The notes beneath the pieces are model-generated. The model did not search any database. It was given only the letters and a program-made list of their open reading frames with translations, and was not told the DNA's origin. Below, piece by piece: positions 1 through 64,000 of a stretch of 64,000 bases of DNA (its first letter is position 1; every line of letters begins with the position of its first letter). The position numbers were made by a program, and so were the translations under genes. This DNA comes from Tachypleus tridentatus (lineage: Eukaryota; Arthropoda; Merostomata; Xiphosura; Limulidae), in the NCBI RefSeq assembly GCF_004210375.1, contig NC_134825.1, forward strand, positions 124,001-188,000, written 5' to 3'.

Positions 1-394
1 AAGGGTGTGTAATGATAGTAAGACATTACTATTAGGTTTAGAACTAGAAGGGTGTGTAATGATAGTAAGACATTACTATTAGGTTTAGAACTAGAAGGGT
101 GTGTAACGATAGTAAGACATTACTATTAGGTTTAGAACTAGAAGGGTGTGTAATGATAGTAAGTCATTACTATTAGGTTTAATGTTAGAAGAGTGCATAA
201 CAATAGTAAGACATTAGTATAAGGTGGAGAATTAGAAAAGTGTGTCACAATAGTAATACATTAATATTAGGTTTAGAACTAGAAAGGTGTGAAACAATAA
301 CAACGTATTATTATTAGGTTTAAAGTTAAAAGGGCGTGTAACAATAGTAAGACATTATCAGGTTTAAAGACATTACTATTAGGTTTAGAACTAG
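1..394. repeat. 47-bp tandem repeat, about 8 copies
   Basis: Units start at 1, 48, 95 and 142 and then become progressively more diverged. Each contains AAGGGTGTGTAATGATAGTA followed by a block with CATTACTATTAGG. The first three or four copies are almost identical and the right-hand copies are degraded, so the array probably continues off the left edge. It lies downstream of the last visible R3HCC1L-like exon, most likely within that gene's next intron. Confidence 0.9.
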
Positions 395-2941
<2,547 letters not shown>

Positions 2942-3023
2942 TTATAGGCTGAAAAGGCATTCACTAGATCATGAGTCTTCAATTCTACTGGAAACCCATA
3001 AATCTCTATAATGTGTCCAAATT
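2942..3023 (-). CDS. R3HCC1L: R3HCC1L-like exon: RRM-like core, first half
   Basis: The acceptor CCTGTTTTACAG precedes 3023 and the donor GTAAGA lies at 2941-2936. The exon enters in phase 1 and leaves in phase 2. It reads FGHIIEIYGFPVELKT and then HDLVNAFSAY, the beta-alpha half of the conserved C-terminal domain (HVIEIYDFP.. in vertebrates). Phases agree exactly with both neighbouring exons, so the splice model is well supported without any transcript. Confidence 0.9.
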
Positions 3024-3537
3024 CTGTAAAACAGGGAAAACAACTCATATTTGAAAGATATCAACATGCAAGCAACAAAACAGTATTCAAGCTATTTATT
3101 CAAGATACCCAAACTATTAGTTCTCAAACATCTGTAGTTCATTACATCATTGAGATAATAAACATTTTTTGTGAAAACAAACAAACCAAAAGACAGTGCC
3201 TTACCTTTCTCTGATTAGCATATATTTAGTTAGCCGACCAGAATTAAAAACAAAATAATTACACAGAAAACACTATGTTCTCAGTGAAACTATTATTAAT
3301 AGGTACTGATGATATATACAAGTGAAACAACAGTAGTCTAAGTGTATGTGAAATAGTACAGTCCATACCAGTTTACATAAACCAGATTCAGACCACAGAA
3401 TACAACCCACATGTATATGTGAACCAGACTCAGACCTCAGTATACACCCCATGTGTATAAGTAAACCACAGTGTGTATATACGCACACACACATACAACG
3501 TAAAGATTGTACAATTTAATGTTATCACAAAGCTTAC
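3024..3537 (-). other. Intron of the R3HCC1L-like gene
   Basis: A short intron between two firmly assigned exons. A donor-like GTAAGG occurs near 3200 on the minus strand, but I found no acceptor or conserved coding sequence to go with it. Confidence 0.7.
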
Positions 3538-3628
3538 TTTCGTCCGTGATATCTGGATCTTGGGGACAGAAAACAGTGTAGTCATGCTTTGGTTGTTGAA
3601 TCTTGACATTTTCTTTCGATACTCCTAG
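3538..3628 (-). CDS. R3HCC1L: R3HCC1L-like exon: linker before the RRM-like core
   Basis: The acceptor TTAATATAG precedes 3628 and the donor GTAAGC lies at 3537-3532. It enters in phase 0 and leaves in phase 1, reading KIQQPKHDYTVF, then CPQDPDITDE. Vertebrate R3HCC1L proteins have a similar short acidic linker just before the IEIYDFP strand. An alternative acceptor 4 bases on (CTAG) would break the frame. Confidence 0.82.
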
Positions 3629-4512
3629 CTATATTAACAAAGATAATTATCAACAACTCCAAATATTCCACGTTCTTCGATGGTAAATGCAGTTTTACAT
3701 ATCATGACATTGATGTGGATTTACTACCACAACCAACAACAACATACATGAATACTGTACACTAATATACACTCCCATTTAGATATCAAACTGACATAAA
3801 GTACTGTACAAAAAACACATCCAATGGAGTAAAAATAATGTTATTTGTTCTTGACATATATCTGTACAGATGAACTGCCTAGGTACAACTTGATAAAAGC
3901 AAAACCTGTAGTAATACATCTTTTATAACTGTGTGATGCTATACATTGAAAACTCATCACATTTCACTTTGATAAAATAATTTGTTTTTTAAGTACAAAA
4001 CTACACAACGGGCTATCTGGACTGTGCCCACCACAGATACCGAAACTTTGAGCCAAGATAGGGAGAGGGGCCTTTAACAAAGAAATCAGAAGTTTATTAT
4101 TCATCATCTTCAACTGTCTTGCATAATAAATTATCTATTACTGTAAATAATTTATTAATAGATGAAGGCACTTTAATGATAATGAGCAGACTCTTGATTT
4201 GGCACAATAAATAACTACTTCAGGAGTCCAGATAGTTAAATCAGCGAAGCTAGGTGTAAAAAATGTGAGATAACATTTTACACAGTAGCTTTCTCCTTAG
4301 CTATGCATCTTTCAAACACTCATTTCTTTTTTTTTGAATACCAATCAAGCATCACTAGACATATTACTTGAACTACAATCACATTATAAACACACCAACA
4401 AAAGCACCATTACCAAAGAATTGGTGAATTTTATAAAGCATCTTATCTGTCATTATTACTATAACTACATGTAAATTTTGTTACAGAACAAATTTTAAAC
4501 ACCTCTACTTAC
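3629..4512 (-). other. Intron of the R3HCC1L-like gene
   Basis: AT-rich intron containing a fragment of a dispersed repeat at 4001-4085. Nothing else was recognised. Confidence 0.7.
4001..4085. mobile_element. Dispersed short repeat fragment, family B
   Basis: The motif GGGCTATCTGGACTGTGCCC, followed by CACCACAGATACCGAAAC, recurs in related form near 11078-11150 and 14085-14170. It resembles the body of a short interspersed element and begins with the same 'aaactacac..gggctatct' phrase as the tRNA-SINE here, so the two families may share a tail. The copy is truncated and its boundaries are approximate. Confidence 0.55.
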
Positions 4513-6048
4513 TCTTTTGGCAATCTCATGTTTGCAGTATTCTCCATTTTCATCAAAAAATTGCTTCCCAAGAATCATCGTCCACTTCTCCACTGGACCT
4601 TTTATCATCTCTCTGACTAATTACACAAGGCAATTCTTTAAAACTGGACGTCTTATTCTTAAGTCCCTTTGCATCATTATCTTCCACAACATGTGATTTG
4701 TCAACACCTTGTTGTGGACGAATAGAACCGTCTCTTACGTCTTCCAACTCATTGGTACAACCTTCCTCGTTTATACACAAGTTATTACAAGGCACCACAT
4801 CAGGTTTTTCACTGTTTAAAAGATTTTTTAGGGAAATTTCCATCTAAAGTCTTTCTTGACTGACTGTTCTGTACATTGTTACAAGGCATGAACTCTGAAA
4901 CATTTTCAGTTTGCTGATCACTGGGCAGTTCAAGTGGGTTTTGAATCCCTCTGTTTGCACTTAGGTGAAACATCTTCCTCCAAATTTTCTTCACATTTCA
5001 ACAAACTGGAGCTATCTTTTACATCTTCCTCAACACCTTCTAGAAAAGTTCTACTTTTGCTCAACTGAATATTTTCCAGTTTCCATTCTGTTTTCCTCTT
5101 GGGCCTTCCACATTCATCTGCCCTTGAAAAAATATAATCTTCTCCACTACAGATTTCTTTTACCTCAAACAATGTGGTTTCTCCACTGATCGAACTTGTC
5201 AATGGAGACTCAGTTCTTGTAGACTTTTCATTTGATTGGTTAGTTATTGCTCCAGTATTTATTAGCGGCATACTCAACTGTCCTTCAAGATCACAAGGAG
5301 AAGGCAGCCGACCACTAACACTACACGATTGGCTGGCAACACTGGTACTTGTACAGAAGGATTCAATACTAGAATAACTATCTCCAGCTGTTTGGCAGAT
5401 TGATGTATAACCGCCAGTAACCGTTACACCACTTTGGGGTGAAAACTCAACAGTTACAGTACCAGTAACACTGCAGTCCACATTACTAATTAAAGAACAA
5501 GTTTCCATATCATTAGTATGTGACTGAGGTTTGGCTTTATCCCTACTAGTTTTATGATCACTTGAAAAAAGGCTGTCTGTCAGAACACAGTTACCTGATT
5601 CAGATGAGTGCATGTTTAGATAAACTGATGAGCTCATGGCATTTTCCATCCTGATTTTTTTTTCCTTGTGTTGTTTTACAAAGAAGGATGAAACAGTTTA
5701 CTCTCAGTTGAATCTTCTTTATCAGTTCCTGATATATTATCAGTCTGATTAACAGATCTTAGACAAAGTTTCAAATCCTCAGTGACATTCTTATCTGATA
5801 CGCTGTCCTGACTTTTGGTTACATTCAAAGGTCTACTATCAGAAGTTGCAAGATTGTTTAAGCTTTTCAAATGCTCATCTTTACTTTCTACCTCACCAGT
5901 AATTTTCTCAACTCTTGAACTTATAAGTTGAGTGGATAAAGCAGAGTGGACAGCCGTGTCTTGTATGGCAGATGGAGATGCTTTTGTTTCCATGAGGCGT
6001 CGAGACACGCGGGGAACATACAACTGCTTATCTGGACGTTTCTGAACT
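4513..6048 (-). CDS. R3HCC1L: R3HCC1L-like large exon with four apparent frameshifts
   Basis: The acceptor TTTTATTTTCAG precedes 6048 and the donor GTAAGT lies at 4512-4507. The exon opens with VQKRPDKQLYVPRVSRR, the family's N-terminal signature. A Ser/Thr/Glu-rich low-complexity region of roughly 450 residues follows, then DDDSWEAIFDENGEYC, matching the 'W..LF.D.G' motif that leads into the C-terminal domain. The reading changes frame about four times: near 5640-5690, 4931-4990, 4810-4845 and 4555-4560. The last is a run of six T, where five would restore DENGEY. No stop lies within a frame before its switch point, so I read this as one coding exon with assembly indels. A young pseudogene is the alternative. 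The RPD..LYVPR motif also resembles exon-junction-complex-binding motifs of the SMG6 type (inference). Confidence 0.82.
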
Positions 6049-7344
6049 CTGAAAATAAAAAATAAAAATGAAGTGGAAAACTTCACTTTTATTAGTAACT
6101 AATATCAACAACATAGAATAAGACAGCCTTCAACAAATAAAATCAATACACCACAATATGAGAAACATAAACAGATGTGAAGTACCAGCCTAAAAATATT
6201 GAAGTCTTGGCACTCAAACAGGAATGATTTGTTTTCCTGCTAAAAATGCATTTTTTTTTATCTTAGATAACTTGATATATATCTGTTTGAGATACATTTA
6301 GACTTGTGTAACACCTGGGCTTGGGATACCTCATCTTTTGACTGGACTACCTATAAACATGATTTCTGATTGGCCAATATTTTATTTAATATTTTGATAG
6401 AAATGAGTCTGATTAGAGTACAGATGTTTAAATGACCATGACTTCAATGGCAGCATTTCATTTGATACCTATAAAAATCTACTAAATCATGTTACATCAA
6501 ACTTGCAAAATCTAAAAAAACCCAACAAAACTTAAAAAGCTATAAATCATAAAGTCATAACATGGGGGGGGGGATTGGAATCGGCACTATTTAGATGACA
6601 CACAACAGTTGAACTGACAACCAAATTTAAATTTACCTGCAGAGAGAAAGCACTGTATTATACAAATGATAAAAACTCCATGTGGGTGAGAAGACATGGC
6701 TGATATGGGCAAGAAGTGTTTTAATACAAAACACAACAATTTGACTTCTCTAGGTCATCATCAGGATGTCAGAGAAAGTATAAAATACTCTGTTTGAAAG
6801 TGTGCTTCGACAAGAAAACAAATCTTTGCAATACATACATGGTCAAAATATCAGTGACAAAAACTGAAACTATAGAGATTTCCTTGAGTAAGTTCAGATA
6901 TAAAAGAATTAATGCTACCTTTTACTGTAAAACTATGTTAAAAGTGATGTAGGAAGTTTCCACACACAACTGATTCTAACCAACTTTCTGGTCAGAATGC
7001 TTTATTCGTACACAAAAAACTAACAATGACACAGTTTTTAATTAACTTTCAGCTATACAGTACCCATACAAGTCCTTCAGTCCATGACTTTGGTAAATTT
7101 TGTTACAATGTTTGAAAAACATTTGATTTATTTTTGAAGAGGAAAATGAAAAAAGAGGAAAGAGCAGATGTCATTTTAAGAAGCCAATCTGGATTCTTAA
7201 CCTAAGTTATTTTTTACCCTTACACTGATTATCAATAGTTTGTCCATTTAAAAGATGTAAACTACTACATCTTGACTTCTTATGCTAGAATCTTGAGGCA
7301 ACTGGAAAAAATTTAGACAATTTGACACAGTAACAAATTTTTAC
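6049..7344 (-). other. Region between R3HCC1L-like and mitoferrin exons
   Basis: AT-rich. It should hold the R3HCC1L first exon and, in a simple gene order, the rest of mitoferrin. Neither was found. A G8-9 run lies near 6564 and a dispersed repeat fragment at 6690-6785. Confidence 0.6.
6690..6785. repeat. Dispersed repeat fragment (family C)
   Basis: Contains TTCTCTAGGTCATCATCAGG, preceded by a block with AAGAAGTGTTTTAATAC. A related phrase in opposite orientation (CGACCATTTTAGCTAACCTGACGATGACCTAAA, split here by mismatches) lies at 51690-51800. Both look like old interspersed-repeat fragments. Confidence 0.4.
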
Positions 7345-7570
7345 CTTGAGAAACTGGACTATGGGCTCCAGTTTCAGTACCACTGAAAACTCGCTTCATT
7401 TTTTCGTAACAAGAAAAGTATAGTGCATGTGCGGGCCCTGCTCCGCAAACTACAGCACTCATTCCTCGGACAGGTCGAAAAACTCCTTCAAACCTGACCA
7501 TTTTGTACAAACCTTCTGATAGTGAATGGTAGGTGGCCTTAGGATTTGGTTGAAGACTCTGCATCCTTGT
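7345..7570 (-). CDS. Mitoferrin exon: end of first carrier repeat
   Basis: The acceptor GTTTCTCTCCAG precedes 7570 and the donor is GTAAAA after 7345. Phase is 0 in, 1 out. The reading TRMQSLQPNPKATYHS is the matrix-side mitoferrin signature that completes the carrier motif Px[DE]xx[KR]. It is followed by GVFRPVRGMSAVVCGAGPAH and ALYFSCYEKMKRVF, i.e. the short matrix helix and transmembrane helix 2 with the GAGPAHA.YF.CYE motif typical of SLC25A28/37. The open frame runs into the intron to 7313 before a stop. No frameshift occurs in this exon. Confidence 0.93.
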
Positions 7571-8062
7571 CTGGAGAGAAACAGTGAAAATAAAACCTAG
7601 AGTTTCACCTTGATTTTTGTAACTCCTGCCCTTACAGCTCTTTTACATGTGACACAGTATCACCTTAACACAGTTTTGTAAGGTTAGTGATATCCAAGCC
7701 AATTATTTTAACAGATACTTACTGAATCACAAACATGGCAATGTGCATTACTTATAGTATACATTAGTATATTAATGAGGCCCTTAGAATACACAATATA
7801 TTACACCTCTTACATTATCAGTGCCTAGAATTAAATACAGAATAAACAAAAACACGACATAAAGAATTGGAAATAAAACCACATGTAGAGAGCAAGATAA
7901 TAAAATAATTTGTAGCGTTAAAACTTAAAAATAGAACAATTTTACTAAGAAAATAAATGTAATATAATCAGTAAACTTTATAGAAATACAAGATAGAAAG
8001 AATGAGTGTATATTAACAATCTAGACAAGGCAAGGGTTAAACAGATATAAATAAAATCGTAC

Positions 8063-8191
8063 CTTCACTGGAGTCTAATGGATAAATAATGCAGTGTTCC
8101 ATAATACCTGCTGCAGCTCCTGCAATCATGTGGATCACAGAGTTATTGGAAGGTAAATATTCATAATCGTCATTCCATTCTCAGAATTGTC
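8063..8191 (-). CDS. Mitoferrin exon: N-terminus and transmembrane helix 1
   Basis: Reads [20 protein letters not shown], then [14 protein letters not shown], with donor GTACGA after 8063. This matches mitoferrin: acidic N-terminus with Y(E)xLP, helix 1 AGxxAGIxEH, and the carrier motif PLDxxK. Two single-base anomalies are visible. An extra base at 8070-8071 (GACTCCAGTGAAG, where one C fewer gives DSVK and phase 0 into the next exon) is clear. A second indel near 8171-8180 is suggested because the upstream frame DNSENG reads cleanly from the acceptor CCAG at 8192-8194. No start codon was identified, so the initiator may lie in an upstream exon. Confidence 0.85.
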
Positions 8192-11077
8192 CTGGTACAG
8201 TCAGCAGGTCGAATACTGTGTGTAAACATATAAGGTTAGACTGTCTCAATACAACCAAAACTATAGCTCATCATACGAGACAACCTTTCTTGTGTGAACA
8301 TTTGATTACTGTTGTATTTCCCATTAATAAACAAATAAATATTCCTGAACTTTGTGATTTTCAAGTAAACATACATAAAATTGTGTATTAAGTGTACAAT
8401 CAGTGAAGTTTATCTTTTCTTTCAATTACTGTCATTAATTATCAGTGTGATGTTAAAACAGGTAAAATGCAAATTGTAATGGAATAAGATATAATTTTAA
8501 ATATAAACCTAAATTTTCAATTATATTTCATACTTCAAGTCATTTCTATTTATTTTAAAAATAATGAAGCCTTTTCTGGCATAAAAAAGTTTAACTATAA
8601 TGTTAAAAGTTATAATTTTCCAAAATGAAAATAATTCTGACAGGTACTTCCATAACTGCCTTACTAAATAAACTGTTGGGATAGAATTAAAATCTGTTAT
8701 GGTTTATGTGGGAATATTCTGTAAGTTTTTGTGAAATTCCATGAACCTGTAAGATGATTCTGACTGATCAGCAATGATCTACGACTGAGAAATGCTAACA
8801 CTACACTTCTATTCCAATACTAAGTACTCTAGACGAGACAAAACTTTTCCCTACAGCTGTTGGGTCTTGTTCAAGTTATAACACACATTACAGATGGTTT
8901 GCATTAGCAGTAGTTCTGAATATGTTTTAAATTTGTTTAGTGTGTTATTTATGAACTTAAAATGGTGAGTTTTTTTAAATTTCTTAAAAACAATGTGTTG
9001 TAACTTTTAGGAACCTCGACATTTAGGAAAACAAAATTTATTTTTAAGTATGGCAACACAGATAATTGTCTTTTAAAAAGTCAAGAACAACCCAGTGAGT
9101 GTGACAAGATGAGGCTGAAATTTAACCTTTATTAATTTTATTTTAACAATCCGTGAAATAAGATGTAGTTAGAAGGTAAATAACAACATCTTGTGATGTG
9201 TAAAATCACATTATATGTGCATGATTCAGTGTTAACAAGGCCAGGACTCATCAAACCAGTTACAATATGATAGACATAATACAGGTACAGGTGCCATATA
9301 TATATAATATTCCTTTCTAATTACATAAGGCAGTTTTCATAAAGTAAAAAAAAGTCCACACAGAAGTATTATTTCAGTAATTAAAACCTAATTAAGTGTT
9401 GCATTTGTACACAAACATAAAATATTAAACACATTTGATCCTGGTTATTAAGGAGAAACAAATAGTAACAACAAATGATAACTAACAGTTATTTGTAACT
9501 GGAACATCAGAGTTGATTAATCCCATATATAGTTTCATTACTGACTCAAAAAAAACTAAATAATCTTTCTGAAGTTTGACAACATACAGAATATCACAGA
9601 CATCCACATTTGACCTATTTCAGCAAATGTAAGTATCAAAAGAAAAACAACTAGGACAACCATCCATACGTGAACTAATGATTAATATAGCAAATGTTGA
9701 TTTATGCACACACAATGTTTATACAGATTATTTATTTATACACAGTTAATCAGAATACTCTTAATTTTTTTTTTATGGAGAACAATAAATCAAAACTTAT
9801 AGTTCACCTTGTGGATGCAATTTAATGATACCAATATTATTAGATCTTCATGTTAAAAATGTTTTTATATAATTAAACTGCTCACAGCTACCCTAACAGG
9901 TGATTTTTTTAACATATTTAAGAATCAACACATGACCAGACCAGGATTACTTGCCAATGACAATCACCCACCAGACTTCCATCAATACTCTCAACCTTAC
10001 CTAAAGAAGTACATAACATCGTAATTATTATAAAATAGTACAACATGAATATAATTAGGCTCCCAAATGAAATGTTCCTGTGTCAAAAGTTAAACCATTT
10101 GTCAGTCTAAGCTTGTTGGTTTGTTCATGTTTCTACAGAAAAAAATAAAATCCAGATATTCAGTAACCAGTTTTAACACAGTTTTCATTGCTCGTACTTC
10201 GACGATACAAATAAATTACACAGAATTTAAAACAAACAGATTAAAATATATTTAAGAAATTTGTTTTGTCTACTTTTCACTTACTTCCTATATTCTTGTC
10301 TCACAACAAGCAAGGTCGGTTACCTCTACCGTAGAAAATGGGAACACGCTACATGTACTGTCCACATGAAAGCAAACACCTGTAAATGAAGAGAAATGAA
10401 AGAAACTGTTTCACAGCTGAGAACACTTCTGTACACTAACTACACATATTGTGCACTATGGACACAATAACCTACATAACTGTTATTTAGTTTTTACATA
10501 TTTCACATAAAACATGTTAAAACAATATACAACGTAAATATTCAATAATTAAATGAGGCAAACTTGCACAAACTGAAAACATCAACCAGTGCAACAAGGT
10601 CTGCCTTCAAAACTGAACAAGATGTTATCATGATACTTGGACAAGTAGTGCAATGGTAGAACAATGGAACAGACTGGCTCGGTTACTGCACTTAGTGGTA
10701 ACATACACAATATTTGGTTGGTCTAAACTTGTTCTTTTGATTCATTTGTACAAAAAACATTTTACTCTTCTAAACAGCTATTTTTACAAATCTCTCCAGT
10801 AAAGTCTCAATAATGAAAAAACATATATATATATATACATATATCGTTAAACTGAAGTTTAATGACACTTAGCAAACCCTTGAGATGTACCCTCACCATT
10901 TTCATTTGTTATAAGATTTTAACAGGAACCTCACAGAAAAGTCTAATTAGTTAAACTAGATCTTTCAAGAGGTTGAGGAGATGTGTACACCATTTATAGT
11001 TGTGGTTAATGTGTTATTATGTTTTATTTAGACAAATTAAGGAGACTTCTTATACACTAAATTTGTGTTATGCACAA

Positions 11078-11150
11078 TGAGCTATCCATACTGTGCCCAC
11101 TACAGAACTTAGTGTTATTAGCCCTAAAACCAGAAGGGGCCTTTCCAAAT
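11078..11150. mobile_element. Dispersed short repeat fragment, family B
   Basis: Reads GAGCTATCCATACTGTGCCC, then ACTACAGAACTTAG, a diverged and truncated relative of the 4001-4085 copy. Confidence 0.45.
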
Positions 11151-13437
11151 GAAAATGTACACATACTATAAAAGTAAACATAACACAAATAAAAATAACA
11201 CTATTTAAAAAAACCTGTAATGATGATTTGTCTTCTATTTACCATGAAAATGCTTCAACCAACTACTTCAGTTGTGCCACATTTTACCTCAGCAGTTACA
11301 GATAAGTGAAAATGTACAAACACCGTTGCATTACAGCTACAACAATCATCTTTTGTAACACTGAGTACTGTAAATATATTTTACTAGTGAGTCTCCAAAC
11401 ACTGGTGGTTCAACTGAGCTTCAAAATATTTAACTATGACAATTTTGTTTTTTTTAACCAGTTAATAATTTTTGTTAAGATTATTATGTACTAATAAATA
11501 ATGACTGCCACTTGATAGTGATGTAATACAATTATCACTTATGTATACATATTAAAGCAGTGTCTACAATGAAAGATCATACTGATAAACAACACAATTC
11601 AAACAATTAAAAAGAAATTATACAAGCTTAGTCCCCAAAAAGCCTTCATTGATTAAAATAAACAAATACATAACAGTGGTAAGAAATTATGTTCAGTTTT
11701 TTCCTTGTAACTGTCTTGAAAACAATTGATTCTCATTAGAAGCTTCTATAATTCTTCAAATTTTACTGTATATTGATAACAATACTAATAATAAATACAT
11801 AAATATAAATACATTCACTGTTGAATAATTATAAATTCTAATCTAACACAAAAGTGCCTTTGTTTTTAAGAATGAAAGTTTTCTCAAACAATGAATCTAT
11901 ATTCTTTTCATTACTCGTAACAATCTAAAATTTATCAAATGGATTTAGATTACATGAAATATTATTGTTAAGTTGTTTATGCTAAACAATTATATTCTTA
12001 ACATGTTTAAATTTAAACTGAAAGATTTTAATGTAACTAACGTAATATAATATTTATATAATAAAACGTTTTGACAAAAATATATAAAACAGATACAGTG
12101 TAAAATACTGTGTAACGTTTCTAAAAGTTCCTACTTGGAATTGCTATATAAAATATGAATGTTGCAGGAACGATGAATTTTTCAACTTTTTAGTCCAGCC
12201 ACTTCAATATCCAATATAAATTCACACTTGTCCAGCACTGACATTAAACTTCAAGCTGAGGTAGTACTAATCCAGCGACACGTGCAAGTTAATAACTTGT
12301 CTTACACTGCACTCGTACATTCTAAAAAGTTCATAATGTGATAGGCCTAAAATAGTAGCACTACAACTAATAATTTGTGTGATATTTATTTAAATAAATT
12401 ATTTTTACACATTTTCTTAATTTCTCAATTATGTGCCCCTTCTCTGAAATACATCGTCATTATTGCAAAAGTATGTCGAAATCATACCATAACATAACAC
12501 GTCAATTCTACTATATCAAAGGTGTCCTTGCGACCACCGAGTCCTCACTCGATCTACACGTGCTTATCTTCTACGGAATAATCTAGGACTGATAAGTTTG
12601 AATTATGAAAGTGAAACTTGTCAGTATACGTATATATTTGTTATTTGATATATATATATATATACAATTAAATTGATTAAAACATTGCTTGTGAAAACTT
12701 AAAAAAAGACGTGAAAACGTTTAAACAATTAAGTGATTAAACTGCTACTGATACTTTTAAAATAACCTCTAAATAAATGAAAGTTAACTTTATAGATCTG
12801 AATAAAAACTAAACGAGGTGAATAATTACTATACATTTGGTTCCAGACAAATTATTACGGATATAATTAAAATACGTTTAATTAGTGACTATTTCAGATT
12901 AATAGTGAAAAATTAAACTATAATCTAAATGAAATAACTATATATAGTCACATCCTACACAATGTTATTTATATAAATTAGGAGTTATATTGGAATTTAT
13001 GAGAGACTGAAATATAGCTCACTTTAAAAATATACAGTTTAAGTTATATTGAGTAATGTTCAATATCACGAATGTTTCAACACGTACCGCTGAGAAAGAT
13101 ATTGGTTTTTGTTTTATCATGTTAAAAATCAAAGTATTTACATTTGCCTTTAACTTGTGGTTTAAATTAATTAAAAAGCATGTAGTTATCATACAAACTG
13201 ATAGAGAACAAATCAGCACTTGGAGACAGATGGATCTCGGAAATCACCGAGTGCCATTCGTGACGTACAGAAATAATACTTTTACGTTCAAACCTTTATG
13301 ACAAATGGAGTTTCGCCAAATATTATTTTCTTTTTTACAATCATTTTAAAACTACGATATGTTACTTTGGAAAAAATCCGTATGTAACTTTAAAATTATT
13401 TCTATTATTGTCAGCGATCCTTAAAATGCTCGTTTGT

Positions 13438-13687
13438 TTTTGAAGTTCGCGCAAAGCTACTCGAGGACTATCTGCGCTAGCCGTCCCTAATTTAGCAGTG
13501 TAAGATAAGAGGAAAGGCAGCTTGTCGTCACCACCCATCGCCAACTATTTTACCAACGAATAGTGGGATTGACCGTCAAAATATAACGCCCTCACGGCTG
13601 AAAAGGCGAGCATGTTTGATGCGACAGGGATGTGAACCCTCAGATTACGAGTCGCACGCCTTAACTCACCTGGCCATGCCGGACCCA
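13438..13687 (-). mobile_element. tRNA-derived SINE, minus orientation
   Basis: The tRNA-like head is at the right end. On the minus strand it reads GGCATGGCCAGGTGAGTTAA (A-box-like), then a diverged B box (GGGTTCACATCCC), CACACC-like linker, a body with CAATCCCACTATTCGTTGGT, and a GCGCGAA(A)CTTCAAAAACAAAC-like tail. It matches the copies at 17659, 18025, 19055, 21498 and 52070. Short open frames here are artefacts of the element. Confidence 0.85.
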
Positions 13688-14084
13688 TTGAAATGCAACA
13701 TGGTGTCTCAAAGTTATTTCCAATCAGGCCTTGAAATTATCTGCTCAATCTTACGATCACACCCTGAAAAAAGGGCTGTTCCTTTAATTTCACAAAATCA
13801 GTATAACAATATGGAGAAGTCAGTTGACTTTGACGATTATACGTTTCTGAACACAAATTGCCATATTTTAGTGCAGATTTACACGATAGGCTCTGTCTGC
13901 AGCAATATTACAATCTCAAAATTTAAACATCTTCCACTTTACTACCTAATCACCAGAGACAACAGTTTTCTCAATGTTCTCCAAATCAGGAAAATGTGTG
14001 TGAAATCCGGAAAAGCTAAGTGTTAAGGCTATGCCGGTGCTACATGATTTAATACTAGTTTGTGTATTTCTTTTGTTGAAAGCT

Positions 14085-14170
14085 CCGCAACGAGCTATTC
14101 GTGTTGAGCTCACCACAGGAATCGAAGCGCATTTTTTTTAGCATTGTAAGTCTTCAAACTGAGCCACAAA
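14085..14170. mobile_element. Dispersed short repeat fragment, family B
   Basis: Reads CAACGAGCTATTCGTGTTGA, then GCTCACCACAGGAATCGAAG, then GCATTGTAAGTCTTC. It matches the family seen at 4001 and extends further into it. Confidence 0.5.
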
Positions 14171-14720
14171 TGACAAGAAACGTATTGAAGGTTCTTACGT
14201 AATTATTATTATTGGATAAAGTAAGAAATCGTGTTTTATCTATCAAAACCATTTCTTGCACCTATCAAAATGAAGTAACTTTAAATCTTTCAAAGTTGTA
14301 AATAATAAAAGTTGAAGGGTTCCTACACACTGTTTTACTTAAAATTGTATAGAAAAAAATCTATGAATAAATTTACCAATCTTTTAAATATATCTGTGAA
14401 TTCATTACTAGATAATCTGTATGTAAATATATACTTTTTTATCACAGATGCTCCTTTTAGAAACAAATCAAATTTCTAGAATAGTTCATTTGTATGTTAC
14501 ATTCATATTAAACTTCACATTTAATTTGGTAAAATTTCGTTTGAAAACCACTATTTATTTATTTAATTGGTAAATTAAAGTATTTAATGATGTACCATTC
14601 TTACTGACCAAATCAGTCCCTTCCTCCCAATGGTCAAGTGTTATTTTCCTTTTTTTTCAATTTGAAATAATTTTTGACTTGAACGTTTAAAAACACTTAC
14701 ACACACTAAGCAAGTACGTT

Positions 14721-15220
14721 NNNNNNNNNNNNNNNNNNNNNNNNNNNNNNNNNNNNNNNNNNNNNNNNNNNNNNNNNNNNNNNNNNNNNNNNNNNNNNNN
14801 NNNNNNNNNNNNNNNNNNNNNNNNNNNNNNNNNNNNNNNNNNNNNNNNNNNNNNNNNNNNNNNNNNNNNNNNNNNNNNNNNNNNNNNNNNNNNNNNNNNN
14901 NNNNNNNNNNNNNNNNNNNNNNNNNNNNNNNNNNNNNNNNNNNNNNNNNNNNNNNNNNNNNNNNNNNNNNNNNNNNNNNNNNNNNNNNNNNNNNNNNNNN
15001 NNNNNNNNNNNNNNNNNNNNNNNNNNNNNNNNNNNNNNNNNNNNNNNNNNNNNNNNNNNNNNNNNNNNNNNNNNNNNNNNNNNNNNNNNNNNNNNNNNNN
15101 NNNNNNNNNNNNNNNNNNNNNNNNNNNNNNNNNNNNNNNNNNNNNNNNNNNNNNNNNNNNNNNNNNNNNNNNNNNNNNNNNNNNNNNNNNNNNNNNNNNN
15201 NNNNNNNNNNNNNNNNNNNN
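14721..15220. other. Assembly gap, 500 N
   Basis: Exactly 500 N, a placeholder size and not a measured one. The right edge opens directly into a tandem array, so assembly probably broke in the repeat. Upstream phosphodiesterase exons could be hidden here. Confidence 0.98.
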
Positions 15221-15862
15221 GGTTAACCATACTCAATCCCATTATGATGTGTTAACCATACTTCAATCCCGCTATGATGTGTTAACCATACTCAATCCCA
15301 GGTATGATGTGTTAACCATACTCAATCTCATTATGATATGTTAATACTGTCCAATGTGTTCAATCCCCCATTATGATGTGTTAACCATACCAATCCTGTT
15401 ATGATGTTAACCACTCAATCCTGGCATGATATGTTAACCATACCAACTGTGTCCCATTATGATGTGCCAACTATACTAATCCCGTTATGATATGTTGACC
15501 ATACTCAATCCTGTTATGATGTGTTAACCACACTCAAATCTCGTTATAATATGTTAACCACACTCAATCCTATTGGTGATGTGTTAACCATACTTCAATC
15601 CTGCTATGACATGTTGAATTAACCATACTCAATCCCGTTATGATATGCAACTACACTCAATCCCGTTATGATATGTTAACCTAACGCATCCCATTGGCGA
15701 TGTGTTAACCATACTCAATCCCATGATATGTTAACCACTCAATCCCATTATGATGTGTTAACCATACTCAATCCCATTATGATATGTTAACCACACTGTC
15801 CTACTATGATGTGTTAACCATACTCAATCCCGTTATGATATGTTAACCACTCAATCCTGTGC
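15221..15862. repeat. Degenerate ~28-bp tandem repeat
   Basis: About 22 copies built on GATGTGTTAACCATACTCAA plus TCCCRTTAT. Many copies have 1-5 base indels. The GTTAAC core is palindromic. The array stops about 150 bp before the first visible phosphodiesterase exon, whose acceptor (GTTAACCATAG) itself overlaps a copy of the repeat phrase GTTAACCATA. Confidence 0.9.
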
Positions 15863-16007
15863 TAAGTGATATAACAATCCACTCACCCTATTATGATAAA
15901 ACATTTGATATCAGTTATTTGTCTTATAACTTAAGTGATAGTATTAAAGTGAAACATTTTGTGCATCAAGTTATTTCCTAAATAACCAGTTAATATGTTA
16001 ACCATAG

Positions 16008-16112
16008 CTCTGAAGGCACAGTTCGTGTAAAATTCCATCCACGCGGAAAACAAATATCACAGCTTTTGTGGCGAGAAACTCAGAGCCAGTAAGAATAGCC
16101 ACTGGAGAACCG
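16008..16112 (+). CDS. PDE11: PDE11-like exon 'a': GAF-A
   Basis: The acceptor is TTAACCATAG and the donor GTGAGA. It reads SEGTVRVKFHPRGK, then (after one missing base) NITAFVARNSEPVRIATGEP, the middle of a GAF fold. The 4-base A run at 16047-16050 needs a fifth A to join the two halves. With it, length is 106 and entry phase 2 and exit phase 0 agree with the next exon. This is the least certain phosphodiesterase exon but its position and phase fit. Confidence 0.7.
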
Positions 16113-16204
16113 GTGAGAAATACGTGAAACTAATGATAAATATAGTTGTTAGTACATATATGTTTAGTTCTTTTCACTATAACCAACGCGGTAACCACAA
16201 CATC

Positions 16205-16680
16205 TTATTATACGTACCTTGTATGTTTCCAACAACAACAATAATTCTAATTATAATGTACCTTGTATTTTTATAGCAACAACAATACATCTAATTATAC
16301 AAAAATTGGTATTTTTATAGCAACAACAATACATCTAAATAAAATGCCGGTATTTTCAATATAAACAACAATACATCTAATTTCAGGTACCTGTATCTCT
16401 ATAGCAGTTCGGTAGCCGTACCGGTAATGCGTCTTATTACATCTGTATTCATATAGCAACGACAATACATCTAATTATACGTACCTGTATTCTCTACAGC
16501 AACAACAATACTCTAATTATACGTACCTGTATCTCTATAGCAACAATAATAATACATGTATTATTATATGTACTGTGGTATTGTAAAGTAACAATACATA
16601 TTATTATATGTAATTAGTACATTCTGTAGCAACAAACAATACATATTATTATACGTACCTGTATCTATATAACATTTATT
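16205..16680. repeat. ~47-bp degenerate tandem repeat
   Basis: About nine to ten copies of a unit containing TATAGCAACAACAATACATC and TAATTATACGTACCTGTAT, with many small indels, lying in the intron after exon 'a'. Confidence 0.8.
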
Positions 16681-17658
16681 ATAGCTATATATTTAATTTT
16701 AACGTCTCTCTGTTTCAGTAATACAGTAGTAACGCATTGTTATATAATAGTTTTACTAGGTGCAGTACCGCCCCTGGCCGGAAGTTATGTAAATTCATGA
16801 TCGACTAAAGGTTATTTCAGCACATGAAAAGTTGTTTCTCTTGTATATATGTAATTGCTAAAAACTGTAAAACACAAAATGCGAAACCATAAATTTATTT
16901 ATTTATGTATTCGCATGGACCTAACAAACGTTCATTCTAGATTTTGTGAAGATCCATCAACAGGGGCGAAGTAGTAGGAAAGCAGCAAAAATCTCATAAA
17001 AACTGCAAAACGCAAAATTGGAAGTTCATATGTACCCCCGAATAAACCTAATGAACATCCACAACCTGTAAAGTAGTTACATGGACGTAAAACAGTCCGT
17101 ACTATTACATTTATATAGATAACAGTCAACAGACGGTACTATTATACTTATATATATCAGATTGTAGATTTCTGTAAATGAGATGCAATGTTTGGTATTG
17201 TATCTAGAAGGTTCGGTTGGTTTGTTATTTAACGACATTTCTATATACATATCTCAAAGAAAGGCTTTTGGGTGAAATAGATTAAGAACAAGTCCAGCTG
17301 TTTGTGTTTTTATTTAATTTTTCTCTATTATTTTCAACAATTTAATTAATATTGTCTTTTCTTGAGCCTTATGTATATATAAATTATTACGAATGCAATC
17401 GCACATGCATAAAACGACCAGAGCACCCTCTAGTGATTTAGAAATATGAAGTAAAATTAATATTTCAAAACCAGCGAAGAATTAGAAACGAACAGGTATA
17501 ATATTTGTAATAAATAACAATTCAAAATGTAAATATATTTTACCACATTTTAAATTTACTACCTTTCTTTGTCGAACCAAGGAAAGAGGATGACGTAATT
17601 TATTTCTCCAGTAAACAAATTATTATATTTTCCGTGATTACTTGGTTAACGTAATACA

Positions 17659-17937
17659 GTGGCCCAGCATGCCAGGTGGAAGAAGGCACTCGACTCTCAA
17701 ATCTGAGGGTCGCAGATTTGAGTCTCGTCGCACCAAACATGCTAGCCCTTTCAGTCGCAGGAGGCGTTATAAAGTTACGACCAATCCCACTATTCTTTGG
17801 TAAAAGAGTTGTCCAAGAGTTGATGGTGGGTGGTGATGACTAGCTGCCTTCCCTCTATCCTACACTGTTAAATTGGGGAGGGCTAGCGCAGATAGCCTTC
17901 GTGTAGCTTTGCGCGAAATTCAAAACAAACAAACATA
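17659..17937 (+). mobile_element. tRNA-derived SINE, full-length
   Basis: Starts GTGGCCCAGCATGCCAGGTG, a slightly mutated A box. A CTCGACTC..AATCTGAGGGTCG anticodon-stem-like segment, a B-box relative (GATTTGAGTCTC) and CACCAAACATGC follow. The body contains CCCACTATTCTTTGGTAAAA and GGTGGTGATGACTAGCTGCC. The tail is GCGCGAAATTCAAAACAAAC. About 275 bp. Confidence 0.9.
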
Positions 17938-18024
17938 ATACATTCGGCAGAGTCTATTGCTGCGCATGCGTCCTGCTGCCTTTTTTAACGTCACTACGCT
18001 CTTATGTTTTGTTTATTTACTTAT

Positions 18025-18292
18025 CTTGAATTTTTGCGCAAAGCTACACGAGGGCTATCTGCGCCAGCCGTTCCCAATTTAGCAGAGTAAGACTCGAGGA
18101 AAGGCTGGTAGTCATCACCACCCACCGTCAACTCTTTGGCTACTCTTTTACCAACGAATAATGAAATTGTCCGTCACATTATAATGCCCACACCGCTGAA
18201 AGGGCGGGCATGTTTGGTGTGACAGAAATTCTAACTCGCGACCCTCAGATTATGAGTCGAGTGCCTTTACCACCTGGCCATGCCGGGCCTGC
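18025..18292 (-). mobile_element. tRNA-derived SINE, minus orientation
   Basis: Same element inverted, about 90 bp from the previous copy, so the pair could form a long hairpin in the intron transcript. On the minus strand the head reads GGCCCGGCATGGCCAGGTGG, close to the likely consensus. Confidence 0.9.
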
Positions 18293-18640
18293 TGTTATGG
18301 TAATCGTCTTCGTTCACATAATCTGGTAGTAAAAATGGAATATTTTAAAGCCACGTGAATGATTAGCAATTACGTAATAAGATTAAGTATGAAACTCTAG
18401 AAATTCTATTTTTTGAATAAACGCAAAACCCATTTCTGTGATTAGTAAATAAATGTAGTTTAAAAACATCGTTTACCATATGACCAGTTCATTTTTACCA
18501 CTGTAATAGCGCACATGTTTTTACATTGTTGTAAAAGCATCAGTTTTTTTTTTTTAAGTGGATAAATAAAAGCTAGTCGTCTAAATCCATTAAATTTCAA
18601 GTTATTAATTTTGGTTTCATTGAATCTCGACTCTCTGTAG

Positions 18641-18734
18641 GATCCTAGATTTCCAGATGGCGCGATGGTCGACCCGGATTCGGCAGCTTTCATCTTAGCA
18701 CATCCCATTCAACAACCAGACGGGGAATTAACAG
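18641..18734 (+). CDS. PDE11: PDE11-like exon 'b': GAF-A
   Basis: The acceptor CTCTCTGTAG ends at 18640 and the donor is GTGATT. Phase is 0 in, 1 out. It reads DPRFPDGAMVDPDSAAFILA, then HPIQQPDGELT. In PDE11 the matching place has the 'D.RFP.G' turn followed by the strand before GVLELYR. A second possible acceptor (TTTCCAG at 18656) would lose DPRFP and break the phase. Confidence 0.85.
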
Positions 18735-19774
18735 GTGATTAAAACCACTTCTATAAGCTGTGGCTGTTGATTTGTGAGGTCACGAGTTCACGTTTAACCA
18801 GGTGTTTTAACCTAAAAAAATTAAATTCAGTTATCCACCTTTACAGTTTTAACTTACCAGCAAAAACCGAAACTCTAATTTAACACTTGTTTTTAGTTTC
18901 AGTCAGTTTGGTAATTCGACAAAATGTGCGCGTAGTGTATTAACAGAGTAAAGTAACTTACGTCATAATGCGCACGTGCTGAATATGTTTTAATGTGTAG
19001 AAAGAAAAATAGAATAATAACATTTGCACTGCTCGCGATATCCATAAATACAAGTTGGCCCCGGCTTGGCCAGGTGTTTGGGCTGTTTGATTCTGAACGT
19101 CTCAGGTTCGAATCTTCATCCCACTTAACATGCTCGCCTTTTCAGGCTTGGAGGCGTTATAATGGCACGATCAATCTCACTATTCCTTGATAAAATAGCA
19201 GCCCAAGAGTTGACGGTGAGCGGTGATGACTAGCTGCCTTCCCTTTTGTCTCACACTGCTAAATTAGGAACGACTAGCACAGATAGCCTTCGTGTAGCTT
19301 TACGTGAAATTCAAAGACCAACAAGCTAGATACATGTCGACCATCTTCTGGATTCATTACTTTCTCGATCTGGCGAGAACCATTTTAATGAAGGGCCACT
19401 GACCTATGAACAATGACCTTCGAAGCGTGATATGTATAAAATAGTTGTAGTGCAATTTTAAAATGCGTTTTGCGCATGCTCCGACGCTAGCCTGCTATTG
19501 GCCATTAGCTAAAGGTTATAACTTAAAATGAATTTTTGACCAATCGTATAACTCATCAAAAAACAAATAGAATCGAAGTAAGAAAAATTATCTCACACAA
19601 CACAATATTAGTTAATAATTGTAATTTTCTCGTATTATGTGAGATCTAACGGTAAGTGAGAGGTCGCCACCTTTGTCAGAACTCTATATCCAGAGCTTTG
19701 AATCGAGCCAGGGATTTGTTTCCTTCGTTTGAATTAACAAACAATAATTACGATTATTTCTTCATTTCAAACAG
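18735..19774 (+). other. Intron with one SINE
   Basis: No tandem array, unlike most introns of this gene. It holds a SINE at 19055-19320 and nothing else recognised. Confidence 0.65.
19055..19320 (+). mobile_element. tRNA-derived SINE
   Basis: Head GGCCCCGGCTTGGCCAGGTG, B-box-like CAGGTTCGAATCTTC, body with GATCAATCTCACTATTCCTT and GGTGATGACTAGCTGCCTTC, and tail GTGAAATTCAAAGACCAAC. Confidence 0.88.
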
Positions 19775-19834
19775 GGGGTTCTCGAATTATACCGGAATTC
19801 TGAAGAAGGACCGTTCCACGAGGAAGACGAGGAG
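19775..19834 (+). CDS. PDE11: PDE11-like exon 'c': GAF-A
   Basis: The acceptor is TTTCAAACAG and the donor GTAATA. It reads GVLELYRNSEEGPFHEEDEE, the core GAF strand and following loop. The preceding exon ends in phase 1 but this one reads correctly only in phase 0. Removing one G from the G run at 19774-19778 restores T-G-VLELYR across the junction, so an extra G is likely an assembly error. Confidence 0.9.
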
Positions 19835-20035
19835 GTAATAACAGGTGTTTATCATTAGCCACAGATCCGTTGTTTGATCCATACAGTTGCTATGTAACCA
19901 TTTAAATTAAACTATTTTTATAGAGAAAACTAGAAATTCGTCTAGTAAATAACGTAGCTAATTTAATATAGCGGGTAACTTGTAACCAATGATGTTAAAA
20001 CAGAAAGTCACGTGTGGTCCTTATTGTTTTATTAG

Positions 20036-20086
20036 ATCATCAACAGCTATCTGGTATGGGGAGGTATTGCTCTACATTACGCCGAG
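20036..20086 (+). CDS. PDE11: PDE11-like exon 'd': end of GAF-A
   Basis: A small 17-codon exon with acceptor TTTTATTAG, donor GTAAAA and phase 0 on both sides. It reads IINSYLVWGGIALHYAE, the last helix of GAF-A. The SYLVWGGIALHYAE phrase is highly characteristic of the PDE5/11 group. Confidence 0.92.
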
Positions 20087-20477
20087 GTAAAATTAAAATC
20101 TAATAATTAACTTATTCGTTGTCATGGTTTGCTAGCGTGCACGATCACCTAGGTGTAGTTACTTTATTGTTGTGAGTTAATGTAGTAGTAATAGTATTCA
20201 AATGAATCGTTTATATTAATGTGAAAAGTTAGACTTGTGTGGTCGAATAGGGCCGTGGTACTCAAACTATGGGTCGTCTCTTCCAAGAGGGACGTGGAGA
20301 GTCGGGAGGGGCGGTTGGAAGCACAACTTAGAACATGTAAATTACATCTGAAAGTAGAAATTTTAAACCAAACATGTTTTAAAACTAGTGTATAAATGTT
20401 ACTGGTATTAATTAATATAGTAAGAACAATTAAAGTGGAAAAATATATTATGTACAGTGTGCAAAATTATACTGGGA

Positions 20478-20892
20478 GCAGGGGACAACATAATACGTTT
20501 AGTAAGGGGACAACATATAATAACGTTTAGTAAGGGGACAATATAATACGTTTAGTAAGGGGACAACATAATACGTTTAGTAAGGGGACAACATGATGTC
20601 GTTTAGTAAGGGGACAAATATGATACGTTTAGTAAGGGGACAATATAATACGTTTAGTAAGGGGATAACATAATACGTTTAGTAAGGGACAAAATACATA
20701 ATACGTTTAGTAAGGGGACAACATGATACGTTTATTAAGGGGACAATATAATACGTTTAGTAGGGGACAACATGATACGTTTAGTAAGGGGACAACATAA
20801 TACGTTTAGTAAGGGGATAACATAATACGTTTAGTAAGGGGACAACATAATACGTTTAGTAAGGGGACAACATAATACGTTTAGTGAGGGGA
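20478..20892. repeat. 25-bp tandem repeat, about 17 copies
   Basis: The unit includes GGGGACAACATAATACGTTT followed by AGTAA, with copies of 22-27 bp. It is well conserved except for short indels. Confidence 0.93.
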
Positions 20893-21059
20893 CACCATTA
20901 AAAGTTTGCGTACCAGTGATGCGGTACATTAATATCATTATATTACCACAATCTTACCTTACGTACTTGATTAAATACACATATATAAGCATCACTAACA
21001 ATCAGATCATCCCACCGTTCATCTATATTGTAAAAATACCTTAAGCTCCATCCTTCTTT

Positions 21060-21490
21060 AGGTTATACAAAAAAACATAGGCTTTGTCTGATGTCCAACA
21101 GTATCAGAGTTTTCTAGTAAATTTTATAGGAAACCCTAAGCTTCGTCTGATGGTCAACAATAAAACCATAGCTGTCTAGTGATTTCTATAGGAAAACATA
21201 GGCCTTGTCTGATGTCCAACCATAAGAAAGCTGTCTAGTAATTTCTGTAGGAGAGCCTAGGCCTTGTCTGATAGTCAACCATACTATAGCAGTCTTATAA
21301 TTTCTCGAGGAAAGCTTAGGCCTTGTTTGATGGTCAACCATACCGGAGCTGTCGGTGATTTCTATGGGGAAGCTTAGTCCTTGTCTGATGGTCAACCATA
21401 CCGGAGCTGTCTAGTGATTTCTATGGGAAAACCTTGGCCTTGTATCATGACCCAACATACTAGGTATGCCTAGTAATTTCTCCAGGTTGA
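21060..21490. repeat. ~60-bp tandem repeat, about 7 copies
   Basis: The unit contains TAGGCCTTGTCTGATGGTCA, then ACCATA..GGAGCTGTCTAGT and GATTTCTATAGG. Divergence is moderate. It is immediately followed by a SINE. Confidence 0.88.
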
Positions 21491-21497
21491 CATATTC

Positions 21498-21770
21498 TAG
21501 ACCTGGCATGGCCAGGTGATTAAGGCACTCGACCTCTAATCCGAGGGTCACGAGATCGAATTCCTATCACACCAAACATGCTCTCCCTTTCAGCCGTAGG
21601 GGTGTTATAATGTTGCGATCAATCCCACTATTCGTTGGTAAAGAGTAGCTTAAGAGTTGACGGTGGGTGGTGATGACTAGCTGCCTTCCCTCTAGTTTTA
21701 CACTGCTAAGGCAAGACGGCTAGTGCAGATAACCCTCGAGTAGCTTTGCATGAAATTCAAAACAAACAAA
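21498..21770 (+). mobile_element. tRNA-derived SINE
   Basis: Head ACCTGGCATGGCCAGGTGAT, segment CTCGACCTCTAATCCGAGGG, body and tail (TGAAATTCAAAACAAACAAA) as in the other copies. It is inserted right after the 60-bp array. Confidence 0.9.
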
Positions 21771-22069
21771 TGTATGATCTTGGATCGACTGGCTCTTAAC
21801 ATGTCTTAGCGTTTAATTTAAGACAGCATATCTCACTGTCTTAACATTTAATTACTTAATCAGTGCAAGGGGTTCGTTATAATAATATATGATAAAATTA
21901 ATTTAATATCTCTTGATTTTATTAGGTTTTCTTAAAGTTCTAATTGTTTCCTGCGATTTACTGATATTGCTAACTATGTTTAGAGTCCTTTGATATTCAC
22001 CAGTTGTATGTAAGCTGATAATAATATTGGGCGTTTTGTCTTTCATAATCTTCATGTTCAAAATTTCAG

Positions 22070-22128
22070 ATGTACACCAATATGGCGCGACAGAGGAAAC
22101 TCAACAACTTATTATTGGCTGTTGTCAG
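22070..22128 (+). CDS. PDE11: PDE11-like exon 'e': GAF-A/GAF-B connecting helix
   Basis: The acceptor is CAAAATTTCAG and the donor GTGAGT. Phase is 0 in, 2 out. It reads MYTNMARQRKLNNLLLAVV, the amphipathic helix that joins the tandem GAF domains. The ATG here is internal coding sequence, not a start. Reading into the intron meets a stop at once (AGG TGA), so the long frame starting at 22442 is not an extension of it. Confidence 0.9.
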
Positions 22129-22624
22129 GTGAGTTTGATTTAGGACTAACTCAGAGAGAGAGAAAAGTCATTTCTTAGCTACCTAGAACAAACAAACTGA
22201 ATGATATTTAACTTATTAAAACAAGAAAATGGGTTAAAACGAACAGAAAATATTCTGCATTAATTATAAAATAATCACGTTTACAAACATTGTGGATATG
22301 ACGGTGTGGACGATTACAGAATATTGATCAGTGATCCATTTGGGCACAAAAAAATATAGGTACAGCACTGTTTTATTGACGTCATTTCCGTTTTAAGGCT
22401 ATGACGTTCCTCATATCACGGATAAACCAGCAAACGGATAATTGGAAGTTTCTAACGCTTCAGTTGTCTTACATCTTTCTATTTTCATAGCTTTTAACAT
22501 TCTCTCCTATAGTGGTTCAGCTTATCACGCTAAATATCGAGTTTTGATACCTACAACGGGTAGGATGCAAACAGTCAGAAGTGAAACTCTGCTCTTAACA
22601 AAAAAAATAAAACTAATTATTCAA
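22129..22624 (+). other. Intron start before the 66-bp array
   Basis: AT-rich single-copy intron sequence with nothing recognised. Confidence 0.6.
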
Positions 22625-25600
22625 TCACGGTGTGATGGTTTAGGATTACACTCTTACTGGTACCAACTTACCACCTACAATGTATTTTACAATGCTTGTG
22701 ATGGTTTAGGATTACACTCTTACTGGTACCAACTTATCAGCTACAATGTATTTTACAATGCTTGTGATGGTTTAAGATTACACTATTACTGGTACCAACT
22801 TATCAGCTACAATGTATTTTACAGTGTTTGTGATGGTTTAGGATTATACTCTTACTGGTACCAACTTATCAGCTACAATGTATTTTACAGTGTTTGTGAT
22901 GGTTTAGGATTACACTCTTACTGGTACCAACTTATCAGCTACAATGCATTTTACAGTGTTTGTGATGCTTTAGCATTACACTCTTACTGGTACCAACTTA
23001 TCAGCTACAATGTATTTTACAATGCTTGTGATGGTTTAGGATTACACTCTTACTGGTACCAACTTATCAGCTACAATGTATTTTACAGTGTTTGTGATGG
23101 TTTAGGATTACACTTACTGGTACCAACTTATCACCTACAATGTATTTTACAATGCTTGTGATGGTTTAAGATTACACTATTACTGGTACCAACTTATCAG
23201 CTACAATGTATTTTACAGTGTTTGTGATGGTTTAGGATTATACTCTTACTGGTACCAACTTATCAGCTACAATGTATTTTACAGTGTTTGTGATGGTTTA
23301 GGATTACACTCTTACTGGTACCAACTTATCAGCTACAATGTATTTTACAGTGTTTGTGATGGTTTAGGATTACACTCTTACTGGTACCAACTTATCAGCT
23401 ACAATGCATTTTACAGTGTTTGTGATGGTTTAGGATTACACTCTTACTGGTACCAACTTATCAGCTACAATGTATTTTACAGTGTTTGTGATGCTTTAGC
23501 ATTACACTCTTACTGGTACCAACTTATCAGCTACAATGTATTTTACAAGTGCTTGTGATGGTTTAGGATTACACTCTTACTGGTACCAACTTATCAGCTA
23601 CAATGTATTTTACAGTGTTTGTGATGGTTTAGGATTACACACTTACTGGTACCAACTTATCAGCTACAATGTATTTTACAGTGTTTGTGATGGTTTAGGA
23701 TTACACTCTTACTGGTACCAACTTATCAGCTACAATGTATTTTACAGTGTTTGTGATGGTTTAGGATTACACTCTTACTGGTACCAACTTATCAGCTACA
23801 ATGCATTTTACAGTGTTTGTGATGCTTTAGCATTACACTCTTACTGGTACCAACTTATCAGCTACAATGTATTTTACAATGCTTGTGATGGTTTAGGATT
23901 ACACTCTTACTGGTACCAACTTATCAGCTACAATGTATTTTACAGTGTTTGTGATGGTTTAGGATTACACACTTACTGGTACCAACTTATCAGCTACAAT
24001 GTATTTTACAGTGTTTGTTATGGTTTAGGATTACACTCTTACTGGTACCAACTTATCAGCTACAATGTATTTTACAATGCTTGTGATGGTTTAGGATTAC
24101 ACTCTTACTGGTACCAACTTATCAGCTACAATGTATTTTACAGTGTTTGTGATGGTTTAGGATTACACACTTACTGGTACCAATTTATCACCTACAATGT
24201 ATTTTACAGTGTTTGTGATGGTTTAGGATTACACTTACTGGTACCAACTTATCACCTACAATGTATTTTATAGTGTTTGTGATGGTTTAGGATTACACTC
24301 TTACTGGTACCAACTTATCAGCTACAATGTATTTTACAGTATTTGTGATGGTTTAGGATTACACACTTACTGGTACCAACTTATCAGCTACAATGTATTT
24401 TTTACAGTGTTTGTGATGGTTTAGGATTACACACTTACTGGTACCAACTTACCACCGACAATGTATTTTATAGTGTTTGTGATGGTTTAGGATTACACTC
24501 TTACTGGTACCAACTTATCACCTACAATGTATTTTACAATGTTTGTGATGGTTTAAGATTACACTATTACTGGTACCAACTTATCAGCTACAATGTATTT
24601 TACAGTGTTTGTGATGGTTTAGGATTACACTCTGACTGGTACCAACTTATCAGCTACAATGTATTTTACAATGCTTGTGATGGTTTAGGATTACACTCTT
24701 ACTGGTACCAACTTATCAGCTACAATGTATTTTACAGTGTTTGTGATGGTTTAGCATTACACTCTTACTGGTACCAACTTATCAGCTACAATGTATTTTA
24801 CAGTGTTTGTGATGGTTTAGGATTACACTTTACTGGTACCAACTTATCAGCTACAATCTATTTTACAGTGTTTGTGATGGTTTAGGATTACACACTTACT
24901 GGTACCAACTTAACACCTACAATGTATTTTATAGTGTTTGTGATGGTTTAGGATTACACTTTTACTGGTACCAACTTAACAGCTACAATGTATTTTACAG
25001 TGTTTGTGATGGTTTAGGATTACACTTTACTGGTACCAACTTATCAGCTACAATGTATTTTACAGTGTTTGTGATGGTTTAGGATTACACACTTACTGGT
25101 ACCAACTTATCACCTACAATGTATTTTATAGTGTTTGTGATGGTTTAGGATTACACTTTTACTGGTACCAACTTATCACCTACAATGTATTTTACAGTGT
25201 TTGTGATGGTTTAGGATTACACTCTTACTGGTACCAACTTATCAGCTACAATGTATTTTACAATGCTTGTGATGGTTTAGGATTACACTCTTACTGGTAC
25301 CAACTTATCACCTACAATGTATTTTACAGTGTTTGTGATGGTTTAGGATTACACTCTTACTGGTTCCAACTTATCACCTACAATGTATTTTACAATGTTT
25401 GTGATGGTTTAGGATTACACTCTTACTGGTACCAACTTACCACCTACAATGTATTTTACAGTGTTTGTGATGGTTTAGGATTACACTCTTACTGGTACCA
25501 ACTTATCACCTACAATGTATTTTACAGTGTTTGTGATGGTTTAGGATTACACTCTACTGGTACCAACTTATCAGCTACAATGTATTTTACAGTGTTTGTG

Positions 25601-27575
25601 ATGGTTTAGTATTACACTCTTACTGGTACCAACTTATCAGCTACAATGTATTTTACAGTGTTTGTGATGGTTTAGGATTACACTCTTACTGGTACCAACT
25701 TATCAGCTACAATGTATTTTACAGTGTTTGTGATGGTTTAGGATTACACTCCTACTGGTACCAACTTACCACCTACAATGTATTTTACAGTGTTTGTGAT
25801 GGTTTAGTATTACACTCTTACTGGTACCAACTTATCAGCTACAATGTATTTTACAGTGTTTGTGATGGTTTAGGATTACACACTTACTGGTACCAACTTA
25901 CCACCTACAATGTATTTTACAGTGTTTGTGATGGTTTAGTATTACACTCCTACTGGTACCAACTTATCAGCTACAATGTATTTTACAATGCTTGTGATGG
26001 TATAGGATTACACTTTTACTGGTACCAACTTATCACCTACAATGTATTTTACAATGCTTGTGATGGTTTAGGATTACACTCTTACTGGTACCAACTTATC
26101 AGCTACAATGTATTTTACAATGCTTGTGATGGTATAGGATTACACTCTTACTGGTACCAACTTATCAGCTACAATGTATTTTACAATGCTTGTGATGGTA
26201 TAGGATTACACTCTTACTGGTACCAACTTATCAGCTACAATGTATTTTACAATGCTTGTGATGGTTTAGCATTACACACTTACTGGTACCAACTTATCAG
26301 CTACAATGTATTTTACAGTGCTTGTGATGGTTTAGCATTACACACTTACTGGTACCAACTTATCAGCTACAATGTATTTTACAGTGCTTGTGATGGTATA
26401 GGATTACACTCTTACTGGTACCAACTTATCAGCTACAATGTATTTTACAGTGTTTGTGATGGTATAGGATTACACTCTTACTGGTACCAACTTATCAGCT
26501 ACAATGTATTTTACAGTGTTTGTGATGGTTTAGGATTACACTCTTACTGGTACCAACTTATCAGCTACAATGTATTTTACAGTGTTTGTGATGGTATAGG
26601 ATTACACTCTTACTGGTACCAACTTATCAGCTACAATGTATTTTACAGTGTTTGTGATGGTATAGGATTACACTCTTACTGGTACCAACTTATCAGCTAC
26701 AATGTATTTTATAGTGTTTGTGATGGTATAGGATTACACTCTTACTGGTACCAACTTATCAGCTACAATGTATTTTACAGTGTTTGTGATGGTATAGGAT
26801 TACACTCTTACTGGTACCAACTTATCAGCTACAATGTATTTTACAGTGCTTGTGATGGTATAGGATTACACTATTACTGGTACCAACTTATCAGCTACAA
26901 TGTATTTTACAATGCTTGTGATGGTATAGGATTACACTCTTACTGGTACCAACTTATCAGCTACAATGTATTTTACAGTGTTTGTGATGGTATAGGATTA
27001 CACTCTTACTGGTACCAACTTATCAGCTACAATGTATTTTACAGTGTTTTGATGGTATAGGATTACACTCTTACTGGTACCAACTTATCAGCTACAATGT
27101 ATTTTACAGTGTTTGTGATGGTATAGGATTACACTCTTACTGGTACCAACTTATCAGCTACAATGTATTTTACAGTGTTTGTGATGGTTTAGGAATACAC
27201 TCTTACTGGTACCAACTTATCAGCTACAATGTATTTTACAATGCTTGTGATGGTATAGGATTACACTCTTACTGGTACCAACTTATCAGCTACAATGTAT
27301 TTTACAATGCTTGTGATGGTTTAGGATTACACTCTTACTGGTACCAACTTATCAGCTACAATGTATTTTACAATGCTTGTGATGGTTTAGGATTACACTC
27401 TTACTGGTACCAACTTATCAGCTACAATGTATTTTACAATGCTTGTGATGGTTATAGGATTACACACTTACTGGTACCAACTTATCAGCTACAATGTATT
27501 TTACAGTGTTTGTGATGGTTTAGTATTACACACTTACTGGTACCAACTTATCAGCTACAATGTATTTTACAGTTC
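22625..27575. repeat. 66-bp minisatellite, about 75 copies
   Basis: Each unit contains TGTGATGGTTTAGGATTACA, CTCTTACTGGTACCAACTTA and TCAGCTACAATGTATTTTAC. A palindromic GGTACC lies in nearly every copy. The period is a multiple of three and the unit lacks a stop in one frame, giving open frames (22442-23161, 23536-24273) of a 22-residue repeat CDGLGLHSYWYQLISYNVFY+SV. These end at indels and are not thought to be genes. Variants are layered: GGTTTAGG units dominate the left two thirds, GGTATAGG units the right third, and multi-unit blocks recur, indicating local block amplification. Confidence 0.97.
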
Positions 27576-27625
27576 TTGCTTCATGCTTTGTTTTTACCGA
27601 TAAAAATATCTAACAACATTTTGTT

Positions 27626-30293
27626 AGATTGATGATGACTACAGTAGAACTATCATTGATGATGACTACAGTAGAACTATCATTGATGATGACTACAGTA
27701 GAACTATCACTGATGATGACTACAGTAAAACTATCATTGATGATGACTACAGTAAAACTATCATTGATGATGACTACAGTAAGACTATCATTGATGATGA
27801 CTACAGTAGAACTATCATTGATGATTACTACAGTAGAACTATCACTGATGATGACTACAGCAGGACTATCATTGATGATGACTACAGCAGGATTATCATT
27901 GATGATGACTACAGTAAGACTATCATTGATGATGACTACAGTAGAACTATCATTGATGATGACTACAGTAGAACTATCACTGATGATGACTACAGCAGGA
28001 CTATCATTGATGATGACTACAGCAGGATTATCATTGATGATGACTATAGTAGAACTATCATTGATGATGATTATAGTAGAACTATCATTAATGATGATTA
28101 TAGTAGAACTATCATTGATGATGACAACAGCAGGACTGTCATTGATGATGACTACAGTAGAACTGTCATTGATGATGACTACAGTAGAACTATCATTGAT
28201 GATGACTACAGTAGAACTATCATTGATGATGACTACAGTAGGACTAACATTGATGATGACTACAGCAGGATTATCATTGATGATGACTACAGTAGAACTA
28301 TCATTGATGATGACTACAGCAGGACTATCATTGATGATGACTACAGCAGGATTATCATTGATGATGACTATAGTAGAACTATCATTGATGATGACTACAG
28401 CAGGACTATCATTGATGATGACTACAGCAGGACTATCATTGATGATGACTACAGTAGAACTATCATTGATGATGACTACAGTAGGACTGTCATTGATGAC
28501 GACTACAGCAGGACTGTCATTGATGATGACTAAAGTAGAACTATCATTGATGATGACTACAGCAGGACTATCATTGATGATGACTATAGTAGAACTATCA
28601 TTGATGATGACTACAGCAGGATTATCATTGATTATGACTATAGTAGAACTATCATTGATGATGATTATAGTAGAACTATCATTGATGATGACAACAGCAG
28701 GACTGTCATTGATGATGACTACAGCAGGACTATCATTGATGATGACTACAGCAGGACTGTCATTGATGATGACTACAGTAGAACTATCATTGATGATGAC
28801 TACAGCAGGACTAACATTGATGATGACTACAGTAGGACTATCATCGATGATGACTACAGTAGAACTATCATTGATGATGACTACAGTAGAACTATCATTG
28901 ATGATGACTACAGTAGGACTAACATTGATGATGACTACAGTAGAACTATCATTGATGATGACTACAGTAGGACTATCATCGATGATGACTACAGTAGAAC
29001 TATCATTGATGATGACTACAGTAGGACTATCATTGATGATGACTACAGTAGAACTATCATTGATGATGACTACAGCAGGACTATCATTGATGATGACTAC
29101 AGCAGGACTATCATTGATGATGACTACAGTAGAACTTTCATTGATGACGACTACAGCAGGACTGTCATTGATGATGACTACAGTAGAACTATCATTGATA
29201 ATGACTACAGCAGGACTATCATTGATGATGACTATAGTAGAACTATCATTGATGATGACTACAGTAGGACTATCATTGATGATGACTACAGTAGAACCAT
29301 CACTGAGGATGACTACAGCAGGACTATCATTGATGATGACTACAGTAGGACTATCATCGATGATGACTACAGCAGGACTAACATTGATGATGGCTACAGC
29401 AGGACTATCATTGATAATGACTACAGCAGGACTATCATTGATGATGACTATAGTAGAACTATCATTGATGATGATTATAGTAGAACTATCATTGATGATG
29501 ACAACAGCAGGACTGTCATTGATGATGACTACAGCAGGACTATCATTGATGATGACAACAGCAGGACTGTCATTGATGATGACTACAGTAGAACTGTCAT
29601 TGATCATGACTACAGCAGGACTAACATTGATGATGACTACAGTAGGACTATCATCGATGATGACTACAGTAGAACTATCATTGATGATGACTACAGTAGG
29701 ACTAACATTGATGATGACTTCAGTAGAACTATCATTGATGATGACTACAGTAGGACTATCATCGATGATGACTACAGTAGAACTATCATTGATGATGACT
29801 ACAGTAGGACTATCATTGATGATGACTACAGTCGAACTATCATTGAATGATGACTACAGCAGGACTATCATTGATGATGACTACAGCAGGACTATCATTG
29901 ATGATGACTACAGTAGAACTGTCATTGATGACGACTACAGTAGAACTGTCATTGATGACGACTACAGCAGGACTGTCATTGATGATGACTACAGTAGAAC
30001 TGTCATTGATCATGACTACAGCAGGACTAACATTGATGATGACTACAGTAGGACTATCATCGATGATGACTACAGTAGAACTATCATTGATGATGACTAC
30101 AGTAAAACTATCATTGATGATGACTACAGTAGGATTATCATTGATGATGACTACAGTAGAACTATCATTGATGATGACTACAGTAGGATTATCATTGATG
30201 ATGACTACAGTAGAACTATCATTGATGATGACTACAGTAGGATTATCATTGATGATGACTACAGTAGAACTATCATTGATGATGACTACAATA
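27626..30293. repeat. 27-bp minisatellite, about 99 copies
   Basis: The unit is built on ATTGATGATGACTACAGTAG followed by AACTATC. It begins within about 50 bp of the end of the 66-bp array. The period is 9 codons and no stop occurs in several frames on both strands, so spurious frames of 918 (plus) and 665 codons (minus) appear, reading as nonapeptides such as MMTTVELSL or INDSSTVVI. Long-range block duplications are visible: the 28440-29100 and 29560-29850 segments share variant order. The last units drift into a TAACATTGTGTGATGAGGAC variant to about 30360. Confidence 0.97.
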
Positions 30294-30497
30294 GTTTCAA
30301 TATAACATTGTGTGATGAGGACTACAATAGGTTCAAAATAACATTGTGTGGTGAGGACTATAATAGGATAATGTTCTCTGAATAGGATTGCTTTAGATCT
30401 TTTAAATTATTTTGTATAATGAAGTTTGAAAGTTAAAAATAATTGCGACTTATTATTTCAAATACTTTTTTAACTTTTCTTTTGTATTAGGGTAAGT

Positions 30498-30600
30498 TAG
30501 AGTTACATGGTGATGTTATTTGTTGAGCTAAGTTAGAGTTACATGGTGATGTTATTTGTTGAGCTAAGATACAGTTATATGGTGATTGTATTTGTTGAAA
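30498..30600. repeat. ~46-bp direct repeat, 2.5 copies
   Basis: Copies of AGTTACATGGTGATGTTATT followed by TGTTGAGCTAAG, the third diverged, in the 3' part of the same intron. Confidence 0.85.
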
Positions 30601-30655
30601 TCTTCAGGGCAGATATACAGTAGGCAGAAAATAATGTTATATATATATATTTTAG

Positions 30656-30707
30656 GTCAATCTTTCAAGACATGATTTCAATGGACTCAGTGATAGTCAA
30701 GATAATG
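30656..30707 (+). CDS. PDE11: PDE11-like exon 'f': start of GAF-B
   Basis: The acceptor is an (AT)n tract ending TATATTTTAG at 30655, so there is almost no pyrimidine tract. The donor is GTAAGA. Phase is 2 in, 0 out. It reads SIFQDMISMDSVIVKIM, the first helix of GAF-B, and continues directly into TFAQKLV of the next exon. Confidence 0.9.
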
Positions 30708-30797
30708 GTAAGAACATGTTGTCGCGTTATCTAGTACTTTAAACTGGTTAATTCTACCTATTGTTTTATTGGATGAATATCAGACTATTTTCGGTTT

Positions 30798-31365
30798 TTA
30801 GTTTAGTTTGAAGGTTAAGCCCAATCATTGTGTAGTTTAACTCTTATCTTGTTATTTAAATAACAATGATCCCAAATTCTTTTTATAATTTAGTTTGGAG
30901 GTTAAGCCTAACTGTTCTTAGTTGAATACTCGCCTTGTTATATTAACAAGAACAAATCGAATCATGTTTATAATTTAGTTTGGAGGTTAGGCCTAACTGT
31001 TCTTAGTTGAATACTCGCCTTGTTATATTAACAAGAACAAATAGAATCATGTTTATAATTTAGTTTGGAGGTTAGGCCTAACTGTTCTTAGTTGAATACT
31101 CGCCTTGTTATATTAACAAGAACAAATAGAATTATGTTTATAATTTAGGTTGGAGGTTAAGCCTAACTGTTCTTAGTTGAATACTCGCCTTGTTACATTA
31201 ACAAGAACAAATCGAATCATGTTTATAATTTTGTTTGGAGGTTAAGCCTAACTGTTCTTAGTTGAATACTCGCCTTGTTACATTAACAAGAACAAATCGA
31301 ATCATGTTTATAATTTTGTTTGGAGGTTAAGCCTAACCGTTGTTTAGTTTTCCCTCGCTTTATTT
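30798..31365. repeat. 86-bp tandem repeat, about 6 copies
   Basis: The unit contains TTTATAATTTAGTTTGGAGG, TTAGGCCTAACTGTTCTTAG and CTTGTTATATTAACAAG. The last is a perfect 7-bp-stem inverted repeat (CTTGTTA/TAACAAG), and GTTAGGCCTAAC is a perfect 12-bp palindrome in some copies. The first copy is diverged. Confidence 0.92.
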
Positions 31366-32135
31366 TATCTTTATAAATAGGTAATAAATGAACGTATGGC
31401 ACTAACAACAATAACTATATTTTATTGTTAATATTTTACATATATCTAAAACTAAAGACATTGAAGCTCAAATAATATTCATATTCAGTTATTAAATATA
31501 AGCAAATAGATATTGATCATAAAATAAGGGAATTTAACCCCGATATCACAGACCAGGAAGATATTTAATAAACACGAAAGTTCGTTGTGAAACTAATTAA
31601 AAACAAAATGTGTATTAATTAGGAAAATTATAATATCAGGTTGGTCATGAACAAAGCAGGCCCTATAAGACTAAGAAACCAAACAAATTAAAAACCTGAA
31701 TGTAAGTTAATTGAAAACATATTAATATCAGGAAACATATTTATTAAAATTAATTAATAACAGAATGTAAATTGGCATTTGCACGAAAACTGTTTTCCCA
31801 GATATAGCGAATTTGTTTGAATTAGTCTAAATAATGAGAGATGGCAGACAGTTGACTCTCATGATTATAATAAAGATACAGAGTCCAAGATGAGATAATG
31901 AAGCCTCATATCTACAGGTCTTTACTTTCAACAAACGTAACTTATAAGATTTTATTACCACAACTGGGGGAGGTATTAATATTTATTGTGTGTGTTTGAG
32001 TTATTGTTGCTTATCGTAACATTTCCTTAAGATAAGCGATACCCTTCACTTACCGTGATACCTTTTATTAAATATTGTACATATGATTTACGTCAATGGT
32101 TTTAATGAGATATTTTATCTTTATTACATCTTCAG
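31366..32135 (+). other. Intron remainder
   Basis: AT-rich single-copy sequence up to the next exon. No gene recognised. Confidence 0.65.
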
Positions 32136-32287
32136 ACATTCGCTCAAAAGCTGGTGAACGCTGACAGGGCTTCACTTTTCCTGGTTGACGGACGAACTAA
32201 GGAATTGTATGCTCGAATATTTGACGTCAGCGGAGACCAAGAGAGCAAGTCTACTGTGTCTGTTTCAGAGACGTCGAAAGAAATCCG
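32136..32287 (+). CDS. PDE11: PDE11-like exon 'g': GAF-B core
   Basis: The acceptor is TTACATCTTCAG and the donor GTACAG. Phase is 0 in, 2 out. It reads TFAQKLVNADRASLFLVDG, then RTKELYARIFDVSGD, and ends TSKEIR. These are the first strands of GAF-B, which contributes to the ligand pocket. The NADR.SLF.VD phrase is diagnostic of phosphodiesterase GAF domains. The exon is intact with no frameshift. Confidence 0.95.
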
Positions 32288-32487
32288 GTACAGATAAACA
32301 GAATTTAAGTAAATAAATATAACCAAAGAAACCACATTGAGTGTGACATGACAGTGTAACCATATGTAGATTATAATAATAAACAATAATTTATTACAAA
32401 CTAAGGTTATCTGTGAAAAACATACTCGTATAACAGCAGTGTCTAAGTAGAGAAACAATAAAACCTTGTTATTGTTGGTATTGTGGT

Positions 32488-35400
32488 TGTTGTACAACTG
32501 TTATTCGTAGTATTATTCTGGTTTGCACTACTGTTATTCATAGTACTATTCTGATTGTACTATCATTGTTGTAAGTGGTATTCTGGTTGTATTACCATTG
32601 TTGTTATTAGTATTCTGGTTGTACTACTGTTGTTGTTAGTATTATTCTGGTTGTACTAATGTTGTTGTTAGTATTATTCTGGTTCTGCTATTGTTGTTGT
32701 TGGTATTATTTTGGTTGTAGTACTGTTTTTAGTATTATTCTGGTTGTACTATTGTTAGTATTATTCTGGTAGTATTACTGTTGTTAGTATTATTCTGGTT
32801 CTACTATTGTTGTTGTTAGTATTTTTCTGGTTGTACTGTTGTTGTTAGTATTATTCTGATTATACTACCAATGTTGTTAGTAGTATTCTGGTTGTACTAC
32901 TGTTATTCGTAGTATTATTCTAGTTGTTCTTCCATTGTTGTTAGTAGTATTCTGGTTGTACTACTGTTATTCGTAGTATTATTCTCCTTGTACTACTGTT
33001 GTTGTGAGAAGTATTCTGGTTGTACTACTGTTCTTGTTAGTTGTATTATGGTTGTACTAATGTTGTTGTTAGTATTCTGGTTGTACTACTGTTATTCGTA
33101 GTATTATTCTGGTTGTACTACCATTGGTGTTAGTATTATTATGGGTGTACTAATGTTGTTAGTAATATTCTGGTTTTATTACTGTTGTTGTTACTAGTAT
33201 TATGGTTGTACTAATGTTGTTGTTAGTAGTATTCTGGTTGTACTACTGTTATTCGTAGTATTATTCTGGTTGTACTACCATGGTTGTTAGTAGTATTCTG
33301 GTTGTAGTACTGTTATTCGTAATATTATTCTGGTTGTACTAATGTTGTTGTTAGTATTATTCTGGTTCTGCTATTGTTGTTGTTGGTATTATTTTGGTTG
33401 TAGTACTGTTTTTAGTATTATTCTGGTTCTACTATTGTTGTTGTTAGTATTTTTCTGGTTGTACTGTTGTTGTTAGTATTATTCTGATTATACTACCAAT
33501 GTTGTTAGTAGTATTCTGGTTGTACTACTGTTATTCGTAGTATTATTCTAGTTGTTCTTCCATTGTTGTGAGAAGTATTCTGGTTGTACTACTGTTCTTG
33601 TTAGTTGTATTATGGTTCTACTAATGTTGTTGTTAGTATTCTGGTTGAACTACTGTTATTCGTAGTATTATTCTGGTTGTACTACCATTGGTGTTAGTAT
33701 TATTATGGGTGTACTAATGTTGTTGTTAGTATTATTCTGGTTGTACTACCATTGTTGTTAGTAATATTCTGGTTTTATTACTGTTGTTGTTACTAGTATT
33801 ATGGTTGTACTAATGTTGTTGTTAGTAGTATTCTGGTTGTACTACTGTTATTCATAGTATTATTCTGGTTGTACTACCATGGTTGTTAGTAGTATTCTGG
33901 TTGTAGTACTGTTATTCGTAATATTATTCTGGTTGTACTAATGTTGTTGTTAGTATTATTCTGGTTCTGCTATTGTTGTTGTTGGTATTATTTTGGTTGT
34001 AGTACTGTTTTTAGTATTATTTTGGTTGTACTATTGTTAGTATTATTCTGGTAGTATTACTGTTGTTAGTATTATTCTGGTTCTACTATTGTTGTTGTTA
34101 GTATTTTTCTGGTTGTACTGTTGTTGTTAGTATTATTCTGATTATACTACCAATGTTGTTAGTACTATTCTGGTTGTACTACTGTTATTCGTAGTATTAT
34201 TCTAGTTGTTCTTCCATTGTTGTTAGTAGTATTCTGGTTGTACTACTGTTATTCGCAGTATTATTCTCCTTCTACTACTGTTGTTGTGAGAAGTATTCTG
34301 GTTGTACTACTGTTCTTGTTAGTTGTATTATGGTTGTACTAATGTTGTTGTTAGTATTCTGGTTGTACTACTGTTATTCGTAGTATTATTCTGGTTGTAC
34401 TACCATTGGTGTTAGTATTATTATGGGTGTACTAATGTTGTTGTTAGTATTATTCTGGTTGTACTACCATTGTTGTTAGTAATATTCTGGTTTTATTACT
34501 GTTATTGTTACTAGTATTATGGTTGTACTAATGTTGTTGTTAGTAGTATTCTGGTTGTACTACTGTTATTCGTAGTATTATTCTCATTGTACTACTGTTG
34601 TTGTTAGGTGTATTCTGGTTGTACTACTGGTGTTAGTAGTATTATGGTTGTACTAATGATGTTGTTAGTAGTATCCTGGTTGTACTATTGTTATTCGTAG
34701 TATTATTCTGGTTGTACTACCATTGTTGTTAGTAGTATTCTGGTTGTACTACCATTGTTGTAAGTAGTATTCTTGTTGTACTAATGTAATTCGTATTATT
34801 ATTCTGGTTGTACTACCATTGTTGTTAGTAATATTCTGGTTGTACTAGTGTTTTTGTTAGTAGTATCCTGGTTGTACTATTGTTATTCGTAGTAGTATTC
34901 TGGTTGTACTACCATTGTTGTAAGTAGTATTCTTGTTGTACTAATGTAATTCGTATTATTATTCTGGTTGTACTGCCATTGTTGTTAGTAATATTCTGGT
35001 TGTACTAGTGTTGTTGTTAGTAGTATCCTGGTTGTACTATTGTTATTCGTAGTATTATTCTGGTTTTACTACCATTGTTGTTAGTAGTATTTTGGTTGTA
35101 CTACCATTGTTGTAAGTAGTATTCTTGTTGTACTAATGTAATTCGTATTATTATTCTGGTTGTACTACCATTGTTGTTAGTAATATTCTGGTTGTACTAG
35201 TGTTGTTGTTAGTAGTATTATGGTTGTACTAATATTGTTGTTAGTAGTATTCTGGTTGTACTACTGTTATTCGTAGTATTATTCTGGTTGTACTACCATT
35301 GTTGTTAGTAGTATTCTGCTTGTACTACTGTTATTGATAGTAGTATTATGGTTGTACTAATGTTGTTGTTAGTAGTATTCTGCTTGTACTATTGTTATTC

Positions 35401-38400
35401 GTAGTACTATTCTGGTTGTACTACTATTGTTGTTAGTGCTATTCTGGTTGTACTACCATTGTTGTTAGTAGTATTTTGGTTCTACTACTGTTATTCGTTG
35501 TGCTATTCTGGTTGTATTACTGTTATTCGTAGTATTATTCTGGTTCTACTATTGTTGTTGTTAGTATTATTCTGGTTGTACTATTGATGTTAGTATTATT
35601 CTGGTTGTACTACTGTTATACGTAGTATTATTCTGGTTGTACTACTGTTATACGTAGTATTATTCTGGTTGTACTACTGTTATTCGTATTATTATTCTGG
35701 TTGTACTACCATTGTTGTTATTAGTATTCTGGTTGTACTACTGTTATTCGTAGCCTTATTCAGGTTGTACTACCATTGTTGTTAGTAGTATTCTGGTTGT
35801 ACTACTGTTGTTAGTAGTATTATGGTTGTACTAATGTTGTTGTTAGTAGTATTCTGGTTGTACTACTGTTATTCGTAATATTATTCTGGTTGTATTACTG
35901 TTGTTGTTTGTATTATTCTGGTTCTGCTATTTTTGTTGTTAGTATTATTCTGGTTATACTATTATGTTTTTAGTATTATTCTGGTTGTACTATTGTTGTT
36001 GGTATTATTCTGGTTCTACTATTGTTGTTCTTAGTATTATTCTGGTTGTACTATTGTTGTTAGTATTATTCTGGTTGTACTACCATTGTATTTAGTAGTA
36101 TTCTGGCGGTACTACTGTTATTCGTAGTATTATTCTCGTTGTACCACTGTTGTTGTTATTAGTATTCTGGTTGTACTACTGTTGTTGTTAGTAGTATCAT
36201 GGTTGTACCACTGTTGTTGTTATTAGTATTCTGGTTGTACTACTGTTGTTGTTAGTAGTATCATGGTTGTACCACTGTTATTCGTAGTATTATTCTCGTT
36301 GTACTACCATTGTTGTTAGTAGTATTCTGGTTGTTCTGCTGTTATTCGTAGTATTATTCTCGTTGTACTACCATTGTTGTTAGTATTATTCTGGTTCTAC
36401 TATTGTTGTTAGTATTATTCTGGTTGTACTACCATTGTTGTTTGTAATATTCTGGTTGTACTACTGTTATTCGTAGTATTATTCTGGTTGTACTACCATT
36501 GTTGTTAGAATTATTCTGGTTGTACTATTGTTGTTAGTATTATTCTGGTTGTATTACTGTTGTTGTTAGAATTATTCTGGTTGTACTACTGTTCTTATTA
36601 TTATTCTGGTTGTAATACTGTTGTTGTTTGTATTATTCTGGTTGTATTAGTATTGTTGTTATTATTATTTTGGTTATACCATTGTTGTTAGTATTATTCT
36701 GGTTGTACTATTGTTGTTGTTAGTATTATTCTGGTTGTAGTACTGTTTTTAGTATTATTCTCGTTGTACTATTGTTGTTAGTATTATTCTGGTTGTATTA
36801 CTGTTGTTGTTAGAATTATTCTGGTTGTACTACTGTTTTTAGAATTATTCTGGTTGTACTAATATTATTCTTAGTATTATTCTGGTTGTATTACTGTTGT
36901 TGTTAGTTGTATTCTGGTTGTACTATTGTTGTTGTTAGTATTATTCTGGTTGTACTACTGTTATTCGTAGTATTATTCTGGTTGTACTACCATTGTTGTT
37001 AGTAGTATTCTGGTTGTACTACTGTTGTTGTTAGTAGTATTATGGTTGTACTAATGTTGTTGTTAGTAGTATTCTGGTTGTATTACTACTGTTGTTTGTA
37101 TTATTCTGGTTGTACTACTGTTGTTGTTTGTATTATACTGGTTCTGCTATTTTTGTTGTTAGTATTATTCTGGTTCTACTACTGTTGTTAGTATTATTCT
37201 GGTTGTACTATTGTTGTTAGAATTATTCTGGTTGTACTATTGTTGTTGTTATTATTATTATTGTTGTACTACTATTGTTGTTAGTAGTATTTTGGTTGTA
37301 CTACTGTTGTTGTTAGTATTATTCTGGCTGTAATATTGTTGTTAGTATTATGCTGGTTGTAATATTTTTAGTATTATTCTTGTTGTACTACTGTTGTTAG
37401 TAGTGATCTGGTTGTACTATTGTTGTTAGTATTATTTTGGTTGTAGTACTGTTGTTGTTAGTATTATTCTGGTTGTATTACTATTGTTATTAGTATTATT
37501 CTCGTTGTATTATTCTTGTTAGTATTATTCCGGTTGCAGTTCTGTTTTTAGTATTATTCTGGTTGTACTACTGTCGTTAGTATTATTCTTGTTGTACTAC
37601 TGTTGTTGTTAGTATTATTCTGGTTGTACTATTGTTGTTAATATTATTCTGGTTGTACTATTGTCGTTAGTATTATTTTGGTTGTACTACTGTTGTTGTT
37701 AGTATTATTCTGGTTGTACTATTGTTGTTAATATTATTCTGGTTGTACTATTGTCGTTAGTATTATTCTGGTTGTATTACTATTGTTATTAGTATTATTC
37801 TGGTTGTATTATTCTTGTTGTTAGTATTATTCTCGTTGTAGTTCTGTTTTTAGTATTATTCTCGTTGTACTATTCTTGTCAGTATTATTCTGGTTGTATT
37901 ACTGTTGTTGTTAGAATTATAATGGTTGTACTACTGTTGTTAGTATTATTCTGGTTGTATTGTTGTTGTTGTTAGAATTGTTCTGGATGTAGTTCTGTTT
38001 TTAGTATTATTCTCGTTCTGCTACCATTATTGTTAGTAGTATTCTGGTTGTACTACTGTTATTCGTAGTATTATTCTGGTTGTACTAATGTTGTTGTTAG
38101 TATTATTCTGGTTCTGCTATTGTTGTTAGTATTATTCTGGTTGTAGTACTGTATTTAGTATTATTCTGGTTGTACTACCATTATTGTTAGTATTATTCTG
38201 GTTGTACTATTGTTGTTAGTATTATTCTTGTTGTACTATTGTTAGTATTATTCTGGTTGTACTACTGTTGTTAGTACTAATCTGGTTGTACTTCTGTTTT
38301 TAGAATTATTCTGGTTGTACTACAGTTGTTCTTAGTATTATTCTGGTTGTATTAATGTTGTTATTAGTAGTATTCTGTTTGTACTACTGTTATTGTTAGT

Positions 38401-41400
38401 GCTATTTTGGTTGTACTACCATTGTTGTTAGTAATATTCTTGTTGTACTATTGTTATTCGTAGTGCTATTCTGGTTGTATTACTGTTATTGTTGTTGTTA
38501 GTATTATTCTGGTTGTACAATTGTTGTTAGTATTATTCTGGTTGTACTATTGTTTTTAGAATTATTCTGCTTTTGCTACTTTTTATAGAATTATTCTGGT
38601 TGTACTACTGTTCTTCTTAGTATTATTCTCGTTGTATTACTGTTGTTGTTAGTAATATTCTGGTTGTACTATTGTTTTTAGAATTATTCTGCTTTTGCTA
38701 CTTTTTATAGTATTATTCTCGTTGTGCTATTGTTGTAAGTATTATGCTGGTTCTACTATTGTTGTTGTTCGTATTATTCTGGTTGTACTATTGTTTTTAG
38801 TATTATTCTGGTTGTACTACCGTTATTCGTACTATTATTTTGGTTGTACTACCATTGTTGTTGTTAGTAGTATTATGTTTGTACTACTATTGTAGTTAGT
38901 ATAATTCTTGTTATATTACTGTTGTTGTTAATTTTATTTTGGTTGTACTATTGTTGTTAGTATTATTCTGGTTGTACTATTGTTGTTGTTAGTATTATTC
39001 TGGTTGTATTACTGTTGTTGTTAGTAGTATTTTGGTTGTACTACTGTTGTTAGTATTATTCTGGTTGTACTATTGTTGTTAGAATTATTCTGGTTGTACT
39101 ATTGTTCTTGTTAGTATTATTCTGGTTGTACTACTGTTGTTGTTAGTATTATTCTGGTTGTACTACTATTGTTCTTAGTATTATTCTGGTTGTACTACTA
39201 TTGTTCTTAGTATTATTCTGGTTGTATTACTGTTATTCGTAGTGCTATTCTGGTTGTATTACTGTTATTCGTAGTGTTATTCTGGGTTTACTACTGTTGT
39301 TGTTAATAGTATTTTGGTTGTAGTACAGTTGTTCTTAGTATTATTCTGGTTGTATTACTGTTGTTAGTAGTATTATGGTTATTATACTGTTGTTAGTATT
39401 ATTCTGGTTGTACTATTGTTGTTAGAATTATTCTGGTTGTACTATTGTTGTTGTTAGTATTATTCTGGTTGTACTACTGTCGTTAGTATTATTCTTGTCG
39501 TACTACTGTTGTAGTTAGTATTATTCTGGTTGTACTAATGTTGTTAATGTTATTCTGGTTGTACTACTATTGTTGTTAGTATTATTCTGGTTGTATTACT
39601 GTTGTTGGTAGTATTATTCTGGTTGTACTATTGTTGTTAGTAGTATTCTGGTTGTACTACTGTTGTTGTTAGTAGTATTATGTTTGTACTACTATTGTTG
39701 TTAGTATTATTCTGGTTATATTACTGTTGTTGTTAGTATTATTCTGGTTGTACTATTGTCGTTAGTATTATTTTGGTTGTATTACTATTGTTATTAGTAT
39801 TATTCTGGTTGTTAGTATTATTCTGGTTGTAGTTCTGTTTTTAGTATAATTCTCGTTGTACTATTGTTGTCAGTATTATTCTGGTTGTATTACTGTTGTT
39901 AGAATTTTTCTGGTTGTACTACTGTTGTTAGTATTATTCTGGTTGTATTGTTGTTGTTGTTAGAATTGTTCTGGATGTAGTTCTGTTTTAGTATTATTCT
40001 CGTTCTGCTACCATTATTGTTAGTAGTATTCTGGTTGTACTACTGTTATTCGTAGTATTATTCTGGTTGTACTAATGTTGTTGTTAGTATTATTCTGGTT
40101 CTGCTATTGTTGTTAGTATTATTCTGGTTGTAGTACTGTATTTAGTATTTTTCTGGTTGTACTACCATTATTGTTAGTATTATTCTGGTTGTACTATTGT
40201 TTTTAGTATTATTCTTGTTGTACTATTGTTAGTATTATTCTGGTTGTACTACTGTTGTTAGTACTAATCTGGTTGTACTACTGTTTTTAGAATTATTCTG
40301 TTTGTACTACTGTTATTGTTAGTAGTATTATGGTTGTACTAATGTTGTTGTTAGTAGTATTCTGGTTCTACTACTGTTATTCGTAGTACTATTCTGGTTG
40401 TACTACAATTGTTGTTAGTGCTATTCTGGTTGTACTACCATTGTTGTTAGTAATATTCTGGTTGTACTATTGTTATTCGTAGTGCTATTCTGGTTGTATT
40501 ACTGTTATTGTTGTTGTTAGTATTATTCTGGTTGTACAATTGTTGTTAGTATTATTCTGGTTGTACTATTGTTTTTAGAATTATTCTGCTTTTGCTACTT
40601 TTTATAGAATTATTCTGGTTGTACTACTGTTCTTCTTAGTATTATTCTCGTTGTATTACTGTTGTTGTTAGTAATATTCTGGTTGTACTATTGTTTTTAG
40701 AATTATTCTGCTTTTGCTACTTTTTATAGTATTATTGTCGTTGTGCTATTGTTGTAAGTATTATGCTGGTTCTACTATTGTTGTTGTTCGTATTATTCTG
40801 GTTTTACTATTGTTTTTAGTATTATTCTGGTTGTACTACCGTTATTCGTACTATTATTTTGGTTGTACTACCATTGTTGCTGGTAGTATTCCGGTTGTAC
40901 TACTGTTATTCCTAGTATTATTCTGGTTGTACTACCATTGTTGTTAGTAGTATTCTGGTTGTACTACTGTTGTTGTTAGTAGTATTATGTTTGTACTACT
41001 GTTGTAGTTAGTATAATTCTGGTTATATTACTGTTGTTGTTAATTTTATTCTGGTTGTACTATTGTTGTTAGTATTATTCTGGTTGTACTATTGTTGTTG
41101 TTAGTAATATTCTGGTTGTATTACTGTTGTTATTATTATTTTGGTTATACTATTGTTGTTAATATTATTCTGGTTGTATTCTTATTGTTGTTAGTATCAT
41201 TCTGGTTTGTAGTTCTGTTTTAGTATTATTCTTGTTGTACTACTGTTGTTGTTAGTATTATTCTGGTTGTACTACCATTGTTGTTAGTAGTATTCTGGTT
41301 GTACTACTGTTGTTATTAGTAGTATTATGTTTGTACTACTATTGTAGTTAGTATAATTCTTGTTATATTACTGTTGTTGTTAATTTTATTCTGGTTGTAC

Positions 41401-43065
41401 TATTGTTGTTAGTATTATTCTGGTTGTACTATTGTTGTTGTTAGTATTATTCTGGTTGTATTACTGTTGTTATTATTATTTTGGTTATACTATTGTTCTT
41501 AATATTATTCTGGTTGTATTATTATTGTTGTTAGTATCATTCTGGTTGTAGTTCTGTTTTTAGTATTATTCTCGTTGTACTATTGTTGTCAGTATTATTC
41601 TAGTTTTATTACTGTTAGAATTATTCTGGTTGTACTACTGTTGTTAGTATTATTCTGGTTGTACTGTTGTTGTTGTTAGTATTATTCTGGTTGTACTGTT
41701 GTTGTTGTTAGTATTATTCTGGATGTAGTTCTGTTTTTAGTATTATTCTCGTTCTACTAACATTGTTGTTAGTAGTATTCTGGTTGTACTACTGCTATTC
41801 GTAGTATTATTCTGGCTGTGCTAATGGGTTTGTTAGTATTATTCTGGTTCTGCTATTGTTGTTGTTAGTATTTTTCTTTGTTATAATATGTTTTTAGTAT
41901 TATTCTGGTTGTACTATTGTTGTTAGTATTATTCTGGTTGTACTATTGTATTATTCTGGTTGTACTACTGTTGTTAGTATTATTCTGGTTGTTCTACTGT
42001 TGTTAGTATTATTCTGTGTGTATTATTGTTGTTAGTATTATTCTGGTTGTATTACTGTTGTTGTTGGTATTATTCTCGTTGTACTATTGTTGTTAGTAGT
42101 ATTCAGGTTGTACTACTGTTGTTGTTAGTATTATTCTGGTTGTACTATTGTATTATTCTGGTTGTACTACTGTTGTTAGTATTATTCTTGTTGTACTACT
42201 GTTGTTGTTAGTATTATTCTGTGTGTACTATTGTTGTTAATATTATTCTGGTTGTATTACTGTTGTTGTTGGTATTATTCTCGTTGTACTATTGTTGTTA
42301 GTAGTATTCAGGTTGTACTACTGTTGTTGTTAGTATTATTCTGGTTGTACTATTGTTGTTAGTATTATTCTGGTTGTATTACTGTTGTTGTCAGTATTTT
42401 TCTGGTTGTATTACTATTGTTGTTTTTAGTATGTTGGTTATACTATTGTTGTTAGTATTATTCTGGTTGTATTATTGTTGTTGTTAGTATTTTTCTGGAT
42501 GTAGTATCGTTTAAGTATTATTCTCGTTGTACTACCATTGTTGGTAGTAGTATTCTGGTTGTACTACTGTTATTCGTAGTATTATTCTGGTTGTACTAAT
42601 GTTGTTGTTGGTATTATTCTGGTTTAGCTATTGTTGTTGTTAGTATTATTCTGGATGTTGTGCTGTTTTTAGTATTATTCTGGTTGTACTATTGTTGTTT
42701 GTATTATTCTGGTTGTACTACTGTTGTTAGTAGTAATATGGTTGTACTGCTGTTCTTAGAATTATTCTGGTTGTACTACAGTTTTTCTTGGTATTATTCT
42801 GGTTGTATTACTGTTGTTAGTATTATTCTGGTTGTACTATTGTTTTTTTTTGAATTATTCTGGTTGTACTATTCTTGTTATTAGTTTTATTCTGGTTGTA
42901 CTATTGTTGTTATTAGTATTCTAGTTGTACTACTGTTGTTGTTAGTATTATTCTGGTTGTACTATTGTTATTAGTATTCTGGTTGTACTACTGTTGTTGT
43001 TAGTAGTATTATGGTTGTATTACTATTGTTGCAATATTGTTGTTGTTAGTATTATTTTGTGACTT
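32488..43065. repeat. 10.6-kb array of a 32-33-bp TTG/GTT-rich minisatellite
   Basis: The unit is based on TTAGTATTATTCTGGTTGTA, CTACTG and a variable (TTG)n stretch, so unit length shifts in steps of three. Roughly 320 units. Higher-order structure is visible: the block with ATTATGGGTGTACTAATG recurs near 33140, 33710 and 34420, and a block of about 1 kb near 37970-38900 is repeated at 39960-40900 (offset about 2.0 kb). Many 60-77-codon frames inside it are artefacts. It fills the intron that splits GAF-B. Confidence 0.96.
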
Positions 43066-43381
43066 TGCTGTTTGTTACTTTAGAAGGTTGAAAGGTGGAT
43101 CAGTGTTTTTTATCTGTGTGCAGTATGGAATATTTTTTAATATATTATGGTATATTCTGTAGATGACACTAGACTGTTATTAGTTATATTCATATCCACC
43201 TGTAATAATACTCGTTATATAATAGTATGTATGGTTAAACATCATGGGTTCTATTTAAAGGTTGGTATGATTTGTTGTGACAAAATTATTGGTTCGACTG
43301 TAAATTATGTGATATCTATTTGATGTTGTGTTATAGTGGTCTTCTCAACTGTTCATTAGATAACTTCATCTGTATGTTCAG
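43066..43381 (+). other. Intron tail before exon 'h'
   Basis: Single-copy AT-rich sequence ending in the acceptor CATCTGTATGTTCAG. Confidence 0.7.
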
Positions 43382-43474
43382 GTTTCCAGTTGGGAAGGGA
43401 ATAGCTGGACATGTTGCTTTGACAGGGCAATCACTGAACATTCCAGATGCATATGATGATGACAGATTCAACAG
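43382..43474 (+). CDS. PDE11: PDE11-like exon 'h': GAF-B core
   Basis: Acceptor TATGTTCAG, donor GTGAGA. Phase is 2 in, 2 out. It reads [20 protein letters not shown], then [10 protein letters not shown], the best conserved part of the GAF fold ([19 protein letters not shown]). Intact. Confidence 0.96.
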
Positions 43475-43555
43475 GTGAGAGAAAGTTTTATAATAAATTA
43501 TTGTTATCTAGGTTTTTGTAACCTTCCTTTCTTAGATATCAGTAGTTTATTATCT

Positions 43556-44706
43556 AGATATAGAGGATTAGCTAACAATGTGCTTTATAGAAATATAGGA
43601 TTAGATAACAATGTGCTTCATACGTATAGAGGATTAACTAACAATGTGCTGTATATATATGCAGGATTAGCTAACAATGCGCTGTATAGATATAAAGGAT
43701 TAGCTAACAATGCGCTGTATAGATGTGCAAGATTAGCTAACAATGTGCTGTATAAATATAAAGGATTAGCTGATAATGTTCTTCATAGATATAGAGGATT
43801 AGCTAACAATGTGCTTCATAGAAATATAGGATTAGATAACAATGTGCTTCATAGGTATAGAGGATTAACTAACAATGTGCTTTATAGATATAGAGGATTA
43901 GCTAACAATGTGCTTTATAGATGCACAGGATTAGCTAACAATGTGCTTTATAGAAATATAGGATTAGCGAACAATGTGCATTATAGATATATAGGATTAG
44001 ATAACAATGTGCTTCATAGGTATAGGGATTAACTAACAATGTGCTTTATAGAAATATACGATTAGATAACAATGTGCTTTATAGATGCACAGGATTAGCT
44101 AACAATGTGCTTTATAGAAATATAGGATTAGCGAACAATGTGCATTATAGATATATAGGATTAGATAACAATGTGTTTTATAGATATACAAGATTATCTA
44201 ACAATGTGCTGTATAAATATAAAGGATTAGCTGACAATGTTCTTCATAGATATAGAGCATTAGCTAACAATGTGCTTTATAGATATACAAGATTAGCTAA
44301 CAATGTGCTGTATAAATATAAAAAATTAGCTGATAGTGTTCTTCATAGAAATAGAGGATTAGCTAACAATGTGCTTTATAGATATACAAGATTAGCTAAC
44401 AATGTGCTGTATAGATGTATAGGATTAGCTAACAATGTGCTCTATAGATATATAGGATTAGCTAACAATGTGCTGTATAGATATATAGGATTAGCTAACA
44501 ATGTGCTGTATAGATATATAGGATTAGCTAACAATGTGCTCTATAAATATAAAGGAATAGCTAACAATGTGCTTTATAGATATAGAGGGATAGCTAACAA
44601 TGTGCTTTATAGATATAAAGGATTAGCTAACAATGTGCTTTATAGATATAGAGGGATAGCTAACAATGTGCTTTATAGATATAGAGGATTATCTAACAAT
44701 GTAACG
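43556..44706. repeat. 33-bp minisatellite, about 34 copies
   Basis: The unit contains GGATTAGCTAACAATGTGCT followed by TTATAGATATAGA. The 33-bp period with no stop gives open frames 43475-44032 and 44041-44712 (YRGLANNVLYR repeats). Exon 'h' read into the intron hits TGA immediately, so these frames are not coding extensions. Confidence 0.95.
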
Positions 44707-44807
44707 TGTTAATTATAAATATCAAAGACACCAGTATAGTAATTCATATTTTCAGTTGTGTTAACTACATTATTAATATATAAATGATCCTTAACGTTTC
44801 TGAACAG

Positions 44808-44876
44808 GACAGTGGATCAGCAGACAGGTTACAGAACAAGGAACTTACTATGTATGCCAATCTTCATCAGAAACAA
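44808..44876 (+). CDS. PDE11: PDE11-like exon 'i': GAF-B
   Basis: Acceptor GTTTCTGAACAG, donor GTAAGG. Phase is 2 in, 2 out. It reads TVDQQTGYRTRNLLCMPIFI, then RN, the GAF-B strand with the TGY.TRN.LCMPI motif. The exon's last 12 bases plus the donor (CATCAGAAACAAGTAAGG) are repeated 33 bp downstream. Confidence 0.95.
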
Positions 44877-44897
44877 GTAAGGTTGTTGTTATGTGTC

Positions 44898-44915
44898 CAT
44901 CAGAAACAAGTAAGG
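44898..44915 (+). other. Duplicate splice-donor sequence after exon 'i'
   Basis: An exact 18-base copy of the exon end plus donor (CATCAGAAACAAGTAAGG), offset 33 bp from the real one. Using it would keep the phase but include an in-frame TAA, so it would truncate the protein. Confidence 0.85.
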
Positions 44916-44929
44916 CCGTTGTGTGTGTC

Positions 44930-47900
44930 ATCATCTGCAATAAGTTTGTGTATAGTTTAGACCTTGTTTACAGTGAGGTACATGTGACATTTACACCTGG
45001 TTTACAGTGAGGTAGATGTGACATTTAGACCTTGTCTACAGTGAGGTAGATGTGACATTTAGACCTTGTTTACAGTGAGGTAGATGTGACATTTAGACCT
45101 TGTTTACAGTGAGGTAGATGTGACATTTAGACCTTGTTTACAGTGAGGTAGGTGTGACATTTAGACCTTGTCCACAGTGAGGTAGATGTGACATTTAGAC
45201 CTTGTCTACAGTGAGGTAGATGTGACATTTAGACCTTGTCTACAGTGAGGTAGATGTGACATTTAGACCTTGTTTACAGTGAGGTAGATGTGACATTTAG
45301 ACCTTGTCCACAGTGAGGTACATGTGACATTTACACCTGGTTTACAGTGAGGTAGATGTGACATTTAGACCTTGTCTACAGTGAGGTAGATGTGACATTT
45401 AGACCTTGTTTACAGTGAGGTAGATGTGACATTTAGACCTTGTTTACAGTGAGGTAGATGTGACATTTAGACCTTGTTTACAGTGAGGTAGGTGTGACAT
45501 TTAGACCTTGTCCACAGTGAGGTAGATGTGACATTTAGACCTTGTCTACAGTGAGGTAGATGTGACATTTAGACCTTGTTTACAGTGAGGTAGATGTGAC
45601 ATTTAGACCTTGTCCACAGTGAGGTAGATGTGACATTTAGACCTTGTTTACAGTGAGGTAGATGTGACATTTAGACCTTGTTTACAGTGAGGTAGATGTG
45701 ACATTTAGACCTTGTTTACAGTGAGGTAGGTGTGACATTTAGACCTTGTCCACAGTGAGGTAGATGTGACATTTAGACCTTGTCTACAGTGAGGTAGATG
45801 TGACATTTAGACCTTGTTTACAGTGAGGTAGATGTGACATTTAGACCTTGTTTACAGTGAGGTAGGTGTGACATTTAGATCTTGTCCACAGTGAGGTAGA
45901 TGTGACATTTAGACCTTGTCAATAGTGAGGTAGATGTGACATTTAGACCTTGTTTACAGTGAGGTAGATGTGACATTTAGACCTTGTTTACAGTGAGGTA
46001 GGTGTGACATTTAGACCTTGTCCACAGTGAGGTAGATGTGACATTTAGACCTTGTCTACAGTGAGGTAGATGTGACATTTAGACCTTGTTTACAGTGAGG
46101 TAGATGTGACATTTAGACCTTGTTTACAGTGAGGTAGATGTGACATTTAGACCTTGTTTACAGTGAGGTAGGTGTGACATTTAGACCTTGTCCACAGTGA
46201 GGTAGATGTGACAATTAGACCTTGTCTACAGTGAGGTAGATGTGACATTTAGACCTTGTCTACAGTGAGATAGATGTGACATTTAGACGTTGTTTAAAGT
46301 GAGGTAGATGTGACATTTAGACCTTATCTACAGTGAGGTAGATGTGACATTTAGACCTTGTTTACAGTGAGGTACATGTGACATTTAGACCTTGTTTACA
46401 GTGAGGTAGATGTGACATTTAGATCTTGTCTACAGTGAGGTAGATGTGACATTTAGACCTTGTTTACAGTGAGGTACATGTGACATTTAGACCTTGTTTA
46501 CAGTGAGGTAGATGTGACATTTAGACCTTGTTTACAGTGAGGTAGATGTGACATTTAGACCTTGTTTACAGTGAGGTAGGTGTGACATTTAGACCTTGTC
46601 CACAGTGAGGTAGATGTGACACTTAGACCTTGTCTACAGTGAGGTAGATGTGACATTTAGACCTTGTCTACAGTGAGATAGATGTGACATTTAGACCTTG
46701 TTTAAAGTGAGGTAGATGTGACATTTAGACCTTATCTACAGTGAGGTAGATGTGACATTTAGACCTTGTTTACAGAGAGGTAGATGTGACATTTACACCT
46801 TGTCTACATTGAGGTAGATGTGACATTTAGACCTTGTCTACAGTGAGGTAGATGTGACATTTAAACCTTGTCTACAGTGAGATAGATGTGACATTTAGAC
46901 CTTGTTTAAAGTGAGGTAGATGTGACATTTAAACCTTATCTACAGTGAGGTAGATGTGACATTTAGACCTTGTTTACAGTGAGGTAGATGTGACATTTAG
47001 ACCTTGTCTACAGTGAGGTAGATGTGACATTTACACCTTGTCTACATTGAGGTAGATGTGACATTTAGACCTTATCTACAGTGAGGTAGATGTGACATTT
47101 AGACCTTGTCTACAGTGAGGTAGATGTGACATTTAGACCTTGTCTACAGTGAGGTAGATGTGACATTTAGACCTTGTCTACAGTGAGGTAGATGTGACAT
47201 TTAGACCTTGTCTACAGTGAGGTAGATGTGACATTTAGACCTTGTCTACAGTGAGGTGGATGTGACATTTAGACCTTGTTTACAGTGAGGTAGATGTGAC
47301 ATTTAGACCTTATCTACAGTGAGGTAGATGTGACATTTAGACCTTGTCTACAGTGAGGTAGATGTGACATTTAGACCTTGTTTACAGTGAGGTAGATGTG
47401 ACATTTAGACCTTGTTTACAGTGAGGTAGGTGTGACATATAGATCTTGTCCACAGTGAGGTAGATGTGACATTTAGACCTTGTCAATAGTGAGGTAGATG
47501 TGACATTTAGACCTTGTCTACAGTGAGATAGATGTGACATTTAGACCTTGTTTAAAGTGAGGTAGATGTGACATTTAGACCTTATCTACAGTGAGGTAGA
47601 TGTGACATTTAGACCTTGTTTACAGTGAGGTAGATGTGACATTTAGACCTTGTCTACAGTGAGGTAGATGTGACATTTACACCTTGTCTACATTGAGGTA
47701 GATGTGACATTTAGACCTTGTCTACAGTGAGATAGATGTGACATTTAGACCTTGTTTAAAGTGAGGTAGATGTGACATTTAGACCTTATCTACAGTGAGG
47801 TAGATGTGACATTTAGACCTTGTTTACAGTGAGGTACATGTGACATTTAGACCTTGTCTACAGTGAGGTAGATGTGACATTTAGACCTTGTTTACAGTGA

Positions 47901-50240
47901 GGTAGATGTGACATTTAGACCTTGTTTACAGTGAGGTAGATGTGACATTTAGATCTTGTCCACAGTGAGGTAGATGTGACATTTAGACCTTGTCTACAGT
48001 GAGGTAGATGTGACATTTAGACCTTGTCTACAGTGAGATAGATGTGACATTTAGACCTTGTTTAAAGTGAGGTAGATGTGACATTTAGACCTTATCTACA
48101 GTGAGGTAGATGTGACATTTAGACCTTGTCTACAGTGAGGTAGATGTGACATACAGTGAGGTAGATGTGACATTTAGACCTTGTCTACAGTGAGGTAGAT
48201 GTGACATTTAGACCTTGTCTACATCTACAGTGAGGTAGATGTGACATTTAGACCTTGTTTACAGTGAGGTAGATGTGACATTTAGACCTTGTCTACAGTG
48301 AGGTAGATGTGACATTTACACCTTGTCTACATTGAGGTAGATGTGACATTTAGACCTTGTCTACAGTGAGGTAGATGTGACATTTAGACCTTGTCTACAG
48401 TGAGGGTAGATGTGACATTTAGACCTTGTCTACAGTGAGGTAGAGACCTGTGACATTTAGACCTTGTCCACAGTGAGGTAGATGTGACATTTAGACCTTG
48501 TCTACAGTGAGGTAGATGTGACATTTAGACCTTGTCTACAGTGAGGTAGATGTGACATTTAGACCTTGTTTACAGTGAGGTAGATGTGACATTTAGACCT
48601 TGTCCACAGTGAGGTACATGTGACATTTACACCTGGTTTACAGTGAGGTAGATGTGACATTTAGACCTTGTCTACAGTGAGGTAGATGTGACATTTAGAC
48701 CTTGTTTACAGTGAGGTAGATGTGACATTTAGACCTTGTTTACAGTGAGGTAGATGTGACATTTAGACCTTGTTTACAGTGAGGTAGGTGTGACATTTAG
48801 ACCTTGTCCACAGTGAGGTAGATGTGACATTTAGACCTTGTCTACAGTGAGGTAGATGTGACATTTAGACCTTGTTTACAGTGAGGTAGATGTGACATTT
48901 AGACCTTGTCCACAGTGAGGTAGATGTGACATTTAGACCTTGTTTACAGTGAGGTAGATGTGACATTTAGACCTTGTTTACAGTGAGGTAGATGTGACAT
49001 TTAGACCTTGTTTACAGTGAGGTAGGTGTGACATTTAGACCTTGTCCACAGTGAGGTAGATGTGACATTTAGACCTTGTCTACAGTGAGGTAGATGTGAC
49101 ATTTAGACCTTGTCTACAGTGAGGTAGATGTGACATTTAGACCTTGTTTACAGTGAGGTAGATGTGACATTTAGATCTTGTCTACAGTGAGGTAGATGTG
49201 ACATTTAGACCTTGTTTACAGTGAGGTACATGTGACATTTAGACCTTGTTTACAGTGAGGTAGATGTAACATTTAGACCTTGTTTACAGTGAGGTAGATG
49301 TGACATTTAGACCTTGTTTACAGTGAGGTAGGTGTGACATTTAGACCTTGTCCACAGTGAGGTAGATGTGACACTTAGACCTTGTCTACAGTGAGGTAGA
49401 TGTGACATTTAGACCTTGTCTACAGTGAGATAGATGTGACATTTAGACCTTGTTTAAAGTGAGGTAGATGTGACATTTAGACCTTATCTACAGTGAGGTA
49501 GATGTGACATTTAGACCTTGTTTACAGTGAGGTAGATGTGACATTTAGACCTTGTCTACAGTGAGGTAGATGTGACATTTACACCTTGTCTACATTGAGG
49601 TAGATGTGACATTTAGACCTTGTCTACAGTGAGATAGATGTGACATTTAGACCTTGTTTAAAGTGAGGTAGATGTGACATTTAGACCTTATCTACAGTGA
49701 GGTAGATGTGACATTTAGACCTTGTTTACAGTGAGGTAGATGTGACATTTAGACCTTGTCTACAGTGAGGTAGATGTGACATTTACACCTTGTCTACATT
49801 GAGGTAGATGTGACATTTAGACCTTATCTACAGTGAGGTAGATGTGACATTTAGACCTTGTCTACAGTGAGGGTAGATGTGACATTTAGACCTTGTCTAC
49901 AGTGAGGTAGATGTGACATTTAGACCTTGTCTACAGTGAGGTAGATGTGACATTTAGACCTTGTTTACAGTGAGGTAGATGTGACATTTAGACCTTATCT
50001 ACAGTGAGGTAGATGTGACATTTAGACCTTGTCCACAGTGAGGTAGATGTGACATTTAGACCTTGTCTACAGTGAGGTAGATGTGACATTTAGACCTTGT
50101 CTACAGTGCGGTAGATGTGACATTTAGACCTTGTCTACAGTGAGGTAGATGTGACATTTAGACCTTGTCTACAGTGAGGTAGATGTGACATTTAGACCTT
50201 GTTTACGGTGAGGGTACATGTGGCATTTAGACCTTTATTA
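44930..50240. repeat. 34-bp minisatellite, about 155 copies
   Basis: The unit reads TTTAGACCTTGTCTACAGTG then AGGTAGATGTGACA. It is extremely homogeneous. Diagnostic variants (GTACATG, CACCTGG, ACACTTAG, TTTAAAGTG, CTACATTG) recur in the same order at large offsets. For example the run starting CCACAGTGAGGTACATGTGA at about 45306 is repeated at about 48601, indicating kilobase-scale duplication of array segments. It ends about 45 bp before exon 'j'. Confidence 0.97.
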
Positions 50241-50283
50241 AAGTGAGTCCAGATGAACAGGTTTCTTTTCTACGTTATTTCAG

Positions 50284-50398
50284 TGTCATCGGAGTTGTCC
50301 AGATGGTCAACAAGGAAAGTGGACCTTTCAGTAAAGCTGACGAGGAAGCGTTTGCCACTTTTGCTACTTACTGTGGACTAGCTCTTCATCATGCCAAG
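50284..50398 (+). CDS. PDE11: PDE11-like exon 'j': end of GAF-B
   Basis: Acceptor ACGTTATTTCAG, donor GTAGGC. Phase is 2 in, 0 out. It reads [20 protein letters not shown], then [18 protein letters not shown]. It carries the NK-x(n)-F-x3-DE motif of regulatory phosphodiesterase GAF domains (NK...F...DE). Because the exit is phase 0 and the intron is open for 46 codons, intron retention would give a GAF-only protein ending at 50536. I cannot say whether this happens. Confidence 0.96.
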
Positions 50399-50439
50399 GT
50401 AGGCTTAGAAAATACAGGGTCGTTATACAAGCATAAGAT

Positions 50440-50530
50440 ATCTATGCTTGTGGTTAGAAGAGCGCTCGAGTCGCAATCTGTGGGTCGCGAGTTTGAATCC
50501 CGTCACCAAACCTCTCCGATCTTTTCGACT
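50440..50530 (+). mobile_element. tRNA-like SINE head fragment
   Basis: Contains GCGCTCGAGTCGCAATCTGT, then GGGTCGCGAGTTTGAATCCC (B box) and GTCACCAAAC. The tRNA-like head matches the other SINEs but the following body differs, so this is either a truncated copy or a second family using the same head. Confidence 0.7.
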
Positions 50531-50849
50531 GAGTAAGCGTTGTTATGATGTGTTGAATCCCATATTTCGCATTGGTAAGATGTAAGCAAAGTGTTAGGCA
50601 TTGGGTACCTTATAGAAGTAGCAGTCAAATTCTCTGTGTGAATGGTAGGTGGTTAATTTTGACGAACCAGTTCCAAACTGTGTGACACCAGAAATTATTC
50701 TTTGATAACTTGTGGGTGTGTTATAAGAGTAATAATCCTTTTCTTAGCATGGATAGCGGTGTGGTAGAGTGCTCTTAGTGGTTTCTTTCCATCTGCCATA
50801 ATACAATATAAGAAGCGTACACTTTTGAATACACTAGTAACTGATATAT

Positions 50850-50950
50850 ATATAATAAAGTAGAGACATTTTGTGTTTGAAGGTAATGGTTTTAGAGACA
50901 TTTTGTGTTTCAAGGTAATGGTTTAGAGACATTTTGTGTTTAAATGGTTA
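50850..50950. repeat. Short direct repeat, 3 copies
   Basis: Copies of TAGAGACATTTTGTGTTTGA plus AGGTAATGGTT, of about 31 bp, just before exon 'k'. Confidence 0.85.
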
Positions 50951-50977
50951 AACATTTGATTGCATTTTGTTTTACAG

Positions 50978-51116
50978 TTGTACGATAAAATTCGTCGTTC
51001 CGAACAGAAATACAAGGTGGCGCTAGAAGTTTATCGTACCATAGCACGTGCACGGAAACGGAAGTGAACGAGATTAAACATTCACCGCCTTTACCGAGCG
51101 CGCAGTCGTTGGCGGA
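50978..51116 (+). CDS. PDE11: PDE11-like exon 'k': helix after GAF-B, with a one-base deletion
   Basis: Acceptor TTGTTTTACAG, donor GTAAGT. It reads LYDKIRRSEQKYKVALEV, then (with one T restored at the T run 51030-51032) LSYHSTCTETEVNEIKHSPP and LPSAQSLA. As sequenced it would hit TGA soon after. The corrected length of 140 gives exit phase 2, matching the next exon exactly. The helix and the LSYH motif link GAF-B to the catalytic domain. Confidence 0.93.
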
Positions 51117-51424
51117 GTAAGTTTACTTACATTTGTATCTTTTCATAAGCTTCGTGTCTCTTTTTCCGACGTCGTCTGTAATGTAGTAATAAAGACAAAC
51201 GAATGTGTTTAAACATATAAACAACGTTCTATAACGGATAAGTTGTTTTTAAAGATAGGAAACACGGTATTTATGAGTGTCGTATAAGTGTTTGTTTGTT
51301 TTATTGTGTTTTTTTTGCGGGACAACTCCGTACACACATCAGTTCTAACACTGGGTGAGTTTTCCAAACTATTTGTTATAAAAATTTGCGATCATTGGAA
51401 GTTTAAACCTTTTCTCGTGTAATT

Positions 51425-52050
51425 GTTACTCCAAACTGATTGGACGATATATTACGTATCATCAAATATTGCACACTGATTGGACGATATATTACGTAGC
51501 ATCAAATACTGCACACTGATTGGACGATATATTACGTATCATCAAATACTGCACACTGATTGGACGATATATTACGTAGCATCAAATACTGCACACTGAT
51601 TGGACTATATATTACGAAAAATCAAATATCGCACAGTGATTGGAGTGTTTATTATGTAGAATCAACCACCGCAGAGTTATGGACTATTTGCATTCCAGGA
51701 CGGCTGGATACTTTTACCAAAATAAAGCAGTAAACAACGTTTCGACCATTTTAGCTAACCTGACGATGACCTAAAATACGCTAATACCCACACCATCTGT
51801 CCTGAAATACGTTTATACTTGAAATGGGTTTATCGTCATCACGTAATGGACTATTTATTACATAGATTCATATATTGCACAGTGATTGGACTGCTCATTA
51901 CAAAGATTCAAATAACGCACAGTCATTGGACTGATTATTACGTAACATCAAATACCGCACGGTGATTGGACTATTTATTATGGAGGCTCAAATACTGCAC
52001 ACTGATTGGGCTATTTCTTACGAATATTCAAATATCGCACAGTGATTGGA
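51425..52050. repeat. 40-bp tandem repeat in two blocks
   Basis: The unit contains CACACTGATTGGACGATATA, then TTACGTAGCATCAAATACTG. About 5-6 copies lie at 51425-51665 and about 5 diverged copies at 51845-52050. The two blocks are separated by about 180 bp of family-C repeat, which probably inserted into an older array. Confidence 0.85.
51690..51800. repeat. Dispersed repeat fragment (family C)
   Basis: Contains GTAAACAACGTTTCGACCAT and CTAACCTGACGATGACCTAA. Related to the inverse phrase at 6690-6785. Confidence 0.45.
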
Positions 52051-52069
52051 ACACCCTTCTTGACCAAAC

Positions 52070-52306
52070 AGAGATTCGTGGGTTCGAATCCCAAATCACA
52101 CCAAACACGCTCGACCTTTTAGCCGTAGGGGCGATATATTGTTAGGGTCAATCCCGCTATTCGTTGGTAAAAGAGTAGCCCAAGAGTTGGCGGTGGGTGG
52201 TGACGACAAGTTGCCTTCCCTCTAGTCTTACACTGCAAAGTAAGGGACGGATAGCGCAGATAGTCCTCGAGTAGCTTTGCGCGAAATTCAAAAAGAAATC
52301 AAACAA
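52070..52306 (+). mobile_element. tRNA-derived SINE, 5'-truncated
   Basis: Begins near the B box (GTGGGTTCGAATCCC) and lacks the A box. The body and the tail GCGCGAAATTCAAAAAGAAA are well preserved. It lies at the end of the second 40-bp block. Confidence 0.88.
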
Positions 52307-52806
52307 GGTAAAATGTACAGCTACTGTCCAGTTCAGAATGACACTTGTAGCGAGTCGTGAATCAGTGAATGAGATAAATCGTGTTGTGTAATATTACATC
52401 ATCACTGTGTTCATACTATTATAATTAATACGTTTATTTACTTATATGTTTAATCTCTTCAGATTACGTTTACTCTATTTTATTCTGAACTGACTGGTCA
52501 GTTTATGAAACTTATTACTTATGCGCAAACTGTTTTGGACAGGCTAATTCGAAATTTAAAGTCTGTAAACAGTTTATCTACCAGTACCATTTTATTTTAT
52601 CTTTCAAGCAACACATAAGACAATACAAATGTGACGGACTTAAACACATGTCACAACTGGGACACTTGTGACCGACTTAAAGACATATTCTAGTTTTAAA
52701 CAACTATTACCCATGTAATTATCTATCTAAATCTCTAGTTTATAGATGGCTAATACACGATATTAAGTAAATAATTTCTAACATCTCTCATTCATTCTTT
52801 GGACAG

Positions 52807-52893
52807 ATTCAACTTTTCTCCATTCTCTCTGGACTCTGAACAGAAAGTGTCAGCAGCTATATACATGTTCATTGACCTGTTTGGTCTTAACAA
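52807..52893 (+). CDS. PDE11: PDE11-like exon 'l': linker to catalytic domain
   Basis: Acceptor TTCTTTGGACAG, donor GTGAGT. It enters in phase 2 and reads FNFSPFSLDSEQKVSAAIYM, then FIDLFGLN. This corresponds to the 'F.F..F.L' segment at the start of the class I catalytic domain, before the helices carrying the metal-binding HD motifs. It is the last exon seen. Confidence 0.88.
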
Positions 52894-53019
52894 GTGAGTC
52901 ATGTGTCTTATCAATGTGAAGTTAATGTAATGATTCTGTAAGGTGTACGTCAGGGTTAGTTGGAAACATTTATATACAACATTAAAGTTTTATAACACTT
53001 TATTGATATTTGAACATTT

Positions 53020-56000
53020 GTTTAGTTTAAAGTTTGATTACATTACTGATAACGACATTACCAGTTTAAAGTTTGATTACATTACTGATAACGACATTAC
53101 CAGTTTAAAGTTTGATTACATTACTGATAACGACATTACCAGTTTAAAGTTTGATTACATTACTGATAACGACATTACCAGTTTAAAGTTTGATTACATT
53201 ACATTACCAGTTTAAAGTTTGATTACATTACGATAACGATTACCAGTTTAAAGTTTGATTACATTACCACGATAACGACATTACCAGTTTAAAGTTTGAT
53301 TACATTACTGATAACGACATTACCAGTTTAAAGTTTGATTACATTACTGATAACGACACGTACACAGTTTAAAAGTTTGATCTGTGCATTTTGGGTTTGA
53401 TAACGACATTACCAGTTTAAAGTTTGATTACATTACTGATAACGACATTACCAGTTTAAAGTTTGATTACATTACTGATAACGACATTACCAGTTTAAAG
53501 TTTGATTACATTACTGATAACGACATTACCAGTTTAAAGTTTGATTACATTACTGATAACGACATTACCAGTTTAAAGTTTGATTACATTACTGATAACG
53601 ACATTACCAGTTTAAAGTTTGATTATATTACTGATGTAACGACATTACCAGTTTAAAGTTTGATTACATTACTGATAACGACATTACCAGTTTAAAGTTT
53701 GATTACATTACTGATAACGACATTACCAGTTTAAAGTTTGATTATATTACTGATAACGATCGACTATTACCAATTTAAAGTTTGATTACATTACTGATAA
53801 CGACATTACCAATTAAAGTTTGATTACATTACTGATAACGACATTACCAGTTTAAAGTTTGATTACATTACTGATAACGACATTACCAGTTTAAAGTTTG
53901 ATTACATTACTGATAACGACATTACCAGTTTAAAGTTTGATTACATTACTGATAACGACATTACCAGTTTAAAGTTTGATTACATTACTGATAACGACAT
54001 TACCAGTTTAAAGTTTGATTACATTACTGATAACGACATTACCAGTTTAAAGTTTGATTACATTACTCATAACGACATTACCAGTTTAAAGTTTGATTAC
54101 ATTACTGATAACGACATTACCAGTTTAAAGTTTGATTACATTACTGATAACGATTACCAGTTTAAAGTTTGATTACATTACTGATAACGACATTACCAGT
54201 TTAAAGTTTGATTACATTACTGATAACGACATTACCAGTTTAAAAGTTTGATTACATTACTGATAACGACATTACCAGTTTAAAGTTTGATTACATTACT
54301 GATAACGACATTACCAGTTTAAAGTTTGATTACATTACTGATAACGACATTACCAGTTTAAAGTTTGATTACATTACTGATAACGACATTACCAGTTTAA
54401 AGTTTGATTACATTACTGATAACGACATTACCAGTTTAAAGTTTGATTACATTCCACTGATAACGATTATTACCTGTTTAAAGTTTGATTACATTACTGA
54501 TAACGACATTACCAGTTTAAAGTTTGATTACATTACTGATAACGACATTACCAAGTTTAAAAGTTTGATTATGCATTACTGATAACGACATTACCAGTTT
54601 AAAGTTTGATTACATTACTGATAACGACATTACCAGTTTAAAGTTTGATTACATTACTGATAACGACATTACCAGTTTAAAGTTTGATTACACACTACTG
54701 ATAACGACATTACCAGTTTAAAGTTTGATTACACTACTGATAACGTTTGATTACATTTTGATTACCAGTTTAAAGTTTGATTACATTACTGATAACGACA
54801 TTACCAGTTTAAAGTTTGATTACATTACAGTAACGACATTACAAGTTTAAAGTTTGATTACATTACTTACCAGTTTAAAGTTTGATTACATTACTGATAA
54901 CGACATTACCAGTTTAAAGTTTGATTACATTACTGATAACGACATTACCAGTTTAAAGTTTGATTATTACTAAAGTGATAAACGACATACCAGTTTAAAG
55001 TTTGATTACATTACTGATAACGACATTACCAGTTTAAAGTTTGATTACATTACTGATAACGACATTACCAGTTTAAAGTTTGATTACATTACTGATAACG
55101 GCATTACCAGTTTAAAGTTTGATTACCACACTTATAACGACATTACCAGTTTAAAGTTTGATTACACTACTGATAACGACATTACCAGTTTAAAGTTTGA
55201 TTACATTACTGATAACGACATTACCAGTTTAAAGTTTGATTACACTACTGATAACGACATTACCAGTTTAAAGTTTGATTACACACTACTGATAACGACA
55301 TTACCAGTTTAAAGTTTGATTACATTACTGATAACGACATTACCAGTTTAAAGTTTGATTACATTACTGATAACGACATTACCAGTTTAAAGTTTGATTA
55401 CATTACTGATAACGACATTACCAGTTTAAAGTTTGATTACATTACTGATAACGACATTACCAGTTTAAAGTTTGATTACATTACTGATAACGACATTACC
55501 AGTTTAAAGTTTGATTACACTACTGATAACGACATTACCAGTCAGTAAATTACCAGTTTGATTACATTACTGATAACGACATTACCAGTTTAAAGTTTGA
55601 TTACATTACTGATAACGATATTACCAGTTTAAAGTTTGATTACATTACTGATAACGACATTACCAGTTTAAAGTTTGATTACATTACTGATAACGACATT
55701 ACCAGTTTAAAGTTTGATTATTTTCACTGATAACGACATTTACCAGTTTAAAAGTTTGATTACATTTCACTGATAACGACATTACCAGTTTAAAGTTTGA
55801 TTACATTACTGATAACGACATTACCAGTTTAAAGTTTGATTACATTACTGATAACGACATTACCAGTTTAAAGTTTGATATTACATTTGATTACTTTGAT
55901 AACGACATTACCAGTTTAAAGTTTGATTACATTACTGATAACGACATTACCAGTTTAAAGTTTGATTACATTACTGATAACGACATTACCAGTTTAAAGT

Positions 56001-56909
56001 TTGATTACACTACTGATTACGACATTACCAGTTTAAAGGTTTGATTACACTTTGATTTACCAGTTTAACGTTTGACTACTGGATAACGACATTACCAGTT
56101 TAAAGTTTGATTACATTACTGATAACGACATTACCAGTTTAAGTTTGAACATTTGATTACATTACTAGTTTAAAGTTTGATTACATTGACTGACATTACC
56201 AGTTTAAAGTTTGATTACATTACTGATAACGACATTACCAGTTTAAAGTTTGATTACATTACTGATAACGACATTACCAGTTTAAAGTTTGATTACATTA
56301 CTGATAACGACATTACCAGTTTAAAGTTTGATTACACTACTTATTTACCAGTTAAAGTTTGGTTATTTTACTAACGACATTACCAGTTTAAAGTTTGATT
56401 ACATTACTGCCGATAACGACATTACCAGTTTAAAGTTTGATTACATTACTGATAACGACATTACCAGTTTAAAGTTTGATTACATTACTGATAACGACAT
56501 TACCAGTTTAAAGTTTGATTACATTACTGATAACGACATTACCAGTTTAAAGTTTGATTACATTACTGATAACTGACATTACCAGTTTAAAGTTTGATTA
56601 CATACTGATAACGACATTACCAGTTTAAAGTTTGATTACATTACTGATAACGACATTACCAGTTTAAAGTTTGATTACATTACAGTAACGACATTACAGT
56701 TTAAAAGTTTGATTACATTACTGATAACGACATTACCAGTTTAAAGTTTGATTACACTACTGATAAATCGATTAATTACCAGTTTAAAGTTTGATTACAT
56801 TACTGATAAACGACCATTACCAGTTTAAAGTTTGATTACATTACTGATAACGACATTACCAGTTTAAAGTTTGATTACATTACTGATAACGACATTACCA
56901 GTTTAAAGT
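53020..56909. repeat. 39-bp minisatellite, about 100 copies
   Basis: The unit is TTACTGATAACGACATTACC followed by AGTTTAAAGTTTGATTACA. The 13-codon period gives open frames of TDNDITSLKFDYI. Most copies are identical, but many carry 1-12 base insertions or losses, more than the 34-bp array, and the array runs into the 500-N gap. Confidence 0.97.
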
Positions 56910-57409
56910 NNNNNNNNNNNNNNNNNNNNNNNNNNNNNNNNNNNNNNNNNNNNNNNNNNNNNNNNNNNNNNNNNNNNNNNNNNNNNNNNNNNNNNNNNNN
57001 NNNNNNNNNNNNNNNNNNNNNNNNNNNNNNNNNNNNNNNNNNNNNNNNNNNNNNNNNNNNNNNNNNNNNNNNNNNNNNNNNNNNNNNNNNNNNNNNNNNN
57101 NNNNNNNNNNNNNNNNNNNNNNNNNNNNNNNNNNNNNNNNNNNNNNNNNNNNNNNNNNNNNNNNNNNNNNNNNNNNNNNNNNNNNNNNNNNNNNNNNNNN
57201 NNNNNNNNNNNNNNNNNNNNNNNNNNNNNNNNNNNNNNNNNNNNNNNNNNNNNNNNNNNNNNNNNNNNNNNNNNNNNNNNNNNNNNNNNNNNNNNNNNNN
57301 NNNNNNNNNNNNNNNNNNNNNNNNNNNNNNNNNNNNNNNNNNNNNNNNNNNNNNNNNNNNNNNNNNNNNNNNNNNNNNNNNNNNNNNNNNNNNNNNNNNN
57401 NNNNNNNNN
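56910..57409. other. Assembly gap, 500 N
   Basis: Exactly 500 N. The left side is the 39-bp array and the right side the 37-bp array, so the true distance is unknown and exons may be missing. Confidence 0.98.
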
Positions 57410-60400
57410 CTACTTGTGTAGACAGTACTACCAGAACAGTTCACTAGCTCTTGTGTAGACAGTAACCAGGTTCACGAACAGTTCAGCTGCTACTACTTGT
57501 GTGTAGACAGTACTACCAGAATTGAAGTTCACTACTACTTGTGTAGACAGTACCACCAGAACAGTTCAACTACCAGCAGGTGTAGAGCAGTACTACAGAA
57601 CAGTTCAATTACTACTAAAAGTGAGGCTGAACAGCACCAGGTGAACAGTACTCATCACTCACTCATGGTACAGTGTAGGTAGTACTGGTGTAGACAGTAC
57701 TACCAGAGCAGTCTCCACTACTACTTGTGTAGACAGTACCACTCAACTAGTAGACAGTTCACAGTCTACTCTTGTGTGTAGACAGTACTCACCAGAACAG
57801 TACTCACTAACCACTTGTGCAGACATAATTGCCACCAGAACAGTTCACTACCTACAGGTGTGACAGTACCACCAGAACAGTTCAATTATTACTTGTGTGT
57901 ACTGTACCACTGGTGGAACACCCTTCCAATGGGTGTGTACTCTTCAGGCAGACAGTTCACTGGGACGTGCTACCAGAACTATGGTTCAGTTCACTACCAC
58001 TTCTGCAGACAGTCACCACTGCGGAACAGTACTCACTACTACTGGCCAGGCAGAACAGTACCACAGAACAACAGTTCTACCTACCACAGGCGTAGAACAT
58101 TAATACCTCACCAGAACAGTTCACAGTACCACAGGTGCAGCATGGCACCTACCAGAACAGTTCACAAGTTCACCTACAGGTGTAGACAGTACTAACACAC
58201 CAGAACAGTACTACAGGTGGCAGACAGGTACCACCTGTGTGTCAGTACCGGATTGCACTAACAGACAGCCCCACCTGTACACTCTGGTAGACAGTATCAG
58301 TACCACCAGAACAGTTCAATCTGCCTTCCTGTAGACAGTACTCACCAGAACTCCACTCAGTACCCTGTGTAGACAGTACCACCAGAACAGTTCACTAGTA
58401 CCTGTGTGCCCAGATACTACCAGTACAGTTCACTGCAGTGTGACAGTACCACTGCATTGTAGACAGTACCCACCAGAACACTCAAATTACCACTCTGTGA
58501 CACAGGTACCTCACCAGAACAGTTCACCACTACTACTTCAGGTAGACAGTATCACCAGAACAACAGTTCACTACTACTCTGTGTGTATTATACTACCAGA
58601 ACAGTTCATCACTACAGGTAAGTGTGTACAGTACTACCAGAACAGTTCCACTACCACTCGTGTAGACAGTACTCAAATTGTAACAGCTCCACTATTACTT
58701 GTGTAGACAGTACCACCAGAACAGTTCAATTACTACTGTGTAGACAGTACACAGAACAGTCTCACTGCCCAGGTGTAGACAGTACTACCAGCAAACAGTT
58801 CAATTACTACTCTGTGTGTAGACAGTACTACCAGAACAGTTCACCACTAACTTAGCAGTAGAGACAGTACCACCAGAACAGTCTCACTCACTACTTGTGT
58901 AGACAGTACTACCAGAACAGTTCACTACTGCAGGTGTGGTAGGACAGTTCACTACCACCAGAACAGTTCACTACTACTTGTGGTAGTACTACCAGAACAG
59001 TACACTACTTGAACAGTTCACTACTACTTGTGACAGTACTACCAGAACAGTTCACTAGTACCAGTGGACAGTACTACCCACAGTTCACTACTACTTGTGT
59101 AGACAGTACTACCAGAACAGTTCACTACTACTTGTGTAGAACAGCACTACCAGAACAGTTCACTACTTCAGGTGTAGACAGTACTCACCAGAACAGTTCA
59201 CTACTACGTGTGACAGACAGTACCCTCACCAGAACAGTTCACTACTAGGTGTAGACAGTACTACCAGAACAGTTCACTACTACTTGTGTGAACAGTACTA
59301 CCAGAACAGTTCACTGTTATGTCTACTTGTGTGAACAGTACTACCAGAACAGTTCACAACTACTTGTGTAGACAGTACTACCAGAACAGTTCACTTTACC
59401 ACCGGGTGGTATGCAATACTCACCAGAACAGTTCACTATTACTACATGTAGACAGTATCTACTCAGAACAGTTCACTAGTACTTGTGTGAACAGTACTAC
59501 CAGAACAGTTCACTACTACTCTGTGTAGACAGTACTACCAGAACAGTTCACTACTACGTGAAGGTTGTAGACAGTACTACCAGAACAGTTCACTACTACA
59601 GTTATGGCTGTTCAACTGCTACCAGAACAGTTCACTACTTACAGATTGGCCAGGCAGTTCACTTTACCAGAACAGTTCACTATCAGGGTGGTGAACAGTA
59701 CTACCAGAACAGTTCACTGGTACTGCGTGTAGTGACAGTACTACCAGAACAAGTTCACCGGGTGACACTTCTACGTAGAACAGTACTACCAGAACAGTTC
59801 ACTCCACTTACTGGCAGACTGTACTGGCAGACAGTACCTACTGAACCGTGGAACAGAATACTACTAGTACTATTGTAGACTTGTGTGAAAGTGTACTACC
59901 AGAACAGTTCACTAGTACTTACTGTAGGCAGTACGGTACCAGAACAGTTCACTGGTACTTGGTGTGAACAGTACTACCAGAACAGTTCACTACTACTTGT
60001 GTAGAACAGTACTACCAGAACAGTTCACTACTACTTGTGTAGACAGTACTACCAGAACAGTTCACTACTACTTGTGTAGACAGTACTACCAGAACAGTTC
60101 ACCACTGCGGTGTAGGAACAGTACTACCAGAACAGTTCACTACTTGTGCCGGACAGTACTACCAGAACAGTTCACTACCACTTGTGTAGACAGTACTACC
60201 AGAACAGTTCACTACTACTTGTGTGCAGACAAAATTACCAGAACAGTTCACTACTACTTGTGAACAGACGGTACTCACCAGAGAGTTCACTACTACTTGC
60301 CCGTACACAGGTTTTACCAGAGACAGTTCCACTTTCTACTACTTGTGTAGACCCGGTACCTACACAGAACAGTTCACTATTACTTGTGGTGTGAACAGTA

Positions 60401-60915
60401 CTACCAAGAACAGTTCACTACTACAGGTGTGAACAGTACTACCAGAACAGTTCACTACTACTTGTGTGAGTACTACAGAAACCACTTCACTAGAACTGGA
60501 TTCACTAGTATTACTACCAGAACAGTTCACTACTACAGGTGTAGACAAAAGGCAATTTGTGTACCCAGAACAGTTCACTTATTGCCAATGTAGACAGTAC
60601 TACCCAGAACAGTTCACTACTACTTGTGTAGACAGTTACCAGAACAGTTCACTACACTACTGAGCAGGTGTAGACAGTGGTTTACTACTACAGGTGTGAA
60701 CAGTACTACCAGAACAGTTCACTACTACAGGTGTAGACAATACTACCAGAACAGTTCACTACTACAGGTGTAGACAGTACCACCAGAACAGTTCACTTAG
60801 TACTTGTGTAGACAGTACTACCAGAACAGTTCACCTGTGCTTCTGTAGACAGTACACACCAGAACAGTTCACTAGTACTTGTGTAGACAGTACTACCAGA
60901 ACAGTTCACTAGTAC
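57410..60915. repeat. 37-bp satellite A, noisy, about 95 copies
   Basis: The unit is AGTACTACCAGAACAGTTCA followed by CTACTACTTGTGTAGAC. From 57410 to about 59000 almost every copy has extra or missing bases. From 59000 on it becomes clean. The 60-131-codon frames are artefacts. The unit shares the AGAACAGTTCACTA core with satellite B. Confidence 0.93.
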
Positions 60916-62960
60916 TGGTGCAAACACTGAAACAACAACAGAACAGTTCACTGGTACTGGTGCAAACTGAAATGACTAGAACAGCTCACTGGTACCGGTG
61001 CAAACAGCTGAAATGATAGAACAGCTCACTGGTACTGGTGCAAACTGAAACGAAAGAACAGTTCACTAGCACTGGTGCAAAACTAAACAACAACACAACA
61101 GCTCACTAGTACTGGTGCAACTGAAAACAACAGAACAGTTCACTGGTACTGGTGCAAAACTGAATACAACAGAACAGTTCACTGGTACTGGTGCAGACTG
61201 AAACAATAGCACAGTTCACCAGTACTGGCGCAAACTGAAACTATACCAGAACAGCTCACTGGTACTGGCTGGAAACCACTGAACAGAACAGTTCACTGGT
61301 ACTGGTGCAAACTGAAACGATAGAACAGTTCACTCAGTACTGGTGCAAACTGAAACGACTAGAACAGTTCACTAGTACTGGTGCAAACTGAAACAACACA
61401 ACAGCTCACTGGTACTGGTGCAAACTGAAAGGATAGAACAGTTCACTAGTACTGGTGCAAACTGAAACTACACAACAGCTCACTAGTACTGGTGCAAAAC
61501 TGAAACAGACAACAGCTCACTGGGTACTGGTGCAACCTGAAATGACAGAACAGCTCACTAGCACTGGTGCAAACTGAAACAACAGAACAGCTCACTAGTG
61601 CTGGTGCAAACTGAAACGACAGAACAGCTTACTAGCGCTGGTGCAAACTGAAACGACAGAACAGCTCACTCAGCACTGGTGCAAACTGAAACGCTACAGA
61701 ACAGCTCACTAGCACTGGTGCAAACGAGAACGACAGAACAGCTCACTCAGCACTGGTGCAAACTGAAACGACAGAACAGCTCACTAACACTGGTGCAAAC
61801 TGAGAACGACAGGAACAGCTCACACTAGTACTGGTGCAAACTGAAACGCAGAGAACAGTTCACTGGTACTGGTGCAAACTGAAACAAAAGAACAGCTCAC
61901 TAGCACTGGTGCAAACTGGAAACAACACAAACAGCTCACTGGTACTGGTGCAAACTGAAAGGATAGAACAGTTCACTAAGTACTGGTGCAAACTGAAACG
62001 ACACAACAGTTCACTAAGTACTGGTGCAAACTGAACTAATACCACAACAGCTCACTGGTACTGGCGCAAACTGAAACGACAGAACAGCTCACTGGTACTG
62101 GTGTAGGAACTGAAACGACAGAACAGCTCACTAGTGACTGGTGCAAACTGAAACGACAGAACAGCTTGCTAAGCACTGGTTACCCAAACCTGAAACAGAC
62201 AGAACAGCTCTACCAGCACTGGTTGCAAACTGAACGACAGAACAGCTCACTAGCACTGGTGCAAACTGGAAACGACAGAACAGCTCACTCAGCACTGGTG
62301 CAAACTGAAACGACACAGAACAGCTCACTCAGCACTGGTGCAAACTGAAACGACAGAACAGCTCACTAGCACTGGTGCAAACTGAACGACGAGAACAGTT
62401 CACTAGCTACTGGCTGAAACTGAAACGCAGAGAACAGCTTCACTAGTGCTGGGCCAGAAACTGAAACGAGAGAACAGCTCACCAGTGCTGGTGCACAAGC
62501 TGAAACGGGAAGAGAACAGCTCACTAGTGCTGGTGCAAACTGCAAAGGGACCACAGAACAGCAGAACACTCACTAGTGCTGGTGCAAACTGAAACGAGAG
62601 AACAGCTCACTAGTGCTGGTTGCAAACTGAAACGACAGAACAGCTCACTAGTGCTGGTGCAAACTGAAACGACAGAACAGCTCACTAGTGCTGGTAAACT
62701 GAAACGAAGAACAGCTCACTAGTGCTGGTGCAAACTGAAACGACAGAACAGCTCACTAGTGCTGGTGCAAACTGAAACGACAGAACAGCTCACTGCAGTA
62801 CTGGTGCAAACTGAAAGAGAGAACAGTTCACTGGTACTGGTTTGTGCAAAACTGAAACGAGAACAGTTCACTGGTTCTGGGTGCAAACTGAAGCGAGAAA
62901 ACAGTTCACTGGTACTGGTGCAAACTGAAACGACATAGAACAGGTTTTACTGGTGCTGGT
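60905..62960. repeat. 37-bp satellite B, about 55 copies
   Basis: The unit is AGAACAGCTCACTAGTRCTG followed by GTGCAAACTGAAACGAC. The first half (AGAACAGYTCACTAGTACT) is shared with satellite A and the second half differs, while the unit length is the same. The array starts directly where A ends, with a transitional unit near 60905-60960. Confidence 0.93.
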
Positions 62961-63547
62961 TTAAACATTATTAACTATTTGACTATGGTCTGAGTGGATT
63001 CCACCTGGCCAATATCCATCTAAGTAATCATGAGTCAGATATTGTAACTTTTAAAATATACACATATATATATATCTTAAGAAAATTTTGTATATTATCA
63101 GTAAACATTGCAAGGCTTTTGTACACAAAATATCAGATCTTATAATTAAGTTTAAATATTTTTGTAATTAATTTTTTGCTTGTAGATATTTTTCTTCTAA
63201 AATGTTAACTATCCAAGATGCAAGTAATTTTTATTATATGATTAATAATTCGTTTATGCATCAGAGATATCCCACATATGAATTATCTGTGACCTACAGT
63301 TAATTATGAAATATTTTTTTAGAAAACACTATATTTTACATGTTATTATCTCCGTTTTAATTCTGTATGGGTTTAGTTTTTTTTTGGACTGACCTTGTAA
63401 ATCACCATAAAAAATGTGAAATAGACATAAGTTCCATTTTTGTTGTTATAGAATGACTACAGATTATAACACACATACACAGACGTTTATCCTAAGTTTC
63501 TTAGATTTTGTAACATTATACGTGTGTCTATATTTATCATTCACTGC
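62961..63547 (+). other. Single-copy AT-rich island between satellite arrays
   Basis: About 590 bp of ordinary-looking AT-rich sequence between satellite B and a second block of satellite A. I see no exon: no open frame with splice signals and no phosphodiesterase catalytic motif. Confidence 0.7.
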
Positions 63548-64000
63548 CAGTACAGTTCACTAGTACTTGTGTAGACAGTACTACCAGAACAGTTCACTAG
63601 TATTGGTGTAGACAGTACTACCAGAACAGTTCACTATTGTAGAACAGTACTACCAGAACAGTTCACTACTACAGGTGTAGACAGTACTACCAGAACAGTT
63701 CACTACTACTTGTGTAGACAGTACTACCAGAACAGTTCACTGTCTACTTGTGTAGACAGTACTACCAGAACAGTTCACTACTACAGGTGTAGACAGTACT
63801 CTACCAGAACAGTTCACCTGTACTCTGTAGACAGTACCACCAGAACAGTTCATCTACTACTTGTGTGGACAGTACCACCAGAACAGTTCACTAGTATTGG
63901 TGTAGACAGTACTACCAGAACAGTTCACTAGTACTGGTGTAGACAGTACTACCAGAACACTTTCACTACTTTGTGTAGACAGTACTACCAGAACAGTTCA
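63548..64000. repeat. 37-bp satellite A, second block
   Basis: About 12 clean copies of the same unit as 57410-60915, running off the right edge. Confidence 0.95.

Follow-up and report, generated by a model that had tools for sequence, protein, structure and literature searches.

In one apparently intact PDE10-like phosphodiesterase (PDE) gene of a horseshoe crab, length-variable minisatellites have probably arisen separately in the introns, within an array-dense region of a genome in which minisatellites are common. The gene lies in the window, the 64,000-nucleotide stretch of DNA that was analysed. The most informative evidence is that array lengths differ strongly between near-identical copies of the gene while array-free introns stay equal.

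The window gene encodes a GAF-type cyclic-nucleotide phosphodiesterase, its GAF domain being recognised by Pfam PF01590 (E 1.6e-26). The GAF chain of PDE10A (2zmf) aligns with 195 bits in one stretch; PDE5A chains reach a higher total of 210 bits, but only 118 in the best single stretch. The subfamily label PDE10-like is tentative. Exons were placed by homology to PDE GAF domains together with splice signals (Table 1), giving 11 exons of 972 bp in total instead of the twelve of about 1.05 kb in the original prediction. GT-AG borders are found at all ten introns with the final exon edges, while the intron and array tallies given below were computed with edges 1-2 bases off the final ones at some exons. 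A pseudogene reading, in which relaxed constraint allows array growth, is not supported: ten of the eleven exons have open frames, and the break in exon 10 is confined to the window copy and its closest duplicate, whereas copies A', B and B' have this exon open. Of 178 codons compared with one paralog on the assembled sequence C10, 70 show silent differences and 33 amino-acid differences, a pattern that fits selection on the protein after the two genes diverged. No match to the PDEase catalytic domain was found in the window or its flank on C1 among the 150 of 269 candidates that were scored, nor did a motif scan of C1 up to 268 kb find a catalytic exon; catalytic matches lie downstream of A' and B' on C14, tied to the gene by order and strand only. 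Farther upstream on C14, inspection by eye alone suggested two candidate 5' exons; the stronger candidate is without a PDB relative, and a GAF match there barely reaches it. A search of viral contigs with the PDE piece found no relative.

The window consists of three contigs joined across two 500-N gaps, and the gene occupies the middle one. The 47-bp array (1-357) and the 37-40-bp arrays at the right end, both previously counted as intronic, are on other contigs beyond these gaps. The 37-bp family matched only C1 (the window's right end, just beyond it, and at 4.47 and 4.79 Mb), unlike the gene, whose other near-identical copies sit on C14. The gene contig seems to belong to C14 and to have been misplaced into C1, and part of the pattern claimed earlier is a product of how the assembly was joined. 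A position near the chromosome end (the window begins 124 kb into C1) was set aside as an explanation because of this apparent misplacement. The locus also serves as a warning: in long-range assemblies, loci of this kind are prone to being broken, duplicated and put in the wrong place.

Minisatellites, or VNTRs, are head-to-tail repeats of units about 10-100 bp long, and their arrays range from hundreds of bases to tens of kilobases. The window arrays conform to this definition, a few (81-106 bp) lying below the array-length range. Tandem Repeats Finder (TRF) was run on the window, and intron arrays were counted at a period of at least 20 and a score of at least 80. Eight of the ten introns between exons 1 and 11 hold a minisatellite, with 14 arrays in all, and 26,660 of 33,281 intron bases (80%) are tandem repeat, as is 98.7% of intron 8. 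Apart from 13 bp at one edge of exon 8, the exons are array-free. The GC content is 45.4% in exons and 33.6% in introns. The arrays first noticed in the gene are real, since TRF recovers periods of 25, 59, 66, 27, 85, 32, 33, 34, 40 and 39 within 20480-56909, and the two introns described as lacking an array (18735-19774 and 19835-20035) do lack one. The three largest complete introns of the window copy measure 5.4-11.1 kb. About 27 kb separate the exon matches around intron 11 in copy A', and matches to the 39-bp array span about 22 kb in another copy.

Table 1. Contigs, exons and tandem arrays placed in the window
Feature	Position	Strand	Basis or remark
Assembly gap, 500 N, contig 1/contig 2 join	14721..15220	.	
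Contig 2, PDE gene segment	15221..56909	+	15898-52315 collinear with C14:33066022-33102179
29-bp array upstream of exon 1	15222..15860	.	~70 copies in C14 copy
42-44-bp arrays upstream of exon 1	16202..16671	.	TRF
Exon 1 (end of GAF-A)	18641..18734	+	homology, splice signals
Exon 2	19775..19834	+	homology, splice signals
Exon 3	20036..20086	+	homology, splice signals
25-bp array, intron 3	20480..20898	.	TRF
59-bp array, intron 3	21072..21481	.	TRF
Exon 4	22070..22128	+	homology, splice signals
66-bp array, 75 copies, intron 4	22631..27573	.	~188 in copy B
27-bp array, 99 copies, intron 4	27628..30294	.	~171 in copy B by match span
Exon 5 (start of GAF-B)	30656..30707	+	homology, splice signals
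85-bp array, 5.5 copies, intron 5	30882..31349	.	TRF
Exon 6 (GAF-B)	32136..32287	+	homology, splice signals
32-bp T/G-rich array, 341 copies, 95% of intron 6	32467..43031	.	TRF
Exon 7 (GAF-B)	43382..43474	+	homology, splice signals
33-bp array, 34.8 copies, intron 7	43555..44702	.	TRF
Exon 8 (GAF-B)	44808..44876	+	homology, splice signals
33-bp tandem duplication, 2.2 copies, across exon 8 3' edge and splice donor	44864..44933	.	
34-bp array, 155 copies, intron 8	44956..50235	.	TRF
Exon 9 (GAF-B)	50284..50398	+	homology, splice signals
32-bp array, 2.6 copies (81 bp), intron 9	50861..50941	.	TRF
Exon 10	50978..51116	+	frame broken in window copy and closest duplicate
Two related 40-bp arrays, 6.0 and 5.1 copies, intron 10	51427..52050	.	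TRF
Exon 11 (candidate start of catalytic region, by eye)	52807..52894	+	weak PDE5A alignment only
39-bp array, intron 11, cut off by gap	53024..56909	.	TRF
Assembly gap, 500 N, contig 2/contig 3 join	56910..57409	.	
37-40-bp arrays on contig 3	57410..64000	.	gene membership doubtful

Five copies of the gene are assembled, four of them on C14. The A copy on C14 carries the same arrays as the window in the same introns and the same order, and the 33- and 34-bp arrays are present in all five copies; a search with the 39-bp unit gave no match in copy B' at the threshold used. Copies A and B (B at C14:33165229-33213096) belong to one assembly and are either alleles or recent tandem duplicates; their differences in array copy number may be of the kind that VNTRs show between chromosomes of one species. 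Non-repeat DNA of B is 99% identical to the window copy over 1.1 kb, the identity of upstream non-repeat DNA between the C14 A copy and B rounds to 100% over 1.9 kb, and in five exons one of 534 sites differs, an amino-acid change. Intron distances in the window copy and B were taken between exon-match starts and corrected where matches begin at different residues. Array-free introns are equal in length between these near-identical copies, and arrays are much longer in copy B. Introns 1, 2 and 9 measure 1131/1129, 264/264 and 681/680 bp (window/B), and introns 4, 6 and 7 about 8.6/18.2, 11.3/13.8 and 1.42/1.56 kb, with about 5.5/6.6 and 1.8/2.2 kb for introns 8 and 10 and about 2.03/2.07 and 1.49/1.32 kb for introns 3 and 5. 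The 66-bp array of copy B runs from C14:33169259 to 33181662 and was sampled in one 6-kb and three 1-kb stretches; the order of its first 87 units has barely anything in common with A (equal at 1 of 75 places). Units of 66 bp number 75 both in the window copy and in its duplicate on C14; only 50 of them are identical in place, and the other 25 therefore represent either assembly noise or real change in the letters of the array.

When 20 units were compared, only three pairs exceeded the 99.9% shuffle level, namely 27/36a (adjacent, intron 4), 40/40b (same intron) and 37/37b (outside the gene), and six further pairs reached the 99% level. The spread of one satellite between introns is rejected by this comparison. 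At the thresholds used (E-values from 1e-3 to 1e-50), seven families (66, 27, 39, 33, 34, 25 and 59) matched only copies of the PDE locus, which supports an independent and local origin of the intron arrays. Copy B, although it does carry a 66-bp array, was missed by the search with that unit, and therefore the absence of matches elsewhere is weak evidence. The independent origin proposed at the outset is supported by the mostly unrelated units and by the seven locus-only families; the 32-bp T/G-rich family did not prove to be locus-only, as it has 64-68% matches on C3, C6, C7, C9, C10 and C14. These distant matches are possibly due to low complexity, and the search that returned them did not list the array's own place. 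Each array probably started from a short local duplication and then grew or shrank through slippage, unequal exchange or break repair. Such arrays would be tolerated in introns because selection presumably acts on exons and splice signals alone. No regulatory function is proposed for the arrays.

Minisatellites occupy 15.4% of 20 random kilobases of the genome and 19.9% of 15 intron kilobases, with arrays in five of the 20 and five of the 15, the best array in each having a different period. The random places came from 11 of the 205 contigs, most of which were covered only as far as their length was known at the time of drawing; for the intron slices, adjacent same-strand PDEase matches were assumed to belong to one gene, and two slices come from paralogs. 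Against this background the PDE gene is four- to five-fold enriched in arrays but not unique. With the rate per unique kilobase of random DNA, 2.3 array-bearing introns are expected as against the eight found (P ~6e-5); with the rate per total kilobase, a generous null, 5.1 are expected (P 0.03-0.04) and the count is only mildly unusual. Arrays per total length are ordinary in this gene. The view of the arrays as a peculiarity of one gene is borne out only in part: random DNA and other introns resemble the gene in kind, though not in degree. The PDE gene seems to show, in extreme form, a repeat habit common in the horseshoe-crab genome.

It is quite conceivable, if not the reading favoured here, that the cause is purely regional, the gene lying in satellite-dense (e.g. 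pericentromeric or heterochromatic) DNA with its introns no more affected than surrounding intergenic DNA. A 165-bp satellite occupies the beginning of the C14 contig with the A copy and stops about 20 kb before exon 1. The DNA in between is also array-rich, although, judged by eye, 5' exons of the PDE gene may lie in it, and it is no clean intergenic control. Downstream, the contig with the 165-bp satellite is separated from the locus by an N gap. A stretch of C1 in which a limited scan found no host gene is 48.5% array, with two transposon-like Pfam matches.

Transcription- or chromatin-linked instability that makes the introns of this particular gene stutter, as on bird dot chromosomes, is an unlikely cause. 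It would fit the array-poorer paralogs (17%, 0.8% and 0% in three stretches from two genes; 0% in each of two 1-kb intron slices of C10 paralogs, L047 and L048), the length differences between gene copies and the tandem duplication at the edge of exon 8. However, exon-like matches in adjoining introns hardly exceed shuffled controls: the exon 8 match (24.3 bits) scores no higher than the best of its three shuffles, and the sole matches to beat theirs are of 9 bases, near exons 1 and 10. Arrays in other introns and in random DNA also speak against it. Systematic exon stuttering is not supported, exon-edge copies being nearly absent when compared with shuffles. That mis-assembly created the arrays or their lengths is very improbable: the three-contig join, the duplication of the gene contig on C14, the 25 differing 66-bp units and the exon 10 break shared with the closest duplicate alone would suit it, but the A copy repeats the arrays in place and order, the 33- and 34-bp arrays recur in every copy, and the lengths of introns 1, 2 and 9 differ by no more than 2 bp from A to B, unlike those of the array introns.

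The separate growth of minisatellites in one gene has several partial parallels. The closest published one is the "sequence stuttering" of introns in genes on avian dot chromosomes, where intron lengths vary strongly within species, exon edges are occasionally copied into the neighbouring intron, the coding sequence is intact and, in the example shown, an ohnolog elsewhere is spared (PMC12954441). Stuttering is described there for birds, with gerbil genes named as an exception, and is associated with GC-rich genes and dot chromosomes (PMC12954441). As there, most introns of the horseshoe-crab gene have local, intron-specific repeat motifs, but the PDE locus is AT-rich, and exon-edge copies are nearly absent, the tandem duplication at exon 8 being the one candidate. 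The length variation between copies A and B may correspond to the intraspecies variation of the avian case if the two are alleles. The human genes DLGAP2 and PTPRN2 are subtelomeric and disproportionately rich in VNTRs, which the authors link to chromosomal position, the subtelomeric enrichment concerning VNTRs with >60% GC (PMC7608644). A disproportionate number in one gene is shared with the PDE gene, whereas its arrays fill most of an AT-rich intron sequence. In Drosophila, kl-3 and kl-5 are Y-linked. Their gigantic, satellite-filled introns are megabase-sized (PMC6508621). Introns swollen by tandem DNA are common to both systems, but the largest complete introns of the PDE gene stay within kilobases.

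It is possible, though doubtful, that after whole-genome duplication this horseshoe-crab paralog came to sit where a separate polymorphic minisatellite keeps growing in nearly every one of its introns, with the sister genes spared, as an AT-rich invertebrate counterpart of avian stuttering. If true, such a counterpart would separate intron stuttering from GC content. The PDE gene, with 34% intron GC, and its sister genes, which look array-poor where sampled, form a natural comparison that bears on what makes introns prone to minisatellite growth and on how far splicing tolerates it.

In the copy of the phosphodiesterase (PDE) gene examined here, tandem repeat detected by TRF makes up 26,660 of the 33,281 bases of the ten introns (0, 0, 42, 91, 33, 95, 86, 99, 14 and 26% for introns 1 to 10 in order), and only 70 bases of intron 8 are non-repeat. 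The gene has 11 exons of 972 bp in total, one fewer than the twelve of the original prediction; these eleven are homologous to PDE GAF domains and are bounded by GT-AG sites in 10/10 introns. The array families, named by unit size in bp, are mostly unrelated in sequence, as had been proposed: in pairwise comparisons of 20 units (190 pairs), the 99.9% shuffle level is exceeded by 27/36a, 40/40b and 37/37b alone, and the 99% level, at which chance would give about two pairs, is reached by a further six. Searches of the genome (2.17 Gb, 205 contigs) with the 66-, 27-, 39-, 33+34- and 25+59-bp sequences detect only the PDE locus at the thresholds used. The 32-bp array has matches of 64-68% on several chromosomes. 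Several frames of the 27-bp array, whose period is divisible by three, are open for hundreds of codons, and no sign of coding is seen there despite these frames.

In the window copy (A) and its closest duplicate on C14, the reading frame of exon 10 is interrupted; it is open in the other near-identical copies (A', B and B') as well as in two paralogous genes. The break is probably a consensus error of the assembly. The 3' edge of exon 8 is duplicated in tandem together with the splice donor, leaving two donor-like sites, and a minisatellite may be arising at this splice site. Two candidate 5' exons have been read by eye only on C14, of which that near 33059544 has no PDB relative.

The satellite density of this gene is well above that of the random DNA and other introns sampled, although arrays are not peculiar to it. 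At least 50% of the sequence is tandem repeat in 26/34 of its kilobase tiles (mean 78%), versus 2 of 20 random genome kilobases (mean 15.4%; at least 10% in 5) and 2 of 15 kilobases taken from introns close to other PDEase exons (mean 19.9%; at least 10% in 5). Arrays per kb of non-repeat DNA number 2.11 in the PDE gene, 0.41 in random DNA, 0.50 in other introns, 0.15 in three longer paralog stretches, and 0.09 and 0.66 in the C1 contigs left and right of the N gaps (contigs 1 and 3). Array number per kb of total length is ordinary (14 observed versus 11.6-13.3 expected), the P values of such tests being guides only because clustering and the reader's choice of the window are not accounted for. 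What is distinctive is the size of the arrays and the filling of the introns, with little unique DNA left, not array number per total length.

The window, which spans C1:124001-188000, consists of three contigs separated by two runs of exactly 500 N, and the middle one (contig 2) carries the PDE gene. A redundant contig that scaffolding has placed in C1 is the most likely explanation of contig 2, for the following reasons. Contig 2 is collinear with a stretch of C14 in the 13 non-repeat pieces compared, with 98.4-100% identity and few substitutions in 10/13 and 88.0, 89.8 and 97.8% in the remainder, two of which are end pieces. A protein search detects five near-identical gene copies. PDE catalytic-domain matches share the strand of A' and B' and lie downstream of them, and none lies in the window or the C1 flank among the matches listed (150 of 269 candidates scored); scanning C1 for catalytic motifs as far as 268 kb turned up none either. 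The 37-bp family of the window's right end has matches on C1, not on C14.

Positions of gene copies, exons, arrays and other features (window coordinates unless C1 or C14 is named)
Feature	Position	Remark
N runs	14721-15220; 56910-57409
PDE copy A	window	protein search
PDE copy A, second occurrence	C14:33.07 Mb	protein search
PDE copy A'	C14:32.19 Mb	protein search; partial among matches listed
PDE copy B	C14:33.17 Mb	protein search
PDE copy B'	C14:32.38 Mb	protein search; partial among matches listed
Counterpart of contig 2	C14:33066022-33102179
Candidate 5' exons	C14, near 33057167 and 33059544
Exon 8 edge duplication	44864-44933	33-bp unit
Exon 10	50978-51116
Open frames of the 27-bp array, A	27614-30385
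66-bp array, B	C14:33169259-33181662	sampled stretches
27-bp array, B	C14:33181884-33186492	span of matches
37-bp family matches	C1:4.47 and 4.79 Mb
165-bp satellite	C14:33030001-33048434; C14:33102680-33130000	long arrays
Dispersed ~270-bp repeat	e.g. 17661-18289; 21505-21771
43-bp array	C1:204609-205083
50-bp array	C1:224654-237821	263 copies, 13 kb

Other repeats were observed in the genome. The C14 gene copy is surrounded by a 165-bp satellite, of which the right-hand array lies beyond an N gap and one TRF row gives a 55-bp sub-unit. The unit of the 43-bp array resembles part of the ~270-bp repeat found several times in the window, which resembles a tRNA-derived SINE. The 50-bp array lies in a C1 stretch with transposon-like frames, and a host gene was not found in that stretch. 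The Coagulin family, which is not known outside horseshoe crabs, is present, one exon being identical at 42/42 residues to coagulogen 1aoc from Tachypleus tridentatus; the DNA is accordingly taken to be that of a horseshoe crab, probably Tachypleus. The vicinity of a coagulogen exon on C11 seems to hold a tandem array too, since a repeated peptide can be read there in several frames.

Array length changes rapidly while the flanks are stable. Measured as distances between starts of exon matches in the protein search, introns with no or nearly no arrays are equal in A and B (1131/1129, 264/264 and 681/680 bp), whereas intron 4 is about 8.6 kb in A versus 18.2 kb in B, intron 6 is 11.3 versus 13.8 kb, intron 7 is 1.42 versus 1.56 kb, intron 8 is 5.5 versus 6.6 kb and intron 10 is 1.8 versus 2.2 kb; intron 3 differs by ~40 bp, and intron 5 is ~170 bp, or two 85-bp units, shorter in B. 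The 66-bp array has ~188 units in B versus 75 in A, and the 27-bp array ~171 versus 99. In non-repeat DNA the identity of A and B is 99% across a 1.1-kb stretch and, rounded, 100% across 1.9 kb, and 1/534 exon sites differ. The order of distinct 66-bp units agrees at 1 of the first 75 places between A and B, where B has repeated blocks absent from A, and at 50/75 places between the window copy and its C14 duplicate. Unit similarity is little higher for near than for distant neighbours, and thus no clear higher-order structure is seen in the six arrays tested. Slippage, unequal exchange or break repair could each have shifted array length in this way, and the mutational reading holds whether A and B are alleles or recent duplicates. 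For Carcinoscorpius, a heterozygosity of 0.8% has been reported (PMC7210998).

Among the matches listed in searches of open-licence papers, none deals with minisatellites in horseshoe-crab introns, and the nearest phenomenon encountered is avian intron stuttering (PMC12954441). The older paralogs on C10 and C13 are array-poor in the stretches sampled, and hence the array load either was altered after these duplications or is readily lost.
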